The translations under genes were made by a program, and so were the position numbers. A stretch of 64,000 nucleotides of DNA, from assembly GCA_001898625.1 (NCBI GenBank), contig MKUP01000011.1, positions 124,001 to 188,000 of the forward strand. The letters run 5' to 3'. The notes under the pieces were generated by a model, which was not told where the DNA came from, searched no databases, and saw only the letters and a program-made list of their open reading frames with translations. The stretch comes from Burkholderiales bacterium 67-32. GTDB taxonomy: Bacteria > Pseudomonadota > Gammaproteobacteria > Burkholderiales > Burkholderiaceae_B. The first letter of the stretch is position 1; every line of letters starts with the position of its first letter. Of this stretch, positions 1-64,000 are shown in pieces.

Positions 1-1
1 G

Positions 2-1366
2 ATCCTGCAGGAGAACCCGCTGCTCGAACGCGAGGACGATCCCGTGGCGGCCACGCTGCGGGTCGACGCCGACGGCAGCATGCACGCGGCCACGCCCGCC
101 GCGCCGGAAGCCGACGCCGAACCGGGCGGCGAGGCCATGGAGGCCCCCTCGCCGGCCGACGCCGGCGATGCGCCGGACCTGCCCGACATGCCCGACATGC
201 CGGAGCTGCACCGCCCCGGCGGCGAGCACGACGACGACACCGCACCACAACTCGCGGCGCCCGACGCCTCGCTGCGCGAGCACCTGCTGAGCCAGCTCGC
301 GCTCACGCAGGCCACGCCGCGCGATGCGGCGCTGGTGACGGCGCTGGTCGACGAACTGGACGACAACGGCTACCTGGGCGTGTCGCTGGAAGAACTGGCC
401 GCGCTGTTCCCGCCCGAGCTGGAGATCGACGCCGACGAACTGCGTTCGGCGTTGGGGCTGCTCCAGTCCTTCGATCCGGCCGGCGTGGGTGCCCGCAACA
501 TCTCCGAATGCCTGTGCCTGCAATTGCGCGTGCCGGACCTCGATTGCCTGCCAGAGGCCCGCGATGCCGAGGTGCTGGCGCTGGCCCGCCAGATCTCCGC
601 CCAGCATCTGCCGCTGCTGGGCGCGCGGGACTACGCCAAGCTGCGCAAGGCGCTGGGCTGCAACGACGACCAGCTGCGCGCGGCCCAGAGCCTGATCCGC
701 CGGCTCGACCCGCGGCCCGGTTCGCGCTACTCGTCGCCCGCCGCGGACTACGTCGTGCCCGACGTGATCGTGCGCAAGGCCGGCACCCAGTGGCGCGCGA
801 TGCTCAACGGCGAAGCCATGCCGCGGCTGCGCATCAACCAGATGTACGCGCAGATCCTGAAATCGGAGCGCAGCTCGGCCCATCCCGGGCTGTCCTCGCA
901 GTTGCAGGAGGCGCGCTGGCTGATACGCAATGTCCAGCAACGCTTCGACACCATCCTGCGCGTGGCCCAGGCCATCATCGATCGGCAGCAGGGTTTCCTC
1001 AACCATGGCGAGGTCGCCATGCGGCCTCTTGTATTACGCGAAATAGCAGATACACTAGGCTTGCATGAGTCGACGATCTCACGCGTCACTACGCAGAAAT
1101 ACATGCTCACCCCGCTGGGGACTTTCGAGCTGAAGTATTTCTTCGGCAGCCACGTCGCCACGGAGACCGGAGGAGCGGCATCGTCCACAGCGATCCGTGC
1201 GCTGATCAAGCAACTCATTGGTGCGGAGGACCCTACCCAGCCACTATCCGACAGCCAACTTGCGCAGACGCTGGGGGAGCAGGGTATCGTCGTGGCCCGC
1301 CGCACGGTGGCCAAATACCGCGAAGCGCTCAAGATTCCGCCGGTTTCCCTGCGTAAGAGCATCTAG
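2..1366 (+). CDS. rpoN: RNA polymerase sigma-54 factor RpoN (5' end outside window)
   Basis: This is the alternative sigma factor that directs core polymerase to -24/-12 promoters and needs an AAA+ activator to open them. The first visible in-frame residues read ILQENPLLE, the end of the glutamine-rich region I that contacts activators, so the true start lies upstream and the GTG at 44 is internal. An acidic, Pro/Asp-rich linker (region II, with a DMPDMP repeat) follows, then the core-binding domain and the C-terminal DNA-binding domain. The RpoN box [10 protein letters not shown] is at 1295-1324, and the protein ends about a dozen residues later, as is usual. 454 residues are visible. It heads the conserved rpoN-hpf-ptsN-hprK-rapZ neighbourhood. 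Identification is firm. Confidence 0.97.
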
Positions 1367-1381
1367 TACGGATCGCGCCCG

Positions 1382-1400
1382 CGCGGCATGACATGCCGCG
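1382..1400. terminator. Hairpin just after rpoN
   Basis: There is a perfect 8-bp inverted repeat, CGCGGCAT / ATGCCGCG, with a 3-nt loop, 15 bp after the rpoN stop. No T-run follows, so it could be a weak terminator, an mRNA-stabilising 3' hairpin or a processing site before hpf. Confidence 0.4.
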
Positions 1401-1548
1401 TATCCATCACCCAATCGCGATGCTAGGGTTAGACCGTACTTGAAAGCCCCGGATAAAGGCTCATCTTTATAGCAACCGCTGAAAACGCATGTGCCAGCCA
1501 CTTCGATTGCGTGGCGACATCCGGAACATTCGGAGCGACGCAAGCAAA

Positions 1549-1616
1549 GTGGCACGCTCGTGCCACAAGCGCCCATGCCCTGCGGACATGGGCGCGGGCT
1601 CCGGGAGGTCTCCCGG
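1549..1616 (+). promoter_or_regulatory. Structured leader of hpf: three consecutive hairpins
   Basis: Three inverted repeats with perfect arms lie in a row before hpf. They are GTGGCAC/GTGCCAC (1549-1566), CGCCCATG/CATGGGCG (1570-1594) and CCGGGA/TCCCGG (1601-1616). The strong Shine-Dalgarno AAGGAGGG follows at 1628-1635. If transcribed, they form a compact leader just ahead of the ribosome-binding site. The regulatory role is inferred. Confidence 0.4.
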
Positions 1617-1641
1617 TACATTGCTTCAAGGAGGGCTTTAC

Positions 1642-1971
1642 ATGAATCTGAGCATCAGCGGACATCACCTCATCGTGACCCCCGCCATACGTGAGTACGT
1701 CCTGAACAAGCTCACGCGGGTGTTGAGGCATTTCGATCACGTCATCGATATCCAGGTGCAGCTTTCCGTGGAAAAGCTGCGCCACAGCGCGGAAATCACC
1801 ATGCATCTCCGAGGCAAGGACGTCCATTGCGAGGCCCAAGAAGAAAACCTATACGCCGCCATCGACGCCCTTGTCGACAAAGTCGACCGACAGGTCATCA
1901 AGTACAAGGACAAGGTCCAGCGACCTCGGGTCGAAGAAGCCATGAAGAGGGTGCCCCCCCCTTCGCCCTAA
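1642..1971 (+). CDS. hpf: Ribosome hibernation-promoting factor Hpf/RaiA family
   Basis: Hpf binds the decoding centre of the 30S subunit in stationary phase and promotes inactive ribosomes. The 109-residue product begins MNLSISGHH and has the beta-alpha-beta-beta-beta-alpha fold pattern of the family: [12 protein letters not shown] in helix 1 and [20 protein letters not shown] in the last helix. It is a short form without the long C-terminal dimerisation domain. The ATG at 1642 is chosen because AAGGAGGG lies at 1628-1635; the frame stays open upstream but without homology. Oddly, the last residues (VPPPSP) and the TAA stop are encoded by the 5' end of a dispersed repeat, so the native C-terminus has probably been rewritten. 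It sits between rpoN and ptsN, its usual place. Confidence 0.95.
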
Positions 1972-2031
1972 AGGGCGCCCCCCAGGGGGCGGCACTGGCG
2001 GACCGGCGGAGCCGGATCCGCTGTGCCCTGG
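1953..2031 (+). repeat. Dispersed structured repeat, copy A
   Basis: Forward copy of the window's REP-like element. It overlaps the end of hpf and supplies its stop codon inside the first stem (CGCCCT at 1964-1969, AGGGCG at 1972-1977). A C-run/G-run stem follows, then a long stem with outer arms GGCAC/GTGCC around the invariant ACCGGC..GCCGGATCC core. Confidence 0.8.
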
Positions 2032-2046
2032 AGTAAAACATCGGCT

Positions 2047-2072
2047 GGCGGGGAAAGGAGGCTTTTCCCGCC
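2047..2072 (+). terminator. Inverted repeat after hpf
   Basis: Arms GGCGGGGAAA and TTTTCCCGCC (9 of 10 pairs) enclose AGGAGG. It lies after the repeat that ends hpf and before the ptsN promoter, so a transcription-terminating role is plausible. There is no clear U-tract beyond the stem. The rest of 2073-2260 shows nothing I can support; a 92-codon open frame there lacks any recognisable feature. Confidence 0.4.
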
Positions 2073-2261
2073 GTTGTAACGTTTAAAGGATGGATTCGCG
2101 TCCAGTTATCGTGATCGGGATCGAGAAATGCCGCGCTGCGCCATGGTTTTCGAGGGCTCGGGTGTTGCCCCGGGTGGGCGCTTCCTTCGTGGGACGAGGG
2201 CATGTGATGCCGGGTCGGGATACGGACGGGTTGTTTGCGGGGCACAAAAGTGCCGCTTTTC

Positions 2262-2289
2262 GTGACAGAACCGGGCCGCTGGCTATAAT
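2262..2289 (+). promoter_or_regulatory. Sigma-70-type promoter before ptsN
   Basis: A -35 GTGACA (5 of 6 to consensus) at 2262-2267, a 16-bp spacer and a perfect -10 TATAAT at 2284-2289. It lies about 75 bp upstream of the ptsN ATG and suggests that ptsN is transcribed independently of rpoN-hpf. Confidence 0.65.
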
Positions 2290-2364
2290 CGACGTCCATC
2301 TCCAAAAGATGTCGCCCGGTCCATCTATTGTGCGAATTTGTATCGCCCGACCGGCGCATACGTT

Positions 2365-2841
2365 ATGAATCTGATCTCGCGGATACTCCCCCCTTCGAAC
2401 GTGCTGCTTGATCTGGAAGTCACCAGCAAGAAGCGCGTTTTCGAACAAGTCGGCCTATTGTTCGAGAATAATCACGGCATCGCCCGCTCGGTGGTGTTCG
2501 ACAGCCTGTTCGCGCGCGAACGGCTGGGCTCGACCGGACTGGGTCAAGGCGTTGCCGTCCCGCACGGCCGCATCAAGGGGCTGACCGATGCGGTGGCCGC
2601 CTTCGTGCGCCTGGCCCAGCCCATCAATTTCGACGCTCCCGATGGCAAGCCCGTGCAGATGCTGGTGTTCCTGCTCGTGCCCGAGCAGGCCACGCAGGTG
2701 CACCTGGAAATCCTGTCCGAGCTGGCGCAGATGCTGTCCAACCGCGCGCTGCGCGAGGCCCTGGTCACCGAGCCCTCGGCCAGCGCGATCCACTCGCTGC
2801 TGACCCACTGGGAACCGGCCCAGTCCGACGCCGCGGTCTGA
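2365..2841 (+). CDS. ptsN: PTS IIA-like nitrogen regulatory protein (EIIA-Ntr)
   Basis: This cytoplasmic phosphocarrier accepts phosphate from NPr/HPr and tunes potassium, nitrogen and stress functions rather than sugar uptake. The 158-residue protein is a single mannitol/fructose-type EIIA domain. The phosphorylated histidine is H67 in the motif VAVPHGRI. The start [10 protein letters not shown] is the conserved family N-terminus; nine upstream in-frame codons look spurious. No strong Shine-Dalgarno is visible before the ATG. It is followed 40 bp later by hprK, whose product may phosphorylate the partner HPr. The coupling of EIIA-Ntr, HPr kinase and RapZ is the typical betaproteobacterial regulatory PTS. 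Confidence 0.96.
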
Positions 2842-2881
2842 TCCGGCCGCGGCCCGGCCGGCCGCCTTTTCCGTGTGCCCC

Positions 2882-3814
2882 ATGCTTACTATCGAAAAAC
2901 TGGTCGACGAGAACACCGACAAGATTTCCTTGAGCTGGCTGGCGGGGCGCTCGAACGCGAACCGCTCGCCGCTGCCCGACACCTGCCTGGCCGCCGCCGA
3001 CCTGGTCGGCCACCTGAACCTCATCCATCCGTCCCGCATCCAGGTCTTCGGCCACGAGGAACTGGCGTTCTACGCCCGGCTGGAAGCCCGCCGGCGCGCC
3101 CATCACCTGGATGAGCTGCTGGCCAGCGGCGTCCCGGCCATCATCATGGCCGACGGCCTGGCCGCCCCGGCCGACCTGCTGGAACACTGCGTACAGCGCA
3201 ATGTGCCGCTGCTGGCCTCGCCCCGCTCAGCGGCGCAGGTCATCGACCTGCTGCGCATCTACCTGGCCAAGAAGCTCGCCCCCGTCACCACCGTGCACGG
3301 CGTGTTCATGGACGTACTCGGCATGGGCGTGCTGATCTCCGGCGAATCCGGCCTGGGCAAGAGCGAACTGGCGCTGGAACTGATCTCGCGCGGCCACGGC
3401 CTGGTGGCCGACGACGCCGTGGAATTCTCGCGCATCGCCCCCAACCTGATCGAGGGCCGCTGCCCGCCGCTGCTGCAGAACATGCTGGAAGTGCGCGGCC
3501 TCGGCCTGCTGGACATCCGCGCGATCTTCGGCGAGACCTCGGTGCGCCGGAAGATGAAGCTCAAGATCATCGTCCACCTGGTCCGCACCACCTCGCCCGA
3601 AGCCAATTTCGAGCGCCTCCCCCTCCAGGCCATGACCCAGGACGTGCTGGCCCTGCCCATACGCAAGGTCGTCCTGCCGGTGGCCGCCGGCCGCAACCTG
3701 GCCGTGCTGGTCGAAGCGGCGGTGCGCAACGCCATCCTGCAACTGCGCGGCATCGACACCATGACCGAGTTCATGGAACGGCAGATGGACGCGATCCAGA
3801 ACGGCGAGCCGTAG
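2882..3814 (+). CDS. hprK: HPr kinase/phosphorylase
   Basis: HprK phosphorylates HPr on a regulatory serine with ATP and removes that phosphate with Pi. The 310-residue protein has the two-domain HprK layout. The C-terminal kinase domain carries the P-loop GESGLGKS (residues 154-161), the acidic segment [13 protein letters not shown] and the family signature [11 protein letters not shown]. The ATG at 2882 (MLTIEKL) is preferred over a GTG three codons upstream. In most proteobacteria with this gene there is no sugar PTS, and HprK works with EIIA-Ntr. The TAG stop is followed two bases later by a copy of the structured repeat. Confidence 0.96.
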
Positions 3815-3816
3815 AG

Positions 3817-3945
3817 CCCCCCCTACGCGCTTCGCGCGCCCCCCACGGGGCGATGCGGGTGGACCGGCGGAGCCGGATCCACCGCATCCTGGGTCTAGTA
3901 CCGCTGTCTTGGATTGTGGTGCCGGTGCTTCGCTGGCTGCCGCGG
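3817..3945 (+). repeat. Dispersed structured repeat, copy B
   Basis: Nearly full-length forward copy starting two bases after the hprK stop. The first stem is ACGCGC-TTC-GCGCG. The second is a C/G-run stem. The long stem has outer arms GATGCGG/CGCATC. The tail GGTCTAGTACCG..TCTTGGATTGTGG is followed by CTTCGCTGGCTGCC, shared with copy C. The remaining 3946-4051 shows no gene. Confidence 0.85.
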
Positions 3946-4051
3946 TAGCAATGGGCTGGCACCGAGCAGGGGAAAGGGGGACAGTTCTGGGAGTGTGCGT
4001 TATTGTTCAGGCTTCGATGAATGAACCTCCCCCTACGAGGCAAAGCCTGCT

Positions 4052-4969
4052 GTGTTACGTGTCGTTTTCATCACCGGTATCTCGGGCTCGGGCAAGTCCG
4101 TGGCTCTTCGTACCCTGGAGGATTTCGGCTACAACTGCGTCGACAATCTTCCCGTCCGCTTTCTGCACGATTTCATCGCGGCCGCGCACGATGAAGGGCT
4201 GCAGCGCGTGGGGGTATCCATCGATGCCCGCTCCAGCGGCGCGATCGCCAATCTGCCCGGCACCATCAACGCGCTGCGCGCGCTGGGTACCGAGATCCGC
4301 GTGGTGTTCCTGGACGCCGACACCGGCACGCTGGTGCAGCGCTATTCGGAATCGCGCCGTCGCCATCCGCTGACCGACAAGCTTTTCCACGAAGGCGTCG
4401 CGCCCTCGGTCGAGGCCTGCATCGCGCACGAGCGCGAGTTGCTGGGGCCGCTGCGCGAGCTGGGGCACGTCATCGACACCACGGGGCTGACGCCCTCGCA
4501 ACTGCGGTCCTGGGTGCGCAACGTGGTGCAGGCCGATACCGTGCCGCTGGTCCTGACCTTCGAGTCGTTCGCATTCAAGGAAAGCGTACCGCTGGACGCG
4601 GACCTGATGTTCGACGTGCGCTGCCTGCCCAATCCCCACTACGACCCGGTCCTGCGGCCGTTGACGGGGCGGGACGCTCCGGTGGCGAACTTCCTGGCGG
4701 CCATCCCCAGCGTGGGACGCATGATCGACGACATCGCCGCCTTCATCCGCACCTGGCTGCCGGAGTACATGCAGGACACGCGCAGCTACCTGACGGTGGC
4801 CATAGGCTGTACGGGCGGCACGCATCGATCGGTCTACGTGGTGGAACAACTGGCCGCCATGTTCGCGGGCCAGGGGCAGGTGCTGGTGCGCCACCGTGCA
4901 CAAAAACAGTTCGACCTTTATGATCCAGGCGGTGGCCCCGCCGAGGCGCCGCCGCTTGCCAGACCTTAG
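4052..4969 (+). CDS. rapZ: RNase adapter / nucleotide-binding protein RapZ
   Basis: RapZ binds small RNAs and delivers them to RNase E; in enterobacteria it controls GlmZ and hence glucosamine-6-phosphate synthesis. The 305-residue protein has the N-terminal P-loop GISGSGKS (residues 9-16), the following ALRTLEDFGYNCVDNLP stretch typical of the family, and the C-terminal GCTGGTHRSV motif in the RNA-binding domain. Translation appears to start at GTG 4052, since MLRVVFITG aligns with family N-termini and an ACGAGG lies at 4035-4040. The link with hprK and ptsN is conserved. Whether the same sRNA targets exist in this organism is not known from sequence. Confidence 0.95.
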   Translation: MLRVVFITGISGSGKSVALRTLEDFGYNCVDNLPVRFLHDFIAAAHDEGLQRVGVSIDARSSGAIANLPGTINALRALGTEIRVVFLDADTGTLVQRYSESRRRHPLTDKLFHEGVAPSVEACIAHERELLGPLRELGHVIDTTGLTPSQLRSWVRNVVQADTVPLVLTFESFAFKESVPLDADLMFDVRCLPNPHYDPVLRPLTGRDAPVANFLAAIPSVGRMIDDIAAFIRTWLPEYMQDTRSYLTVAIGCTGGTHRSVYVVEQLAAMFAGQGQVLVRHRAQKQFDLYDPGGGPAEAPPLARP

Positions 4970-4987
4970 CATCCAGGACCCTAGACG

Positions 4988-6067
4988 ATGAAGCAGACCG
5001 ACCGGCCCCTCCTGCCTGGCGCGCGCCCCACCAGCCGCCGCCCACCGCGCGGGAGGACCGAAGGTCTCCTGCTCTGGACGGCGGTCTGCGCCACGGTACT
5101 CCTGGCCGCCTGCGGCACCACGCCCAAGGGGTCGTCGGGATCGGGTTCGCGCGGCGGCGGCTACTACAAGGACGACGGCCCGCCGTCCAATCCGCCCGCC
5201 AACCTGGACCTGGTGCCCGATCCGCTACCGGCCGTGGAACCGCTGGCCAGCGGCGCGAACAAGCCCTATGTGATTTTCGGCAAGCGCTACGTGCCCGACA
5301 CCTCCATGCAACCCTACAAGGTGCGCGGCACCGCGTCGTGGTACGGCCGCAAGTTCCATGGCGCGCGCACGTCGAACGGCGAGATCTACGACATGTACGC
5401 GATGACCGCGGCCCATACCACGCTGCCCATCCCCAGCTACGCCCGCGTCACGCGGGTCGGGACCGGCAAGTCGGTGATCGTGCGCGTGAACGACCGCGGC
5501 CCCTTCCACAGCGACCGCATCATCGATCTTTCCTACACGGCCGCCTACAAGCTGGGCCTGCTCTCGCAGGGCAGCGGCGAAGTCGAGGTCGAATGGCTGG
5601 GGCCGGAGGAAATCGCCAGGATCCGCAGCGAACGCGGCAACGCCCCCATGCTGGCCGCGGCGCCCGCGCCGGTGGCCGAGGCCGAGGTGGTCGCCATCCC
5701 GGTGGCCACGCAGGCACCGGCCAGCCAGGTACGGGAGCTGCCGCCGCTGGCTTCCGCCTCTGCCAGCCCCGCGCCCATGGCGGGCGGCGTGCAGGTCCCC
5801 CTGACGGCCACCACGCCGGTGGTCTCGACGCCGCAATCGGGCATCTTCCTGCAAGTGGGCGCCTTCAGCGGCCAGCGCAACGCCGAGGACCTCGCGGCCC
5901 GGATCCGGACCCAGTTGGGGGACCAGACCGAACCGCTGCGCATCGTGAACACCGACAGCCTGCACCGCGTGCACCTGGGCCCCTACCCCTCGCGCGAGAG
6001 CGCGCTGGCCGCCGCGCAGCGCGTGCAGGCCAGGCTGGACATCGCCCCGGTCATCGTCGTGCGCTGA
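4988..6067 (+). CDS. rlpA: RlpA-family septal-ring lytic transglycosylase lipoprotein
   Basis: RlpA proteins are outer-membrane lipoproteins that act on glycan strands lacking stem peptides at the division site. Residues 26-42 form a signal sequence with lipobox LLAAC (Cys42), so the mature protein is lipidated. A double-psi beta-barrel domain at about 112-205 contains ASWYGRKFHGARTSNGE, VRVNDRGPF and RIIDLSY, including the catalytic-site Asp of the family. An Ala/Pro-rich linker leads to a C-terminal SPOR domain (about 280-358, GIFLQVGAFSGQRNA) that binds denuded peptidoglycan. The N-terminus is long and basic. It ends 13 bp from the convergent MFS gene. Enzyme activity is inferred from family, since not all RlpA proteins are active. 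Confidence 0.93.
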   Translation: MKQTDRPLLPGARPTSRRPPRGRTEGLLLWTAVCATVLLAACGTTPKGSSGSGSRGGGYYKDDGPPSNPPANLDLVPDPLPAVEPLASGANKPYVIFGKRYVPDTSMQPYKVRGTASWYGRKFHGARTSNGEIYDMYAMTAAHTTLPIPSYARVTRVGTGKSVIVRVNDRGPFHSDRIIDLSYTAAYKLGLLSQGSGEVEVEWLGPEEIARIRSERGNAPMLAAAPAPVAEAEVVAIPVATQAPASQVRELPPLASASASPAPMAGGVQVPLTATTPVVSTPQSGIFLQVGAFSGQRNAEDLAARIRTQLGDQTEPLRIVNTDSLHRVHLGPYPSRESALAAAQRVQARLDIAPVIVVR

Positions 6068-6080
6068 CGGGGCGCCAGCG

Positions 6081-7337
6081 CTATTCCAGTTCGCCGCCCT
6101 TGGTCTCGGGCAGGAAGAAATACACGATGACCGCGGCCAGCGCGAAGAATCCGGCGGTGGCTCCCAGGGCGCTCGCGACGCCATGGGTGGCCGAGAAAAA
6201 GCCCACCGCGGCCGGCGCCAGCGCGCTGGTGGCCCGGCCGGTGTTGTAGATGAAGCCCTGCGCGGTCGCGCGGATGCTGGTCGGGAACAACTCGGCGAAG
6301 GTGGGCGCGAAACCGCTGTAGAAACCCGTGCCCACGAAGGCGACCAGCGGCCCGAACGCCAGCAGCACCAGGCTGGACTCGATCTGCACGTACAGCGGCA
6401 CGCACACGGCCGAGAGCAGGAAGAACAGGATGAAGGCCATGCGGCGGCCGATCCGGTCGGCGATGTAGCCGAAGCAGATGAAGCCCAGCGCCGCGCCCAC
6501 CTGCATGACGACGATCCAGGTCGTGGACTTGGTCAGGTCCAGGCCGGCGCCGCCCGCGCTGACGGGGGTGGCCAGATAGGTCGGGATCCACGTGAACAGC
6601 CCCCAGTAGCCGCACATGGCCGCGGCGGTGAACGCCAGGCCGACCACCGTGCTGCGCAAATGCTGGCCGAACAGCAGCTTGAGCGTGGCCCCGACGCCCA
6701 GGCGCTCTTTCTGGCTCGTCCAGATCTCCGGCTCGGACGCATGGCGGCGCACCCAGAACGCGAACAGCGCGGGCACCAGCCCGACCGCGAACACCCAACG
6801 CCAGCCCAGCGTGGGCAGCACCAGCGCCGCGACGATGGCGGCCAGCGCGTAGCCGGCGGCGAAGGCGCTCTGCACCCAGGCCATGACCTTGCCGCGGTGC
6901 TTGGCCGGCCACGTTTCGGTGACCAGGGCCGCACCCGCCGACCATTCCCCGCCCACCCCCAGTCCCAGCAGGAAACGGAAGATCAGCAACTGCGTGACGT
7001 TCTGCGAGAAACCGCACAGGGCCGTGCCGATGGAATAGCACGCGATGCTGAGCACCAGCGACCGCGTCCGCCCCAGCCGGTCGGCCAGAAAGCCGAAGAT
7101 CAGGCCGCCGAAGGCCGTGGCCAGCAGCGTCATCGAGGCAATGACGCCGGCTGCGCCGCTGTCGAAATTCAGTTCGGCCCGCATCTGCGTGATCACCATG
7201 GCGAACAGCATCAGATCCATGATGTCCAGCATCCAGCCTATGTAGGCCGAACCGAACGCGCGCCATTGTTCCTTGGTACGCCCTACGTACCATTTTTCCT
7301 GGGCCACGCCGGATAGCGAGGTCGCGGAGGATGCCAT
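6081..7337 (-). CDS. MFS transporter (aromatic/organic acid:H+ symporter type)
   Basis: This is a twelve-helix inner-membrane importer of about 418 residues in the major facilitator superfamily. Typical motifs are GWMLDIMDLMLFAM in helix 1 (the acid pair of the anion:H+ symporter groups), GFLADRLGRTR in the loop between helices 2 and 3, and RFLLGLGVGGEWSAGA in helix 4. The start MASSATS is chosen over an earlier ATG because AAGGAG lies just before it. Substrate is unknown; the motifs suggest a carboxylate. It is divergent from a bicupin gene across a palindrome-rich promoter region, with an IclR regulator following, so the three genes probably serve one compound. Confidence 0.85.
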   Translation of the reverse strand: MASSATSLSGVAQEKWYVGRTKEQWRAFGSAYIGWMLDIMDLMLFAMVITQMRAELNFDSGAAGVIASMTLLATAFGGLIFGFLADRLGRTRSLVLSIACYSIGTALCGFSQNVTQLLIFRFLLGLGVGGEWSAGAALVTETWPAKHRGKVMAWVQSAFAAGYALAAIVAALVLPTLGWRWVFAVGLVPALFAFWVRRHASEPEIWTSQKERLGVGATLKLLFGQHLRSTVVGLAFTAAAMCGYWGLFTWIPTYLATPVSAGGAGLDLTKSTTWIVVMQVGAALGFICFGYIADRIGRRMAFILFFLLSAVCVPLYVQIESSLVLLAFGPLVAFVGTGFYSGFAPTFAELFPTSIRATAQGFIYNTGRATSALAPAAVGFFSATHGVASALGATAGFFALAAVIVYFFLPETKGGELE

Positions 7338-7353
7338 GCTTCGTCTCCTTGAT

Positions 7354-7460
7354 GTATCGATTAACGATACAAACGTATCGATAAATATTCTATCCGAATA
7401 TTCACAAGCCATGCATTCATGGTTTACGATAAATGATACGAACGTATTGTTTATCGATAC
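7354..7460. promoter_or_regulatory. Palindromic operator cluster between MFS and bicupin genes
   Basis: This AT-rich divergent region holds repeated GTATCG/CGATAC half-sites. GTATCG-N5-CGATAC lies at 7354-7370 and CGATAC-N4-GTATCG at 7365-7380, sharing a half-site. A larger imperfect palindrome has arms ACGATAAATGATACG (7426-7440) and CGTATTGTTTATCGA (7443-7457), 12 of 15 matching. The likely ligand is the IclR-type regulator encoded just downstream of the bicupin gene. Confidence 0.65.
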
Positions 7461-7511
7461 AAACTGGTCCGTTGCCCGGCATGGGGCCGGCCATAGCCTC
7501 AGGAGTCATCC

Positions 7512-8180
7512 ATGCGCAGTTTCATCATCAGACTTTACGAAGACAGCATTCCCGCCGGCCATGCGCCGGTCTACCTGCCGCGCATGCCGCGGTCGGTTTA
7601 CGTCGTGCAGGGCGGGATCACGGTGGAGTTTCCGGACGGCACGCAGCACCAGCGCCAGGAATCGGCCTGGGTCGGCCAGGACTCGATCGCGCTGGTGGCG
7701 GGCGAGGAAGACGCCGTGCTGTGGCGCTGGGAACTGGTGGCGACCGATGCCCCCGCGGGCACGCTGCGCAGCGCCCCCGGCGCCACGTCCACCCTCAAGC
7801 TGCAACAGGAGATCGAACTGGACGGCCAGTTCGACTGGCTGATGCGCTGCGACCGCGTCGACTTCCCGCCCGGCGGCGTGGCGCTGACGCACGTGCACCA
7901 GGGCCCCGGCATACGCTGCTGCCTGAAGGGCGAGATCACCATCGAGACCCAGGGCAGGACCACGGTGCATCCGGCGGGCTCGGCCTGGTTCGAGCTGGGC
8001 CACGCCCCGGTCCTGGCCCCCACCACCGAGGCCACGGATACCAGCTTCATCCGGTGCTTCATCCTGCCCCAGGGATGCCGCCAGCGCAGCTCCCTGCGCT
8101 ATGTTCTACCGGAAGACGCCGGCAAGCCCAAGCGTCAGCATTATCATGTGTACGGCGAGCGCATGCTGACCCTGCCCTGA
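7512..8180 (+). CDS. Two-domain cupin protein of unknown substrate
   Basis: The 222-residue protein appears to contain two cupin beta-barrels. The first is at about residues 10-75 (RSVYVVQGGITVEFPDG) and lacks an obvious His pair. The second, at about 110-185, has the metal-ligand pattern ALTHVHQGPGIRCCLKGEITIE. Bicupins include dioxygenases, isomerases and lyases acting on sugar or carboxylic acids, so the reaction cannot be named. CAGGAG lies 9 bp before the ATG. It is divergent from an MFS permease and followed by an IclR regulator. I infer a catabolic step for a compound imported by that permease. It has no signal peptide and should be cytoplasmic. Confidence 0.75.
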   Translation: MRSFIIRLYEDSIPAGHAPVYLPRMPRSVYVVQGGITVEFPDGTQHQRQESAWVGQDSIALVAGEEDAVLWRWELVATDAPAGTLRSAPGATSTLKLQQEIELDGQFDWLMRCDRVDFPPGGVALTHVHQGPGIRCCLKGEITIETQGRTTVHPAGSAWFELGHAPVLAPTTEATDTSFIRCFILPQGCRQRSSLRYVLPEDAGKPKRQHYHVYGERMLTLP

Positions 8181-8262
8181 GGGGCATCGTCCCGGCCCCT
8201 GACACGGGGCGGGCATGCGTCCATCGAGAACTCACCGGCCTTGCCCAGACACGCTTCGATCC

Positions 8263-9141
8263 ATGCATCCCCCCGCCCCGGACCTCCTGCCCCCCGACGC
8301 CATCGCTCCCGCCACGGACGACCCCCAGACCGGCCATACGCTGCCGACCTCGGGCGACGAGGCCGCGATCTCGTCGACCTCGGTCATCTCCCTGCGCATC
8401 CTGGAACTGATGGCGGCCCAGGGCACCGAATGCGGGGTGACAGAACTGGCCGAGCTGCTCGGAATGCCGAAGGCGCGCGTGCATCGCCACCTGACCGCCC
8501 TGCGCCAGCAGGGCTACGTCACGCAGAACAAGCGCACCAGCCGCTACCGCGTGGGCTGGCGCCTGTTCCTGCTGGGACGCAAGCTGGTGCAGCAGTTCGA
8601 CGTCGTGTCGCTGGCCAAGCCCATCATGGAAGACCTGCGCAACCGCGTCGGGCAGACCATCGTCATCACCACCTTCGATCCCAACAAGGTCGTCGTGCTG
8701 GACGTCGTGCGCGGCCGCAGCGCGCTGGAGATCCTGCTCAGCCCCGGCACACAGTTCCCCGGCTTCCACACCGTGGCCCAGGGCAAGGTCGTGCTGGCCT
8801 TCGGCCCGCCGTCGCTGCGCGACGCCATGCTGTCCCAGCCGCTCGCGGCCAGCACCCCCAAGACCATCACCGATCCCGACCGCCTCCGGGCCGAGATCCA
8901 GCTCGTCCACCAGCGCGGCTGGGCCGAGGCCCCCGAGGAAATCTTCACCGGCATCAACGCCCTGGCGGCGCCGATCTTCCAGGCCGACGGCTCGCTGTTC
9001 GGCGCGCTGGCCATCGTCGCCTCGATCCACTACCTGCCGGCGCGGGCCCATCCCGACACCGTGCGGGAACTGATGCAGGCGGCCGCCGCGATCTCGGCCG
9101 TCCTGGGCGCGGGCCAGGCGGGCACGGCCGGGCCGGGCTGA
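8263..9141 (+). CDS. IclR-family transcriptional regulator
   Basis: A 292-residue regulator with the IclR layout. The N-terminal winged helix-turn-helix (about residues 50-105) contains VTELAELLGMPKARVHRHLTALRQQGYV, and the C-terminal effector domain contains the conserved FHTVAQGKVVLAF and GINALAAPIF segments. An ATG at 8215 is also possible; 8263 removes a non-homologous basic extension. The first 45 residues are Pro-rich and probably disordered. It is encoded 82 bp after the bicupin gene on the same strand. It most likely binds the GTATCG palindromes upstream and answers to the compound handled by the MFS and bicupin proteins. Confidence 0.88.
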   Translation: MHPPAPDLLPPDAIAPATDDPQTGHTLPTSGDEAAISSTSVISLRILELMAAQGTECGVTELAELLGMPKARVHRHLTALRQQGYVTQNKRTSRYRVGWRLFLLGRKLVQQFDVVSLAKPIMEDLRNRVGQTIVITTFDPNKVVVLDVVRGRSALEILLSPGTQFPGFHTVAQGKVVLAFGPPSLRDAMLSQPLAASTPKTITDPDRLRAEIQLVHQRGWAEAPEEIFTGINALAAPIFQADGSLFGALAIVASIHYLPARAHPDTVRELMQAAAAISAVLGAGQAGTAGPG

Positions 9142-9270
9142 GACCGGGACACGCCGGTCCTACCTGCGCGCCGGCGCCCGTCCGATTGCGGCATGCTGGG
9201 CGACCCGCATTCCGGTCGCCACGCCATGTCCCTGCCCGCTCCAGCCCACGCCGGCCCGCCGCCCTTCCCG

Positions 9271-10200
9271 CTACGCCTCCTTCAGCGCCAGCGCACGGGC
9301 ATACAAGGCATCCCGCGGCGCACCGGTGATACGGGCCGCCACCTTCGCGCTGTCGCGCACGCTCAATACCTCCAGCAGCGCCCGCAATACCTCGTCGGCC
9401 CGGGCATCCAGCGCGCCCGCCGCTTCCTCGGGCGCCGCCTCCACGATCAGCACGAACTCCCCCTGCGCGCGCTGTGGATGCGCGGCCAGCCAGGCCTGGG
9501 CCTGCGCCAGCGGCACGGTGGCGATTTCCTCGAAACGCTTGGTCAGCTCCCGCGCCACGGTCAATTGCCGCTCGGCGCCGCAAACCGTCAGCAGGTCGGC
9601 CATGGTTGCCGCCATCCGGTGCGGCGATTCATACATGACCACCGGCGCCGGCAGCGCGCACCACTGAGCCAGCCACCGCTGCCGGGCGGCCGCCTTGGGC
9701 GGCGGAAAACCGGCGAAGACGAACGCCGGGTTCTCGTCCGAGGTCGCGCCGCTGGCCATCAGCGCGGCGATCACAGCGCTGGCGCCGGGCACCGGCACCA
9801 CCGGGTGGCCGGCCGCGCGCACCTCGCGCACGATGCGCGAGCCGGGGTCGCTGACGCCGGGCGCGCCCGCGTCCGAGACCAGGGCCACCCGCTCGCCCGC
9901 GGCCAGCCGGCCGACGATGGCCTGGGCCGCCTGCGCCTCGTTGTGCCGATGAGCGGCCATCAAGGGGGTGGAAATGCCCCAGGCATCCAGCAGGGGCCGG
10001 GTCATGCGGGTGTCTTCGGCGGCGATCACGTCGGCCCGCTGCAGACAGGCCTGGGCGCGCAGGCTCAGGTCGCCCAGGTTGCCGATGGGCGTGGCCACCA
10101 CATACAGCGCCGGGGCGGGCCAGTATTGCGCCGCCACCTTGTCCGCCAGCCGTTCCCAGGCACCCGTGGCGGGCCTGGAGGATTCGATTTCATTGTCCAT
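9271..10200 (-). CDS. rsmI: 16S rRNA (cytidine1402-2'-O)-methyltransferase
   Basis: RsmI methylates the 2'-OH of C1402 in the ribosomal P site using S-adenosylmethionine. The 309-residue protein has the tetrapyrrole-methylase fold with [14 protein letters not shown] near residue 40, [11 protein letters not shown], the SAM-binding [13 protein letters not shown] and the [16 protein letters not shown] segment. The start MDNEIESS is used; the upstream open frame overlaps the divergent yraN promoter and has no family similarity. It is back to back with yraN (26 bp apart), and the order rsmI, yraN, diaA, dolP matches enterobacteria without the lpoA gene. Confidence 0.95.
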
Positions 10201-10226
10201 GGCGCGAGGATACCGCGCGGGCGCCC

Positions 10227-10712
10227 ATGACGGCGGCCGACTCGGAAGCCTACGCCCTGGCCCATGCGGCGCAGCGGCGGGCGGTACGCCGCCGGCCCCG
10301 GCCCGGCCGCCGGCAGGCAGCGACCTCGCCGCCGCGCCGCTCGCCCACGCAGCAGGCCGGCGACCAGGCCGAACGCGAAGCACTGGCGCACCTGCGCGCC
10401 GCCGGGCTGGTCCTGGTGGCCCGCAACGTGGCCTGCCGCGCCGGCGAAATCGACCTGGTAATGCGCGAGGGCGCGGTCCTGGTCTTCGTCGAGGTCCGCG
10501 CGCGTACCCGTGGCCGCTACGGCGGCGCGGCAGCCAGCGTGGGCCTGGCCAAGCGGCTGCGCCTGGCGCGCACGGCCGCCTATTTCCTGCGCACCTGCTG
10601 GAAAGGGCCGCCGCCCGCCTGCCGCTTCGATGTCCTGGCCTTCGAGGCCGATGCGCCGCCGCGCTGGATACGGCACGCCTTTTCGCTCGAGGCGCTGCCC
10701 GGTTTCCGGTAG
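10227..10712 (+). CDS. yraN: YraN / UPF0102 endonuclease-like protein
   Basis: This small protein of 161 residues belongs to the YraN family, which has a restriction-endonuclease-like fold and is linked by genome context to DNA repair or recombination. The family core is present: [23 protein letters not shown], then the catalytic-type [21 protein letters not shown] (the E..D..E-V-R arrangement), then [13 protein letters not shown]. The N-terminal 45 residues are basic, Arg/Pro-rich and longer than usual, so a later start is possible though no better ATG is evident. Molecular function is not established for most members. Confidence 0.88.
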
Positions 10713-10821
10713 CGGGCAGTCTCCCATCGCACGGCCAGGGAAACTATCATTGGCCAAACCGCTCCAACGCCATGACCGCCGCCCGCAACCGGGGCGTCAC
10801 GGCCGGTTACAGCGGACACAC

Positions 10822-10840
10822 TTGCCGGCACGGCCGGCAA
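10822..10840. repeat. Perfect inverted repeat upstream of diaA
   Basis: TTGCCGGC and GCCGGCAA are separated by ACG, between yraN and diaA. A GATAAT hexamer follows at 10863-10868, right before the diaA ATG. The repeat may end yraN transcription or regulate diaA; no T-run supports a classical terminator. Confidence 0.3.
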
Positions 10841-10874
10841 GCCGGCCGTTTCCCCTGCATGAGATAATCCCGGC

Positions 10875-11465
10875 ATGGACCTTACCGCCCGCATATCCGC
10901 CCATTTCCGCGACGCCGTCGCCCTGTTCGAACACTGCCAGGACACCTTGTCGGCCCCCACCGCGGCCGCCGTGGACGCGCTGGTGTTCAGCCTGTCCAAC
11001 AACGGCAAGATCCTGGCCTGCGGCAATGGCGGGTCGGCCGCCGATGCCCAGCACTTCGCCGCCGAGCTGGTCGGCCGCTTCGAACGCGAACGGCTGCCGC
11101 TGGGCGCCATCGCGCTCAATACCGATACGTCCATCCTGACCGCGATCGGCAACGACTTCGGCTACGACCGGGTGTTCTCCCAGCAGGTCAATGCGCTCGG
11201 CCAGCCGGGCGACGTGCTGGTGGCCATTTCCACCAGCGGCAATTCGGCCAACGTGATCGAGGCCATCGACGCGGCCCATTCCCGCGAGCTGCGCGTCATC
11301 GCGCTGACCGGCAAGGGCGGCGGCCGGATCGGCCAGATGCTGACGGAAGACGACGTGCACCTGTGCGTGCCGCACGACCGCACCCTGCGCATCCAGGAAG
11401 TCCACATATTGCTGCTGCACGCCATGTGCGACGGCATCGACGCTCAACTGCTGGGAGATCTCTGA
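10875..11465 (+). CDS. diaA: SIS-domain protein, DiaA/GmhA type
   Basis: The 196-residue protein is a single sugar-isomerase (SIS) domain of the phosphoheptose isomerase/DiaA group. Recognisable segments are ILACGNGGSAADAQHFAAELVGRF, the SIS loop VAISTSGNSANVIEA and VIALTGKGGG. GmhA makes D-glycero-D-manno-heptose 7-phosphate; DiaA binds DnaA and promotes replication initiation. The two are hard to separate by sequence. Synteny with rsmI-yraN upstream and dolP downstream matches the E. coli diaA locus and favours DiaA. Its TGA stop shares its last base with the ATG of dolP, which indicates translational coupling. Confidence 0.85.
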   Translation: MDLTARISAHFRDAVALFEHCQDTLSAPTAAAVDALVFSLSNNGKILACGNGGSAADAQHFAAELVGRFERERLPLGAIALNTDTSILTAIGNDFGYDRVFSQQVNALGQPGDVLVAISTSGNSANVIEAIDAAHSRELRVIALTGKGGGRIGQMLTEDDVHLCVPHDRTLRIQEVHILLLHAMCDGIDAQLLGDL

Positions 11466-12139
11466 TGTTACGCAAACCGGCCGCTTCGGTACGCCCCCTG
11501 GTCCTGGCCCTCGTCGTCGCAAGCTCGGCGTGGGCCGTGTCCGCCTGCGCCCCCATCGTCCTGGGCAGTGCCTACGTCGGCACGATGGCCGCCACCGACC
11601 GCCGCACCGTGGGCATCCAGGTCGAGGACAAGAACATCGAGCTCAAGACGTCCAGCCGTCTGTCGGGCCGCTATGGCGACAAGGGCCATATCAACGTCAA
11701 CGCCTACAACCGCAAGCTCCTGCTGACCGGCGAAGTCCCCGACGAAGCCGCCAAGCGCGATGCCGAGGAACAGGCGCGCGGCGTCGAGAACGTCCGCGCC
11801 CTCGTCAACGAACTCCAGATCGGCATCCCGACCTCGCTGGCCACCCGCTCGAACGACGTCTTCATCGAAGGCAAGATCAAGGCTTCGCTGGTAGACGCCA
11901 AGGATCTCTTCGCCAACTCCTTCCGCATCACGGTCGAGAACGGCGTGGCCTACCTGATGGGCCGCGTGACCGAACGCGAAGGCAAGCGCGGCGCCGAGAT
12001 CGCCGCCGGCGTGAGCGGCGTCAAGAAGGTGGTCAAGGTGTTCGACTACATCACCGAAGAGGAACTGCAGGACCTGTCCAAGGTGAAGGCCGAGCAGGAC
12101 CAGTCGCAGGCCGCCGGCGGCTCGTCCCCCAGCCGCTGA
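11465..12139 (+). CDS. dolP: BON-domain outer-membrane lipoprotein, DolP/OsmY family
   Basis: DolP (YraP) is a dual-BON lipoprotein that supports outer-membrane integrity and the BAM machinery at division sites. The 224-residue protein has a signal peptide ending in lipobox VSAC (Cys28). BON domain 1 (about residues 60-130) contains GHINVNAYNRKLLLTGEVPDE. BON domain 2 (about 138-208) contains FRITVENGVAYLMGRVTEREG. A short charged, Gln/Ser-rich tail follows. The start overlaps the diaA stop by one base. In Bordetella relatives this position is annotated as a putative phospholipid-binding lipoprotein, in line with the enterobacterial function. Confidence 0.92.
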   Translation: MLRKPAASVRPLVLALVVASSAWAVSACAPIVLGSAYVGTMAATDRRTVGIQVEDKNIELKTSSRLSGRYGDKGHINVNAYNRKLLLTGEVPDEAAKRDAEEQARGVENVRALVNELQIGIPTSLATRSNDVFIEGKIKASLVDAKDLFANSFRITVENGVAYLMGRVTEREGKRGAEIAAGVSGVKKVVKVFDYITEEELQDLSKVKAEQDQSQAAGGSSPSR

Positions 12140-12251
12140 CCGGCGTCCCCGCCTGCCGGGATGCGGGCGGGTCGCGCATCCCGGCCTATAATGGGCCGCA
12201 TCGCGGGCGCGGATACGCGCCGCCTGCCCGCCACGCAACGGATCGCTCCCT

Positions 12252-12791
12252 ATGTCGATTTCAGCTCCCTTCAACGGAACCGCCCGCGCCCAGCGCGGCG
12301 CCGCCAAGCTGGCCGCCGTCCTCGTGGTCGCGCTGCTGGCCGCCGCTGGCGCCTGGTTCGCGCTGGCCCCCGCCGCCAAGGCGCCCGACACCACCTTCAC
12401 TTCCATCCACGGCGACAAGTTCACCACCGAAAGCCTGCGCGGCAAGGTGGTGCTGGTCAACTTCTGGGCCACCAGCTGCGTGACCTGCGTGAAGGAAATG
12501 CCGATGATGGTCGAGACCTACAAGAAGTATGCGCCGCAGGGCTACGAGATGGTCGCGGTGGCCATGAGCTACGACCCGGCCAACTATGTGCTCAATTTCG
12601 CGCAGTCGCGCGAGCTGCCCTTCAAGGTCGCGCTCGACCCGATGGGCGAGATCGCGCGCAGCTTCGAGGACGTCAAGCTCACGCCCACCTCGTTTCTGAT
12701 CGACAAGCAGGGCCGCATCATCAAGCGCTACCTGGGCGAGCCCAACGTGGCCGAGTTCCACGCCACGATCGAGAAGGCGCTGGCCAGCTGA
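12252..12791 (+). CDS. TlpA-like thiol:disulfide oxidoreductase
   Basis: A 179-residue thioredoxin-fold protein anchored by one N-terminal membrane helix (about residues 18-40), with the domain facing the periplasm. The redox site is WATSCVTC (Cys76 and Cys79), followed by KEMPMM, and the cis-proline loop is LTPTSFLIDKQGR. Such TlpA/ResA proteins reduce or maintain cysteines in cytochrome c maturation or envelope proteins; the specific partner cannot be read here. A perfect TATAAT lies at 12187-12192, about 60 bp before the ATG, without a good -35. Its stop is 4 bp before kdoO, so the two may be co-transcribed. Confidence 0.88.
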   Translation: MSISAPFNGTARAQRGAAKLAAVLVVALLAAAGAWFALAPAAKAPDTTFTSIHGDKFTTESLRGKVVLVNFWATSCVTCVKEMPMMVETYKKYAPQGYEMVAVAMSYDPANYVLNFAQSRELPFKVALDPMGEIARSFEDVKLTPTSFLIDKQGRIIKRYLGEPNVAEFHATIEKALAS

Positions 12792-12795
12792 CGCC

Positions 12796-13680
12796 ATGAG
12801 CGCGACCTCCCGCATCGTCCGCATCGACCACCGCGCCTGGAACGAGGCGCCCGGCCAGGCCGGCGCGTCCACGCCCGTGGCCGAGCTGGAAGAAGGCAAG
12901 GTCCTGTACTTCCCCGAATTGCGGTTCGAATTGAGCGAGGCCGAGACCGGCCTGCTCGACCCCGCGCTGGTCGACCCCAAGCGCAAGAACATCAGCCTGA
13001 ACGCCACGACCGGCAAGCTGACCGGCGTGGCGGTGGAAGACGAGCGCCAGGCCGCCATCGGCGCGCTGGTGCGCCGCTATTACGAGACCACGCGCCGCTT
13101 CCTGGACCGCCTGCTGCCCGCGTACGCCTCGCACCTGCACGCGCCCACCACCAGCCTGCGCCTGCATCGCATCGGCACCTGGAAGATGTCCTGGCGCAAG
13201 GACGACACCCGCCTGCACGTCGATGCCTTCCCTTCGCGGCCGGTGGGCGAGCAGCGCATCCTGCGCGTCTTCAACAACATCAACCCGCACGGCGACACCC
13301 GCCTGTGGCGGGTCGGCGAAGCCTTCGACACGCTGTCGGCGCGCTACCTGCCGCAAATGCCGGCCTACCGTCCCGGCGTGGCCTGGCTGCTGCACAAGCT
13401 ACACATCACCAAGAGCCGCCGCAGCGCCTACGACCACTTCATGCTGCAATTGCACGACCGCATGAAGGCCGACGCCGGCTACCAGCGCGACGGCCAGCAG
13501 GAAAGCATCGAATTCCCGCCGGGCAGTACCTGGATCTGCTTCTCGGACCAGACCCCGCACGCGGCCATGACGGGCCAGTTCATGCTGGAACAGACCTACC
13601 TGCTACCGGTGTCGGCCATGGCCCGGCCCGACATGTCGCCCCAGCGGGTGCTGGCGCGGCAGACCGCCACGGCGCACTAG
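12796..13680 (+). CDS. kdoO: Kdo 3-hydroxylase (Fe(II)/2-oxoglutarate dioxygenase)
   Basis: KdoO converts the outer Kdo sugar of lipopolysaccharide to Ko (D-glycero-D-talo-oct-2-ulosonic acid) using iron, oxygen and 2-oxoglutarate. The 294-residue protein matches the family in length and in the segment RLHVDAFPSRPVGEQRILR, which carries the iron-binding H141-x-D143. A distal His lies at about 255 in SDQTPHAAMTGQF. A C-terminal arginine-containing stretch follows. There is no signal peptide; the enzyme works on the cytoplasmic face during core assembly. The gene ends by overlapping the convergent LysR gene by 3 bp, so both stops are formed from the same few bases. Assignment rests on recognised family motifs. 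Confidence 0.85.
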   Translation: MSATSRIVRIDHRAWNEAPGQAGASTPVAELEEGKVLYFPELRFELSEAETGLLDPALVDPKRKNISLNATTGKLTGVAVEDERQAAIGALVRRYYETTRRFLDRLLPAYASHLHAPTTSLRLHRIGTWKMSWRKDDTRLHVDAFPSRPVGEQRILRVFNNINPHGDTRLWRVGEAFDTLSARYLPQMPAYRPGVAWLLHKLHITKSRRSAYDHFMLQLHDRMKADAGYQRDGQQESIEFPPGSTWICFSDQTPHAAMTGQFMLEQTYLLPVSAMARPDMSPQRVLARQTATAH

Positions 13681-14675
13681 CGCCTTTCCTGCGCGGGCCG
13701 CGCCCGCGCGGCCGCTTCAGACATTTCTTCAGCCTGCTCGCGTCGCTGCGCGGCCGCGGCGCGTATGCACTCGATCAGCGCCCGCACCGCGTGCGAGGGT
13801 ACGGCATCGCTGCGCAATGTCAGCCCGACCGAGGCCGAGGTGTGCTGCGTGTCGCAGGCCAGCCGGACCAGGCTGCCGGCGCGCAGGTCGTGCTCGACCA
13901 CCCCCAGCGCGATCATCCAGACCGCGTCGGTATGGGCCACGTAGGACCGCGCGAAGGCATCGGACAAGGTCTCGACCGCCTCGCGCCCGACTCCCACGCC
14001 GTGCCGAACCATGTACGAATCGATGGTGTGGCGGATGGCCGTGCCCGGCAGCGGCACCACCATGCCGCAGGCGGCGATTTCCTCGGGTTCCACCCGGCGG
14101 GCCTGCGCCAGCGGATGCCCGGGCCGCGCGACCACCACGACCGGTTCCTCGTACAGGTGCTCGTACGACAGGCCCAGCATTTGCGAGGGCTCCGCCACGC
14201 GCCCCAGCACCAGGTCCAGTTCCCCCTGCTTGAGCAGTGCCAGCAGCCCCGCGTTCACGCCCGTGTGCACGCTGAGCCGCACCGACGGCCACTGGCGCTT
14301 GAACAGGCTGGCCGCCTGCGGCCCGATGGTGGGCGCGACGGTGGGCAGCGTGCCGATCGCGATGACGGCCACGTCGTCCCGCACGGCCGACGACACGTGG
14401 TCCAGGCCCTCGCGCAGCGTGCGCAGGCTGCTGCCGGCGTAGCCCAGCAGCACGCGGCCCTTGTCCGTCAGCGATGCGCCGCGCTTGCTGCGGACCACGA
14501 GCTGCGCCTGCACCACGTCCTCGAGTTCCGCCAGGGTCTTGGAGATGGCCGGCTGCGAGATGCCCAGCGCATCGGCTGCCTGCCCCATGTGGCGATACGC
14601 GGCGATGGCGACCAGGCATTGGAGATGCCGCAGCTTGATGCGGCCCAGTCCCATGGATATGCCGTGCTCCTGCAT
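13677..14675 (-). CDS. LysR-family regulator, PcaQ-like
   Basis: The 332-residue protein has an N-terminal LysR winged helix with GRIKLRHLQCLVAIAAYRHMG and AADALGISQPAISKTLAELE, followed by a periplasmic-binding-protein-like effector domain. GRIKxRHLQ, the longer N-terminus and the linker RxGASLTDKG resemble PcaQ, the activator of protocatechuate genes. A good Shine-Dalgarno (GGGAGAAGG) supports the start at 14675. It is divergent from two Bug receptor genes, and the intergenic region contains a PcaQ-box-like site. Its natural target is therefore probably the Bug genes, with an aromatic or carboxylate inducer. No pca enzymes are in the window. Confidence 0.85.
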   Translation of the reverse strand: MQEHGISMGLGRIKLRHLQCLVAIAAYRHMGQAADALGISQPAISKTLAELEDVVQAQLVVRSKRGASLTDKGRVLLGYAGSSLRTLREGLDHVSSAVRDDVAVIAIGTLPTVAPTIGPQAASLFKRQWPSVRLSVHTGVNAGLLALLKQGELDLVLGRVAEPSQMLGLSYEHLYEEPVVVVARPGHPLAQARRVEPEEIAACGMVVPLPGTAIRHTIDSYMVRHGVGVGREAVETLSDAFARSYVAHTDAVWMIALGVVEHDLRAGSLVRLACDTQHTSASVGLTLRSDAVPSHAVRALIECIRAAAAQRREQAEEMSEAAARARPAQERR

Positions 14676-14701
14676 GAACCTTCTCCCGATCAGTCCAAAT
14701 C

Positions 14702-14717
14702 ATAACTAAAAGGAAAT
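14702..14717. promoter_or_regulatory. PcaQ-box-like operator between LysR gene and Bug receptor 1
   Basis: ATAACT-AAAA-GGAAAT resembles the published PcaQ site ATAACC-N4-GGTTAA at 9 of 12 fixed positions. It lies in an AT-rich divergent promoter region (14676-14798) that also has a second ATAACC about 40 bp on. The regulator next to it looks PcaQ-like. Confidence 0.5.
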
Positions 14718-14798
14718 CATCCCTTCTTATTTTTCATTTTTCATAACCAAAATAACTAAATACACTGCGGCAAAACATCAGCATCAGGAGCGAGACCC

Positions 14799-15761
14799 AT
14801 GCCCGTTCTTCGACCGGCCCTGTTGGCCGTCGCCATTCTTGCCACTTCTCCCGCCGCGCACGCGCAATCCGATTACCCGACCAAGCCTGTGCGCGTCCTG
14901 GTCGGCTCGCCGCCGGGGGCGCCCTCGGACATGGTCGCGCGCATCCTGGCCGAGCGCCTGGGCAGCCGCTTCAAACAGACCTTCGTGGTCGAGAACCGCG
15001 CCGGCGCCAACAACGGCCTGGCCGCGCAGCAAGTAGCCAAGGCCGCGCCCGACGGCTATACGCTGCTGGTCACGCCCGACACCGTGGTCACGGTCAATCC
15101 CTTCGTCTACAAGAAGATGGATTTCGATCCGCGCACCGATCTCGTGCCGGTTTCCCTGGTGGCCAACTTCAACCAGATGATGGTGTGCGGCGCCGCGCTC
15201 AAGCTCACGTCCATGGAGCAACTGATCGCGCGCGCCCGGCAGACGCCGATGACCTATGCGTCCGGCGGCCAGGGTTCGCCCGGCCACCTCGCGGCCGAAC
15301 TGGTCCTGAGCAAGGCCGGCGTCGCCATGACCCACGTTCCGTACAAGGGCCCGAGCCCGGCGATGACCGACGTCATGGGCGGCCAGGTCGACTGCGGTTT
15401 CCTGGCGACCCCCACGGTGCTGCCCAACGTCCAGTCCGGACGGCTGACCGCGCTGGCCGTGTCCTCGGGCCGGCCCTCGCCCATGGCGCCCACCGTGCCC
15501 ACCCTGCCCCAGGTCGGCCTGCCCAATATCGACGCGTCGTTCAACCAGTACCTGATGGCGCCCAAAGACACGCCGGCCGCCGTGGTGCAGGCGCTGCAGG
15601 AAGCCGTGGTGGCGGCGTTGCAGGAAGCGCCCGTGCGCCAGCGCCTGACCTCGCTCGACCTGACGCCGGTGGGCCAGGTGGGAGCACAGGCCGCGGAAAC
15701 CTTGAAGCGCGACACGGCCAAGTGGGCCGAGGTCGTCAAACGCATCGATATAAAGGAATAG
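14799..15761 (+). CDS. Bug-family periplasmic solute receptor (TctC type), copy 1
   Basis: Bug proteins are high-affinity periplasmic receptors for small carboxylates and related solutes in tripartite tricarboxylate transport. The 320-residue product has a signal peptide cleaved near AHAQS (about residue 24). Family landmarks follow: DYPTKPVRVLVGSPPGAPSDMVARI, the FVVENRAGANNG loop, and SPGHLAAELVLSKAGVAMTHVPYKG. No TctA or TctB membrane genes are near, which is usual for orphan Bugs. It is divergent from a PcaQ-like regulator and followed 80 bp later by a second Bug gene. The ligand cannot be predicted from sequence. Confidence 0.93.
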   Translation: MPVLRPALLAVAILATSPAAHAQSDYPTKPVRVLVGSPPGAPSDMVARILAERLGSRFKQTFVVENRAGANNGLAAQQVAKAAPDGYTLLVTPDTVVTVNPFVYKKMDFDPRTDLVPVSLVANFNQMMVCGAALKLTSMEQLIARARQTPMTYASGGQGSPGHLAAELVLSKAGVAMTHVPYKGPSPAMTDVMGGQVDCGFLATPTVLPNVQSGRLTALAVSSGRPSPMAPTVPTLPQVGLPNIDASFNQYLMAPKDTPAAVVQALQEAVVAALQEAPVRQRLTSLDLTPVGQVGAQAAETLKRDTAKWAEVVKRIDIKE

Positions 15762-15789
15762 GCCGCCTGACTACTACACTACGGGGGCA

Positions 15790-15807
15790 GGCCGCAACGC
15801 TGCGGCC
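15790..15807. repeat. Hairpin between two Bug genes
   Basis: Arms GGCCGCA and TGCGGCC with a 4-nt loop lie in the 80-bp gap between Bug genes 1 and 2. It may attenuate downstream transcription or protect the upstream message; no T-run follows. Confidence 0.35.
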
Positions 15808-15841
15808 GCGCCGACAAGACATCTGCCTTCGGAGACCCCCA

Positions 15842-16816
15842 ATGCCCGTATCCACCCGTCTGGCTGCCACCGGCATCGTTGCCACGCTTGCCCTGGCTGT
15901 CGCCTCGCCTGGCCAGGCCCAGGACTATCCCAGCCGTCCCATCCGCGTCATCGTTCCCTATTCGGCCGGCGGCGGCGCGGACAATGCGGCGCGGGTGATC
16001 GCGCAGCGGCTGGGGACGGCGCTGCATACGCAGGTCGTGATCGACAACCGGCCGGGCGCCAGCGGCATCATAGGCGCGCAGGCGGTGGTCCAGGCGGCGC
16101 CGGACGGCTATACCGTGCTGTACGACGCGTCCACCTACGCGGTGAACCCCGCGCTGCGCAAGATGCCCTTCGACCCGGACAAGGACCTCGTGCCCGTGTC
16201 GCTGGCGATCACGGTGCCGAACATCCTGGTCGTCCACCCCGACGCCCCCTACAAGAGCTTCAAGGAATTCGTGGACTACGCGCGCCAGCATCCGGGCAAG
16301 GTCAGCTACGCCTCGTACGGCGCCGGCAGCCCCGCCCATCTGGTGGGCGAACTGCTGAAGAGCCAGGCCGGGATCGACATGCTGCACGTACCCTACAAAG
16401 GCGGTGCTCCGGCGCTGGCCGATGTCATGGGCGGACAGGTGAACGCCTATTTCGCCAACGCCGCCTCGGGCCTGTCCTACGTCCAGTCCGGCCGCCTCAA
16501 GGCGCTGGCCGTCACCTCCGCCAAGCGCATGGCCGCGCTGCCCGACACGCCCACCATCGCGGAAAACGGCTTCAAGAACTTCGAAGTGCTGGAATGGAAC
16601 GGCTTCTTCGTACCCAAGGGCACGCCGGCTGCCGTGGTCGACCGCCTGGCGCGGGAGGTCAAGGCCGCGGTCCAGGATCCGGACACCCGCGCCAAACTGA
16701 ACAAGCTCGGCCTCGACACCGTCGGCAGCACGCCGGCCGAATTCGCCGGCTTCATCCAAGGGGAGACCCGCCGCTGGAAGGACTTGGCGCGGACAAACAA
16801 GATCACGGTGGAGTAG
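15842..16816 (+). CDS. Bug-family periplasmic solute receptor (TctC type), copy 2
   Basis: A 324-residue paralogue of the preceding gene. It has a signal peptide ending near GQAQDYP and the landmarks YPSRPIRVIVPYSAGGGADNAARV, VIDNRPGASGIIGA and SYGAGSPAHLVGELLKSQAGIDMLHVPYKG. The frame is open far upstream, but the ATG at 15842 starts the signal peptide. Two adjacent Bug genes under one regulator suggest either two related ligands or a relaxed duplication. Its TAG stop is directly abutted by a truncated copy of the structured repeat. Confidence 0.93.
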   Translation: MPVSTRLAATGIVATLALAVASPGQAQDYPSRPIRVIVPYSAGGGADNAARVIAQRLGTALHTQVVIDNRPGASGIIGAQAVVQAAPDGYTVLYDASTYAVNPALRKMPFDPDKDLVPVSLAITVPNILVVHPDAPYKSFKEFVDYARQHPGKVSYASYGAGSPAHLVGELLKSQAGIDMLHVPYKGGAPALADVMGGQVNAYFANAASGLSYVQSGRLKALAVTSAKRMAALPDTPTIAENGFKNFEVLEWNGFFVPKGTPAAVVDRLAREVKAAVQDPDTRAKLNKLGLDTVGSTPAEFAGFIQGETRRWKDLARTNKITVE

Positions 16817-16928
16817 GGGCGCCCCCCAGGGGACGATGCGGGTGGACCGGCAGAGCCGGATCCACCGCATCCTGGGTCTAGGGCCTTTATCTTTGATTGG
16901 GGCGCATGCGCTTCGCTGGCTGCCAGCA
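16817..16928 (+). repeat. Dispersed structured repeat, copy C (5' truncated)
   Basis: It begins at the base after the Bug-2 stop, lacks the first stem, and keeps the C/G-run stem and the long stem with GATGCGG/CGCATC arms. The tail contains TCTTTGATTGGGG and CTTCGCTGGCTGCC, shared with copy B. The rest of the gap to 16999 shows no gene. Confidence 0.8.
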
Positions 16929-16999
16929 GAGTCCTCCGGGGTGGGACAAATTAGGCGTATCCTAGGCAGCTGATTTTTCTTCTCTTGTGTTAAAGCAGC

Positions 17000-17770
17000 A
17001 TGGCTAGCCTGTCACGCGATGAACAGATCGCGGCACTGCGCCGGGATGGTCTGGTGGTGGTGCGCAATTTCCTGGATGACGATGCCTGCGCGGCGCTGCT
17101 GCAGATTGCGCGCGCGCAGCTCAATGCCCATATCGAACCCATCGAGTACGAGGCGGACCTGGGTTATCCGGGCGCCCCGCCCTCGCGCGAGGCCGAGGGC
17201 GGGCGGACGGTACGGCGGCTGCTCGATGCGTGGTCGCGCGACGAGGCCTATCGGCAGTACGCGACCTGTGCGCCCATCCGCGACTGGATGGCGGCGTACT
17301 TCGGCGAACCGGCCAAGCTGTCGCTGGCCCATCACAACTGCGTGATGACCAAACACCCTCGCTACGGCACGCTCACGGGCTGGCACCGCGATTTCCGCTA
17401 CTGGTCGTTCCAGCGCGACGACATGGTCTCGATCTGGCTGGCGCTGGGCGACGAGGTGAACCGCAACGGCGCGCTGCACCTGGTGCCGGGATCGCACCGG
17501 GAAAACTTCGACGCGTCGCGCTTCGACGAACGCAAGTTCTTCCGCGACGACCTGCCCGCCAACCGCGCGATCATCGAGCACGCCATCGTGCCGGAACTGC
17601 ATGCCGGCGATGTGATGTTCTTCCACTGCAATACCCTGCACGCGGCCGATCGCAACGCCACCGACGACGTGAAGTTCTCGGCGGTGTTCACCTACCACGC
17701 CGCCAGCAACCGCCCCCTGCCAGGCACCCGTTCCGCCGCCAAGGGCAGCATCAGCCTGGAAGGCGGCTAG
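17000..17770 (+). CDS. Phytanoyl-CoA dioxygenase (PhyH) family oxygenase
   Basis: This is a probable Fe(II)/2-oxoglutarate-dependent hydroxylase of 256 residues. The metal triad is visible as H129-R-D131 in TGWHRDFRYW and a distal His in FFHCNTLHAADRN (H214), with Arg218 likely binding 2-oxoglutarate. GALHLVPGSHREN is the typical PhyH core strand. The substrate is unknown; PhyH members hydroxylate fatty acyl-CoAs, ectoine, mitomycin-type compounds and many others. It lies between Bug genes and the cat cluster and overlaps convergently with catR. No strong ribosome-binding site is evident before the ATG. A role linked to the cat genes is possible but unproven. Confidence 0.82.
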   Translation: MASLSRDEQIAALRRDGLVVVRNFLDDDACAALLQIARAQLNAHIEPIEYEADLGYPGAPPSREAEGGRTVRRLLDAWSRDEAYRQYATCAPIRDWMAAYFGEPAKLSLAHHNCVMTKHPRYGTLTGWHRDFRYWSFQRDDMVSIWLALGDEVNRNGALHLVPGSHRENFDASRFDERKFFRDDLPANRAIIEHAIVPELHAGDVMFFHCNTLHAADRNATDDVKFSAVFTYHAASNRPLPGTRSAAKGSISLEGG

Positions 17771-18678
17771 CGCGCGTGCGTGCGCAACTCCTCGGCCGCC
17801 AGTTCGTCGGCCAGCGCGCTTGCCTGCAACAGGAACGGTGAACGGTCGTCGCGGCGGCGGCTCACGATCACCGGCGAGGTGAATCCCGGGCTGTCCAGCG
17901 GCAGATAAGCGATGTCTTCGCGCTGCAGGCGCTGCACCGACGCGGGCACCACGGTCACGCCCAACCCGGCCGCGACCAGTCCGATGGCGGTCTGCAGTTC
18001 GTTGGCTTCCTGGACCACGTCCAGGCCGTGGCCCGCCGCCCGGAACAGGCCCAGCACATGGTCGGCATAGCTCGGCCGGGGGCGTGCCGGATACAGGATG
18101 AAAGGCTGCGCGGCCAGCTCGGCCGCCCGCACTCCATGCCGCGCACGCCCGGCCAGCGGGTGGGCGCGCGCCACCACCGCGACCAGTGGCTCGGCCATCA
18201 GTACCTTGCGTTCGATGTCGGGATCGTCGAACAGGATGCGTCCGAACCCGATGTCGATGCGCCCGGCCTTGAGCGCCTCCATCTGCTGCAACGTCGTCAG
18301 TTCCGACAGGCCCACCTCGACGTGCCGGTCCGCGCCCCGCAGGCGGCGGATCAACTCCGGCACGAACCCGTACAGCGTGGACGGCACGAAGCCCACGCCG
18401 AACCAGCGGCGCCCCTGCTGGCCGAGGCGCCGGGTGGCTTCGGTGATTTCCTGGAAGCGCGCAGTCAATTGCAGCGAGTGCTCGAGCAGGAAGCGGCCGG
18501 CCTCCGTCAAGCGCAGCGACCGCCCGGTGCGCTCGAACAAAAGCACCCCGAGTTCGTCTTCCAGCGCACGGATCTGCCGGCTGAGCGGCGGCTGCGCCAT
18601 GTGCAGCTTCTCGGCCGCGCGCGTGACGTTCATTTCCTGCGCCACAGCCTGGAAGTAGCGAAGTTGCCTGACGTCCAT
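17767..18678 (-). CDS. catR: LysR-family regulator CatR/CatM/BenM type
   Basis: The 303-residue regulator begins MDVRQLRYFQAVAQEMNVTRAAEKLHMAQPPLSRQIRALE, the highly conserved N-terminus of CatR, CatM and BenM, which sense cis,cis-muconate and activate catechol genes. The effector domain carries GFVPSTLYGFVPELIRRLR, also typical of this group. It is divergent from catB, and an exact ATAC-N7-GTAT operator lies three bases before its own start codon, so autoregulation is expected. Its last codons overlap the convergent PhyH gene by 4 bp. Assignment is strong from sequence, neighbour and operator together. Confidence 0.93.
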   Translation of the reverse strand: MDVRQLRYFQAVAQEMNVTRAAEKLHMAQPPLSRQIRALEDELGVLLFERTGRSLRLTEAGRFLLEHSLQLTARFQEITEATRRLGQQGRRWFGVGFVPSTLYGFVPELIRRLRGADRHVEVGLSELTTLQQMEALKAGRIDIGFGRILFDDPDIERKVLMAEPLVAVVARAHPLAGRARHGVRAAELAAQPFILYPARPRPSYADHVLGLFRAAGHGLDVVQEANELQTAIGLVAAGLGVTVVPASVQRLQREDIAYLPLDSPGFTSPVIVSRRRDDRSPFLLQASALADELAAEELRTHAR

Positions 18679-18680
18679 CG

Positions 18681-18695
18681 ATACTTTTTAGGTAT
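18681..18695. promoter_or_regulatory. CatR/BenM-type operator
   Basis: ATAC-N7-GTAT, the consensus binding site of BenM and CatM (a T-N11-A LysR box), occurs exactly here. It lies between catR (start 18678) and catB (start 18777). A further half-site ATAC is at 18741-18744, closer to the catB promoter, consistent with a strong recognition site plus a weaker activation site. Confidence 0.8.
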
Positions 18696-18776
18696 TGAAA
18701 ACGCCAAATATAGTCTTGGACGCAGGAAAAATCGAATCCCATACTGATTTCCCGCCTCATAACAAACCGGAAAAGT

Positions 18777-19901
18777 ATGGCTTTCCCCTGCATCGAGTCG
18801 ATCGAGGCCATCCTGGTCGACCTGCCCACCATCCGTGCCCATCAACTGGCGATGACGGTCATGAACGTGCAGACGCTCGTCATCGTGCGCCTGCGCTGCT
18901 CCGACGGTGTGGAAGGGCTGGGAGAAGCCACCACCATAGGCGGGCTGAGCTATGGCGAGGAAAGCCCCGAGGGCATCAAGCTCGCCATCGACACCTACCT
19001 GGCGCCGGCGCTGCTGGGGCAGGATGCCTCGAACGTGCTGGCCGCGGCGCAGCGCATGAACCGAGTGGCGCGCGGCAATACCTTCGCCAAATCGGCGCTC
19101 GAGACCGCGCTGCTCGACGCGCAGGGCAAGCGGCTGGGCGTTCCGGTCTCGACCCTGCTGGGCGGCGCCGTACGCGAAGCGGTGCCCGTGCTCTGGACGC
19201 TGGCCAGCGGCGATACCCGGCGCGACATCGAAGAGGCCGAATCCCTGCTGGCCGCGCGGCGGCACGATACCTTCAAGCTGAAGATCGGCCGCCGTTCCGT
19301 GGCCGAGGACGTGGCCCACGTATGCGCCATCAAGGAAGCGCTGGGCGCGCGGGCGCGCGTGACGGTGGACGTGAACCAGGCCTGGAGCGAATCGCAGGCG
19401 GCCACCGGCATCGCCCGGCTGGAGGCGACCGGCGTGGACCTGGTCGAGCAGCCGCTGCCCCGCGCTCATCGAGCCGGCATGGCCAGGCTGGCGGCGCGTT
19501 TCGTCGTGCCCATCATGGCCGACGAGGCCGTCCATAGTCCCGAAGACGCCATGGACCTCGCCCGCCAGGGCGCGGCCGACGTGCTGGCCCTGAAGATTTC
19601 CAAATCGGGCGGCCCCTACGAAGTGCTGCGCACCGCCGCCGTCGGCGACGCCGCCGGCATGGCGCTGTACGGCGGCACCATGCTGGAAGGCAGCCTGGGC
19701 ACGGTGGCCGCCGCGCACGCCTTCGCCACCCTGCCCCGGCTGGAATGGGGCACCGAGCTGTTCGGCCCCCTGCTGCTGGTGGACGACATCGTCCAGCAGC
19801 GCCCCGCCTACCAGGAATTCTCGATGACGCTGCCCACCGGACCGGGACTGGGATTGGCGCTCGACGAAGAAAAACTGAAGCGCTATCGCCGGGATCGCTG
19901 A
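18777..19901 (+). CDS. catB: Muconate cycloisomerase (muconate lactonising enzyme)
   Basis: CatB closes cis,cis-muconate to (+)-muconolactone in the ortho branch of the beta-ketoadipate pathway. The 374-residue enolase-superfamily protein has every key residue at the same number as the Pseudomonas putida enzyme: K167 and K169 in FKLKIG, metal ligands D198 (DVNQ), E224 (VEQP) and D249 (MADE), and K273 (LKISKSGG). The N-terminal capping domain is complete. It starts a probable operon with catC and a Bug receptor. catA (catechol 1,2-dioxygenase) and catD (enol-lactone hydrolase) are not in the window, so muconate formation and later steps must be encoded elsewhere. Confidence 0.95.
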   Translation: MAFPCIESIEAILVDLPTIRAHQLAMTVMNVQTLVIVRLRCSDGVEGLGEATTIGGLSYGEESPEGIKLAIDTYLAPALLGQDASNVLAAAQRMNRVARGNTFAKSALETALLDAQGKRLGVPVSTLLGGAVREAVPVLWTLASGDTRRDIEEAESLLAARRHDTFKLKIGRRSVAEDVAHVCAIKEALGARARVTVDVNQAWSESQAATGIARLEATGVDLVEQPLPRAHRAGMARLAARFVVPIMADEAVHSPEDAMDLARQGAADVLALKISKSGGPYEVLRTAAVGDAAGMALYGGTMLEGSLGTVAAAHAFATLPRLEWGTELFGPLLLVDDIVQQRPAYQEFSMTLPTGPGLGLALDEEKLKRYRRDR

Positions 19902-19927
19902 AGCGCCCCCATCACCAGGAGAGTCAC

Positions 19928-20206
19928 ATGTTGTTCCTCGTCCGCATGGATGTCCGCCTGCCGCCGTCCATGCCCAAGGAAGAAGCCGAAGCGCTGAAGG
20001 CCACCGAGAAGGCCTATTCCCAGGGCCTGCAACGGCAGGGCAAATGGCCGCAGCTCTACCGCGTGGTGGGCGAATACGCCAACTACAGCATCTTCGACGT
20101 GGCCGACAACGACGAGCTGCACACCCTGCTGTCGTCGCTGCCGCTGTTTCCCTACATGGAGATCCACGTCACGCCGCTGGCCCGCCACCCCTCGTCCATC
20201 CACTGA
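19928..20206 (+). CDS. catC: Muconolactone delta-isomerase
   Basis: CatC moves the double bond of muconolactone to give 3-oxoadipate enol-lactone. The 92-residue protein has the family start MLFLVRMDVRLP, the conserved basic/charged helix KATEKAYSQGLQRQGKWPQLYRVVG, and YSIFDV.DNDELHTLLSSLPLFPYMEI. The native enzyme is a decamer. AGGAGAG lies a few bases before the ATG; upstream in-frame codons belong to an unrelated frame over catB. It follows catB by 26 bp, in the standard order. Confidence 0.95.
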   Translation: MLFLVRMDVRLPPSMPKEEAEALKATEKAYSQGLQRQGKWPQLYRVVGEYANYSIFDVADNDELHTLLSSLPLFPYMEIHVTPLARHPSSIH

Positions 20207-20254
20207 ACGCCCCTGGCGGCCCATCCGTATCTACTATTCCTATCGGAGACAACG

Positions 20255-21232
20255 ATGAAACCCTTGCACAAGACGACCACTCTGGCCCTTGCCGCCCTGC
20301 TTGCCCTGCCGTTCGCCGCGGCCGCGGGCGACAGCTATCCGGACCGTCCCGTCCGCTGGATCGTTCCCTTCCCGCCGGGCGGCGCCATGGACAACATCGC
20401 CCGCACGCTGGGCGAAGCCATGGGCAAGAGCCTGGGCCAATCCTTCGTGATCGAGAACCGCGCGGGCGCCGGCGGCAACATCGGCGCCACCGCAGTGGCG
20501 CGCGCCAAGCCGGACGGCTACACCATCATGATCGTGGCCAACGGCATGGCGGTGAACCCCGCGCTGTATCCCGACATGGCCTACGACCCGGTCAAGGATT
20601 TCACGCCCATTTCGCTGCTGGCCGTCGTGCCCAACGTGCTGGTGGTCAATCCCCAGCGCATCCAGGCCAAAACCGTGCCGGAAGTCATCGCGCTGGCCAA
20701 GGCACATCCCGGCAAGTACACCTATGCCTCGGCCGGCGTGGGCACCTCCATCCACCTGGCGGGCGAACTGTTCGCCAAGATGGCCGGCGTGCAGATGCTG
20801 CACGTGCCCTACAAGGGCAGCGGGCCGGCGATCGCCGACATGCTGGGCGGGCAGGTCGACTACATGTTCGACAGCATCACCTCGTCCAAGCCGCACATCG
20901 ATGCCGGCAAGCTCGTCGCCATCGCGGTCACCACCAGGAAACGTTCGGCCGCGCTGCCCAACGTGCCGACGGTGGCCGAGGCCGGCTTGCCCGGCTATGA
21001 ACTGACGCCGTGGTTCGCCGCCTTCGCGCCGGCCGGCACGCCGCCCGCCGTCATCGACAAGCTGAATCGGGCCATGCGCGACGCGCTCAAGACGCCCAAG
21101 GTGCAGGGCACCCTGGCCTCGATCGGCGCCGAACCCATAGGCGGATCGCCGGCCGAACTGCGCGACTATCTCGCCTCGGAAATCAAGAGCGGACGCGAGC
21201 TGATCGAATCGCGCGGGATAAAAATGGAGTAG
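20255..21232 (+). CDS. Bug-family periplasmic solute receptor (TctC type), copy 3
   Basis: A 325-residue receptor with a signal peptide ending near AAAGDSYP and the family landmarks YPDRPVRWIVPFPPGGAMDNIAR, FVIENRAGAGGNIGA and TSIHLAGELFAKMAGVQMLHVPYKG. It lies 48 bp after catC on the same strand, with a GGAG ribosome-binding site before its ATG. This suggests it is the third gene of a CatR-controlled operon and may bind muconate, benzoate or another aromatic-derived acid. That ligand link is inference from position only. No membrane components are nearby. Confidence 0.92.
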   Translation: MKPLHKTTTLALAALLALPFAAAAGDSYPDRPVRWIVPFPPGGAMDNIARTLGEAMGKSLGQSFVIENRAGAGGNIGATAVARAKPDGYTIMIVANGMAVNPALYPDMAYDPVKDFTPISLLAVVPNVLVVNPQRIQAKTVPEVIALAKAHPGKYTYASAGVGTSIHLAGELFAKMAGVQMLHVPYKGSGPAIADMLGGQVDYMFDSITSSKPHIDAGKLVAIAVTTRKRSAALPNVPTVAEAGLPGYELTPWFAAFAPAGTPPAVIDKLNRAMRDALKTPKVQGTLASIGAEPIGGSPAELRDYLASEIKSGRELIESRGIKME

Positions 21233-21252
21233 GGTGTAAGCTTATCGCCCCC

Positions 21253-21328
21253 ATGGGGCTGTTTCCGATACGCATCCTCGCGCATAATGCGCCGTTTATC
21301 GAAGCGGAACCTGCGGAGACAGCCCCAT
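21253..21328 (+). promoter_or_regulatory. Inverted repeat enclosing the metY ribosome-binding site
   Basis: The left arm ATGGGGCTGTTTCCG (21253-21267) pairs with the right arm CGGAGACAGCCCCAT (21314-21328). 14 of 15 bases are Watson-Crick and the remaining pair is G-U in RNA. The right arm contains the Shine-Dalgarno and the first two bases of the metY start codon. A CATAAT hexamer at 21283-21288 lies inside the loop. It is either an mRNA switch hiding the start site or a DNA operator pair. Confidence 0.55.
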
Positions 21329-22601
21329 GAAAATCGAGACCCTGGCCGTACATGCCGGCTACAGCCCCGACCCCACGACCCACGCGGTGGCCGTGCCTAT
21401 CTACCAGACCGTCGCCTATTCCTTCGACAGTGCCCAGCACGGCGCCGATCTGTTCGACCTGAAGGTGCCGGGCAACATCTACACCCGCATCATGAACCCC
21501 ACCAACGACGTGCTGGAAAAGCGCGTGGCCGCGCTGGAAGGCGGCGTGGGCGCCCTGGCGCTGGCCTCGGGCATGGCGGCCATCTCGTATGCGATACAGA
21601 CCATCGCCGAAGCCGGCGACAACATCGTCGCGGCCAGCACCCTGTACGGCGGCACCTATAACCTGTTCGCCCATACCTTCCCGCAGCAGGGACTGGAAAC
21701 CCGTTTCGCCGACCCCTCCGATCCCGCGTCGTTCGCCCCGTTGATCGACGAGCGGACCAAGGCCATCTTCTGCGAATCGGTGGGCAACCCGCTGGGCAAC
21801 GTCACCGACATCGCCGCGCTGGCGGACATCGCGCACGCCCACGGCATTCCGCTGATCGTCGACAACACGGTACCCAGCCCCTATCTGTGCCGCCCGTTCG
21901 AGCATGGCGCCGACATCGTCGTGCACGCGCTGACCAAGTACATGGGCGGCCACGGCAACAGCATGGCAGGCGCCATCGTCGACAGCGGCAAGTTCCCCTG
22001 GGCGAAGCACAAGGACCGCTTCCGCCGGCTGAACGAGCCCGACGTCTCGTACCACGGCGTGGTCTATACGGAAGCCCTGGGCGAGGCGGCCTTCATCGGC
22101 CGCGCGCGCGTCGTGCCGCTGCGCAACACCGGCGCCGCGCTGTCGCCCTTCAACGCCTTCCTGGTGCTGCAAGGCATCGAGACCCTGCCCCTGCGCATGG
22201 ACCGCATCTGCGACAACAGCCAGGCCATCGCCCAATACCTGCAGGATCACCCCAAGGTGGGCTGGGTCAACTACGCTGGCCTGTCCGGCCACCCCGACCA
22301 CCACCTGGCCCAGCGCTACATGGGCGGACGCGCCTCGGGCATCCTGTCGTTCGGGTTGAAGACCGGCGGCCGCGAAGCCGGCGTCCGGGTGCTGGACGCG
22401 CTCAAGCTCTTCACGCGGCTGGTCAACATCGGCGACGCGCGCTCGCTGGCCACGCACCCCGCGTCCACGACCCACCGCCAACTGGATGCCGACGAGCTGA
22501 AGAAGGCCGGCGTGAGCGAGGACATGCTGCGGCTGTCCATCGGCATCGAGCACCTGGACGACCTGATCGCCGACCTGGAGCAGGCGCTGGCCGCGGCCTG
22601 A
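21327..22601 (+). CDS. metY: O-acetylhomoserine aminocarboxypropyltransferase (sulfhydrylase)
   Basis: MetY makes homocysteine from O-acetylhomoserine and sulfide, the direct-sulfhydrylation route to methionine. The 424-residue PLP enzyme of the Cys/Met metabolism family begins [18 protein letters not shown]. Other landmarks are [22 protein letters not shown], the cofactor lysine K204 in [13 protein letters not shown], and the C-terminal [14 protein letters not shown] that binds the substrate carboxylate. Length is typical of MetY and longer than MetB/MetZ. The start codon lies inside a strong inverted repeat. A hairpin follows the stop. It is convergent with Bug receptor 4. Confidence 0.93.
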
Positions 22602-22611
22602 TCCCGCGACA

Positions 22612-22631
22612 AGGCAGCCCGGGGGCTGCCT
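22612..22631. terminator. Hairpin between convergent metY and Bug-4
   Basis: AGGCAGCCC and GGGCTGCCT form a 9-bp stem with a 2-nt loop, followed by GCTTT. It lies 11 bp after the metY stop and 24 bp before the end of the convergent Bug gene, so it could serve both strands. The tight loop would open to four bases in RNA. Confidence 0.55.
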
Positions 22632-22655
22632 GCTTTCCCGCGGCCGGGGCTCCGC

Positions 22656-23633
22656 TCAATCCATCTTGAGATTCAGGCTCTTGATCAGAGGCCCCCAATT
22701 CGCAGCCTCGGCCCGCTCCAGTTCGGCCAGTTCCCGGGGCGAGGACGCCGCCGGCGTGTGGCCGATGGCCTTGAGCTTGGCCGCCCCTTCCGGCGAACGC
22801 GTGAACTGTTCGATCTCCTTGCTCAACCGGGCGACCACGTCGGCGGGCGTGCCCTTGGGCGCGTACACCGCGAACCAGTTGGCAACGCTGAAATCCTTGA
22901 TGCCCAGGGCCTCGTTGACCGAAGGCACGTCGGGCATGAACTCCGACCGCCGGGCCGTGGACGCCGCCAGCAGGCGGACCTTGCCGGCCTGCAACAGGCT
23001 GTTGATGACGGGCAGGTCGGCCATGATGGACGTCACCCGGCCGGCGACCACGTCCGGCATCGATGCCGCGTACGACTTGTAGGGCGCGTGGATCATCCTG
23101 GTGCCCACGCGCTGGTTGAGCAGTTCGAAGCCCAGGTGGCCCGCCGTACCGGCCCCGGCCGAGGCATAGGACAACGAACCGGGACGCTCCTTGGCGCTGG
23201 CCACCAGGTCGGCCAGCGACTTGAACGGGCTATCCGCCGCCACCGTGAAAAACGACGGCACGGCCGAGATCCGCCCCACGGGAACGAAGTCCGATGCCTT
23301 GTAGGGCATCTCCTTGAACAGCAGGGGATTGATGACGAACGTGCTCTGCGTGGTCAGCAGCAGGGTCGTGCCGTCGGGCACCGCGCGCGCCACGGCCTCG
23401 GCGGCGATGAAGGTGCTGGCGCCCGGCCGGTTCTCGACGATGAAGTTGCCCTTGAACGCCGTCTGCCAGTGCGAGGCCAGCATGCGGGCAACCTGATCCA
23501 CGCCGCCGCCGGCGGCGAAAGGCACGATGATCTTCACCGGGGCGGCCGGGTAGGATTGAGCCAGGGCGGCCTGGCCGCCCCCCAGGGCCATGGATACCGC
23601 CATGGCGTGCAGGAAGAACTTTTGCGCTGGCAT
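22656..23633 (-). CDS. Bug-family periplasmic solute receptor (TctC type), copy 4
   Basis: A 325-residue receptor with a signal peptide (FFLHAMAVSMALGGGQAALAQS). Family landmarks are YPAAPVKIIVPFAAGGGVDQVARM, FIVENRPGASTFIAAEA and AGTAGHLGFELLNQRVGTRMIHAPYKS. The ATG at 23633 is preceded by AAAGGA; a longer open frame upstream is not needed. It is divergent from ligA across 140 bp that contain repeated TGAAA-type motifs. It is probably a receptor for a substrate or product of the LigAB pathway, by position. Confidence 0.92.
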   Translation of the reverse strand: MPAQKFFLHAMAVSMALGGGQAALAQSYPAAPVKIIVPFAAGGGVDQVARMLASHWQTAFKGNFIVENRPGASTFIAAEAVARAVPDGTTLLLTTQSTFVINPLLFKEMPYKASDFVPVGRISAVPSFFTVAADSPFKSLADLVASAKERPGSLSYASAGAGTAGHLGFELLNQRVGTRMIHAPYKSYAASMPDVVAGRVTSIMADLPVINSLLQAGKVRLLAASTARRSEFMPDVPSVNEALGIKDFSVANWFAVYAPKGTPADVVARLSKEIEQFTRSPEGAAKLKAIGHTPAASSPRELAELERAEAANWGPLIKSLNLKMD

Positions 23634-23740
23634 GATTGCTATTCCTTTCTTGTGGATGGATTTCGTCACCGAGGAATTCCGGGATTCCGCTCGCCACAAG
23701 CGGATTGCTCCCCCCTGTCACCCAGTGTATTATTTGTCAC

Positions 23741-23772
23741 TGAAAAGAACAACGTATTCCTGAAAGAAACAA
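23741..23772. promoter_or_regulatory. Direct repeats before ligA, candidate IclR-regulator site
   Basis: TGAAAAGAACAA (23741-23752) and TGAAAGAAACAA (23761-23772) are direct repeats spaced 20 bp start to start, immediately before the ligA ATG. The 10-mer AAAAGAACAA also occurs, on the other strand, in the promoter of the opposing operon at 30253-30262. Confidence 0.5.
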
Positions 23773-23773
23773 A

Positions 23774-24154
23774 ATGGATAATAAAACCATCACCGAAGAG
23801 CAGCGGATGGAAGCGTTGTCACCCCCCAATTCCCTGCCCTTCGGCCTGGAGCAGTCGCGGGCGGGCTACCGGTTGAACCAGCTCGCGCGATCGATGACGC
23901 AGGCGGCCAACCGGCAGGCCTTTCTGGCGGACCAGGAGGGCTACATGCGCCGGCTCGGGCTGGACGACATGCGCATCGGGCTGGTCCTCGAGCAGGACTG
24001 GTTCGGCCTGCAGGCCGCCGGCGCCAACCAGTACGCCCTGGTCAAGCTGGCGGGCACGCTGGGCGTCAGCCTGCTGCAGGAAGGCGCGAAGATCCGCGGG
24101 GAAAGCTTCCAGGAATTCATGCGGACGCGGCTCCTCCACCAACAACAAGGCTGA
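23774..24154 (+). CDS. ligA: LigA-type small subunit of an extradiol (protocatechuate 4,5-type) dioxygenase
   Basis: The 126-residue protein matches the alpha (small) subunit of protocatechuate 4,5-dioxygenase. Its helical core GYRLNQLARSMTQAANRQAFLADQEGYMRRLGL and the segment QDWFGLQAAGANQYALVKLAG shape the lid over the active site of the beta subunit. It starts at ATG 23774 without a strong ribosome-binding site, just after two direct repeats. ligB follows 48 bp downstream. The substrate could be protocatechuate, gallate or a related carboxylated catechol. The usual ligC, ligJ and ligK genes of the 4,5-cleavage pathway are not in the window. Confidence 0.87.
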   Translation: MDNKTITEEQRMEALSPPNSLPFGLEQSRAGYRLNQLARSMTQAANRQAFLADQEGYMRRLGLDDMRIGLVLEQDWFGLQAAGANQYALVKLAGTLGVSLLQEGAKIRGESFQEFMRTRLLHQQQG

Positions 24155-24202
24155 CCGCCGCGACGGCGAACGGCTCAGACAGCTCCTGACAAAGACTCGG
24201 AC

Positions 24203-25033
24203 ATGGCACGAATCATCGGTGGCATCGGCACCTCCCACGCACCCTCGCTCGCACGCGCCTTCGACACGGACAAGCGCGACGAACCGGAATGGAAAGATTT
24301 GTTCACGCAGTTCGATGCAGCCAAGCAGTGGCTGAAACAGGCCCGGCCCGACGTCATCGTCGCGTTCTACAACGATCACCTGAACCAGTTCTTCTTCGAC
24401 GCCTATCCCACCTTCGCCATCGGCGTGGGCGATCCCCACCCCATCGCCGACGAGGGCTGGGGCAAGCGCGATTTCCCCGATCTGCCCGGCCATCCCGCCC
24501 TGGCCATGCACGTGGCCCGCTCGCTGGTGGGCAATGGTTTCGACATGACCATCTGCCAGGAAAGCCAGATCGACCACGGCATCCTGTCCCCGCTGCCTTT
24601 CCTGACGGACGAGCGCTGGACCGTGCCCGTGATTCCGGTGCAGATCAACGTCATCCAGCATCCGCTGCCCACGGCCCGGCGCTGCTATCTGCTGGGCCAG
24701 GCCATCCGCGAGGCCGTTGCGTCGTTCGACCAGGACCTGCGCGTGGCCGTGATGGGCACGGGCGGGCTGTCGCACCAGCTCAGCGGCCGGCGCTTCGGCT
24801 TCGTCAATCCCGACTGGGACCAGGTCTTCATGGAGCGCCTGGCGTCCGACGCCGAGGCCCTGAGCCACATCTCGCATGAGGACATGATGATCAACGGCGG
24901 CGTGGAAAGCGTGGAGGTCATGATGTGGCTGGCCATGCGCGGCACGCTCGCCAGCGAGGTCCGCGTGGTGCGCCAGTACTACGCCGCGCCCATGCTCACG
25001 GGCTACGGCCTGCTGGTGCTCGAGGAAGACTGA
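24203..25033 (+). CDS. ligB: LigB-type catalytic subunit of an extradiol dioxygenase
   Basis: This is the catalytic beta subunit, which opens a catechol ring next to the diol using Fe(II) and O2. The 276-residue protein has the LigB fold with iron ligands matching the Sphingobium enzyme: H12 (GTSHAPS), H59 (FYNDH, equivalent to H61) and an acidic ligand at about E235 in GGVESVEVMMW. The catalytic base is H191 in GTGGLSHQL (equivalent to H195). All are present, so it should be active. It is co-directional with ligA and ends 24 bp from the convergent flavoprotein gene. It very likely forms an alpha2-beta2 enzyme with LigA. Ring-cleavage position and substrate need biochemistry. Confidence 0.9.
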   Translation: MARIIGGIGTSHAPSLARAFDTDKRDEPEWKDLFTQFDAAKQWLKQARPDVIVAFYNDHLNQFFFDAYPTFAIGVGDPHPIADEGWGKRDFPDLPGHPALAMHVARSLVGNGFDMTICQESQIDHGILSPLPFLTDERWTVPVIPVQINVIQHPLPTARRCYLLGQAIREAVASFDQDLRVAVMGTGGLSHQLSGRRFGFVNPDWDQVFMERLASDAEALSHISHEDMMINGGVESVEVMMWLAMRGTLASEVRVVRQYYAAPMLTGYGLLVLEED

Positions 25034-25057
25034 GCACCAGCGATTCGCGGCAACGGC

Positions 25058-26110
25058 TCAGGCAGCCGCCGGCGGCACGAAAGTCTGCCAGTACCCGGGG
25101 CGCGAGTCCTGGTCGGCGTAGGACGCCAGCCGGTCGGCCGCCACGCCCAGCAGGTCGGCGGCGCGCTTGCCCCGGCTCTGCACGTACGCGTCCAGCTCGC
25201 GCACGCTGCGCGCCAGCACCTCGTAGCCGCCGGTGAACACCGCCGAGGTCATCTCGGTGGCGCAGGCGCCGGCCAGCAGGAACCGGGCCACGTCATGGCC
25301 GCTGCGCGCGCCGTTGGTGGCCAGCAGCGGGTAATCCGGCCCCAGCCGCTTGCGGCTCAGCGCCAGCCAGCGCGCCGTCAGCGGCAGCGCCCAGCCGCCG
25401 CCCAGCGCCGCGGAAGTGCCCAGCACGGGCGCCTCGGTCTCGAGATCGGGCAGGAAACCCATGAAGCGCCCCATCATCACGACCGCGTCCGCGCCCGCCT
25501 GCCTGGCCGCGTCGGCCAGGGCGGCAACGTCCTCGCTCTGCCCGGTCAGCTTGATCCACAGCGGCAACCGCGTCGCGGCGCGCAGCGTGCGGACGATGGT
25601 GGTGATGCGTTCGCTGCTGCGTTCGAGCACGATGGCGCCGCGCGCGGCTTCCTCGCCGTGGGGCGCGCCGATGTTCACTTCCAGCACCCGCAGCCCCATC
25701 TGCTCGATGGCCCGCGCATAGCGCGCGCACTGGTCTAGATCGCTCAGGATCAGGCTGGGGATGACGTAGGCGCCCTGTGCCGCGGCTTCGCGATCCAGCG
25801 CGACCAACTGTTCCATCCAGGGTTCGAACTCCAACTGGATCAGGCCCGAGCGGCACAACAGCTGCGCATCGGCCGGCGGCGCGAAGTTCCACGGCAGCCG
25901 GCGCCAGTCGCTGCCCAGCAGCGCATAGTCGGTGCGGTCCAGTTGCTGCCTGGCCGCGGCCGATTCATTGACGGACTTGGCGACCACGGCCCCCACGCCC
26001 GCCCTCAGGGCAGCGCGAATACCGTCGGCCGTCATGGTGTGTTCCCCCGATCCGCAGATCACGGGATTCTTCAAGGGCAGCGACCCCACTGCCACTTCGA
26101 GTCTGGACAT
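25058..26110 (-). CDS. Dihydroorotate dehydrogenase-like FMN protein
   Basis: A 350-residue TIM-barrel flavoprotein related to dihydroorotate/dihydropyrimidine dehydrogenase (PreA type). Visible landmarks are LPLKNPVICGSGEHT at the N-terminus (FMN-binding start of the barrel), AGVGAVVAKSV, VLEVNIGAPHGEEAARG, LPLWIKLTGQSEDV with the FMN lysine, and LLATNGARSGHDVARFLLAGA near the phosphate site. It lacks the Fe-S domains of full PreA. As the last gene of the operon opposite ligAB, it is unlikely to serve pyrimidine synthesis and may reduce a ring-cleavage intermediate. That role is inference. The family assignment is good; the substrate is unknown. Confidence 0.78.
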   Translation of the reverse strand: MSRLEVAVGSLPLKNPVICGSGEHTMTADGIRAALRAGVGAVVAKSVNESAAARQQLDRTDYALLGSDWRRLPWNFAPPADAQLLCRSGLIQLEFEPWMEQLVALDREAAAQGAYVIPSLILSDLDQCARYARAIEQMGLRVLEVNIGAPHGEEAARGAIVLERSSERITTIVRTLRAATRLPLWIKLTGQSEDVAALADAARQAGADAVVMMGRFMGFLPDLETEAPVLGTSAALGGGWALPLTARWLALSRKRLGPDYPLLATNGARSGHDVARFLLAGACATEMTSAVFTGGYEVLARSVRELDAYVQSRGKRAADLLGVAADRLASYADQDSRPGYWQTFVPPAAA

Positions 26111-26151
26111 GGAATTCTCTCAGGATTGCGGCGGGGCATTCCCCGGCCGCT

Positions 26152-27018
26152 TCAATTCTTCCCGGCGCCGGCCAACCCCAGGTGCTTGTAGGAAACGCCG
26201 TTCAGGCGCTCGGTCAGCTCCGCCGCCGCCTGCTGGACCAGCTTCACCATGGCGGGCGGCGGCGGCGCGGGCACATCCTTGCTCGCGCCGATCACGCCGA
26301 TGATGCCCATCAGCTCGTCGCCCTTCTCGGCGCCCCGGAAGATGGGCGCGGCCAGCACGTTGATGCCTTCGAGCACCTCGCCGTTGGCTTCTTCAAACAA
26401 CCGCTCGCGTATCAGCGCCAGGCGCTCCAGGATCCGTGCCGGTTCGACCATGGAGCGGTCGGTATAGGCTTGCAGTTCGCGCCGGAGGATCTTGCGCTGC
26501 GTGGCGGGATCGCAGTAGGCCAGCACGATCCGGCCCTGGGCCGAGCAGTGGTGCGGCACGCGGTTGCCGGGCTTGACGGAGATGCAGACCTGATTGGTCG
26601 ACTCCACCGACGAGATGACCAGCGCCGAATCCTCGGTAACCGCGGACAGCAGCGCCGTCTGGCTGGTCAGGTCGCGCAGCTGCGTCAGGTAGGGATCGGC
26701 GATCAGCCGCAGGTCGAACTGCTCGCCCGCGGCCGTTCCATAGGACACCAGCTTGGCGCCCAGCCGGTATTTCTCGCTGACCAGATCCTGCTCGACGATA
26801 CCGAGCTGCCGCAGGGAAGCCAGGTGCCGGTAGACGCGCGGCTTGGGTTCGTCGATGGCCAGCGCCAACTCGGTTACGCCCAGCGGGCGGCGCGCCGCGG
26901 CCAGTTGATCGAGTATCGTGAAGACGATGGCCACCGACTCCAGCAGCGCGGGGCCCGCCCCCTTGGCCGAGGTCGCGGGTGCTTCCGGTTCCGTCTTCTT
27001 TGCGGCGCTGGTCCTCAT
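26152..27018 (-). CDS. IclR-family transcriptional regulator (lig cluster)
   Basis: The 288-residue protein has the IclR winged helix (about residues 25-90, with LAAARRPLGVTELALAIDEPKPRVYRHLASLRQLGIV) and the effector-binding domain (HHCSAQGRIVLAYC and GINVLAAPIF). A GAGGAGAGG lies before the ATG. It sits inside the minus-strand operon, 8 bp after the DUF6282-like gene and 41 bp before the flavoprotein gene. It probably controls both that operon and the opposing ligAB genes. Candidate sites are the AAAAGAACAA motifs at both promoters. Confidence 0.88.
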   Translation of the reverse strand: MRTSAAKKTEPEAPATSAKGAGPALLESVAIVFTILDQLAAARRPLGVTELALAIDEPKPRVYRHLASLRQLGIVEQDLVSEKYRLGAKLVSYGTAAGEQFDLRLIADPYLTQLRDLTSQTALLSAVTEDSALVISSVESTNQVCISVKPGNRVPHHCSAQGRIVLAYCDPATQRKILRRELQAYTDRSMVEPARILERLALIRERLFEEANGEVLEGINVLAAPIFRGAEKGDELMGIIGVIGASKDVPAPPPPAMVKLVQQAAAELTERLNGVSYKHLGLAGAGKN

Positions 27019-27026
27019 ACCTCTCC

Positions 27027-27959
27027 TCAGATACCCATCAGGGCGGATGCATTCGTGGAAGTCATTTTACGAACTTCCGCCTCGGTGTAGCCCAGGTCCA
27101 GGCAAGTCCGGATCACGTGGCGGAAACCGTCCACGATCCGCGGATTGCCCTGCTGGCCCAGATCCGACCCCAGTATGGTCCGGTCCACCGTGCCGGCCTC
27201 GATGATCTGGCGCAGGAACTCCGGTTCGTAGAACTTGAACTTGGAGCCGGGCACCCACATGCACATCGAATGCTCCATGTAGACGCCGTCGCGCGCCAGC
27301 ACCTTCATGTCGTCGAGCGTGGCATCCACCACATAGGTGGGATGGTTGACCAGCAGCCGCTTGACGCCCCGCTTGCGGGCCTCGTCGAACAGCGGCCAGA
27401 TCTCCGAGATGTGCAAGTGACCCGCCGACAGCACCACATCGGCCTCGGCGATCAGGTCGAGGATGTCCTTGACCTCTTCCTTGAGCTTGCCGCCGGCATC
27501 CAGCACCGTGAGCGGCACCGGATCGATCATCTTCTTCTTGGTCTGCGGGAATTTATCGGTGAACTTGTGATCCTGCTTGTGGTGGTCGATGTGATTGGCC
27601 GACGAGAACGTCGGCATCCACACCAGGCGCGCGCCCAGCTTGATGCCATGCTCGACCGCGTGCACGTTCAGGCCGCCCACCGCGTTGTTCAGCGGCACGC
27701 CCGACAGCATGAGCACGCCCAGGTTGCTGAAGTGCTTGTTCAGCAGATAGGTGACCGGGGTGGCCGAATAGTAGTGATCCTTCAGCAGCACGGCCTTCAG
27801 GCCGGCCTCGGAGGCCTCCCGCATGGCCTCCAGGTGGTCCAGGTAGCGGGCCATCACCGACGGGCCGCTGTGGCAATGCAGGTCGATGGCACCCTGCACG
27901 AGGTTCTCGACCCGGGGGTCCAGTTCGGTGGCCGATGCTGCGACGGCGGAAGTATTCAT
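27027..27959 (-). CDS. Metal-dependent hydrolase-like TIM-barrel protein (DUF6282 type)
   Basis: A 310-residue cytoplasmic protein that looks like an amidohydrolase or PHP-type metal hydrolase. It has GAIDLHCHSGPSVMARYLD near residue 28 (HxH metal motif), VLLKDHYYSA, MPTFSSANHIDHHKQDHKF, VVLSAGHLHISEIWPLF, LLVNHPTY and TILGSDLGQ near the C-terminus. I recognise it as a DUF6282-type family, whose reaction is not established to my knowledge. The ATG overlaps the stop of the aldolase gene upstream as ATGA, so the two are translationally coupled. By analogy with LigI lactonase or LigJ hydratase, it might hydrolyse a lactone or dicarboxylate formed after ring cleavage; this is speculative. Confidence 0.75.
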   Translation of the reverse strand: MNTSAVAASATELDPRVENLVQGAIDLHCHSGPSVMARYLDHLEAMREASEAGLKAVLLKDHYYSATPVTYLLNKHFSNLGVLMLSGVPLNNAVGGLNVHAVEHGIKLGARLVWMPTFSSANHIDHHKQDHKFTDKFPQTKKKMIDPVPLTVLDAGGKLKEEVKDILDLIAEADVVLSAGHLHISEIWPLFDEARKRGVKRLLVNHPTYVVDATLDDMKVLARDGVYMEHSMCMWVPGSKFKFYEPEFLRQIIEAGTVDRTILGSDLGQQGNPRIVDGFRHVIRTCLDLGYTEAEVRKMTSTNASALMGI

Positions 27960-28750
27960 GGTTTGCACTCCAATGTTTGAGGAAAGGCCGCGGCCATGCG
28001 CCCACCCAGGTCCAGCGCGGCGGCGCGCAGCCAACTCTGGTCGGAGCCGATCACGAACAGGCTGACGCCGCGGGCGGCGTAATCGGCGAGCGCGCCGGCG
28101 TCGGGCAGGAAAATGCCCACGGCGACCCCGGCGGCCACGCCGGCCTGGACCACCTTGTCGACCGCCTGCGCGACCCGCGGGTGGTCGAGCTCCGTCACGC
28201 CATAGGAAACGGCCAGGTCCGCCCGTCCGATGAACAGGCAATCGACGCCGGGCACGGCGGCGATCGCGGCGATGTTGTCCACACCCGCGCGGTCCTCGAT
28301 CTGGCACAGCACGCTGGCGCCGGCATCGGCCTCCTGCATGTGGCGGGCCATGGGTAGCGCGCCATACCCCCCCGAGCGCGGCGAATTGCTGTAGCCGCGG
28401 ACGCCATTGGCGTAACGCGTACGTGCGACGACCTCGCGGGCACAGTCGGCGTCGACCACGTGCGGCACCAGCACGCCCGCCGCTCCCATGTCCAGCACGC
28501 GCAGCACGCTGGAGGCGCCGGGATCCGGCAGGCGCACGACCGCCGCGGCGCCGGCGGCGCGGGCAGCCAGCACGCACTGATCCAGTTGGGCCGGATCGAA
28601 CACGGCATGCTCGGCATCGAGCACGACAAAGTCCAGGCCGGCGCCGCCGGCGATCTCGACGTGTTGGTACGCGGGCGTCTTGATGAACGTCCCGCCCAGC
28701 GGCGCGCGCTCGCGCAGGCGGGCGCGGAACGCCTGGTTCGCGGTGGCCAT
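27956..28750 (-). CDS. HpcH/HpaI-family aldolase
   Basis: A 264-residue class II pyruvate aldolase of the HpcH/HpaI/citrate-lyase-beta superfamily. The active-site segments are GGTFIKTPAYQHVEIAGGAGLDFVVLDAEHAVFD (with the base-type Glu/His), VRLPDPG, AAGVLVPHVVDADCAREVV, VLCQIEDRAGVDNI (metal-binding Glu) and DCLFIGRADLAVSYG (metal-binding Asp). Such enzymes split 4-hydroxy-2-oxo acids to pyruvate or oxaloacetate plus an aldehyde or keto acid, the standard end of meta-cleavage routes. The start MATANQAF lies 2 bp after the cupin stop. It is the best candidate for the carbon-carbon bond-breaking step of the lig cluster. Confidence 0.87.
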   Translation of the reverse strand: MATANQAFRARLRERAPLGGTFIKTPAYQHVEIAGGAGLDFVVLDAEHAVFDPAQLDQCVLAARAAGAAAVVRLPDPGASSVLRVLDMGAAGVLVPHVVDADCAREVVARTRYANGVRGYSNSPRSGGYGALPMARHMQEADAGASVLCQIEDRAGVDNIAAIAAVPGVDCLFIGRADLAVSYGVTELDHPRVAQAVDKVVQAGVAAGVAVGIFLPDAGALADYAARGVSLFVIGSDQSWLRAAALDLGGRMAAAFPQTLECKP

Positions 28751-28752
28751 GG

Positions 28753-29121
28753 TCACTCGAACTCGGCGCGCTGGTACTCGACCAGGTGCTTGTAGTCTTC
28801 CCGCAGCGGCGCGAAGACGTCCAGGTTCAGGACCACTTCGTCGCCCACGGGCTCGGCGTAGTGCATCACGTGCGGCGGGATGCGGATCATGCTGCCCGGG
28901 CCGCCCTCGACCACTTCGTCGCCCACGTGGAAGCGCACCCGGCCCTGCACGATGATCACCAGTTGTTCGAACGTGTGGCTGTGCGGATTGGTGTCCATGC
29001 CCGGCGTCAGCCAGTTCATGACGCACATCACGTCGTCGCCGCGAAAACCGACCCGCTCCACGCCCTTGCGCACGGTTTCGCGGGCCAGGTCGTTCCAGTT
29101 ATGCAGATTCGCCAATGCCAT
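28753..29121 (-). CDS. Single-domain cupin protein
   Basis: A small cytoplasmic cupin of 122 residues. Motif 1 is NPHSHTFEQLVIIVQGRVRFHVG, with His, His and Glu metal ligands. Motif 2 is PGSMIRIPPHVMHYAEP, with the last metal His. The ATG at 29121 follows AAGGAGG at proper distance, so the eight-residue longer start is rejected. Cupins like this may act as isomerases, decarboxylases or ring-opening enzymes, or only bind a ligand. It sits between the Bug receptor and aldolase genes in one operon. Its exact job is unknown. Confidence 0.82.
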   Translation of the reverse strand: MALANLHNWNDLARETVRKGVERVGFRGDDVMCVMNWLTPGMDTNPHSHTFEQLVIIVQGRVRFHVGDEVVEGGPGSMIRIPPHVMHYAEPVGDEVVLNLDVFAPLREDYKHLVEYQRAEFE

Positions 29122-29141
29122 ACCGCCTCCTTGAGTTCGCT

Positions 29142-30134
29142 TCATTGCACCGTGACGCCCGCGGTTTCCAGCAGCTTGCTCCAGCGTGGGATGTCCAGCT
29201 TCAGGCGCGCCGTGACACGGTCCGGCGTGCCGCCTTCCGGCTCGGCGCCGATGTCGGTGATGCGGCGGCGGACGTCCTCCTTGGCCAGTCCCTCGTTCAG
29301 GGCGCGATTCAGCTTCTGGATGATGGCGGCCGGCGTGCCGTGCGGCGCGTTCAGCGAGAGCCAGGAGCTGGCGTCGAAGCCGGGATAGCCCAGCTCGGCC
29401 ACGGTAGGCACCGACGGCAGCATGTTGGAGCGCTTGGGCGTGGTCACCGCCAAAGCGCGCAGCTTGCCCCCCTTCACCAGCGGCGTGGCGGTCGGCACGA
29501 TATCCATCATCACCTGCACGTTGCCGCCGACCAGGTCGGTCAGCGCGGGCGAGCTGCCCTTGTAGGGCACGTGCATCCAGCTGACGCCGGCCACCTGCTG
29601 GAAGTACTCCCCCATCAGGTGGTTGATGCTGCCGCTGCCAGCCGACCCCATGGCCAGGGGACGCGAGCTGGACTTGGACAAGGCGATCAGCTCGGCCACG
29701 TTGTTGGCCTTGAGCGCCGGATTCACCACCAGGATGCCCGGCGTGCTGGCGTACCAGATCACCGGATCCAGCCGCTCCAGCGGATCGAACTTGCGTTCCT
29801 TGAACAGTGCCGGGCTGACCGTCAGCGGCCCGGCGGCGCCGACCGCGAGCGTATAGCCATCGGGCGCGGCTTTCGCCACTTCTTCCATGGCCAGCAGGCC
29901 GCCCGCGCCGGGGCGGTTTTCCACGATCACGGCCTGGCCCAGGCTTTCGTTCAGCGACTGCGCCATCAGGCGGCCGACGATGTCGACCGCGCCGCCCGGC
30001 GCGAACGGCACGATGAGCCGGATGGGCTTGGTGGGATAGGTCTCGGCGACCGACACGCCACAGGCGGCCATGCAGGCGAGGAAGATGGCGCCGCCGCGCC
30101 AGGCGGTGGCGGGGAAAAGCCGCGGGAATGACAT
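29142..30134 (-). CDS. Bug-family periplasmic solute receptor (TctC type), copy 5
   Basis: This is the first gene of the minus-strand operon opposite ligAB, a 330-residue receptor. The signal peptide ends near CGVSVAETYP. Landmarks are YPTKPIRLIVPFAPGGAVDIVGRL, VIVENRPGAGGLLAMEE and SINHLMGEYFQQVAGVSWMHVPYKG. The ATG at 30134 is preceded by AAGGAG. It shares its operon with the cupin, aldolase, DUF6282-like, IclR and flavoprotein genes, so its ligand is likely the compound they degrade. The lig region therefore has a Bug receptor at both ends (copies 4 and 5), possibly for two substrates. Confidence 0.92.
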   Translation of the reverse strand: MSFPRLFPATAWRGGAIFLACMAACGVSVAETYPTKPIRLIVPFAPGGAVDIVGRLMAQSLNESLGQAVIVENRPGAGGLLAMEEVAKAAPDGYTLAVGAAGPLTVSPALFKERKFDPLERLDPVIWYASTPGILVVNPALKANNVAELIALSKSSSRPLAMGSAGSGSINHLMGEYFQQVAGVSWMHVPYKGSSPALTDLVGGNVQVMMDIVPTATPLVKGGKLRALAVTTPKRSNMLPSVPTVAELGYPGFDASSWLSLNAPHGTPAAIIQKLNRALNEGLAKEDVRRRITDIGAEPEGGTPDRVTARLKLDIPRWSKLLETAGVTVQ

Positions 30135-30252
30135 CGTGCGTCTCCTTGTTCGAGTGTGAGCGTCCCCCTGCCGGTACGGCATGGGCGCGAAATTCCGGGA
30201 ACGAGGGAAAGGCGGGGAGATGGCGGGCCCAGAGCCCGTTCCTGCCTTTCAT

Positions 30253-30290
30253 TTGTTCTTTTAAAAAGAAAACAATTTCTTTGTAAGAAA
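30253..30290. promoter_or_regulatory. AT-rich candidate operator before Bug-5 operon
   Basis: It contains TTGTTCTTTT (30253-30262), the reverse complement of the AAAAGAACAA before ligA. An inverted, imperfect AAGAAAACAA (30267-30276) and TTTCTTTGTAAGAAA (30276-30290) follow. It lies about 120 bp upstream of the Bug-5 start codon in otherwise GC-rich DNA. No gene is seen in 30135-30342. Confidence 0.5.
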
Positions 30291-30342
30291 CATGGTAAAG
30301 AGCCTGACCAGGGGTGTCAAGCGCCCGCGCAGGCGATGGCCG

Positions 30343-30370
30343 AAAAAAAACGAGGCCCGAAGGCCTCGTT
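30343..30370 (-). terminator. Rho-independent terminator of lipA
   Basis: On the minus strand the transcript reads AACGAGGCC-TTCG-GGCCTCGTT followed by a run of T. This is a 9-bp stem with a stable UUCG tetraloop and a U-tract, 24 bp after the lipA stop. It is the clearest intrinsic terminator in the window. Confidence 0.9.
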
Positions 30371-30393
30371 CTCGACAGCGAAACCGCGACGCG

Positions 30394-31398
30394 TCAGGCC
30401 ACGCCCGCCGCGTGCGCCTGCTCGTCGGCGTGGTAGGACGAGCGCACCATCGCGCCCACCGCGGCATGGGTGAAACCCATGGCGTAGGCCTCGCGCTCGA
30501 ACATCGCGAAGGTGTCGGGATGCACGTAACGCAGCACCGGCAGGTGATGCTCGGAAGGTTGCAGGTACTGGCCGATGGTGAGCATGTCGACGTTGTGCGC
30601 GCGCATGTCGCGCATCACCTGCAGGATCTCCTCGTCGGTCTCGCCCAGGCCCAGCATCAGGCCGGACTTGGTCGGCACGTCGGGATGCAGCGCCTTGAAC
30701 TCGGCCAGCAGCTTGAGCGAATGCTCGTAGTTGGAGCCCGGGCGCGCCTGCTTGTACAGGCGCGGCACGGTTTCCAGGTTGTGGTTCATCACGTCGGGCG
30801 GACCGGCGTTCAGGATGGCCAGCGCGCGATCCAGGCGGCCGCGGAAATCGGGCACCAGGATTTCGATGCGGGTCGACGGCGACAGCTCGCGCGTCTTGGC
30901 GATGCATTCCACGAAATGGGCGGCGCCGCCATCGCGCAGGTCGTCGCGGTCCACCGAGGTGATCACGACGTAGTTGAGCTTGAGCGCGGCGATGGTGCGG
31001 GCCAGGTTCAGGGGCTCATCGGTGTCCAGCGGATCGGGACGGCCGTGGCCCACATCACAGAACGGGCAGCGGCGGGTGCACTTGTCGCCCATGATCATGA
31101 ACGTGGCCGTGCCCTTGCCGAAACACTCGCCGATGTTCGGACACGAGGCTTCCTCGCACACCGTATGCAGGTTGTGCTCGCGCAGGATGCGCTTGATGTC
31201 GTAGAAACGCGACCCCGGGGACGCCGCCTTCACGCGGATCCACTCCGGCTTCTTGAGCCGTTCCACCTGCACGACCTTGACGGGAATGCGCGAGACCTTG
31301 GATTCGGACTTCTGCTTCTGCAGCGGATCGTAGGCCGGAGCCGCCACGGGTGCGTCGGCATTGCCGCCCACGGCGGACGTTTCGGGCACAGAGCTCAT
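30394..31398 (-). CDS. lipA: Lipoyl synthase
   Basis: LipA is a radical-SAM enzyme that inserts two sulfurs into protein-bound octanoate to form lipoyl groups. The 334-residue protein has the auxiliary [4Fe-4S] cysteines C81, C86 and C92 ([12 protein letters not shown]), the radical-SAM cluster C107-TRR-C111-PF-C114, and the C-terminal RSSY serine ligand. The first 35 residues are a non-conserved tail. It is the last gene of the order dacC-dat-ybeD-lipB-lipA and ends at an intrinsic terminator. The gap to lipB is 60 bp. Confidence 0.97.
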
Positions 31399-31458
31399 CG
31401 ACTGGTTCCTGTTCGGCGTGACCGGGGTAGAACCGGGGGCCGGGATTAGTAAAGACCC

Positions 31459-32145
31459 TTATTCTACCGCCGCCGGCGCCGGGGCGGCCAAAGCCCCTGC
31501 CGGCGCCTGGGCCGTCAGGGCCCGCTCCAGGTGGCGCGCCAGGCGGTTGCCGGCCTCTTCCAGACTGACGCCGCAGCCGCAGGAAGCCAGGTCCACCGTC
31601 CGCAATCCCGCGTAGCCGCAAGGGTTGATCCAGGTGAAGGGCGACAGGTCCATCGCCACGTTCAGCGCCACGCCGTGGTAGGTGCAGCCACGATGGACCT
31701 TGATGCCCAGCGCGGAAATCTTCGCCAGCTCCAGCGCGGCCTCGGGCGGCCGGGGCCAGTCGACGTAGACGCCTGGGGCGTCCGGCTTGCGGCGCGCATC
31801 GGGCAGGCCCAGGCCGGCCAGCAGGTCGATCACCGCCTGCTCCACCCGCGCCACGTATTCCTTCACGAAATACCCCGCGCGCTTCAGGTCCAGCAGCACA
31901 TAGGCCACCACCTGCCCCGGGCCGTGGTAGGTCACCTGCCCGCCCCGGTCGCTCTTGACCACCGGCACGTCGTGCGGCGCCAACACGTGCTCGGACTTGC
32001 CGGCCAGGCCCAGCGTGAAGACCGGCGGATGCTCCACCAGCCAGATCTCGTCCGGCGTCTCGGGCCCGCGCGCGGCCGTGAAGGCCTTCATGGCCTCCCA
32101 GGTCTGGTGGTAATCGGCGGGAGTCGGCAGCCAGCGGATCAACAT
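31459..32145 (-). CDS. lipB: Octanoyl-[ACP]:protein octanoyltransferase
   Basis: LipB transfers octanoate from acyl carrier protein to lipoyl domains, the step before LipA. The 228-residue protein contains the family blocks [16 protein letters not shown], the catalytic lysine K142 ([10 protein letters not shown]), [13 protein letters not shown] and the nucleophilic C176 in NPCGYAG. The C-terminal Ala/Pro tail is dispensable-looking. It begins 6 bp after the ybeD stop, and lipA follows. The adjacency gives the complete de novo lipoylation route. Confidence 0.96.
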
Positions 32146-32151
32146 GAGGCG

Positions 32152-32430
32152 TTACAGCACGTACTTGACCATGGGGTGCGAGGTCAGCTCGCGATACAGG
32201 GCGTCCAGTTGCTCGCGCGAGGTGGCCCGCACGATGAAGGTCAGGCCCACGTAGTTGCCGCCGGAGCTGGGCCGCTTTTCCACCGACTCGGGGTCGAACC
32301 CGGGATCGTGGCGCAGGACGACCTCGGTCAGCACCGCGACGAAATCCGGGTGATGGGCCCCCATGACCTTGATCGGGAAGTCCGACGGGTATTCGATCAG
32401 CGAATCGGGAATTTCAGGTAAGTCTGCCAT
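32152..32430 (-). CDS. ybeD: YbeD/DUF493 family small regulatory-type protein
   Basis: A 92-residue protein of the DUF493 family, an ACT-like ferredoxin fold often next to lipB. The conserved blocks are IEYPSDFPIKVMG (first strand) and GGNYVGLTFIVRATSREQLDALYRELTSHPMVKYVL (C-terminal strand-helix-strand). It has no catalytic residues. A regulatory or ligand-sensing role in lipoate metabolism has been suggested from context only. It lies between dat and lipB with gaps of 6 bp on both sides, so it is clearly in the operon. Confidence 0.92.
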   Translation of the reverse strand: MADLPEIPDSLIEYPSDFPIKVMGAHHPDFVAVLTEVVLRHDPGFDPESVEKRPSSGGNYVGLTFIVRATSREQLDALYRELTSHPMVKYVL

Positions 32431-32436
32431 GATGAA

Positions 32437-33300
32437 TCAAAGCCTTGCGATTGCCTCGTCGTATCCCTCGCGCAGCCGCGCATAGACCGGCCCGGGCCGG
32501 CCATCGCCGACGGGCTTGCTGTCCAGGGACACGATGGGCAGGATTTCCTTGGTGGCCGACGACAGCATCAATTCGTCGGCCGCGTCGACCTCGGCCCGGG
32601 AAATCGGCCGCATCTCGAGCTGGATGCCGCGGGCCGCGGCCATGTCCTCGATAAAGCCGTAGCGGATGCCTTCCAGGATGAGGTTGTCCTTCAAGGGCGC
32701 CAGCAGCCGGCCGTCCTTGACGACCCAGACGTTGCTGGACGAGCCCTCGGAAAGATGACCGTCGCGGAACATCACCACCTCGGGCACGTCGCGATCGGCC
32801 GCGAACTGCCGCGCCAGCACGTTGCCCAGCAGCGAGGTGGACTTGATCTCGCAATGCAGCCAGCGCTCGTCCGGCATGCTGACCGTCTTCACGCCGTCCC
32901 GGCGCACCTGCGCCGAGGGCCGCGCAAAGGGGCTGCTCATGCCGAACACCGTGGGCACGACCTGCGCCGGAAAAGCATGGTCGCGCCTGGCCACGCCCCG
33001 GGTCAATTGCAGATAGACGATCTGGTCCTGCGCATCCGAGGTCTCGATCAGCTTGCCCACCAGGTCCTGCCACTGCTGGACCGTATGCGGATTCGGAATC
33101 CTGATCGCGGCCAGGCTGCGCTCCAGCCGGGCCAGATGCTGCGCCATCCGGAACGGCTTGCGCCCGTACACCGGCACGACCTCGTAGATCCCGTCGCCGA
33201 AGATGAACCCCCGGTCCAACACGGATATCTTGGCCTGCGACAACGGCGTGAACTCGCCGTTCAGATAGACCCGAGGATCACCCTCGATACCAGGAATCAT
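32437..33300 (-). CDS. dat: D-amino acid aminotransferase (class IV PLP enzyme)
   Basis: It interconverts D-alanine and D-glutamate with their keto acids, useful for cell-wall precursors. The 287-residue fold-type IV transaminase shows VLDRGFIFGDGIYEVVPVYG, the PLP lysine K153 in HCEIKSTSLLGNVLA, DGHLSEGSSSNVWVVKDG and SSATKEILPI. Similar class IV enzymes include branched-chain aminotransferase and aminodeoxychorismate lyase; the YEVVPVY block and location beside the D,D-carboxypeptidase gene favour D-amino acids. Its 5' side faces two inverted copies of the dispersed repeat. Confidence 0.87.
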   Translation of the reverse strand: MIPGIEGDPRVYLNGEFTPLSQAKISVLDRGFIFGDGIYEVVPVYGRKPFRMAQHLARLERSLAAIRIPNPHTVQQWQDLVGKLIETSDAQDQIVYLQLTRGVARRDHAFPAQVVPTVFGMSSPFARPSAQVRRDGVKTVSMPDERWLHCEIKSTSLLGNVLARQFAADRDVPEVVMFRDGHLSEGSSSNVWVVKDGRLLAPLKDNLILEGIRYGFIEDMAAARGIQLEMRPISRAEVDAADELMLSSATKEILPIVSLDSKPVGDGRPGPVYARLREGYDEAIARL

Positions 33301-33315
33301 GCCATCTCCTCAGAT

Positions 33316-33418
33316 CCCCCCTACGCGCTTCGCGCGCCCCCCAGGGGGCGATGCGGGCGGACCGGCAAAGCCGGATCCACCGCATCCTGAGTCTAGTACG
33401 GATATCTTGGATTGTGGC
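33316..33418 (+). repeat. Dispersed structured repeat, copy D
   Basis: Full-length plus-strand copy between dacC and dat. Stem 1 is ACGCGC-TTC-GCGCG, then the C/G-run stem, then the long stem with GATGCGG/CGCATC arms and tail GTCTAGTACGGATATCTTGGATTGTGG. It forms an inverted pair with copy D' only 10 bp away. Confidence 0.85.
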
Positions 33419-33427
33419 AACGGAGAG

Positions 33428-33530
33428 CCAATCCAAGAGGCTGGTACCAGACCCAGGAAACCGCGGATCTGGCTTTGCCAGTCCGCCGGTTTCGCCCCCT
33501 GGGGGGCGCGCGTCAGCGCGTAGGGGGGGA
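33428..33530 (-). repeat. Dispersed structured repeat, copy D'
   Basis: Minus-strand copy that begins 8 bp after the dacC stop and reads in the sense of dacC. Its first stem is ACGCGC-TGA-CGCGCG. The long stem is degenerate (CCGGCGGACTGG / CCAGATCCGCGG) compared with other copies. Together with copy D it makes a large imperfect palindrome filling the 238-bp dacC-dat gap. Confidence 0.8.
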
Positions 33531-33538
33531 CCTCAACT

Positions 33539-34789
33539 TCAATTGAACCAAAGGCGAACCGCGTCGAACGCCCGGCCGAAGATGCCGGCCACGTCCACCG
33601 GCTCGAGCACGGTCAGCGGCACTTCGCGCACCGGCTTGTCGTTCAGGGTCAGCTTGACCGTGCCCACCTGCTGGCCGGCCTGCAGCGGCGCGACCAGCGG
33701 ATCGGTGCGTTCGATGGTGGACTTGACGTTGCCGGCCTGGCCGCGCGGCACGGTCACCCAGATCGCCGACGGCGAACCCAGCTTCGCCTTGCCCACGCTG
33801 CCCTTCCAGACCTTGGGCTCCACCACCGCCTGCTTGGCGTCGTAGACCTTGACGGTATCGAAGTTCTGGAAGCCCCAGTTCAGCAGCTTCAGGCTTTCCT
33901 GCGCCCGGGCGTTCTCGCTCGAGGCGCCCACCAGCACCGTCAGCACGCGGCGGTCGCCGCGCATGGCCGAGGCGATCAGGCAGTAGCCCGCGGCATCGGT
34001 ATGGCCGGTCTTCATGCCATCCACCGACGGATCCACCCACAGCAGCCGGTTGCGGTTGGGCTGGGTGATCTTGTTGTAGGTGAACTGGCGTTCCTTGTAG
34101 TAGCCGTAGTAGTCGGGATGATCCTGGATCAGCCGCTTGGCCAGCAGGGCCAGGTCGCGCACGGTGGTCACGTGCTGCGGATCGGGCAGGCCCGTGGAGT
34201 TGGTGAAGTGCGTCTCCTTCAGGCCCAGGCGCGTGGCCTCCTGGTTCATCAGCGCGACGAACGCGTCTTCGCTGCCGGCCACGGCCTCGGCCAGCGCCAC
34301 GGTGGCGTCGTTGCCGGACTGCGTGATCATGCCGCGGATCAGTTCTTCGACCGTGACGGGCTTGCGCGGCTCGATGAACATGCGCGAACCGCCGGTGCGC
34401 CACGCCTTCTGCGACACGTTGACCGTTTGGGCCAGCGTCAGGCGTTTTTCCTTGAGCGCGTTGAACACCAGATAGGCCGACATGACCTTGGTGAGCGAAG
34501 CGGGCTCGATGCGTTCACCCGAGCGTTCCTCGGCCAGGACCTGGTCGCTGGTGACGTCGATGGTCACCCAGGCGCGCGCCGCGATTGCCGGCGCCGGCAC
34601 GGAGGACAACAGGCCGACGGTCGACATCGGCGGTGCGGACGGCGTCGCGGCCGAAGTGGTGGCAGGAGGCGCGGCGGCGGCCAGGGCGGAGGAAGGCACG
34701 GCGGCCGGGAACGCGAGGAAGCAAGCGGAAGCCACGGTGGCCAGCGCGAACCGACGTCCCGGACCAAACGAGAAAAAGCGCAGTTTCAT
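33539..34789 (-). CDS. dacC: D-alanyl-D-alanine carboxypeptidase (PBP5/6 family)
   Basis: This low-molecular-weight penicillin-binding protein trims the terminal D-Ala from peptidoglycan stem peptides. The 416-residue protein has an N-terminal signal peptide ending near SALAAAA, an Ala/Pro/Thr-rich linker, and the three active-site motifs: S98-L-T-K101, S158-G-N160 and K260-T-G262. A C-terminal PBP5-like beta domain and an amphipathic end (AFDAVRLWFN) anchor it to the membrane. It leads the dat-ybeD-lipB-lipA group, though two repeats in the following gap may uncouple it. The upstream gap 34790-34969 shows nothing clear. Confidence 0.95.
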   Translation of the reverse strand: MKLRFFSFGPGRRFALATVASACFLAFPAAVPSSALAAAAPPATTSAATPSAPPMSTVGLLSSVPAPAIAARAWVTIDVTSDQVLAEERSGERIEPASLTKVMSAYLVFNALKEKRLTLAQTVNVSQKAWRTGGSRMFIEPRKPVTVEELIRGMITQSGNDATVALAEAVAGSEDAFVALMNQEATRLGLKETHFTNSTGLPDPQHVTTVRDLALLAKRLIQDHPDYYGYYKERQFTYNKITQPNRNRLLWVDPSVDGMKTGHTDAAGYCLIASAMRGDRRVLTVLVGASSENARAQESLKLLNWGFQNFDTVKVYDAKQAVVEPKVWKGSVGKAKLGSPSAIWVTVPRGQAGNVKSTIERTDPLVAPLQAGQQVGTVKLTLNDKPVREVPLTVLEPVDVAGIFGRAFDAVRLWFN

Positions 34790-34969
34790 GTGGGAGGATG
34801 GTCGTGCAAGAGGGGCGTGCCGCCGGGCTGGGCCTGGAGGGGCCGCCTGGCGCGCGCCCCGCGATGCGGGGTGGAAAACGTGATTATAGGCACCCGGGCC
34901 GCCGGGCCGGCGATGCGGCGCCGGGCACCTGATGAAACCGAATGCTACAGCTGGATGTCAGGCCCGTGT

Positions 34970-35629
34970 TCAGCCCAGGACCCGTGCCAGGTAGGCCAGC
35001 ACCAGGCGCTTGACGACCACGAGGTTGCCGTGGAAGAAGTGGCCCGAGCCGGGGATGACCGTCACGGGCAGGCCTTGCGGGCGCGCCCAGTCCATGACCG
35101 ATTGCAGCGGCACGGTGTCGTCCTGTTCGCCGTGGACGACCAGGGTGTCTTCCGGCACGCTGGCGACGGAGAACCGGCTGGCCGCGGTGCCCAGCAGCAC
35201 CAGGCCCGCGATGTCCAGTCCGCGCTCGCTCTGCGGCCCGCAGCCGGCGTACACCTGGCTCGCCACCGCACTGCCGAACGAGAAGCCGCCCAGCACGAAG
35301 CGGCCGCCGGCCAACGCCGGGTACCGGTCGCGGAACTGGTCCACCACGCCCAGCATGTCGGCGGCTTCGCCCTGGCCGTTGTCGAATTCCCCCGCCGATG
35401 CGCCCACGCCCCGGAAGTTGGGCCGCAGCGCCGCCAGCCCCTGCTGGGCGCAGGCGCGCGCGATCGTGGTGACCACCTTGTTGTCGCGCGCGCCGCCGAA
35501 CAGCGGATGCGGATGCAGGACCAGCGCCCAGCCGCGCGCGGCCTCCAGGCCGCCCTCGGGAATGTCGAGCGCGCAGTCGACGGCGCCGGCGCCGCCTTCA
35601 AGAACCAGATGTTCCGTGGTGATGGCCAT
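34970..35629 (-). CDS. Alpha/beta-hydrolase (dienelactone hydrolase-like)
   Basis: A 219-residue single-domain alpha/beta-hydrolase. It has the oxyanion-side LHPHPLFGGARDNKVVTTIAR, RPNFRGVGASAGEFDNGQGE, the nucleophile elbow GFSFGS, the acid in VHGEQDDTVPL and a catalytic His in GSGHFFHG. This pattern is widespread in proteobacteria as a conserved hydrolase of unknown substrate. It is encoded 7 bp after a [2Fe-2S] protein gene and reads in the same direction, so the two are probably one transcript. Confidence 0.85.
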   Translation of the reverse strand: MAITTEHLVLEGGAGAVDCALDIPEGGLEAARGWALVLHPHPLFGGARDNKVVTTIARACAQQGLAALRPNFRGVGASAGEFDNGQGEAADMLGVVDQFRDRYPALAGGRFVLGGFSFGSAVASQVYAGCGPQSERGLDIAGLVLLGTAASRFSVASVPEDTLVVHGEQDDTVPLQSVMDWARPQGLPVTVIPGSGHFFHGNLVVVKRLVLAYLARVLG

Positions 35630-35636
35630 GCGAACC

Positions 35637-35954
35637 TCAGATCCTCAGACGCTCGACCGGCTCGCCCCGCACCAGGTGCGAGTCGATGATCTCGTCGATG
35701 TCGCTCTGGTCCACGTAGGTGTACCAGACGCCCTCCGGATAGACCACCAGCACGGGGCCTTCCTCGCAGCGGTCCAGGCAGCCCGCCTTGTTGATGCGGA
35801 TCTCGCCCTTGCCGGCCAGCCCCAGCTGCTTGATGCGTTTCTTGGCGTAGTCCTGCATGGCCTGCGCGCCCTGGCGCGCACAGCTGGGCCGGGGGGCATC
35901 GGCCCCGCGCTCGTTCAGGCAGAAGAAAACGTGGTGCTTGTAGTAGGACTCCAT
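35637..35954 (-). CDS. Thioredoxin-like [2Fe-2S] ferredoxin
   Basis: A 105-residue protein with the fold of the NuoE-type [2Fe-2S] ferredoxins. It begins YYKHHVFFCLNER, continues with PSCARQG and then AGCLDRCEEGPVLVVYPEGVWYTY. The four cysteines (C12, C24, C59 and C63 by my count) form the cluster site. It should act as a soluble electron carrier; the partner is unknown. ATG 35954 gives the conserved N-terminus; the frame is open far upstream over the VanZ gene, but not in the gene's own frame. It is followed by the alpha/beta-hydrolase gene. Confidence 0.88.
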   Translation of the reverse strand: MESYYKHHVFFCLNERGADAPRPSCARQGAQAMQDYAKKRIKQLGLAGKGEIRINKAGCLDRCEEGPVLVVYPEGVWYTYVDQSDIDEIIDSHLVRGEPVERLRI

Positions 35955-35989
35955 ACCGGCTCGCAAAGGAATGGGGACAATCGAGGGGA

Positions 35990-37159
35990 TCAGGCGGAAC
36001 GCCGCCGAACCAGGAAAAAGAGGGCCGCCAGCGGCCAGATCACGGACAGGCCGAGCGTGAGCGACTCCAGATGCAGCCAGCCCGTGCGGGCCATCGCGGT
36101 CGTCATGTCGAAATACTGGTCGGACGGAAACAGGTTGACGATGGCCAGTTGCACGCACAGCGCCGTGATACCCAGGCCGCGCTGCCATGCCGGCTTCAGA
36201 TAGGCCATGCCGGTCGCCAGCAGCAGCCCGGCCGCCGTGCCCGCCGCGGCCCCGGTGGTGACCCACGCGCCGGGCGCCTGCCCGGGGACGGCCAGAGGCT
36301 GCAAGGCAGCCTTCGCCAGCACGGCGCAGGCGACCAGCACGACGGGAAGGATACCGCGCGCCGGCACCGGACGCGCCATCGACAGGAGCAGCATCGCGGC
36401 CCCCACCACGGCGGCGGCGCTGCAGACCTGTTCGGCCACGATGCGCTGCGCGGGCTCGGGCGACCACAGGAAGCCCACCACGTCCGACGGCAGCGCCGCC
36501 CAGTCGCCCAGCAGCAGCCACAGCTCGCCGGTGCCGAACAGCATGGGCTGGCGCGGGATCTGCATGAACACCCACAGCATCGCCAGGATCAGCGCGGGGC
36601 CGGCCTCGGCCCGGAACCACCGCTGGCGCCAGCGCGCCAGCGCGCCATGGCCGATCAGCCAGGAGGCCGTGGCGGTACCGACCAGCGCGCCCAGCAAGGC
36701 GCCTGCGGCATTGGCCGCGAGGTCCACGTTCGAGGCGATGCGGTTGGGCAGATAGGTCTGCAACGCCTCCAGCGCGCCCGACAGCAGTCCGCAGCACGCC
36801 ACGGCCAGGACCACGGCCAGCAGGCCCCGGCAGGCCGGATAGACGGCCCAGACGAACAGCGCGCCCACGGGCAGGTAGGCGGCGACGTTGGCGATGATCT
36901 CGGAACCGACCCAGTATTGCGGCCACGGCGCCCGCAGGTAGGCGAACGCGGGCACGCCGACGTCCACCCAGCCCGAGAACGGATACAGGCTGGCGTAGAC
37001 CACCAGCAGGACGATGATGGACAGCGCGAGCCGCGCCAGCGGCGCGCCGTGCAGGACCGGCGGCGCGGGCATGGCGGACGAAGGAGACGGGGTGCCCTCC
37101 TGTCGCTGCGCGACAGCCTCCCCGGGGGAGGGAGCACGTCCTTCGGGCGGCGTGCTCAT
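35990..37159 (-). CDS. VanZ-like family integral membrane protein
   Basis: A 389-residue membrane protein with an N-terminal disordered, Pro/Ser-rich segment (about 40 residues) followed by roughly ten hydrophobic helices. The VanZ-type core is visible as LYPFSGWVDVG, ANVAAYLPVGALFVWA, LEALQTYLPNRIASNVDLAANAAGALLGALVG. The C-terminal half has extra helices seen in the long bacterial versions. VanZ-like proteins have no defined biochemical activity apart from teicoplanin resistance in enterococci. The start at 37159 gives the best fit. It is divergent from birA across 132 bp. Confidence 0.83.
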   Translation of the reverse strand: MSTPPEGRAPSPGEAVAQRQEGTPSPSSAMPAPPVLHGAPLARLALSIIVLLVVYASLYPFSGWVDVGVPAFAYLRAPWPQYWVGSEIIANVAAYLPVGALFVWAVYPACRGLLAVVLAVACCGLLSGALEALQTYLPNRIASNVDLAANAAGALLGALVGTATASWLIGHGALARWRQRWFRAEAGPALILAMLWVFMQIPRQPMLFGTGELWLLLGDWAALPSDVVGFLWSPEPAQRIVAEQVCSAAAVVGAAMLLLSMARPVPARGILPVVLVACAVLAKAALQPLAVPGQAPGAWVTTGAAAGTAAGLLLATGMAYLKPAWQRGLGITALCVQLAIVNLFPSDQYFDMTTAMARTGWLHLESLTLGLSVIWPLAALFFLVRRRSA

Positions 37160-37291
37160 GGGCTGCGGGAGCAAAACGTAAACGACATGACTCAAGTTTA
37201 TGCGTTTTGCGGGCCCCGGCATGCGAAATCCGCCGGCTCTGCCTACAATCCCGTGTTTCCGCGTTCCGCTCGCGGCCCTCGACGACGACCC

Positions 37292-38131
37292 ATGGTTGCA
37301 CCACACTCTGCCCTCTCCGACACCCGGCTGGCCCCGCCGGCGGAGCTTGCCGCCGGCCTGCGGCGCCTGCTGCCGGACTGGAACGTGACGTGGCTGGACG
37401 CCACCGCCTCCACCAACGCCGACCTCCAGCAATACCTGCGCCGCGGCGGCGCCGGGCCGGCGCTGCTGGGCAGCCACGAGCAGACCTCGGGACGCGGGCG
37501 GGCGGGCCGGCCCTGGCGCACCCGCGCGGGCGACGCGCTGCTGTTCTCCTGCGGCTGGCAGGCGGACATCCCGCCCGCGCGCCTGCCGCCGCTGTCGCTG
37601 GTGGCCGGCGTGGCCGCGTGCGAGGCCCTGAGCGGCCTGCTGGGCAGCGGCGCCGACGGCGCGCTGGCCCTGAAGTGGCCCAACGACGTGCAATGGAACA
37701 CCGCCAAGCTGGCGGGCATCCTGGTCGAGACCGTGGCCGTGCCGGCCTCGGGGCGCATGGGCCTGGTCCTGGGCATCGGCATCAACCTTCGCGGCGCGGC
37801 CACTCTGTCGCAGGCGCTGGGCCGCGAAGTCGCCGACTGGGCGCAAACCGGCGGTATCGACGATCCGGCGCGCCTGGCCGCCGCGGTGGCGCGGTCCTGG
37901 CACGACGCCATCGCCCACTACGCCGCCGAGGGCTTCGGCCCGTTCCAGGCGCGGTTCGCCCGCTGGGACGCCTTGTACGGCCTGCCGGTCCGGGTCATGG
38001 ACAACGGCCGCGTCCTGTTCGAAGGCACGGCCCGGAGCGTGGACGAGGGCGGCAAGCTGCTGGTCCAGACCGCCGACGGCACGCGCGCCGTCACCGTGGG
38101 CGACATCTCCGTGCGGACGGCCGAGGCATGA
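37292..38131 (+). CDS. birA: Biotin-[acetyl-CoA-carboxylase] ligase, monofunctional
   Basis: BirA activates biotin with ATP and attaches it to the carboxyl-carrier protein of acetyl-CoA carboxylase. The 279-residue protein has the ligase core: DATASTNADLQ, the biotinyl-AMP loop GRGRAGRPWRT, KWPNDVQWNTAKLAGILVE, GIGINL and the C-terminal SH3-like domain. The N-terminal winged-helix repressor domain of E. coli BirA is absent, so it should not regulate transcription. A TACAAT hexamer at 37244-37249 may be its -10. Its TGA stop overlaps the coaX start as ATGA. Confidence 0.94.
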   Translation: MVAPHSALSDTRLAPPAELAAGLRRLLPDWNVTWLDATASTNADLQQYLRRGGAGPALLGSHEQTSGRGRAGRPWRTRAGDALLFSCGWQADIPPARLPPLSLVAGVAACEALSGLLGSGADGALALKWPNDVQWNTAKLAGILVETVAVPASGRMGLVLGIGINLRGAATLSQALGREVADWAQTGGIDDPARLAAAVARSWHDAIAHYAAEGFGPFQARFARWDALYGLPVRVMDNGRVLFEGTARSVDEGGKLLVQTADGTRAVTVGDISVRTAEA

Positions 38132-38994
38132 GCGCGCCCGCCCAGCCGCCCGGATCCACGCCACGCGCGGGCACGCTGCTGATCGACGCGGGCAACACCC
38201 GTGTGAAATTCGGCTGGCGGGAAGACGGCGCGACCTCGGGGCAGGCCGTGCCGCGCACGCCCCTGCAGGTCGCCTTCCGCCACGAGGAAGTGGCCGAGGC
38301 CCTGCTGCCCTGGCTGGACGAGGCGGACCTGCGGCCCCGCGCCGCGATGGGCTCGAACGTGGCCGGCGACGACAGCGAGCGCACCATCGCCGCGCTGCTT
38401 GCCCGCAACGGCTGCGAGGTGAACTGGATACGCGCCGGCCGGCGGCTGCTGGGCGTCACGAACGGCTACCGCCATCCCGAGCGCCTGGGCGCCGACCGCT
38501 GGCTCAGCCTGGTGGGGATCTGGAACCGCTGGCACCGCCAGGCCGCGCCCGGCACCCCCGCGCCGGTGCACGTGCTGGCCCATTTCGGCACCGCCACCAC
38601 CGTGGACACCCTGGATGGCGCGGGCCGCTTCGTCGGCGGCCTGATCCTTCCAGGCCGCGACCTGATGCGCCAGTCGCTGGCGGCCGGCACGGCGGGCCTG
38701 CCGCGCGCCAACGGCCAGATCGCGCCCTTCCCCGACAACACCGGCGACGCGATCATGTCCGGCGTGGCGGCGGCCCAGGCCGGCGCCGTGGCGCGCCAGT
38801 GGCTGGCCGCACGCGAACGCTTCCGGCAGGAACCGCTGCTGGTGGCCAGCGGCGGCGCCTGGGCGGCCATCGCCGGAGAAGTCGCCCACCTGATGCGCGC
38901 CGCCGGCTCGACGCGCCAGGTACTGGTCGTCGATAATCCCGTCCTCGACGGCCTGGCCTGCCTGGCTGAATCGGGGCTCGCCCCCTCCCCCTGA
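38128..38994 (+). CDS. coaX: Type III pantothenate kinase (Baf/CoaX)
   Basis: CoaX phosphorylates pantothenate, the first step of coenzyme A synthesis. The Bordetella homologue was first described as Baf, an accessory factor for Bvg-dependent toxin expression. The 288-residue ASKHA-fold protein has the phosphate loop LLIDAGNTRVKFGW, GADRWLSLVG with the catalytic Asp, FGTATTVDTLDGAGRFVGGLILPG and GAWAAI near the C-terminus. It is translationally coupled to birA (4-bp overlap). This birA-coaX order is typical of the group. Confidence 0.95.
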   Translation: MSAPAQPPGSTPRAGTLLIDAGNTRVKFGWREDGATSGQAVPRTPLQVAFRHEEVAEALLPWLDEADLRPRAAMGSNVAGDDSERTIAALLARNGCEVNWIRAGRRLLGVTNGYRHPERLGADRWLSLVGIWNRWHRQAAPGTPAPVHVLAHFGTATTVDTLDGAGRFVGGLILPGRDLMRQSLAAGTAGLPRANGQIAPFPDNTGDAIMSGVAAAQAGAVARQWLAARERFRQEPLLVASGGAWAAIAGEVAHLMRAAGSTRQVLVVDNPVLDGLACLAESGLAPSP

Positions 38995-39015
38995 CCCTTC
39001 CCTCCCCGGCTCTCC

Positions 39016-39882
39016 ATGCGCAGCCTGTTCGTCGTCTTGCTCCTGGCCAACGTGGCGCTTTTCGCCCTGGATCGCGGCTGGTTCGGCCAGCCCTTCTCGG
39101 AACGCGGCCGCGATCCCGCCCGGATGCGCTCGGAACTGCGGGCCGACACGATCCAGGTGCCACGGCTACCCGGCATCAACGCCACCGACGAGGCGCCGCC
39201 GGCACCCGCCGCCGTCGAACCTCCGGACGCCCACCCGGCGGCCCCGGCCACCGAACCCACCGCCGACGCGGCCGGCAACGACACCGCACGGGACTCCGAA
39301 CCGGAGGCCGCCGCGCCCCACCCGGCCGACGCCATCATCCCCGCGGCCGCCCAGGCCGAGGTGGCGCCAACACCGGCCGCTCCCCCCGCACCCGCCCAGG
39401 CCAGCCCACCCCCGCCGCGCGAACCGCTCGCCTGTGTCGAATGGGGCACGTTCAGCGAAGCCGATCTCATCATCGCCAGGAAATGGGCGAACGAACACCT
39501 GCCGGCCGCGAAGCAGGGCACGCGGCGCGAACCGGGCAAGCAGGGATGGATGGTCATCGTGCCGCCGCTGCCCAGCGCCTCGGCCGCGCAGGCCGCCGCC
39601 GCCCAGCTCGGCAAAAATGGGGTCAAGGATTACTTCGTGATCCAGGAGGGCGGCCCGCTCCAGCACGCCATCTCGCTGGGTGTCTTCAGCACCGAGGCTG
39701 CCGCGAAGAAGCAGGCCACGTCCCTGCAGGGCCAGGGCGTGCGCAATGCCAAGGTCGTCTCGCGCGGCGCCCAGGGAGGCAAGAGCTGGCTGCGCCTGGA
39801 CGGCGTTGCCGCCGCCGGCCGCCGCGCCATCGAAGGGGCGCGCACCCTGTTCGACCGCCCTTCGGTTCAAGACTGCCGCTGA
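39016..39882 (+). CDS. SPOR-domain membrane protein
   Basis: A 288-residue protein with an N-terminal signal-anchor (SLFVVLLLANVALFAL, residues 3-18), a long Ala/Pro-rich disordered stretch (about 50-135) and a C-terminal SPOR-like domain (about 140-250: CVEWGTFSEADLIIARKWANE, WMVIVPPLPSASAAQAAA, AISLGVFSTEAAAKKQA). SPOR domains bind glycan strands at the septum, so it probably acts in the periplasm during division. It follows coaX by 21 bp and may be co-transcribed with birA-coaX. It is convergent with rfaE2. Confidence 0.85.
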   Translation: MRSLFVVLLLANVALFALDRGWFGQPFSERGRDPARMRSELRADTIQVPRLPGINATDEAPPAPAAVEPPDAHPAAPATEPTADAAGNDTARDSEPEAAAPHPADAIIPAAAQAEVAPTPAAPPAPAQASPPPPREPLACVEWGTFSEADLIIARKWANEHLPAAKQGTRREPGKQGWMVIVPPLPSASAAQAAAAQLGKNGVKDYFVIQEGGPLQHAISLGVFSTEAAAKKQATSLQGQGVRNAKVVSRGAQGGKSWLRLDGVAAAGRRAIEGARTLFDRPSVQDCR

Positions 39883-39888
39883 CGGCGC

Positions 39889-40368
39889 TCAGCGCGTCCG
39901 GATGCGCTGCACGAGCTTGGTGGTGGAGCGGTCGTGCTCGAAATCGATGGCCACCGCGTCGCCGCCCCAACTGCGCACCAGCGCGGTCTCAGGCAGCGTA
40001 TCCATGTCGTAGTCCCCGCCCTTGACGATCAGGTCGGGCCGCAACTGGCCGATCAGCTCCAGCGGCGTGTCCTGGTCGAACCACGTCACCGCGTCCACCG
40101 AGGCCAGCGCCGCCAGCAGCGCCGCGCGGTCGTCCTGGCTGTTCAACGGCCGGTCCGGCCCCTTGCCCAGGCGGCGCGCCGAGGCATCGGTGTTGACCGC
40201 CACCACCAGCATCGCCCCCCGTTGCGCGGCGGCATCCAGGTAGGTGACGTGGCCGCGGTGCAGGATGTCGAACACCCCGTTGGTGAAGACCAGCGGGCGC
40301 GGCCAGGCCGCGCGGGCGGCCACGCATTCGGCGGGACTGAGGATCTTGGATTCGAAGCGGGCTGGCAC
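39889..40368 (-). CDS. rfaE2: ADP-heptose synthase, adenylyltransferase part (RfaE2/HldE C-domain)
   Basis: It transfers AMP from ATP to D-glycero-beta-D-manno-heptose 1-phosphate to make the LPS inner-core precursor. The 159-residue protein is a nucleotidyltransferase with LVFTNGVFDILHRGHVTYLDAA (HxGH motif), VVAVNTDASARRLGKG, VKGGDY and HDRSTTKLVQRI. It is the separate cytidylyltransferase-like half; the HldE kinase half (rfaE1) is not adjacent. This split is common in betaproteobacteria. It ends 6 bp from the convergent SPOR gene. Confidence 0.94.
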   Translation of the reverse strand: MPARFESKILSPAECVAARAAWPRPLVFTNGVFDILHRGHVTYLDAAAQRGAMLVVAVNTDASARRLGKGPDRPLNSQDDRAALLAALASVDAVTWFDQDTPLELIGQLRPDLIVKGGDYDMDTLPETALVRSWGGDAVAIDFEHDRSTTKLVQRIRTR

Positions 40369-40483
40369 GGTCTGGCGGCGCGGAAATGGCGGAACGGCCC
40401 ATTGTAGAGGGCTTCGGCACGCGCATGGGGCGATACACTGTGCGCGTCCATGGCCGGGACCTGCCCCGGGACGAGGGAGTGCG

Positions 40484-41143
40484 ATGCGACTGCTGCTGGT
40501 CGAAGACGATCCGATGATAGGCGAGAGCGTACTGGACGTCCTGCGCGCCGAACACTACGCGGTCGACTGGGTCAAGAACGCCGGCAGCGCGGACACCGCG
40601 CTGCGCACCGAGACCTACGACCTCGTGCTGCTCGACCTGGGGCTGCCCGACGGCGACGGCCTGTCCGTGCTGCGCGAATTGCGCGCGCGCAAGGCGCGCA
40701 TCCCGGTCATCATCGCCACCGCGCGCGACGCCATCGACCAGCGCATCGCCGGCCTGGACGCCGGCGCCGACGACTACGTCGTCAAGCCCTACGACGTGGA
40801 CGAGATCCTGGCCCGCATCCGCGCGCTGATCCGCCGCAGCGCGGGCCGCGCCGAACCACTGTACGAACATGAGGGCGTCGTCCTCGATCCGGCCACGCAC
40901 ACCGCCACCGTCGACGGCCAGTCCGTCACCCTTACCGCCAAGGAATGGGCGGTGCTCGAACCCCTGCTGGCGCGGCCGGGCCTCATCCTGTCGCGCGCCC
41001 AGTTGGAGGAAAAGCTCTACAGCTGGAAGGACGAGATCAGCAGCAACGCGGTCGAGGTCTACATCCACGGCCTGCGCAAGAAACTGGGCACGCAATTCAT
41101 CCAGACCGTGCGCGGCGTCGGCTACGTCATCCCCAAATCATGA
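40484..41143 (+). CDS. OmpR-family response regulator, PmrA/QseB-like
   Basis: A 219-residue DNA-binding response regulator. The receiver domain has the acidic pocket EDD, phosphorylation site D51 (LLDLGLPDGDG) and K101 (VVKPYD). The C-terminal winged helix ends GLILSRAQLEEKLYSWKDEISSNAVEVYIHGLRKKLG..IQTVRGVGYVI. The recognition helix SSNAVEVYIHGLRKKL closely resembles PmrA and QseB, which bind CTTAAG-N5-CTTAAG. Exactly that sequence lies before mucD 2.8 kb away. The stop overlaps the kinase start as ATGA. Inducing signal is unknown. Confidence 0.9.
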   Translation: MRLLLVEDDPMIGESVLDVLRAEHYAVDWVKNAGSADTALRTETYDLVLLDLGLPDGDGLSVLRELRARKARIPVIIATARDAIDQRIAGLDAGADDYVVKPYDVDEILARIRALIRRSAGRAEPLYEHEGVVLDPATHTATVDGQSVTLTAKEWAVLEPLLARPGLILSRAQLEEKLYSWKDEISSNAVEVYIHGLRKKLGTQFIQTVRGVGYVIPKS

Positions 41144-42462
41144 AACTCCTGCCCGGCCATTCCCTGCGCGCCCGCCTGCTGGCCTTCCTGCTGGCCGCCA
41201 TCTTCCTGGCCGCGCTGGTGCAGGGCGCCATCGCCTATCGCGGCGCGCTGGTCCAGACCGACGAGATCTTCGATTACCAGTTGCAGCGCACCGCGCTGGC
41301 GCTCGGCAACGGCAATCCGCTGTTCAGCACCGGGCCGGAAGGCGGGCTGCTGGACGACCCGGCCGCGCGCGACCTCATCATCCAGATCTGGACGCCGGAC
41401 GGCGTGCGCCTGTTCCGCTCCACGCCCAAGCTCGTGCTGCCCGACCGCGTCATCCTGGGCTTCTCCACCGTCGAGGCCGAAGGCGCCACCTACCGCATGT
41501 ACTCGATGGAGGCGCCGCTGCAGATCATCCAGGTCGCCCAGGACGTGCGGGTGCGCACCGGCACGGCGCGGGCACTCGCGCTGCGCACCATCTGGCCCAT
41601 CGCGGCCATGGCGCCGTTGCTGATGCTGGTCGTCTGGTGGGTGATCAGCCTGTCGCTCGGCCCGGTGGACCGGACACGCCGCCAGGTCGCATCGCGCCAG
41701 GCCGACGATTTGTCGCCCGTCAGCGAAGCCGGCCTGCCCGACGAGGTCCGGCCCCTGGTCCATGAACTCAACCTTTTGCTCGGCCGTGTCCGCCAGGCCT
41801 TCGACGCGCAGAAGCAGTTCGTGGGCGACGCCGCGCACGAACTGCGCTCGCCGCTGGCCGCGCTCAAGCTGCAGCTGCAGTCGCTGCGCCGCGCCGAGGA
41901 CGACGCCACCCGCCAGGTAGCGGTGACCCGGCTGGCGGCCGGCATAGACCGCGCCACCCGGCTGGTCGAGCAGTTGCTGTCGCTGGCGCGCCAGGAAGCG
42001 CAGGGACCGGCGCTCGCGACACTGGACCTGGGCGACGTCGTACGCACCGCGCTGGCCGACATCCTGCCCCAGGCCCACGCGCGCGGCGTGGACATCGGCA
42101 TGGAAAGCGCCACCAACGCGCGCGTTGCCGGCCAGGACGAAGCCCTGGTCCTGCTGGTGCGCAACCTGCTGGAGAACGCCGTCAAGTACGCCCCCGAATC
42201 CGGACGCGTAGACATCCGGCTCGCGGCCGATCCGCAGGGCGTCACGCTGGACGTCGACGACGACGGCCCCGGCATCCCCCAGGTCGAACGCGGCCGCGTC
42301 TTCGACCGCTTCTACCGCGCCCAGACCGCCGACACCCCCGGCAGCGGCCTGGGCCTGGCCATCGTCAAAGCCATCGCCGACCGCCACCACGCCACGATAG
42401 AGCTCCTGGATTCTCCCCTGGGCGGCCTGCGCGCCCGGGTGCGGTTCCCCGTCGCCCCATAG
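41140..42462 (+). CDS. Sensor histidine kinase of the adjacent response regulator
   Basis: A 440-residue membrane kinase with two helices (about residues 11-33 and 151-173) flanking a periplasmic sensor of about 115 residues. This is the layout of QseC/PmrB-type kinases. The DHp helix carries FVGDAAHELRSPLAALKLQLQ with phospho-His H233. The ATP domain has the N box (LLVRNLLENAVKYAP), the G1 box (DDDGPGIP) and the G2 box (GSGLGLAIVKA). It is co-translated with the regulator gene. The next gene on this strand is mucD, now separated by a toxin-antitoxin pair and repeats. Confidence 0.92.
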   Translation: MKLLPGHSLRARLLAFLLAAIFLAALVQGAIAYRGALVQTDEIFDYQLQRTALALGNGNPLFSTGPEGGLLDDPAARDLIIQIWTPDGVRLFRSTPKLVLPDRVILGFSTVEAEGATYRMYSMEAPLQIIQVAQDVRVRTGTARALALRTIWPIAAMAPLLMLVVWWVISLSLGPVDRTRRQVASRQADDLSPVSEAGLPDEVRPLVHELNLLLGRVRQAFDAQKQFVGDAAHELRSPLAALKLQLQSLRRAEDDATRQVAVTRLAAGIDRATRLVEQLLSLARQEAQGPALATLDLGDVVRTALADILPQAHARGVDIGMESATNARVAGQDEALVLLVRNLLENAVKYAPESGRVDIRLAADPQGVTLDVDDDGPGIPQVERGRVFDRFYRAQTADTPGSGLGLAIVKAIADRHHATIELLDSPLGGLRARVRFPVAP

Positions 42463-42466
42463 CAAC

Positions 42467-43042
42467 TCAAAGGATGCCGCGATACGTCGCAAGCGCCTTC
42501 GTGGTCTGCACCAATCCCTGCCGGAGCAGGATGTCCAGGTAACGGTCGACATCGATAGAGGGATGAACAAGCTGCGCGCGCTGGCGCTGCGCCGCGGACA
42601 CTACCGCTGCCGCATCGAGATCGAACAGATTGTCGATGAACTCGTCCGGATGCTGCGATTCGATTCCAAAGGTGGCCAGCGCGTCCTCAGGGAAGTCCCG
42701 CTGGTTGAAGGTCACGATCACGCTGGCGCCACAACGGATGGCCGCAGCCAGTACATGGCGGTCGTCTGAATCCGGCAGGACCAAACCGTCGATCAGCCCT
42801 TCATAGCCCTCCACGACACCGTCCGGAATGGCACGATCCATCAAGTCAGAGGTTCGATCCAATTGTGCGCGCGTCAAATCTTGCCGATTAAGCAGCAGGT
42901 TGCGCTTCCATTCCTCGTGGATCTCGCGACTCCATCGCGCCCGAAACCGACCTGATAACCCCAACCACATCAGGAAGTCTCTCAACGGCGCGGGATAAAG
43001 CACACATGCATCGTAGATAACCGTGAAGGGGGAATGCCTCAT
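42467..43042 (-). CDS. PIN-domain toxin, VapC50-like
   Basis: A 191-residue PIN nuclease. The acidic site starts with Asp in VIYDACVLYPAPLRDFLMWL, followed by an internal acid in EIHEEWKRNLL and DSDDRHVLAAAIRCGASVIVTFNQRDFP near residue 95. Its length and N-terminus resemble VapC50 of Mycobacterium rather than short VapC proteins; PIN toxins of this type cleave RNA. The ATG overlaps the antitoxin stop (ATGA), the usual coupling for such pairs. It ends 4 bp from the convergent histidine-kinase gene. Toxin activity is predicted from family and operon, not shown. Confidence 0.83.
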   Translation of the reverse strand: MRHSPFTVIYDACVLYPAPLRDFLMWLGLSGRFRARWSREIHEEWKRNLLLNRQDLTRAQLDRTSDLMDRAIPDGVVEGYEGLIDGLVLPDSDDRHVLAAAIRCGASVIVTFNQRDFPEDALATFGIESQHPDEFIDNLFDLDAAAVVSAAQRQRAQLVHPSIDVDRYLDILLRQGLVQTTKALATYRGIL

Positions 43043-43503
43043 TCATACCCCATCTTCAACTCCTGCGACTGCCGCGCAAGTTCGCCCATGGCCTGCTCGG
43101 CGGCACGGTCACGCGCATCCTTGTACCGCATCAGATCGGCGAACCGCACACGGCGGTGCTTGCCCGTCCGGTGAAAGGGCAACACGCCATCCTCCAACAG
43201 CTTGACCAGATGCGGACGCGAAACATTGAGCATATCCGCCGCCTCCTGGGTGGTGAGTTCGGCGTGAACAGGCACGACCTTCACCGCATTGCCATCGGCC
43301 AGTTCGGCCAGTATGTCCACCAGCAGGCGCAGCGCGGAGGTAGGCAGCTCTACCTGATGAGCCTGGTTCTTGTCATCGAAGATCTGGATTCGCTGCGTCT
43401 CGACACGCGTCGCCAGATAGGCCGCCAGCGCACGCTGGCCTTGCACGGCGGCTTGAACCTCCCGCTCGACAGGCAGCATCATCTTGGATGAAGCATTGGC
43501 CAT
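43039..43503 (-). CDS. Excisionase-type HTH antitoxin, VapB50-like
   Basis: A 154-residue DNA-binding protein. The excisionase/MerR-like helix-turn-helix is at about residues 84-130: LTTQEAADMLNVSRPHLVKLLEDGVLPFHRTGKHRRVRFADLMRYK. The preceding part (QIFDDKNQAHQVELPTSALRLLVDILAELADGN) is predicted to be helical. The C-terminus probably neutralises the PIN toxin encoded next. Antitoxins of this unusual length and domain type accompany VapC50-like toxins. The first gene of the pair, it is preceded by an A-rich region with repeated CGAAA motifs that could be its own operator. Confidence 0.85.
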   Translation of the reverse strand: MANASSKMMLPVEREVQAAVQGQRALAAYLATRVETQRIQIFDDKNQAHQVELPTSALRLLVDILAELADGNAVKVVPVHAELTTQEAADMLNVSRPHLVKLLEDGVLPFHRTGKHRRVRFADLMRYKDARDRAAEQAMGELARQSQELKMGYE

Positions 43504-43518
43504 GGCAAAACTCCCGAA

Positions 43519-43571
43519 CGAAAAAACACCCCCATATTAATCGAAACATTCGAAAAACGAAACAAACGAAA
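43519..43571. promoter_or_regulatory. CGAAA repeats upstream of the toxin-antitoxin operon
   Basis: Five CGAAA units lie at 43519, 43542, 43551, 43558 and 43567, with TTCGAA at 43549-43554, in an A-rich stretch unlike the surrounding GC-rich DNA. They are candidates for antitoxin binding and hold the likely minus-strand promoter. The rest of the 487-bp gap 43504-43990 is filled by repeats E and F and the mucD promoter region. Confidence 0.45.
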
Positions 43572-43621
43572 ATCCGTCTCTCCCCCGATAGCAAACCCCG
43601 ACCAGAGCAAGCACACCGCCC

Positions 43622-43665
43622 CCACTAGGCCCAGGATGCGGTGGATCCGGCTGCGCCGGTCAGGG
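43622..43665 (-). repeat. Partial dispersed repeat, copy E-
   Basis: Minus-strand fragment of the long stem and CTAG tail (CTAGGCCCAGGATGCGGTGG.. CCGGCTGCGCCGGTC). It directly precedes copy E+, suggesting a nested or rearranged repeat cluster between the toxin-antitoxin pair and mucD. Confidence 0.7.
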
Positions 43666-43679
43666 AAGCCCACCCCCAA

Positions 43680-43770
43680 GCGGCCTTTGGCCGCTCCCCC
43701 TCAAGGGGCGGCCCTGGCGGACCGGCAAAGCCGGATCCGCGGCGCCCCGGGTCTAGTACCGGTTTCTTGG
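43680..43770 (+). repeat. Dispersed structured repeat, copy E+
   Basis: Plus-strand copy with a diverged first stem (CGGCC-TTT-GGCCG) and a long stem with outer arms GGCCC/GGCGCC around the invariant CGGACCGGC..GCCGGATCCG core. The tail GGTCTAGTACCGGTTTCTTGG points towards copy F. The outer arms differ from other copies on both sides. Confidence 0.8.
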
Positions 43771-43836
43771 TACGCCACACCGTTGCTACCGCTGGCAGCC
43801 AGCGACAGCAACCGTGCCACGACCCAAGATGGCCCC

Positions 43837-43921
43837 ACTAGACCCAGGATGCGGTGGATCCGGCTCCGCCGGTCCACCCGCATCGCCCCCTGGGGGGCGC
43901 GCGTCAGCGCGTAGGGGGGGA
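43837..43921 (-). repeat. Dispersed structured repeat, copy F
   Basis: Minus-strand full copy, inverted relative to E+ and ending at the base before the CTTAAG box of mucD. Long stem arms are GATGCGG/CGCATC; first stem ACGCGC-TGA-CGCGCG. Copies E+ and F make a paired head-to-head unit like REP-based BIMEs. Confidence 0.85.
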
Positions 43922-43938
43922 CTTAAGTTCCTCTTAAG
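43922..43938. promoter_or_regulatory. PmrA/QseB-type box before mucD
   Basis: CTTAAG-TTCCT-CTTAAG is an exact match to the CTTAAG-N5-CTTAAG site of PmrA-like regulators. It lies 52 bp before the mucD ATG and immediately after repeat F. The nearby response regulator has a recognition helix of this type. Confidence 0.75.
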
Positions 43939-43990
43939 ACAAGCGCTCCACCATGACGCCATGTTCCATCACCTGGCAGAGGAGCCCACC

Positions 43991-45448
43991 ATGAACACCC
44001 GCAAATTCTCCGCTTCGCACCTGGCTGTCGCCCTGGTTGCCGCCGGCGTGTTCGGCGCCGCCGGCGCCACCGCGTTCCAGCGCACCGCCACGACGCAGGC
44101 CGTACCGGTCTCCGCCGCGAGCACGCTGGCGGCCGCGCCCGTGGGCGCGGTGACACCCCCCGATTTCTCGCAGATCACCCAGCGCTACGGCCCGGCCGTG
44201 GTCAACATCAGCGTAACCGGCACCACCAAGGTCTCGGACGACGACGGCGATCCGTTCGCGCAGTTCTTCCGCGGCTTCCCCGGCTATCCCGGCGGCGGTG
44301 GCGGCGGCACGCACAGCGTGCCGATGCGCGGCCAGGGCTCCGGCTTCATCGTCAGCCCCGACGGCATCATCCTGACCAACGCCCACGTGGTGAAGGACGC
44401 CAAGGAAGTCACCGTCAAGCTGACCGACCGGCGCGAATTCCGCGCCAAGGTGTTGGGCTCGGATCCCCAGACCGACGTCGCCGTGCTGAAGATCGATGCG
44501 CGCAACCTGCCGGTCGTGGTCGTGGGCAACCCCAGCGACCTGCGCGTGGGCGAATGGGTGCTGGCCATCGGCTCGCCCTATGGCCTGGAAAACACGGTGA
44601 CGGCGGGCGTGGTCAGCGCCAAGGGCCGCTCGCTGCCCAACGACGGCTCGGTGCCGTTCATCCAGACCGACGTCGCCGTCAACCCGGGCAACTCGGGCGG
44701 ACCGCTGTTCAACTCGCGCGGCGAAGTGGTCGGCATCAACTCGCAGATCTACAGCCAGACCGGCGGCTATCAAGGCCTGTCGTTCGCGATCCCGATCGAC
44801 GTGGCGGCCAAGGTCAAGGACCAGATCGTGGCGCATGGCGAAGTCCACCATGCCCGCCTGGGTGTCACCATCCAGGAGGTCAACCAGGCGCTGGCCGATT
44901 CGTTCAAGCTGGACTCGCCCACCGGCGCGCTGGTCGCCAGCGTGGAAAAGGGCAGCCCCGCCGACAAGGCCGGCCTGAAGTCCGGCGACATCATCCGCAA
45001 GATCGACGGCAAGCCCGTGGTGGCCTCGGGCGACCTGCCCGCGGTGATCAGCCTGGCCACACCGGGACAGGACGTCAAGCTGGAAGTCTGGCGCAACGGT
45101 TCGCCGCACGACATCGTCGCCAAGCTGGGCAGCGCCAAGGCGGAAGCCACGGCCAGCGCCGATACGCGCGGCGGCGCCGCGCACGGCCGGTTGGGGCTGG
45201 CGCTGCGTCCGCTCACGCCGCAGGAACGGATGGCCGTGGGCGACAATGGTGGGCTGGTGGTCGAGCAGGTAGGCGGCCCTGCCGAGCAGGCCGGCATCGA
45301 ACCCGGGGACTTGCTGCTGTCGCTGAACGGCGTCCCGGTGCGGAGCGTCGACCAGGTGCGCACGCTGATCGCGAAGTCGGGCAAGAACGTAGCGCTGCTC
45401 GTGCAGCGCGGCGATGCCAAGATCTTCGTACCGGTGCAGCTCGGCTGA
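43991..45448 (+). CDS. mucD: Periplasmic serine endoprotease MucD/DegP
   Basis: An HtrA-family protease and chaperone that degrades misfolded envelope proteins. The 485-residue protein has a signal sequence or signal anchor (about residues 8-28), a trypsin-like domain with catalytic triad H132 (TNAHVV), D162 (QTDVAVLKID) and S235 (NPGNSGGP), a Gly-rich loop near 100, and two PDZ domains (about 288-375 and 395-480). ATG 43991 has GGAG in front. It is preceded by a perfect PmrA/QseB-type box, so it is probably controlled by the two-component system encoded upstream, from which a toxin-antitoxin pair now separates it. Confidence 0.94.
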   Translation: MNTRKFSASHLAVALVAAGVFGAAGATAFQRTATTQAVPVSAASTLAAAPVGAVTPPDFSQITQRYGPAVVNISVTGTTKVSDDDGDPFAQFFRGFPGYPGGGGGGTHSVPMRGQGSGFIVSPDGIILTNAHVVKDAKEVTVKLTDRREFRAKVLGSDPQTDVAVLKIDARNLPVVVVGNPSDLRVGEWVLAIGSPYGLENTVTAGVVSAKGRSLPNDGSVPFIQTDVAVNPGNSGGPLFNSRGEVVGINSQIYSQTGGYQGLSFAIPIDVAAKVKDQIVAHGEVHHARLGVTIQEVNQALADSFKLDSPTGALVASVEKGSPADKAGLKSGDIIRKIDGKPVVASGDLPAVISLATPGQDVKLEVWRNGSPHDIVAKLGSAKAEATASADTRGGAAHGRLGLALRPLTPQERMAVGDNGGLVVEQVGGPAEQAGIEPGDLLLSLNGVPVRSVDQVRTLIAKSGKNVALLVQRGDAKIFVPVQLG

Positions 45449-45463
45449 TCGCCTGACGCAACC

Positions 45464-45486
45464 GGCCGGGGCATCGCGCCCCGGCC
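45464..45486. terminator. Hairpin between convergent mucD and GntR gene
   Basis: A perfect 9-bp stem, GGCCGGGGC and GCCCCGGCC, with a 5-nt loop, 15 bp after the mucD stop and 19 bp before the end of the opposing GntR gene. It is symmetrical and could stop transcription on both strands; no T-run is present. Confidence 0.5.
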
Positions 45487-45505
45487 ATCCTCGCCGGCCG
45501 CCGCC

Positions 45506-46222
45506 CTATCGGGCGGGCGGCCGGTTCAGTTTGCGCAGGATGCTTTGACGCGTGTTGTCCAGGTGCGTGGTCATCGCCTGCCGCGCGGCCTGGACGTCCT
45601 GCCGCACCAGCGCGTCGATCAGCGCCAGGTGTTCTTCGCGGCCGGGGCCGTAGCGTTCCGGCATGCGCTTCAGGTTGAACATGCGCGTGCGCCGGCGCAG
45701 GCTGCGCACCATTTCGCTCAGCACGACGTTGCCGCTGGCGTCGGCGATCAGGTTGTGCAGGGCGTCGTCCAGTTGCCAGTGATCGGCGGGATCCGGCTCG
45801 GGATCGTTCTCGAGCAGCTCGAACTGTCCGCGCAAGCGCTCCAGTTCCTCGACGGCGATGTGGCCGTTTGCCAGCGTCACGGCCTCGGTCTCGAGCATGC
45901 TGCGGATGTGCAACACGTCCATGATTTCCTGGACCGAGATTTCCCGGACCATGATGATGCGGCCCAGGTGGCGGACGATGACGCCCTCGTTCTCCAGGCG
46001 GCCCAGCGCCTCGCGTATCGGCGTGCGCGAAATCTGCAGGGAGTCGGCAAGGCTGCGTTCCTGCAGCACGGCGCCCGCGGGCAGGTCTCCGCGCAGGATC
46101 TTGTCCAGCAGTTGGTCGTAGGCCTGTTCGCTCAGGCTGCGGCCGCTGCCGTCGCCCCGGCCTGGCGCCGGGCCGCCAAGGGAAGCGTCGAGCGGTGTCT
46201 CGTGGGTGAGTTCTTCTGGCAT
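45506..46222 (-). CDS. GntR-family regulator (FadR/FCD subfamily)
   Basis: A 238-residue regulator with an N-terminal GntR winged helix (EQAYDQLLDKILRGDLPAGAVLQERSLADSLQISRTPIREALGRLENEGVI, about residues 28-80) and an FCD all-helical effector domain with the metal/ligand pattern (DDALHNLIADASGN; EEHLALIDALVRQD). ATG 46222 is chosen; a longer start at 46249 would include a GTATAC palindrome in the coding region. It follows the D-aminoacylase gene by 43 bp on the same strand. GTATAC sites lie at its own start and in the cluster's divergent promoter, so it probably represses both. Confidence 0.87.
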   Translation of the reverse strand: MPEELTHETPLDASLGGPAPGRGDGSGRSLSEQAYDQLLDKILRGDLPAGAVLQERSLADSLQISRTPIREALGRLENEGVIVRHLGRIIMVREISVQEIMDVLHIRSMLETEAVTLANGHIAVEELERLRGQFELLENDPEPDPADHWQLDDALHNLIADASGNVVLSEMVRSLRRRTRMFNLKRMPERYGPGREEHLALIDALVRQDVQAARQAMTTHLDNTRQSILRKLNRPPAR

Positions 46223-46229
46223 ACCAATA

Positions 46230-46235
46230 GTATAC
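46230..46235. promoter_or_regulatory. GTATAC operator core at the GntR gene start
   Basis: GTATAC within ATACCAATAGTATACCCC lies 8 bp upstream of the GntR start codon, a position suited to autoregulation. FCD-type GntR proteins commonly bind palindromes centred on GTATAC or related cores. Confidence 0.45.
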
Positions 46236-46265
46236 CCCGCTGCCCGCATGTCCCGATCGCCCCGT

Positions 46266-47735
46266 TCAGCGGGCGCCGCGCCGCAGCGCGCGGCCGGGCC
46301 GGGCCGCCCGGCCTTCCCCGCCGTGCCACACCTGGCCGCCGTTGACGAACACATGGCGGATGCCCGCGGCCCGCTGCGTGGGCGCGTCGAAAGTCGCCAG
46401 GTCGGCCACCACGGCGGGGTCGAAGACGGTGACGTCCGCATAGGCGCCCTCGCGGATCGCGCCGCGGTCCGTCAGGCCGAAGAACTCGGCCGGCAGTCGG
46501 GTCATCCGCTGCACGGCGTCCTCCAGGGTCAGCAGCCCCAACTGGCGCGCGTAGTGGCCCAGCACGCGCGGAAAGGTGCCCCACAGGCGCGGATGCGGAT
46601 GCGTATCGTGCGGCAAGCCGTCCGACCCGATCATGGTCAGCGGATAGGCCATGATGCGGCGTACGTCCTCTTCGTCCAGCATGAAGTAGATCGCGCCGGC
46701 CGGCAGCAGCCGCCTGGCGGCCTCGACCGGCAGGCAGCCCCAGTCGCGCGCGATGTCGACGATGTCGCGCCCGGCCTGCTCCGGATGGTCTCGCGACCAC
46801 GTCACCATCACACGCATCTGGCCCCGGCACCGCTCGGGATCGAGCGCGGTCGAACCCGCGACATAGGGATAGACGTCCAGCCCTACCCGCTGCTCGCGGC
46901 TCGCCCGGCCGATGCGCGCCAAGGTGCGGGTCGAGCGGCCGAAGTTGGCGGGGCCGATCACCTTGTGGTGCGAGATCAGCACCGCGACGTCGGCATCGCG
47001 GCCGATGCGCAAGGCCTCCTCCAGCGATTCCTCAACCCCGTCGCCCTCATCGCGCATGTGGGTCGCGTAGACCCCGTCGCTGCCGGCCATGACGTTCGCC
47101 ACGTCCACCACTTCCCCGGTGGGCGCCATGCGGCTGACCGGGTAGTACAGCCCGGTGCTGAGCCCCAGCGCCCCCGCCTCGAACGCCCGCGCGAAGCGCT
47201 GGCGCATCGCCCGCACTTCGTCCTGGCTGGCGGGCCGCTCCAGGTCGGACATTTCCGCCAGGCGCAGCGTGGAATGGCCCACGAGGCAGGCCACGTTGAC
47301 CGCGGCCGGATGGCGCGCCAGCTCATCCAGATAGGCACCGAAATCGGGAAAGCGGAAGGCCGAGGCCTCGCCCAGCAGATGGAAGGTGGCGGGCACACCG
47401 GCGCGCGGCAGCACGGGCGCCAGGCTGATGCCGCAGTTGCCGGTGACCACCGTGGTGACCCCCTGGCTGACCTTGCAGGCCATGTCGGGTCCGGCCAGCA
47501 CGGCGTTGTCGTCGTGGGTATGGGAATCGATGAAGCCCGGCGCCACGACGCAGCCCGCCACGTCGTACGCCTGTTCCGCCTTCACCCCTTTCAGGCTGCC
47601 CACGGCGACGATGCGATCCCCGGCCAGCGCGACATCCGCGACGAAGCCCGGCCGGCCGCTGCCATCGACCACGGTCCCGCCTTCGAGCAGCACGTCGCAG
47701 CGCTGAAGCCCGGGGAGCGATTTGGCATTCGTCAT
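46266..47735 (-). CDS. D-aminoacylase (N-acyl-D-amino-acid deacylase)
   Basis: This zinc amidohydrolase releases D-amino acids from N-acyl-D-amino acids. The 489-residue protein has the typical order: LEGGTVVDGSGRPGFVADVAL, metal motif DSHTHDD, bridging Cys in TGNCGISLAP, THMRDEGDGV, ISHHKVIG with metal His, and IGSDGLPHDTHPHPRLWG with the catalytic Asp. The length equals that of the Alcaligenes enzymes. It is divergent from the DapA-like operon. With an ABC importer and two amide-type hydrolases in one locus, it suggests catabolism of an N-acylated or cyclic amide compound. Confidence 0.9.
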   Translation of the reverse strand: MTNAKSLPGLQRCDVLLEGGTVVDGSGRPGFVADVALAGDRIVAVGSLKGVKAEQAYDVAGCVVAPGFIDSHTHDDNAVLAGPDMACKVSQGVTTVVTGNCGISLAPVLPRAGVPATFHLLGEASAFRFPDFGAYLDELARHPAAVNVACLVGHSTLRLAEMSDLERPASQDEVRAMRQRFARAFEAGALGLSTGLYYPVSRMAPTGEVVDVANVMAGSDGVYATHMRDEGDGVEESLEEALRIGRDADVAVLISHHKVIGPANFGRSTRTLARIGRASREQRVGLDVYPYVAGSTALDPERCRGQMRVMVTWSRDHPEQAGRDIVDIARDWGCLPVEAARRLLPAGAIYFMLDEEDVRRIMAYPLTMIGSDGLPHDTHPHPRLWGTFPRVLGHYARQLGLLTLEDAVQRMTRLPAEFFGLTDRGAIREGAYADVTVFDPAVVADLATFDAPTQRAAGIRHVFVNGGQVWHGGEGRAARPGRALRRGAR

Positions 47736-47797
47736 GAAGGGTCCTTTGCTGAGGTCGTGGCCGCATTATGCCCAACGAACCCGATCGGAACACCACG

Positions 47798-47805
47798 GGT
47801 ATACC
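47798..47805. promoter_or_regulatory. GGTATACC operator in divergent promoter
   Basis: GGTATACC is a perfect palindrome between the D-aminoacylase gene (start 47735, minus) and the DapA-like gene (start 47904, plus). It shares the GTATAC core with the site at the GntR gene, so both directions of the cluster could be controlled by that regulator. Confidence 0.55.
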
Positions 47806-47903
47806 ATAGGTGTTCCTACGCCATACATTTCAATAGACTTTGCTCGACCCAAGCAGAAGCGGGCCGGAAACGCCCCGCGGGCAGGCAACCAGGAGGAGGA
47901 AAG

Positions 47904-48836
47904 ATGTCGAGTGCCGCAAAAGACGCCGCGCAAGTCCTGCGCGGCGCGTTCAGCATCGTCGTGACGCCGTTCGAGCGGGAAGGCCGCCTGGACGAAGGCG
48001 CCCTGGCGGCCAATATCGAGCGGACCCTGGACCTGGGCTACGACGGCGTCCTGATCGGTGGCACCTACGGCGAATTCGCCACCATGACGCTGGACGAGCG
48101 CGCGCGGCTGTTCCGCGCCGCGGCCGGCGCCGTCGGCGGCCGCGCGGGCCTGCTGCTGTGCGCGGCCGGCTCGGATCCGCGCGGCGTGCGCGAACTGACA
48201 GCGCTGGCCGGCGAGCTGGGCGGCTATCCCATGGTCATGCCGCCCTATGTATCGGAAGTCACCGACGCGCAGATCGTGCGCTTCTTCCAGGACATCGCCG
48301 CCGAGGCGCCGGGCGGCGTGGTCATCTACAACGCCCCCGGGGTCGGCATCACGCTGTCCGTGCCGACCTTGGAACGGCTGGCCGACCTGCCCGGCGTGGT
48401 GGGCCTCAAGCAGGGCGAGCTGAACCCCACCGTGGTCGACCAACTGGTCGGCCGCCTGGGCGGGCGCCTGCAATTGCTGTCGGCGTCCGACCTCGCCCTG
48501 ACCGGCCCCGCCACGGCGGGCTTCGACGGACTGACCAGCACCAACAGCTGTGCCCTGCCCGAGCTGATCCTGGCGGCCTATCGCGCGCTGCGCGCGGGCG
48601 ACGCCCGGACCGGCGGCGCGCTGCACCGGTCATGGTTCGCCTACCGCGAGCTGGCGCGACGCCATGGCCAGCCGCAGACGGTCAAGGCGGCCATGCGCGG
48701 CCGGGGCTGGAACGGCGGCTTCGTCCGCTCGCCGCTGCGGGACCTGGAGGAAAGCGCCCGGGCGGACGTGGAGTCGGCCGTCCGCGACGCCATGCAGGCT
48801 TTCGATCGCTATCGCACAACGGGAGGAATCCAATGA
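47904..48836 (+). CDS. DapA/NanA-superfamily lyase or synthase
   Basis: A class I aldolase-type TIM-barrel enzyme of 310 residues, related to dihydrodipicolinate synthase and N-acetylneuraminate lyase. The Schiff-base lysine is K169 in VVGLKQGELNP, the catalytic tyrosine is Y142 in VIYNAPGVG, and the substrate loop reads GGTYGEFATMTLDER instead of the usual GTTGE. The altered loop and the cluster argue against lysine synthesis. AGGAGGAGGA precedes the ATG. It heads a seven-gene operon and overlaps the next gene as ATGA. It may cleave a pyruvate-type unit from the substrate; the reaction is unknown. Confidence 0.85.
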   Translation: MSSAAKDAAQVLRGAFSIVVTPFEREGRLDEGALAANIERTLDLGYDGVLIGGTYGEFATMTLDERARLFRAAAGAVGGRAGLLLCAAGSDPRGVRELTALAGELGGYPMVMPPYVSEVTDAQIVRFFQDIAAEAPGGVVIYNAPGVGITLSVPTLERLADLPGVVGLKQGELNPTVVDQLVGRLGGRLQLLSASDLALTGPATAGFDGLTSTNSCALPELILAAYRALRAGDARTGGALHRSWFAYRELARRHGQPQTVKAAMRGRGWNGGFVRSPLRDLEESARADVESAVRDAMQAFDRYRTTGGIQ

Positions 48837-50224
48837 GGAAGTTCGTCAAGTGCGCCCAGCTGTTCACGGGCAATAGCAACCAGCCGGTGGGCGGCGGCGT
48901 CCTGGTCGTCGAGGACGACGGCGCCATCTCGTACGCCGGCCCCGCCGCCGGCGCCGGTGCGCCGGGCGAAGGCGTCGAGGTGCTGGACTACTCCAGCTAT
49001 TTCGTCATGCCCGGCATGATCGACGTCCACACCCACCTGGCCTACGGCAATGCCAAGAGCGAGGAAGACATCGACCTCTACCAGCCGATGGAATTCCGCT
49101 CGCTGCGCGGCCTGTTCTTCGCGCAGAAGGTGCTGGCCGCCGGCTTCACGTCGATCTGCGCGCCGGGCGATGCCGGCCAGTTGAGCCTGTCGGTGCGCAA
49201 CGCCATCAACTTCGGCATGTTCGACGGCCCGCGCGTTACCGCCGCCGGCCGCTACCTGACCACGCGGCAGGGGCTGACGGACTGGTATCCCACCTGGATA
49301 GGCGTGCCCGAGACCTCCATTGGCCGCCTGGTCACCAGCCGCGACGAAGCCATCGAGGAAGTCCGACGCCAGGTCAAGAACGGCGTCGACTGCATCAAGA
49401 TCGCGCTGGACGGTTTTCATCGCCGTCCCAACGGCGAACTGGTGGCAGCCTTCACGCAGGACGAGACCACGGCCATCGTCGAGGAGACCCACCGGCTGGG
49501 CAAGCGCGTGGTCGTCCATGCGCGCGGCCGCGAGGCCACCCTGTATGCGGCGCGCGCCGGCGTGGACCTGATCTTCCACGCCTACTACCTGGATGACGAA
49601 TGCCTGGAGGCCATGCTGCGCACCGGCAGCGCCATCGGCCCGACCATGACATTCCCGCGCAACATCATCGAGTTCACGCAGCCGCATGAGCCGGCGAGAC
49701 AGCGTGGACGCCACGAGGACAACCGGCGCGAATACGAGATCGCCTGTGTCAATCTCGCCAAGGCGCGCGAGGCCGGCGTGCCGATGATGATAGGCACGGA
49801 CTCGGGCTTCGCCGTCACGCCCTACGGCGAGTGGCATGCGCGCGAACTGGAGATCTTCGTCGAGGACCTCGGCTTCACGCCCGCCCAGGCGCTGCGCTGC
49901 GCGACCGAGGTGTCGGCGCGCTTCCTGGCCGACTGCGACCGCGTCGGCGTACTGGAAGCCGGACGCCAGGCCGACTTCATCGCCGTCGACGGCTCGCCTC
50001 TGGAAGACATCTCCCTGCTCCAGGACAAACGCCGCATCCGCCACGTCCACCTGGGCGGCAAGCGCATGGAGATCCCGAACCGTTCCTATGATCCACGCAA
50101 GGTCACCGACCAGGCGTGGGCGAACTGGACGGACATCTATACCCAGGAGCGCGTCGACCAGCTCCAGCTTCGCCCGCGCCAGCAGCCCGCCGCGCGGCCC
50201 GCCAAGCGTACGGCCACGGTCTGA
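48833..50224 (+). CDS. Amidohydrolase-family metal hydrolase
   Basis: A 463-residue amidohydrolase of the imidazolonepropionase/prolidase-like group. Metal motifs are MIDVHTHLAYGN (HxH), the KIALDG region with a likely carboxylated lysine, RVVVHARGREATLYA, DLIFHAYYLDDE and the catalytic Asp in MIGTDSGFAVTPYG. The beta-sandwich ends contain FVMPGMIDV and GRQADFIAVDGSPL. It is translationally coupled to the DapA-like gene. It probably opens a cyclic amide or splits an acyl-amino bond of the imported compound; the substrate is not known. Confidence 0.86.
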   Translation: MRKFVKCAQLFTGNSNQPVGGGVLVVEDDGAISYAGPAAGAGAPGEGVEVLDYSSYFVMPGMIDVHTHLAYGNAKSEEDIDLYQPMEFRSLRGLFFAQKVLAAGFTSICAPGDAGQLSLSVRNAINFGMFDGPRVTAAGRYLTTRQGLTDWYPTWIGVPETSIGRLVTSRDEAIEEVRRQVKNGVDCIKIALDGFHRRPNGELVAAFTQDETTAIVEETHRLGKRVVVHARGREATLYAARAGVDLIFHAYYLDDECLEAMLRTGSAIGPTMTFPRNIIEFTQPHEPARQRGRHEDNRREYEIACVNLAKAREAGVPMMIGTDSGFAVTPYGEWHARELEIFVEDLGFTPAQALRCATEVSARFLADCDRVGVLEAGRQADFIAVDGSPLEDISLLQDKRRIRHVHLGGKRMEIPNRSYDPRKVTDQAWANWTDIYTQERVDQLQLRPRQQPAARPAKRTATV

Positions 50225-50285
50225 ACGCCACGACGCGTTCCCCCGCGGCCCTTGCCGAGTTTGGATCTTTAAAGGAGAAGCAGTC

Positions 50286-51398
50286 ATGACCGACCCCAGC
50301 ATCCCCAGGCAAGTTTCCCCGGCAGGGCGCCGCCGCGTCCTGAAATCGGCATTGGCCCTGACCGGCGCTGCCGCCTGTGCCCCCGCCGTGTTCGCCGCGC
50401 AGCAACGCACGGTGAAGTTCACCCTGCCCTGGCTGGCCCAAGGCGCGACCGCCTACGTCTACATCGCCGACGAGCGCGGCTTCTTCAAGAAGCGCGGCCT
50501 GAACGTCGAGATCAGCCGCGGCTTCGGTTCGCTGACGGCGTCGCAGGCCATCGCCAACGGCCAGTTCGACTTCGGACTGGTGTCGGCCAGCTCGACCATC
50601 GTCAGCGCGGCCACGGGCCTGCCGCTGGTGGCGCTGGGCACGACCAACTACGACGCCTATGCCGGCGTCCTGATGCGCAGCGATTCGCCCATCCGCACGC
50701 CCAAGGACCTGGAGGGCAAGCGCATCGGCGCCGTGCCCGCCTCGACCGAATTCCCCTTGTGGAAGGCGTTCGCGAAGAAGGCCGACATCGACGCGGGCAA
50801 GGTGCAGATCATCCAGGCCGATCCCCGCGTGCTGGAACGCACGCTGGTGGAAAAGCAGATCGACGCGGCGCTGGTGGTCGCCAGCACGTCCTACGCGGTG
50901 GCCAAGGCCATGGGCACCGATACGCGCGCCTTCCTGTGGAGCAAGTACGGCCTGCCCTTCTACTCGAACAACATCCTGACCCGCCCCGACGTGCTGCAGC
51001 GGGACCCGGAACTTTGCCGCGCCGTCACCGACGCGCTGCTGGAGGGCCTGGCCTACCAGCTCAAGAACCCCGATGAATCCCTGGACATCTTCCTGAAGAA
51101 GGTCCCCGAACTGACGCTCACCGCCGGCGGCCGGGAGTTCTCGCGGCTCAGCCAAGGCTTCATGCTGGCCTCGGCAATCGAGCCCGAAGCCATCGACCAC
51201 GGGCTGGGCTACAGCGACATGCGGCGCGTGGACGAGATGATCGACCTCATCATGCAGTATGCCGTCCCGCCGTCGGCCAAGCGGCCCTCGACCCAGGCGC
51301 TCTTCACCAACCGTTTCATCGGCTCGGTGCAGTTGGACAAGGCGGACTGGGACCGCGCGCGCCAGCAGACGCAAGAGTTCGTCAAGCTGCTGGCCTGA
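50286..51398 (+). CDS. ABC-transporter substrate-binding protein, NMT1/SsuA-like
   Basis: A periplasmic receptor of the nitrate/sulfonate/taurine or thiamine-precursor type (370 residues). The N-terminus has a Tat-like signal, RRRVLKSALALTGAAACAPAVFAA, with twin arginines. The binding domain contains GATAYVYIADERGFFKKRGLNVEISRGFGSLTASQAIANGQFDFG and GKRIGAVPASTEF. It is followed at once by the ATPase and permease genes. Tat export suggests folding before export, possibly with a tight ligand. The ligand is unknown; neighbours suggest an N-acyl or cyclic amide. Confidence 0.88.
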   Translation: MTDPSIPRQVSPAGRRRVLKSALALTGAAACAPAVFAAQQRTVKFTLPWLAQGATAYVYIADERGFFKKRGLNVEISRGFGSLTASQAIANGQFDFGLVSASSTIVSAATGLPLVALGTTNYDAYAGVLMRSDSPIRTPKDLEGKRIGAVPASTEFPLWKAFAKKADIDAGKVQIIQADPRVLERTLVEKQIDAALVVASTSYAVAKAMGTDTRAFLWSKYGLPFYSNNILTRPDVLQRDPELCRAVTDALLEGLAYQLKNPDESLDIFLKKVPELTLTAGGREFSRLSQGFMLASAIEPEAIDHGLGYSDMRRVDEMIDLIMQYAVPPSAKRPSTQALFTNRFIGSVQLDKADWDRARQQTQEFVKLLA

Positions 51399-51408
51399 GG
51401 ACGGAGCC

Positions 51409-52239
51409 ATGCACACGTCCCATCTCAGCGCCGACCGCGTCTCCAAGACCTACCAGGGCACCGCCGGGACGGTCGAGGCGGTCCACAACGCCACCTTCTC
51501 GATCGAGAAGGGGGAGTTCGTGTCCATCCTCGGTCCCAGCGGCTGCGGCAAGTCCACCCTGCTGATGATGCTGGCCGGCCTGGAACCCGCCACCAGCGGC
51601 ACCATCATGGAAGCCGGCCAGCCCGTGGCCGGGCCGCGCAACGACATCGGCATGATCTTCCAGGACGCCACGCTGCTGCCCTGGAAGACCGTGATGCAGA
51701 ACGTCCTGTTCCCCATCGACATCCTGAAGAAGAACGTCGGCGACTACCGGGACCGGGCGATGGAACTGCTCAGGATGGTGGGCCTGGCCGACTTCCGCGA
51801 CCACAAGCCGGCCCAGCTTTCCGGCGGCATGCGCCAGCGCGCCGCCATTTGCCGCGCGCTGATCCACGATCCCCACCTGCTGCTGATGGACGAACCCTTC
51901 AGCGCCCTGGATGCGATCACCCGCGACGAGATGAACGTCGCCCTGCTCGACATCTGGCAGCGCTACAAGAAGACGGGTGTATTCATCACGCACAGCATCC
52001 GCGAGGCCGTCCTGCTCTCGGACCGCATCCTGGTCATGACCCGCCGGCCCTCCACCATCGTCTGCGACGTCAAGGTGCCGTTCGAGCGGCCCCGCCAGCC
52101 GTCCATCGTCGAAACGATGGAGTTCAACGATCTGTGCAACGCCCTGCGCCACACCATCGAGCATGGCGCCGATGCGGGCGCCCATCCCCTCCCCTCCAGG
52201 CGGAGCCCGCACGCTCCCACCCTGGCAACGAGCGAATAG
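51409..52239 (+). CDS. ABC transporter ATP-binding protein (nitrate/sulfonate/taurine type)
   Basis: A 276-residue ATPase that powers import by the adjacent permease. Standard motifs are Walker A GPSGCGKST, Q-loop MIFQDATLLPWK, signature LSGGMRQRAAICRALIHDP, Walker B LLLMDEPF and the switch His in VFITHSIREAV. The LLPWKTVMQNV block is characteristic of SsuB/TauB-like subunits. The start lies 10 bp after the receptor gene. The C-terminus is a short Pro/Ser-rich extension. Confidence 0.93.
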   Translation: MHTSHLSADRVSKTYQGTAGTVEAVHNATFSIEKGEFVSILGPSGCGKSTLLMMLAGLEPATSGTIMEAGQPVAGPRNDIGMIFQDATLLPWKTVMQNVLFPIDILKKNVGDYRDRAMELLRMVGLADFRDHKPAQLSGGMRQRAAICRALIHDPHLLLMDEPFSALDAITRDEMNVALLDIWQRYKKTGVFITHSIREAVLLSDRILVMTRRPSTIVCDVKVPFERPRQPSIVETMEFNDLCNALRHTIEHGADAGAHPLPSRRSPHAPTLATSE

Positions 52240-52251
52240 CGAGGCAAGACA

Positions 52252-53079
52252 GTGTCCATGAGCATGACCTACAGTCCCGCAGCACGCACCGGATCACGAA
52301 CCCCCTCGGGCCTGCTGCGCCCGCTGGGGCGGCAGGCGCGCCAACTGCTGCTGCCCACGGGAACCACTGTCGCGATTCTCCTGGCCTGGGAGATCGTGGT
52401 GCGCGCCTACGCCGTTCCCGTCTCGCTGATGCCCGCGCCGTCGGTGATCTTCGCCCGCTTGATGGAAAGCCGCGGCGCCATCCTGGCGCACACGATCCCG
52501 ACCGCGACCGAGACCGTGCTGAGCTTCCTGCTGGCGACGGTGCTGGGCATCGTGCTGGCCATCGCGCTGACCTACTCGCGCACGCTCAAGTCGGCGGTCT
52601 ATCCCGGCGTGGTCCTGTTCCAGCTCATCCCCAAGGTCGCCCTGGCCCCGCTGTTCGTCGTCTGGTTCGGTATAGGCAGCGAATCGCGGCTGGCCTTCGG
52701 CGTGTTCATCGCCTTCTTCCCCATCGTCATCGCCACCATGGCGGGCCTGCGCGACACGCCGCCCGACATGCTGCGCCTGTGCCGGGTGCTGACCGCGACC
52801 AACTGGCAGATGTTCATGTCGGTGCGCATGCCCTACGCGGTGCCGCACATCTTCAGCGGCATGAAGATCTCGGTCACCTTCGCCATCATCGGCGTGATCG
52901 TGGCCGAGTTCATCACCGCCCAGCGGGGCCTGGGTTACCTGATCGTGTTCGCTTCGTCGCAGGCCGACACGCCGCTGATCCTCGCGGCCATCTTCGCCCT
53001 GTGCGTGGTGGGCCTGTTGCTGTACGGCGCGGTGGGACTGGCCGAGAAGATCGCGGCCCGGTTCTACGGCGCGTCCTGA
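52252..53079 (+). CDS. ABC transporter permease (SsuC/TauC-like)
   Basis: A 275-residue inner-membrane subunit with about six helices. The start is GTG 52252, with GAGG seven bases before it; ATG codons at 52258 and 52264 are alternatives. The EAA loop that docks the ATPase is seen as TPPDMLRLCRVLTATNWQMFMSVRMPYAVPHIFSGMKIS. PKVALAPLFVVWFG is the conserved mid-membrane motif of this subfamily. Together with the two genes upstream it makes one importer. It is followed 10 bp later by an SDR gene. Confidence 0.91.
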   Translation: MSMSMTYSPAARTGSRTPSGLLRPLGRQARQLLLPTGTTVAILLAWEIVVRAYAVPVSLMPAPSVIFARLMESRGAILAHTIPTATETVLSFLLATVLGIVLAIALTYSRTLKSAVYPGVVLFQLIPKVALAPLFVVWFGIGSESRLAFGVFIAFFPIVIATMAGLRDTPPDMLRLCRVLTATNWQMFMSVRMPYAVPHIFSGMKISVTFAIIGVIVAEFITAQRGLGYLIVFASSQADTPLILAAIFALCVVGLLLYGAVGLAEKIAARFYGAS

Positions 53080-53089
53080 GGAGACCACG

Positions 53090-53875
53090 ATGGATCTCGG
53101 CATCTCCGGCAAGACCGCCCTGGTGTGCGGCGCCAGCAGAGGCCTGGGCCAGGCCTGCGCCCGCGCGCTGGCCCAGGAAGGCGTGGCGCTGGTCCTGGTC
53201 GCGCGCGCGGCGCAACCGCTGGAACGCGCGGCGCGCGCCCTGTCCGACGAAACGGGCGTCGCCGCGATCCCCGTCGCGGCCGACATCGCCACGCCCGAAG
53301 GACAGGCCGCCGCCATCGCCGCCTGCCCCGCTCCCGACATCGTCGTCACCAACGCCGGCGGCCCGCCTCCAGGCGATTTCCGCGACTGGTCCCGCGACGA
53401 CTGGAACGCCGCGCTGGAGGCCAACCTGCTGGCCCCGGTGGCGCTGATGAAAGCCTACGTGGACGGCATGATGGCGCGCGGCTTCGGCCGCATCGTCAAC
53501 ATCACCTCGGGCTCGGTCAAGGCCCCCATCGCCACGCTGGGCCTGTCCACCGCCGCGCGCCTGGGCCTGACCGGCTTCGTGGCCGGACTAGCCCGCCAGA
53601 CCGTGGCGCGCAACGTCACCATCAACAACCTGCTGCCCAGCGCCATCGAGACCGAGCGCCTGCGCGTGACGGCCACCGCCCAGTTCGGCGCCGGCGCCAG
53701 CGACGAGGCCGTCGAACGCGCCCTGGCTCAGCGCCAGGCGGGTATACCCGCCGGCCGGTTCGGGCGGCCCGAGGAGTTCGGCGCCCTGTGCGCGTTTCTT
53801 TGCAGCGTGCACGCGGGCTACATGACGGGCCAGAACCTGCTGGTGGACGGCGGCGCCTATCCGGGCTCGCTCTAG
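53090..53875 (+). CDS. SDR-family protein with non-canonical active site, first copy
   Basis: A 261-residue Rossmann-fold protein. The cofactor motif GASRGLG is at residues 14-20, the N-A-G motif is VTNAGGPPPGDF (87-96) and the catalytic serine region is NITSGS. Where SDR enzymes have Tyr-x-x-x-Lys, this sequence has Ser153-T-A-A-Arg157 (LSTAARLGL), by alignment on the following helix. It may therefore not act as a usual dehydrogenase. The C-terminal half includes PAGRFGRPEEFGALCAFLCS and YMTGQNLLVDGG. It follows the permease gene in the operon. A paralogue follows it. Confidence 0.87.
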   Translation: MDLGISGKTALVCGASRGLGQACARALAQEGVALVLVARAAQPLERAARALSDETGVAAIPVAADIATPEGQAAAIAACPAPDIVVTNAGGPPPGDFRDWSRDDWNAALEANLLAPVALMKAYVDGMMARGFGRIVNITSGSVKAPIATLGLSTAARLGLTGFVAGLARQTVARNVTINNLLPSAIETERLRVTATAQFGAGASDEAVERALAQRQAGIPAGRFGRPEEFGALCAFLCSVHAGYMTGQNLLVDGGAYPGSL

Positions 53876-53900
53876 CAACTCATCTCACGGGAACGAACAC

Positions 53901-54686
53901 ATGGATCTGGGACTGAACGGCCGGGTGGCGCTGGTGCTGGGAGCCGGCGGCGGGCTGGGCGGCGCGATCGCGCATGCGCTGGCGCGCGAAGGCGCCCACG
54001 TGGCGGCGGCCGACGTCGATCCGGCCAGCCTGGCCGCCACGGTCGAGTCGATCACCGGCAAGGGCGGCCGCGCCCTGGCCGTGCCCATGGACCTCGCGCG
54101 CCCCGACATGCTGCAGGCCGGCGTGGTCCAGATCGGAAAGGCGCTGGGGCCGGTGGAAATCCTGGTCAACAACTCGGGGGGCCCGCCGCCCACCCGCGCC
54201 GGAGGCGTCGATGCCGGCACCTGGGAAAGCCATTTCCGGTCCATGGTGGTCAGCCTGATGAGCCTGACCGACCTGGTGCTGCCGGCCATGCAGGAGCGGC
54301 GCTGGGGCCGCATCATCACCAGCGCCAGCTCGGGCGTGGTCAGCCCCATCCCCAACCTCGGCATCTCAAACACGCTGCGCATGGCCCTGGTGGGCTGGTC
54401 GAAGACGCTGGCGGCGGAAGTCGCGCCCTACGGCATCACGGCGAACGTCATCGTGCCCGGCCGCATCGCCACCGACCGCATCCGCCAGTTGGACGAGGCC
54501 CGCGCCCGGCGCGAAGGCAAGGAAGTCGAGGAAATCGCCCGCCTGAGCACCGCCACCATCCCCATGCGGCGCTATGGCGATCCGTCGGAGTACGCGGACA
54601 CGGTGGCCTTCCTGGCCAGCGAGCGCGCATCCTATACCACGGGGTCCGTGGTGCGGGTGGACGGCGGACTCATTCCGTCCGTCTAG
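53901..54686 (+). CDS. SDR-family protein with non-canonical active site, second copy
   Basis: A 261-residue paralogue of the preceding protein. Cofactor motif GAGGGLG (14-20), NNSGGPPPT (90-98), serine region ITSASSG and, at the Tyr-x-x-x-Lys position, Ser156-N-T-L-Arg160 (GISNTLRMALVGW). Conserved ends are PMRRYGDPSEYADTVAFLAS and YTTGSVVRVDGG. Both copies share GGPPP after the NxxG motif, which suggests a distinct SDR subgroup, perhaps acting as a pair. It is the last gene of the operon and converges with the diiron gene, 24 bp away. Confidence 0.87.
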   Translation: MDLGLNGRVALVLGAGGGLGGAIAHALAREGAHVAAADVDPASLAATVESITGKGGRALAVPMDLARPDMLQAGVVQIGKALGPVEILVNNSGGPPPTRAGGVDAGTWESHFRSMVVSLMSLTDLVLPAMQERRWGRIITSASSGVVSPIPNLGISNTLRMALVGWSKTLAAEVAPYGITANVIVPGRIATDRIRQLDEARARREGKEVEEIARLSTATIPMRRYGDPSEYADTVAFLASERASYTTGSVVRVDGGLIPSV

Positions 54687-54710
54687 CCCGGCCGTACCCG
54701 TGCCCGTGCC

Positions 54711-55550
54711 CTAGCCGGCGGCCAGTTCCTTGCGGTAGCGGTTCAGGTCCTGCACCGTCGCGAAGCTGCGGCCGAGCAGGGTCGACATGGTGTGCAGGAT
54801 GCGTTCGGCCACCTTGCCCTCCCACTCCCGGTCGAACTGGATCTGGTCGTCCAGCCAGCGGTCGAGCCAGCCCGGCTCGGGCAGCCGGGATTGCACCGTA
54901 TCGTTGGGGAACAGACTCTTGTTGACGTGCAGGTTGGTCGGGTGCAGCGCCTGCGAGGTGCGCTTGGCCGACGCCATCAGCACGCCTATCTTGGCGAAGG
55001 CGTTGCGTGCCTGGTCGGCCAGCTCCTTGCCTCGCTCGGTCAGCGCCCGCCTCATGTAGCGCAGATAGGCCCCCGCATGGCGGGCCTCGTCCTGCGCGAT
55101 CAGCTTGTAGATGGCCTTGATGACCGGCTCGCTGTGCCATTGCGCGGCACGGCGGTACCAATGGTTGAGCCGGATCTCGCCGCAGAAGTGCAGCGTCAGG
55201 GTCTCGAGCGCGGGCGCGGCGTCGAACTCGAAGCGCACGTGGTGCAGCTCGTCCTCGGTCGGCAGCATGTCCGGACGAAAGCGCTTGAGGTATTCCTGCA
55301 ACACCAGCGAATGCTTCTGCTCTTCATAGAACCAGATCGACATGAACGCGCTGAAATCGCTGTCCTCGCGGTTGTCCCGGAGGAACATCTCGGTGGCCGG
55401 CAGCGCCGACCACTCGGTGATCGCATTCATCTTGATCGTGTGCGCTTGCTCGTCGGTCAGCAGACTGGCGTCGAACTGGTCCCACGGCACGTCCTTTCCC
55501 ATGTCCCAGCGCACGGACTCCAGGGATTTGAATAGTTCCGGGTACAGCAT
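54711..55550 (-). CDS. Ferritin-like diiron protein (acyl-ACP desaturase-like)
   Basis: A 279-residue helical protein with two ExxH diiron pairs, E77-QKH80 (SIWFYEEQKHS) and E155-ARH158 (IAQDEARHAG), plus candidate bridging acids E46 (TEWSALPATE) and E125 (FCGEIRLNHW). This is the four-helix arrangement of stearoyl-ACP desaturases and related oxygenases. The N-terminus MLYPELFKSLESVRW is used; no membrane segments are present. The substrate is unknown, with fatty acyl groups the usual choice. It is transcribed away from the sodium symporter gene region and has no operon partner. Confidence 0.85.
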   Translation of the reverse strand: MLYPELFKSLESVRWDMGKDVPWDQFDASLLTDEQAHTIKMNAITEWSALPATEMFLRDNREDSDFSAFMSIWFYEEQKHSLVLQEYLKRFRPDMLPTEDELHHVRFEFDAAPALETLTLHFCGEIRLNHWYRRAAQWHSEPVIKAIYKLIAQDEARHAGAYLRYMRRALTERGKELADQARNAFAKIGVLMASAKRTSQALHPTNLHVNKSLFPNDTVQSRLPEPGWLDRWLDDQIQFDREWEGKVAERILHTMSTLLGRSFATVQDLNRYRKELAAG

Positions 55551-55695
55551 GATGGGCCCTTGTATGGAAGCCGGCAGCTTGAGCGTTCCAAGTCGCCGGA
55601 AGATCGGCGAAGGATATGGCGGGAGTCTTACCCCCGCATGACACATTCCTTCCGGATCCGGCCGGGCAAGGCGCGGGACGCGCCTGTAACAGAAC

Positions 55696-57129
55696 TTACA
55701 GGACCGGATGCAGCGCGGGCCGCACGCGCGCCCGCACCACTTGGGGCAGCAGGCTGCCGGCCCAGATGCCGACGAATCCCGCCAGCAGTCCCGCCAATTG
55801 TGGCGGAAAAACTTCCGCTGCAAAAGCCCTGACCAGCAGCCAGGCGGCCACCCCCATCACCGACGACAGCAGCGCGCCCTGCGTGGTCGCTCGCCGCCAG
55901 TACAGGCCCATCAGCAGCGGCACGAACGCCCCCACCAGCGTGACGGTATAGGCGCCCGCCACCATCTCGTAGATGCTGTCGGACGTGCTGAGCGCGAAAG
56001 TCAGCACGCACAGCCCGAACAGCACCACCGACACGCGCATCGCGCGCAGGAAATGCTTGTCGGACATGCCCGGCATGAAATGGCGCAGGATGTTCTCGGC
56101 GAAGGTGGTGGAAGGCGCCAGCAGCGTGGCCGAGGCGGTCGACATGATGGCCGACAGCAGCGCGCCGAAGAAGAACACCTGCGCCACCGTGGGCATGCGC
56201 TCGAGGATGAAGGTGGGCAGGATCTTCTGGGGATCCTCCTGCAGCAGCGTCCCGACCGTGTCGGGCATCACGCTGAAGGCGGCTACCCCTATGTACATGG
56301 GGATGCAGGCGAACATCAGGTAAAGCAGCCCGCCGATGACGGGGCCGCGCCGGGCCGTGCTCACGTCCTTGGACGACATCACTCGCTGGTAGACGTCCTG
56401 CTGCGGGATGGAGCCCAGCATCATCGTGACCAATGCCGCGAAGAAGAACAGTATGTCGTGCGTCGTGGCCGGAGGCAGGAAATTGAGCAGGTCACGGCTG
56501 GTCGCCTCGTGCACGACGACGCCCACGCCGCCGGCCAGGTCGGTGGCGAAATAGGCGATGGTGAAGAGCCCGGCCACGATCACGATCATCTGGAAGAAAT
56601 CGGTCAGCGCGACCGACCACATGCCGCCGAACAGCGTGTAGGTCATAACGATCAGCGTGCCGATGATCATGCCGCTGGTCTGCGAGAACACGCCCGGGTC
56701 GAGCATGTGGAACACCAGTCCCAGGGCCTTGACCTGCGCCGCCACCCATCCCAGGTACGAGATGATGATCGCCAGGCTCATGAGAACCTCGACGATGGGG
56801 CCGTAGCGTTCGCGGTAGTAGTCGCCCAGCGTCAGCAGGTTGTGCCGGTAGAGCCGCGCGGCGAAGAACACGCCCACCAGCACCAGGCACATCGACGCGC
56901 CGAAGGGATCCTCGACCACGCCGCCCAGCCCTTCCCGCACGAACACGGCCGATACGCCCAGCACCGCCTCGGAGCCGAACCAGGTGGCGAAGGTCGTGGC
57001 GACCACGATGAACAGGGGCAGCGACCTGCCGGCCACCGCATAGTCGGTGGAGTTCGACACCCGGCGGGCGGCGACCACGCCGATGCAGATGGATACCAGC
57101 AGGTAGAGCAAGACGAACCAGAACACCAT
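55696..57129 (-). CDS. Sodium:solute symporter (SSS) family transporter
   Basis: A 477-residue membrane protein with about 13 helices in the SSS/LeuT-like fold. Recognisable parts are STDYAVAGRSLPLFIVVATTFATWFGSE (helix 2 and Na-site region), LTLGDYYRERYG, YTLFGGMWSVALTDFFQMIVIVAG (helix 6) and FFFGALLSAIMSTASATLLAPS with the sodium-binding Ser/Thr. Substrates in this family include proline, pantothenate and acetate; this one cannot be assigned. An antisense open frame spans most of it but looks spurious. Confidence 0.88.
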   Translation of the reverse strand: MVFWFVLLYLLVSICIGVVAARRVSNSTDYAVAGRSLPLFIVVATTFATWFGSEAVLGVSAVFVREGLGGVVEDPFGASMCLVLVGVFFAARLYRHNLLTLGDYYRERYGPIVEVLMSLAIIISYLGWVAAQVKALGLVFHMLDPGVFSQTSGMIIGTLIVMTYTLFGGMWSVALTDFFQMIVIVAGLFTIAYFATDLAGGVGVVVHEATSRDLLNFLPPATTHDILFFFAALVTMMLGSIPQQDVYQRVMSSKDVSTARRGPVIGGLLYLMFACIPMYIGVAAFSVMPDTVGTLLQEDPQKILPTFILERMPTVAQVFFFGALLSAIMSTASATLLAPSTTFAENILRHFMPGMSDKHFLRAMRVSVVLFGLCVLTFALSTSDSIYEMVAGAYTVTLVGAFVPLLMGLYWRRATTQGALLSSVMGVAAWLLVRAFAAEVFPPQLAGLLAGFVGIWAGSLLPQVVRARVRPALHPVL

Positions 57130-57248
57130 GATGCCGAGCCCACCCGGGAAAAAAAGCCAAAACCGCGCGAGTATCGCACAGCGGGCCGGGGCTTTCCAGG
57201 CCCGTCAGGACTGGCGTATCGGTGGGTGGGGATGGGCGCGGCGGCCGG

Positions 57249-58007
57249 TCAGAAACAGAGGTACAGGCCCAGGAGGCCGAGCCCCGTGAAGAACCCCCGG
57301 CGGAACGCCGCGGGGCTGATGCGGTGGCGCAGGACCTGGCCCGCCCACATGCCCGCCATGGCCGGCACCAGGGCCACCAGGGACGCCGCCATCTGCTGGT
57401 AGCCCAGGGCGCCGCCGCGCGCCAGCGCCACGGCCAGCGCCAGCGTCGAGACCGTGAAGGCCATGCCCAGCGCCTGCACCAGTTCGTCCTTGGCCAGGCC
57501 CAGCGCCTGCAGGTAGGGCACGGCGGGTATCACGAACACTCCGGTGGCAGCGGTCACCGCGCCGGTCGCCAGGCCGGCCAGCCCGCCCAGCCGGCGCTCC
57601 GCGCCGGGCGGCACGCGCAGTTGGAAGGCCATCAGGCCGAAGGCCGCGTACAGCACCAGCGCCACGCCCAGCGCCCGGACCGCCCAGGGCTGCGACCCCG
57701 TTCCGGCCAGCGCCGCCGTCAGCCAGGTGCCGGCCACCACGCCGGCCAGCAGGGGCCACAGCCGCCTGGCCAGGTGCACGAAGCGCCCGCCGGCGGCCAG
57801 TTGCCAGACGTTCGTCACCATGGAGGGCACCACGAGCAGCGCCGCGGCCTGCGCCGGGGCCATGGCCAGGCCCAGCAGCCCCATGGCGACGGTGGGCAGC
57901 CCCAGGCCGATGACGCCCTTGACGGCGCCGGCCACGAAGAAAGTACCGAGGATGAGAAGGATCAGGGGCCAGCTGGCCGCGGAGTACGTCGAGAGCAAGG
58001 AGTCCAT
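57249..58007 (-). CDS. TauE/SafE (TSUP) family permease
   Basis: A 252-residue membrane protein with seven to eight helices in two repeats typical of TSUP transporters: GAVKGVIGLGLPTVAMGLLGL in the first half and GLATGAVTAATGVFVIPAVPYLQALGL in the second. The family exports or moves sulfite, sulfoacetate, taurine or other organosulfur anions. ATG 58007 is preferred to 58025. It is encoded on the same strand as, and 85 bp after the end of, ubiB but probably unrelated to it. Confidence 0.87.
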   Translation of the reverse strand: MDSLLSTYSAASWPLILLILGTFFVAGAVKGVIGLGLPTVAMGLLGLAMAPAQAAALLVVPSMVTNVWQLAAGGRFVHLARRLWPLLAGVVAGTWLTAALAGTGSQPWAVRALGVALVLYAAFGLMAFQLRVPPGAERRLGGLAGLATGAVTAATGVFVIPAVPYLQALGLAKDELVQALGMAFTVSTLALAVALARGGALGYQQMAASLVALVPAMAGMWAGQVLRHRISPAAFRRGFFTGLGLLGLYLCF

Positions 58008-58092
58008 GGCGCCATGCTGCCGCAAGCCGCGCCGGCTGGAAATGCGGATTACGCGGATCCAGCCTTCGGAAAATCCGGAGCCGGGAACCCGG

Positions 58093-59646
58093 CTAGCGGG
58101 CGACCGCCCACAGCGCCACGGCCACGCCCACCGCCAACACGCCGGCGATCACCGCCATCAGGCGATTGGTCTGCTGCTGGGCGGCCCGCAGGCGCTGCAG
58201 TTCGGCCAGGGTATCGGCGGAACGATCCGGGCGGGCCAATTGATGATGCACCAGGCGCGGCAGTTCGGGCAGCATCCGCGCCCACTGCTGCGACTCGCGC
58301 CGGAGGTTGTTGCGCAGCGCCGCCCAGCCGACGCGCTCGTGCATCCAGCGCTCGAGATAGGGCTTGGCCGTCTTCCACAGGTCCAGCGAGGGATCCAGTT
58401 CGCGTCCCAGGCCTTCGACGTTGAGCAGCGTCTTCTGCAGCAGCACCAGTTGCGGCTGGATCTCGACGTTGAAACGGCGCGAGGTCTGGAACAGGCGCAG
58501 CAATACCTGCCCCAGCGAGATCTCGGCCAGGGGCCGGTCGAAATAGGGTTCGCAGCAGGCCCGGATCGCGCCTTCGAGTTCTTCCTCGCGCGTGCCGGGC
58601 GGTACCCATCCGGACTCGATGTGCAGGCGGGCGACCTGGCGGTAGTCGCGCCGGAAGAAGGCCAGGAAGTTCTGCGCCAAGTAGTTCTTGTCGAACTCGG
58701 ACAGCGAACCGACGATGCCGAAATCAAGCGCGATGTAGCGCCCCAGCGTGCGCGGATCGTCCGACACGTAGATGTTGCCCGGGTGCATGTCCGCGTGGAA
58801 GAAGCCGTCCGCGAACATCTGGGTGAAGCAGATCTCCACGCCGTCCCGCGCCAGCTTCTTCAGGTCCACGCCGGCCTCGACCAGCCGCTCGGCATGATTG
58901 ACGGGGATGCCGCGCATGCGCTCCATCGTGAAGATGGACGAGGAGCAATAGTCCCACATCACTTCCGGCACGATCAGCAGGTCGCCGCGGGGCCCGTCGG
59001 GGGCGAAGTTGCGGCGCAGCTGGCTGCAGTTGGCCGCCTCGCGCAGCAGGTCGAGTTCGTCGTGCAGGTATTTGTCGAACTCGGCCACCACCTCGCGCGG
59101 CTTCAGGCGCCGTCCGTCGGCCGAGATCTTCTCGATCAGCGTGGCCGCCGCCCGCAGCAGCCGCAGGTCCTTGTCGATCACCGGCGCCATGTTGGGCCGC
59201 AGCACCTTCACCGCCACGTCGCGGCCGTCCTTGAGCACCGCGAAATGCACCTGCGCGATCGAGGCCGAGGCCACCGGTTCGCGCTCGAAGCTGGCGAACA
59301 GTTCATCCGGGTGCCGGCCCAGTTCCTTGCGGATGCTGGCGATCGCCACCTCGGACGGAAACGGCGGCACGCGGTCCTGCAGGCGCGCCAGTTCGTCGGC
59401 GATGTCCGCCGGGATCAGGTCGCGCCGCGTCGACAGCACCTGGCCGAACTTGACGAAAATCGGGCCGAGCGTCTCCAGCGCCAGGCGCAGCCGCTCGCCA
59501 CGCGGCGCATGCAGCTTGCGGCCCAGCCGCATCACGACCAGCAGGCGCTCGGTCCAGGGATGCCGGATGCCGGAGATCACGAGTTCGTCCAGGCCGTAGC
59601 GGAAACTGACGAACATGATGCGGATCAGGCGCAGGAAGGTGAACAT
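58093..59646 (-). CDS. ubiB: UbiB ubiquinone-biosynthesis kinase-like protein
   Basis: UbiB is an ABC1/ADCK atypical kinase needed for coenzyme Q synthesis, possibly by extracting lipid precursors from the membrane. The 517-residue protein shows the KxGQ motif ([16 protein letters not shown]), the Ala-rich nucleotide loop [17 protein letters not shown] with the active Lys, the catalytic HADMHPGNI and the metal DFG (ALDFG). One strong C-terminal membrane helix ([22 protein letters not shown]) anchors it. It follows ubiJ by 3 bp. Confidence 0.96.
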
Positions 59647-59649
59647 GGC

Positions 59650-60279
59650 CTAGCCCTCCGCGCCCAGGCGGGTTTCGAGCCGGGCCAGCCGCGTCAGCAG
59701 GTGCTCGACCCGCTTGCCCGCGCGCTCGGCGTCGTCGCGCAGTCGCCGCACCTCGCCCCCCCAGGCCTGCAGCGCGTGCGAGGACGCCACCGCCCCGCTT
59801 TCCTCGGTCAGGTACTCCGCCACGTTCTCGGCCAGCCGCCAGGCGCCGGCGCGCAGCCCGTCCGCCACGCCCCGCGCCGTACGGACCAGGCGGGCGGCGG
59901 GTATGTCGCCGACGACCCCGGCCAGGTCTTCTTCCACGTCCCAGCGCAGATCCCGCGCCAGGTCTCCCAGCACGTGGGCCAGCGCCGCATCGCCCTCGAT
60001 GCGCACCGCCCCCATCCGGCGGGCGGCATCGCCCGAGAGCAGCTCCGGCAGCCTGCCGCCATCGACGGTCAGGGTCACGTCGGGCACGACATCCGCGGCG
60101 GCGGCCTCGACCAGGCCTTGCGGGGTGATCGTCAGCGTCATGCTCAGGGAGCCGGCGGCCAGGCGGGCTGTCTTGCCGGCATGCTGGCGCAGCCGCTCGC
60201 GGGCCCAGGGTTCGCGCAACAGCAGCGTATCGAGCGCCCGGATGGCGGCGGCGGAAGGGTACGGCAGGGACACGGGCAT
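59650..60279 (-). CDS. ubiJ: UbiJ, SCP2-domain ubiquinone accessory factor
   Basis: UbiJ holds lipid intermediates and scaffolds the soluble ubiquinone complex. The 209-residue protein has an SCP2-like domain (about residues 10-115: ALDTLLLREPWARERLRQHAGKTARL, SMTLTITPQGLVEA, DVTLTVDGGRLPELLSGD, RIEGDAALAHVLGDLARDLRWDVEEDLAGVVGDI) followed by a coiled-coil-like C-terminus rich in Arg/Leu heptads (EVRRLRDDAERAGKRVEHLLTRLARLETRLG). The start at 60279 gives the conserved N-terminus. It is tightly coupled to ubiB. Confidence 0.92.
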   Translation of the reverse strand: MPVSLPYPSAAAIRALDTLLLREPWARERLRQHAGKTARLAAGSLSMTLTITPQGLVEAAAADVVPDVTLTVDGGRLPELLSGDAARRMGAVRIEGDAALAHVLGDLARDLRWDVEEDLAGVVGDIPAARLVRTARGVADGLRAGAWRLAENVAEYLTEESGAVASSHALQAWGGEVRRLRDDAERAGKRVEHLLTRLARLETRLGAEG

Positions 60280-60334
60280 AGGATGCGAGACGGAAACCAG
60301 TAAGGAGAACCGACCGGCGATCCGGCCTGCCAAT

Positions 60335-60362
60335 GAAAAACGCCCGTCCGAGGACGGGCGTT
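60335..60362 (-). terminator. Rho-independent terminator after the Tim44-like gene
   Basis: On the minus strand the transcript reads AACGCCCGTC / GACGGGCGTT with a 4-nt loop and then TTTTT-type residues. It starts 24 bp after the Tim44-like stop and lies before ubiJ, so ubiJ-ubiB need a promoter of their own. Confidence 0.85.
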
Positions 60363-60385
60363 CCACGGGGTTCGACCCCGCAAGT

Positions 60386-61366
60386 TTACCGGTTGTGTTC
60401 CTGCACCGGGATCTGCTGCACGCCGGCCAGCAGCCAGCCGCCGTCGTTGGGCTTGAACAGGTTCCAGACTTCCTCGAAGCGGAACGCCTCGGTGCCCGGG
60501 GCCTCGCGCAGCATGCCGGAGAAGCGGACGCTGGCGAGGTGGCCGTCGGAGACGGTCTCGATGCCAAGCAGTTCCGCGTTCAGCAGTACCACCTCGGTCA
60601 CGTTCTGCCCCTGGCGCTGGCCGATTTGCTGGCTGAGTTCGGCCAGCAGGTCGTCGGTGACCCGATCGCGCAGTTCGCTCAAGTCGCCACGGTCCCAGAC
60701 GCCTTGCAACTGCACGAAATAGCTCTTCGCATGGCTGAGGAAATTCGCGGCGTCGAAATCGCTGGGAATGCCCCACTCACCGGTGGGGGCAGGCCCCGCG
60801 GCGGCCAAGGAAGCGGCAGGCACGGCCGCCGGCGCGGCAGCCGCGGGCGCCACCGATTCGCGCGCCATGGGGGCGGGCGGCTCGTTGCGCTGCTGGAAGC
60901 GGCTGTTGCCCGCGCTCTGGAGCGCCGGTTGCTGGCCGACGCCGCGCAGCCGGCGAACGATGAACAGCACGGCGAAGATGGCCAGCGCGATGAGCAGCAG
61001 GCTGCCGATGAACTCGGCCGCGGCAGCGCCCAGGCCGAAATGCGACAGCAGGGCCGCCAGGCCCAGGCCGGCGGCGATGCCGGCGATGGGGCCCAGCCAG
61101 CGCGACATGCCGCTGCGCGCGGCGGTGGCGCCGGCGGCGGCCCCCGCTGCGGCAGGAGCGGCCGACGGCGCGGCCTGCTGGTTCTGCTGGGGAGTGCGCG
61201 CCGGCGGCGTCGCCTGCCGCTGCGTCACGTTGCTGGACTGGCGGCCCATGCTGCCGCCCCCGCCCAGGCGCTTGGCCAGGGCGTCATGCGAGACGCCCAG
61301 CATGGCCACGGTCGATACGGCGATGACCAGAGCCGGGATGAACCTGGAAAAAAATCGTCGAGACAT
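60386..61366 (-). CDS. Tim44-like domain membrane protein
   Basis: A 326-residue protein with an N-terminal signal or anchor (FIPALVIAVSTVAMLGVSHDALA), a low-complexity Gly/Gln/Ala-rich segment (about 35-85), two hydrophobic helices (about 90-140) and a C-terminal Tim44-like/calponin-type domain (about 200-326: DFDAANFLSHAKSYFVQLQGVWDRGDLSELRDRVTDDLLAEL; VWNLFKPNDGGWLLAGVQQIP). The mitochondrial Tim44 domain binds lipids and tethers Hsp70; bacterial members have no agreed role. Between ubiE and ubiJ it is a conserved betaproteobacterial insertion. Confidence 0.88.
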   Translation of the reverse strand: MSRRFFSRFIPALVIAVSTVAMLGVSHDALAKRLGGGGSMGRQSSNVTQRQATPPARTPQQNQQAAPSAAPAAAGAAAGATAARSGMSRWLGPIAGIAAGLGLAALLSHFGLGAAAAEFIGSLLLIALAIFAVLFIVRRLRGVGQQPALQSAGNSRFQQRNEPPAPMARESVAPAAAAPAAVPAASLAAAGPAPTGEWGIPSDFDAANFLSHAKSYFVQLQGVWDRGDLSELRDRVTDDLLAELSQQIGQRQGQNVTEVVLLNAELLGIETVSDGHLASVRFSGMLREAPGTEAFRFEEVWNLFKPNDGGWLLAGVQQIPVQEHNR

Positions 61367-61601
61367 TGTGTGGATTCTCCTGTAATCAATGTCGTGGCGC
61401 CGCCCTGCCGGCCCCGATACCGGGTCTGCCTGGCAGCGTGGGCGCCATTGCTGTCAGGTGGGGATGCCCGGCGCCGCGACGCCCCCGCAGACGGGCGGTC
61501 GTAGCAGCCTTTCCTGACAATAAGCTGAAATTTAACGGACTATGGCGCAAATCGCCAGTCGGAACGCCCCGGATTCGCGAAGGAATTTGCAACAAGGGAA
61601 G

Positions 61602-62378
61602 CTACAGCCGCACGCCCTCGTGCAGGGCGACCACCCCGGCGGTCAGATTGAAATATTGGACACGCGCCAGGCCGGCCTGTTCCAGCATGCCGGCCAGGGT
61701 GTCCTGATCCGGGTGCATGCGGATGGATTCGGCCAGGTAGCGGTAGCTGGCCTCGTCCTGGGCCACCTTGCGCCCCAGCCAGGGCAGGATGTTGAACGAA
61801 TACCAGTCGTAGGCCGCCCGCAGCGGCTTGGCGACCCGGGAGAACTCCAGCACCAGCAGCTTGCCGCCGGGCCGCAGCACCCGCGTCATCTCGGCCAGGG
61901 CCCGATCCTTGTGGGTCATGTTGCGCAGCCCGAACGCTACCGAGACGCGGTCGAAATACCCGTCCGGGAAAGGCAGCTTCTCGGCGTCGCAGACGGCGGT
62001 GGGCAGCATCAGCCCCGCATCCAGCATCCGGTCCCGCCCCACGCGCAGCATGGAATCGTTGATGTCGGTCAGCCAGACCTCGCCGGTGGGCCCGGCGCGC
62101 CGGGCGAAGGCCTTGGCCAGATCGCCAGTGCCGCCCGCGATGTCCAGCACCTTCATGCCCGGGCGCACGCCGGCGCGGGCCACGGTGAATACCTTCCAGG
62201 CCCGGTGCATGCCGCCGGACATCAGGTCGTTCATGACGTCGTAGCGCGCGGCCACCGAGTGGAAGACCTCGGCCACCTTGCGCGCCTTGTCGGTCTCGGC
62301 CACCTGCTGGAAGCCGAAATGGGTCGTGCCCGGCGGCGTGTCGCCAGCCGGTGCGGAGGAGTGCTGCTTATCGCTCAT
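61602..62378 (-). CDS. ubiE: UbiE/COQ5 C-methyltransferase
   Basis: UbiE methylates demethylmenaquinone and the benzoquinol ring in ubiquinone synthesis with SAM. The 258-residue protein has [34 protein letters not shown] at the start, SAM motif [28 protein letters not shown], post-[27 protein letters not shown] and the C-terminal [17 protein letters not shown] block. The ATG overlaps the DUF971 gene stop as ATGA. The 235-bp gap 61367-61601 before the Tim44-like gene shows no gene. Confidence 0.96.
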
Positions 62379-62800
62379 TGCTTACCTTCACGGCGTACGT
62401 CGGTTGTTGCCATCCCGCCCTGGGGCTCGGGATCCCGCGAGGCCCCCGCCGCTTCCAGCGCGGCGAGATACTCCGCCCACAGGCGGTCCTGGTCGCGGCC
62501 CAGCGCATACAGGATGTCCCACGAATAGATCCCGGTCGAATGCCCGTCGGAGAACCGGGGCTGGACCGCGTAGTTGCCTACTGGCTCCAGCGAGACGAGG
62601 TCCACGTCGCGCTTGCCCACCTGCAGCGTCTCCTGTCCCGGCCCGTGGCCCCGGACCTCGGCCGAGGGGCTGTAGACACGCAGCAGCTCGAAAGGCAGCC
62701 GGAAACTGCTGCCGTCGTCGAAGGCGACCTCCAGCGTCCTGGACTGCCTGTGCACGACGATATTGGTGGGGAGAGGGGTATTCTTGTCCAGGCCAGCCAT
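62375..62800 (-). CDS. DUF971 / gamma-butyrobetaine hydroxylase-like N-domain protein
   Basis: A 141-residue protein of the DUF971 family, which corresponds to the N-terminal zinc-binding-type domain of gamma-butyrobetaine hydroxylase but lacks the oxygenase part. Conserved segments are [73 protein letters not shown] and [14 protein letters not shown] start eight codons upstream (62824) is possible; neither has a clear Shine-Dalgarno. It is translationally coupled with ubiE. Bacterial members are linked to Fe-S cluster or Q metabolism only by context. Confidence 0.86.
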
Positions 62801-62876
62801 GTTGTTCTCGCGTAGGGACTCCATGGTAGCCGATGGGGGCCGCGGCCGCGCCGGAGGCCTTCCCAGGGGCCGGATC

Positions 62877-62894
62877 ATGTCACATACCTGAAAC
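62877..62894 (+). promoter_or_regulatory. Candidate Pho box before phoB
   Basis: ATGTCAC-ATAC-CTGAAAC has the 7-4-7 layout of the CTGTCAT-N4-CTGTCAT Pho box. TACTAT at 62905-62910 is a possible -10, exactly 10 bp after the box. This fits autoregulation of phoB by PhoB. Confidence 0.5.
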
Positions 62895-62942
62895 AATACC
62901 GCCATACTATGGACATGCTTCAGCAACCCAACCGGCATATCC

Positions 62943-63638
62943 ATGTCCAGCACTATTTTAGTCGTCGAAGACGAACCGGCCATCCAGGAGCTGGTCTCGG
63001 TCAACCTGTCCTTCGCGGGCCACAAGGTCCTGCGCGCGGCTGATGCCGAACAGGCCCAGACCTTGATCCGGGCCGAACTCCCCGACCTGATCCTGCTCGA
63101 CTGGATGCTGCCCGGCACCTCGGGCGTATCGCTGGCCCGCAAGCTGCGGACCGAGGAGCGCACCAAGGCCGTTCCCATCATCATGCTCACCGCCAAGGGC
63201 GCCGAGCAGGACAAGGTCGACGGCCTGGAGGCCGGCGCCGATGATTACATCACCAAGCCGTTCTCGCCCAAGGAACTGATGGCCCGCATCAAGGCCGTCC
63301 TGCGGCGGCGCGCGCCCCAGCTGACCGACGACCTGATCGACGTCGCCGGGCTGCGGCTGGATCCGGTCACCCACCGGCTCAATGGCAACGGCGTGACGCT
63401 GAACATCGGCCCCACGGAGTTCCGCCTGCTGCACTTCTTCATGACCCACCCCGAGCGCGTGTTCTCGCGTTCGCAGTTGCTGGACCAGGTGTGGGGCGAC
63501 CACGTCTTCGTCGAAGAGCGTACGGTGGACGTGCACATCCGGCGCCTGCGCAAGGCCCTGGAGCCCAGCAAGCACGACGGCCACGTGGAGACCGTGCGCG
63601 GCAGCGGCTATCGCTTCACCGCGCATCCTGTAGGCTAA
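62943..63638 (+). CDS. phoB: Phosphate regulon response regulator PhoB
   Basis: PhoB activates phosphate-starvation genes when phosphorylated by PhoR. The 231-residue OmpR-type regulator has the acidic pair at residues 10-11, phosphorylation site D53 (LLDWMLPGTSG), K105 (ITKPFSPKELMARI) and the DNA-binding region FRLLHFFMTHPERVFSRSQLLDQVWGDHVFVEERTVDVHIRRLRKAL, ending RGSGYRF. This DNA-binding helix is the PhoB signature. A structured repeat follows the stop immediately, then phoR. Confidence 0.95.
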   Translation: MSSTILVVEDEPAIQELVSVNLSFAGHKVLRAADAEQAQTLIRAELPDLILLDWMLPGTSGVSLARKLRTEERTKAVPIIMLTAKGAEQDKVDGLEAGADDYITKPFSPKELMARIKAVLRRRAPQLTDDLIDVAGLRLDPVTHRLNGNGVTLNIGPTEFRLLHFFMTHPERVFSRSQLLDQVWGDHVFVEERTVDVHIRRLRKALEPSKHDGHVETVRGSGYRFTAHPVG

Positions 63639-63639
63639 T

Positions 63640-63718
63640 CCCCCCCTACGCGCTGACGCGCGCCCCCCAGGGGGCGGCACGGGCGGACCGGCGAAGCCGG
63701 ATCCGCCGTGCCCTGGAA
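63640..63718 (+). repeat. Dispersed structured repeat, copy G
   Basis: Full forward copy beginning one base after the phoB stop. First stem ACGCGC-TGA-CGCGCG, then the C/G-run stem, then the long stem with outer arms GGCACGGGCGG / CCGCCGTGCC. It has the same arm type as copy A, differing on both sides from copies B, D and F. Confidence 0.85.
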
Positions 63719-63782
63719 AATTCACAAAAAAACCATAAAAGACGGCAGGGTCCGGGCTCCGGGCAATGCGACAATTCGCTCC

Positions 63783-64000
63783 ATGGTCTGGATACGCAAC
63801 CTCATCGTCGTCCTCTTGTGGGCCGGCCTGGCGGCCCTTACGCGGCCGATCACGGGCAGCTTCGGCTGGGCCGTCTTCAGTTTCGGCCTGGGCACGCTGC
63901 TGGTCTGGCATATCTGGCAGCTCTCGCGCGTCACACGCTGGACCAACGACCTGCAGCGGCCTCCGCCGCCCTCGGCCGGCTCGTGGGACGAGGCCCTGGC
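63783..64000 (+). CDS. phoR: Phosphate regulon sensor kinase PhoR (3' end outside window)
   Basis: The first 72 codons are visible: MVWIRNLIVVLLWAGLAALTRP, then a second hydrophobic helix GWAVFSFGLGTLLVWHIWQLSRVTRW and a Pro-rich linker PPPPSAGSWDEAL. Two N-terminal helices followed by a PAS-type cytoplasmic region are typical of PhoR. Directly following phoB, it is very likely the cognate kinase. The kinase domain is outside the window, so it cannot be checked. Confidence 0.85.
   Translation, partial: MVWIRNLIVVLLWAGLAALTRPITGSFGWAVFSFGLGTLLVWHIWQLSRVTRWTNDLQRPPPPSAGSWDEAL

Follow-up and report, generated by a model that had tools for sequence, protein, structure and literature searches.

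A three-hairpin repeat family lying mostly behind stop codons in Pigmentiphaga

The closest described systems are the REP elements of Escherichia coli, the BRE repeats of Bordetella and the GTAG- and CGTC-tagged palindromic repeats. According to the accessible text of PMC12306157, REPs of E. coli that lie no more than 15 nt from a stop codon are reported to stall or slow terminating ribosomes and to tune expression, and the number of REPs near stop codons is given as 446 of 4,072, or as 260 of 496 in a study cited there. BRE is described in the available part of PMC3110155 as a GC-rich, mostly intergenic repeat of about 90 bp, sometimes overlapping the ends of ORFs by a few bases and forming direct tandem arrays with a unit of 75-91 bp, in Alcaligenaceae and Comamonadaceae, with 8-22 copies in four Bordetella genomes. 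The GTAG- and CGTC-tagged repeats are small (20-40 bp), and the accessible text of PMC3733652 discusses whether they act in termination or mRNA stabilisation.

The host of the repeat family analysed here is a soil bacterium of the genus Pigmentiphaga (Alcaligenaceae). The unit is 78 nt in length with three hairpins (H1, H2 and H3), and the sense strand is folded, in order, into a C-run, H1, H2 and H3, the last being a 16-bp stem with one bulged G and one bulged A. The window, that is, the whole analysed stretch of 64,000 nt, contained nine units by profile search (six complete and three partial or diverged, Table 1) and no Rfam match at the gathering score. All nine copies listed in the initial annotation were recovered, and its two inverted BIME-like pairs proved real. 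The profile search over 864 kb of the genome gave 33 units (best E 2.3e-21), and at least 150 units were detected in the whole genome with a covariance model, which was matched by 150 of 150 scored candidates; the total is estimated at about 200 units. The proposed dispersed family was thus confirmed rather than reduced to a few local copies. Only 3 of the 128 5'-complete units lay inside gene calls, so that the family is extragenic. The element was present in 21 of 121 genomes of the bacterial family, and presence or absence of copies varied between species about 92-96% identical. Carriage by plasmids or phages was rejected, as the element was found in 1 of 72,556 plasmids (Methylibium, a partial copy) and 0 of 50,697 phages. 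An autonomous parent, with two inverted units around a gene-sized interior, was sought by eye among the 150 unit coordinates and none stood out. The literature search gave no paper in which Pigmentiphaga was found together with "repetitive" and "palindromic".

Table 1. Units, composites and adjoining features in the window
Feature	Position	Strand	Description
Unit A	1955..2032	+	Complete; arm type GGCACT/TGTGCC; overlaps 3' end of hpf
hpf stop codon (TAA)	1969-1971	+	In H1 loop of unit A; hpf = PF02482
Unit B	3817..3893	+	Complete; type GATGCG/CGCATC; 3 nt past hprK stop (hprK = PF07475/PF02603)
Tail of unit B	to about 3945	+	Resembles middle of composite form
Unit C	16817..16881	+	Lacks H1, the 5' part being missing or diverged; immediately follows stop codon (16814-16816) of TctC-family gene
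Unit D	33315..33391	+	Complete; type GATGCG; plus-strand half of composite
Unit E (D' in the initial annotation)	33452..33529	-	Complete; type GAAACC; core ACTGGC/GCCAG
Gene upstream of unit E	33539-34627	-	D-Ala-D-Ala carboxypeptidase; stop 10 nt before unit
Composite D+E	33315..33529	.	Two inverted units of different stem types around shortened middle
Partial unit	43622..43665	-	3' half only; GATGCG/CGCATC judged by 3' arm
Unit F	43672..43758	+	5'-diverged; type GGCCCT/GGCGCC; CCCCTCAAGGGG H2 variant
Unit F2	43843..43920	-	Complete; type GATGCG
Composite F+F2	43697..43919	.	Palindromic middle TTGCTACCGCTGGCAGCCAGCGACAGCAA
Unit G	63640..63717	+	Complete; GGCACG/CGTGCC; 2 nt past stop of response-regulator gene (62943-63638)

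Selection on the folded strand, with pairing kept by paired changes, is supported. Among 70 sequences across genera, 18 of the 25 pairs were changed on both sides, and pairing stood at 97.7%, compared with 85.9% after shuffling and 36-50% after sliding; in the 37 units of other genomes, two-sided changes affected 16 of 25 pairs. Covariation thus persisted in larger alignments. For 25 units (23 distinct; alignment A1), 98.6% of cells were paired against 90.4% when shuffled and eight pairs were changed on both sides; the number of pair types was not above that of shuffles (412 of 500 as high), which counts against the reading favoured below. For the outer arms of H3, 121 of 126 parsed units retained five or all six outer pairs (11 of 137 were dropped because H3 was not parsed), while shuffled arms gave a mean of 72 and a maximum of 91 in 1000 shuffles. 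Four arm combinations accounted for 102 of the 126 parsed units, so most variation within the genome consists of a few discrete stem types; for this reason few independent compensations are contained in one genome, and the argument from covariation is carried by the cross-genus set. Selection on the fold, as inferred in the initial annotation, is thus supported. Its invariant ACCGGC core was not upheld: unit 33452 has ACTGGC/GCCAGATCC, where other copies have ACCGGC/GCCGGATCC, and this change is itself paired, with UA replacing CG in 13 of the 69 distinct sequences. On the sense strand, G.U wobbles outnumbered A.C (48 vs 12), falling to 17 vs 6 (p 0.035) without the two commonest wobble positions; the test is weak, and related sequences are not independent.

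Positions relative to stop codons were determined over 1.28 Mb of the 6.66-Mb genome (the 864 kb, made up of the window together with two long stretches of contigs, plus 40 stretches chosen for holding units), with gene ends taken from a purpose-built codon-usage caller instead of an annotation; of 137 units, nine that lacked a 5' end and three inside gene calls were omitted. Of the remaining 125 units, 81 started 0-16 nt past a stop codon in the sense direction, whereas 5.6% would be expected for random intergenic points (p 4e-69); randomising strand and place in the same spacers gave an expectation of 16 units. A further seven were placed at -16, with the stop codon of the gene inside the H1 loop, so that 88 of 125 were within 16 nt of a sense stop when these are included, and none was found at 17-61 nt. 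The upstream neighbour was a gene end in the sense direction for 95 of 125 units (38.8% expected, p 4e-17). Counting against a 3'-end element are the seven units at least 62 nt from a sense stop and the 30 units whose upstream neighbour is the start of a gene instead of an end. The 3' ends of the units showed no similar bias (7 of 125). Some units without a nearby called sense stop may be missed gene ends. The proposal that copies begin at or near a sense stop was thus borne out against random placement, with the correction that at copy A the stop codon lies inside the H1 loop and not before the unit.

The bias was also found elsewhere: distances of at most 20 nt from a sense stop were seen for 16 of 19 units in the genus Bordetella and 8 of 8 in another family, f49. 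These cross-genus counts omit units without a 5' end (4 of 12 in f49, 2 of 21 in Bordetella, one each in others and the sole unit of genome G326), several Bordetella loci in them look orthologous, and their position sets overlap (L061, L330 and L337 are one array; L076 and L284 are one place).

By analogy with the E. coli REPs near stop codons, a REP-like family of structured mRNA 3' ends, acting where ribosomes terminate and spread by a route independent of RAYT, is given an even chance of being the right reading. In the mRNA the hairpins would lie at the downstream edge of a ribosome engaged in termination, where they might stall or slow ribosomes and tune expression; they may also block 3' exonucleases, with the result that expression of the upstream message would differ from that of what follows, and inverted composites could serve two convergent genes. 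Copies would be spread and exchanged without a RAYT/Y1 transposase, with a probable contribution of recombination between copies through stem-type swaps, reversal of composites and tandem growth.

The distribution among spacers bears on the alternative of a transcription terminator, bidirectional as a composite and either Rho-assisted or non-canonical. Besides the location of units at sense gene ends, it is favoured by the scarcity of sites in spacers between divergent genes (4 of 108, where such spacers make up 32% of intergenic bases) and their abundance in convergent ones (26 of 108, for 10% of bases), and the C-rich 5' end with very stable hairpins would be expected to pause polymerase. 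Against it, TTTT close behind H3 was found in 0 of 109 parsed units (28 of 137 were not parsed and were left out), and units lie inside likely operons, namely hpf-unit-ptsN and hprK-unit-rapZ in the window and rpoA-unit-rplQ in one Bordetella-genus genome. For these two reasons an obligatory terminator is unlikely, and the canonical intrinsic type was not supported. An apparent preference for operon ends, seen as longer tandem spacers (median 118 vs 29), was removed by the length-weighted control, the residual median being 118 vs 192. The terminator alternative, Rho-assisted or non-canonical, is rated as improbable.

Clusters and polymorphic sites bear on the mode of spread. The 109 sites comprised 87 single units, 16 inverted pairs of about 245 bp and six triplets; among clusters of the Pigmentiphaga genome, inverted pairs were commoner than direct arrays, and doublets often joined two different stem types. 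The composite D+E is common to genome G124, whereas a single unit is found in G123 and G073 and a unit with a partial unit in G125; at composite F+F2, G123 has one unit, matching the right-hand one. At five of six polymorphic sites the unit adjoins a sense gene, and divergence begins at the stop codon or a few codons before it; the C-terminus is altered in three of the five and intact in two. The spacer itself was replaced at these sites, and inspection of the six by eye revealed neither target-site duplication nor a clean empty site. Window position 16812 is not a true empty site, because what looks like a unit remnant is kept in the relative.

Upstream of the units, TAG was enriched at the preceding stops (42 of 81 vs 196 of 813 genes, p 5e-7) and also where no called gene end is nearby (10 of 40 vs 6.3% of background 12-mers). 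This enrichment, present away from called gene ends too, is better explained by insertion specificity than by selection on translation. GTAG, a 5'-end tag of REP/REPIN elements, lay at -14 to -3 in 25 of the 88 units next to stops and in 4 of the 40 others (background 1.7%), but its distance varies and stop codons confound the count. A selfish element that inserts specifically at gene ends, through a recombinase or copying process that targets the stop and often rewrites the last codons, would explain position by targeting and tolerance instead of function in the mRNA. It agrees with the upstream TAG, with the five gene-adjoining polymorphic sites and with at least 150 dispersed copies differing in presence between close species. 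Replacement of the spacer without visible duplication counts against it, a candidate enzyme was not found, and pairing across genera would be lost in a decaying repeat, although it might likewise be preserved by copying from master copies; overall this explanation is possible but rather unlikely. Still more tentatively, a mobile structured element may be aimed at the termination codon, replacing the gene end and supplying C-terminus and stop from its own hairpin loop, without known REP transposases.

A classical REP/REPIN family mobilised by RAYT (TnpA-REP), the distant mobiliser once envisaged, would account for a bulged imperfect palindrome, extragenic location, the estimated 200 or so copies and inverted doublets forming a long hairpin. 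However, PF01797 (RAYT/Y1 transposase) gave no match in any of the five Pigmentiphaga genomes scanned, this one included; across the bacterial family it occurred in 22 of 121 genomes, only one of which is among the 21 with the element. The 78-nt unit with three hairpins and the excess of singles over doublets (87 of 109 sites) also oppose it, and it is strongly disfavoured, being very improbable. The results suggest that amplification and persistence of a REP/REPIN-like family need not depend on RAYT, in which case another route of spread should exist.

The effect of a hairpin at a stop codon would be directly testable in this family, because about 200 natural copies are available and stem types are naturally swapped at the same gene ends.

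Compared with the known systems, the Pigmentiphaga element may overlap BRE, a comparison made by description only. Direct tandem arrays resembling BRE occur in family members with a period of about 81-124 bp: about 81 bp with four units in L290 (P. litoralis), 87 bp in L078 and 124 bp in L061. Among 15 Bordetella-genus genomes, units were found in five with model R1 and in six with model R2 (E up to 0.5, one at 0.13), with 1-11 units each among the matches listed. The accessible text of PMC3110155 does not describe for BRE the covariation, the placement at stop codons or the inverted composites of the Pigmentiphaga element. The 78-nt unit also differs from the 20-40 bp of the GTAG- and CGTC-tagged repeats (PMC3733652, accessible part). 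REP/BIME/REPIN of E. coli and Pseudomonas are likewise high-copy extragenic imperfect palindromes, with inverted doublets as hairpins, tandem clusters and many copies behind stops (PMC3116915, PMC2817692 and PMC12306157, as far as their text was accessible), but they are 20-40 bp with one palindrome, REP/REPIN have a cognate RAYT, and a further difference is that the Pigmentiphaga doublets often pair two different stem types. The share of units at stop codons is higher in Pigmentiphaga than in the E. coli REPs by either count in the available text, where it ranges from a tenth to a half depending on the census, and units of other genera and of a second family show the bias too.

From 5' to 3', the unit (about 78 nt) was composed of six or seven C, the hairpins H1, H2 and H3, and CTGGG, and a 3' tail was present on some units. 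H1 was CGCGC..GCGCG, with CGCCC/GGGCG and CCCGC/GCGGG as variants, H2 was CCCC..GGGG, and H3 consisted of six outer pairs, a bulged G, five pairs, a 3'-side bulged A, five inner pairs and a triloop. The bulged G was retained in 120 of the 126 parsed units and the bulged A in all 126, for which the parsing pattern admitted A or C only. In alignment A1 (25 units, 23 distinct), 98.6% of cells were paired vs 90.4% after shuffling, with both-side changes at 8 of 25 pairs, and the pair-type count was not above the shuffles (412 of 500 as high). A2 (37 units from other genomes) and A4 (70 units), both aligned with the help of a model of this very structure and leaning towards it, gave both-side changes at 16 and 18 of 25 pairs, respectively; every A2 measure exceeded all 500 shuffles, and A4 pairing was 97.7% vs 85.9% shuffled and 36-50% slid. 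In the host genome, four combinations of outer H3 arms (stem types, named by the 5' arm) accounted for 102 of 126 parsed units, and at least five of the six outer pairs were kept in 121 of 126 (mean 72 with the arms re-dealt). Because of these alignment and arm-combination results, the variation is described as a few coexisting stem types within one genome and as repeated compensation across genera. On the sense strand, G.U pairs numbered 48 vs 12 A.C mismatches (17 vs 6, p 0.035, once the two most frequent wobble positions were excluded), which is modest evidence that the sense strand would be the folding strand.

Composites consisted of two units in inverted orientation flanking a palindromic middle. 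The two-unit sites (n=16) spanned 141-346 bp, eight of them 243-246 bp, and the halves were usually of unlike stem type, GATGCG with GAAACC being the commonest (8 of 22 plus-minus neighbours). Composite matches of about 243-250 bp were numerous in other Pigmentiphaga genomes. Direct tandem arrays were seen in other species (see table); they began at or near a stop codon, and in the P. litoralis array the repeated linker ended in TAG/TAA immediately before the next C-run.

Position was determined for 137 host units in 1.28 Mb, of which 128 were 5'-complete and, after 3 within gene calls, 125 had flanking genes. The upstream neighbour was the 3' end of a sense gene in 95 of 125 and a gene start in 30. 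Distances to the sense stop were -16 nt (7 units), 0-16 nt (81) and at least 62 nt (7), and none of these 95 units was found at 17-61 nt. Random intergenic points had a sense gene end upstream in 38.8% and lay 0-16 nt from a sense stop in 5.6%. In this interval, 81 units were observed vs 16 expected under uniform placement, random strand and the same spacers. As controls, a convergent stop was found 16 nt or less from the 3' end in 7/125 and a gene start in 0/125; for the 5' end, a gene start was this close in 10/125. Among sites with genes on both sides (n=108), 26 were convergent and 4 divergent. In the -16 class, the upstream gene terminated at a stop inside the H1 loop. The hpf gene (ribosome hibernation factor) of the window ended in this way, and therefore its last residues and stop are supplied by the unit, the C-run of which encodes a proline-rich tail. 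In the non-host sets, which partly overlap and from which some rows were dropped, units lay within 20 nt of a sense stop in 16/19 (Bordetella genus), 8/8 (a second bacterial family), 4/7 (a metagenome-assembled genome, MAG), 8/16 (P. litoralis and a relative, tandem arrays here too) and 26/55 (other family members). For the last set, 52/55 were behind a sense gene end, and the remaining units were largely second and later copies in tandem arrays.

Of 137 units, 109 could be parsed for a T-run, and in none of these did TTTT stand close behind H3. Two of the window's units lay between genes of an apparently conserved, presumably co-transcribed rpoN-hpf-ptsN-hprK-rapZ cluster, and in a Bordetella-genus genome one lay between rpoA and rplQ; an obligatory terminator inside such clusters would be costly. 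The 0-16 nt limit agrees with the spacing at which, according to the available text of PMC12306157, E. coli REPs influence translation. Because of the intra-operon location and this sharp limit, the favoured reading is that the hairpins would act where translation terminates and would also protect the mRNA 3' end. The main rival explanation is that gene ends are targeted by a putative copying process, and the enrichment of TAG as the upstream stop (42/81 for units at 0-16 nt vs 196/813 genes) fits such targeting better than translational action.

The host belongs to the genus Pigmentiphaga (Alcaligenaceae), as its LexA was 99-100% identical to that of Pigmentiphaga kullae K24 and of Pigmentiphaga sp. 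NML030171, and the window (GC 68%) is C11:124001-188000 of its genome (6.66 Mb, 34 contigs). In this genome, 864 kb yielded 33 units and the genome-wide count was at least 150, every one of the 150 scored candidates being matched; the total is estimated at about 200, because 24 of those 33 recur among the 150. Units were present in at least 21 of 121 family genomes and at least 7 of 43 genera, including 5 of 5 Pigmentiphaga genomes drawn, stricter filters and the scoring of up to 39 candidates per genome making these counts lower bounds. An order-wide scan with a broader model gave at least 8 positive genomes of 250, in three families (lower bound, up to 19 candidates scored per genome). Six of 16 genomes reached through named loci carried units, and ten, including B. 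hinzii, three Comamonas and Polaromonas sp. CG9_12, were without them. At least 150 units each were counted in P. kullae, NML030171 and NML080357, 43 in P. litoralis, 35 in a Burkholderiaceae MAG and 5 in Bordetella ansorpii.

Compared with two genomes about 95% identical (G124 and G123), most sites of the host were common and their contents differed. Behind hprK, four genomes had four versions, namely GATGCG with a tail, GAAACC, GGCGCT and a hybrid in G125 that would capture an exchange across the shared core. The composite on host contig C22 looks like a 245-bp element that was inverted as a whole between two species, the host and G124. Sites lacking a unit had a different spacer, and no clean empty site was found among the polymorphic sites compared. 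At 5 of 6 polymorphic sites the unit adjoined a sense gene, and there the proteins agreed until the last few residues, the ending being altered at three. These comparisons suggest stem-type exchange by recombination within the shared core, and either inexact insertion at gene ends or the acquisition of entire spacers from elsewhere.

Coordinates of individual features in the window, on host contig C22 and at other loci (L numbers)
Location	Coordinates	Feature
Window	1940-2060	hpf frame enters repeat, stops at TAA/TGA in first hairpin loop; common to host, G124, G123 and G125 (read by eye)
Window	3800-3990	Matching site in G125 holds the hybrid: 5' and 3' arms from unlike stem types, outer stem mismatched
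Window	33315-33529	Composite, common to G124; one unit in G123 and G073; one and a partial in G125
C22 (L035/L036)	139863 (139868-140110)	Composite; stem types in opposite order at same site in G124
L290, P. litoralis	1262-1577	Direct tandem array, period ~81 bp
L061	1501-2040	Direct tandem array, period ~124 bp
L078	1414-1705	Direct tandem array, period ~87 bp
L049, Methylibium petroleiphilum plasmid RPME01	3001-3056	Sole PLSDB plasmid match; within annotated transposase gene, opposite strand

The RAYT/Y1 transposase profile PF01797 was not found in the host genome (controls positive in 5/14). It was found in 22 of the same 121 family genomes, among which one (G081), the single genome with both unit and Y1 transposase, was unit-bearing vs about 3.8 by chance. 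This distribution is the opposite of the REP-RAYT pattern, because REPs are reported, in the available part of PMC2817692, to be about tenfold more numerous in rayt-bearing strains than in strains without rayt. The available text of PMC3110155 describes the Bordetella repeat BRE as about 90 bp, often tandem and also present in Comamonadaceae, and its function as needing further investigation; an overlap with the unit family is plausible, though unproven. In the open-licence literature, nothing was found on the covariation, stop-codon docking or composite form of this family. Although it is not classed as a member of REP/REPIN, because it was found to differ in RAYT and in size (both tested), the unit family would work similarly.
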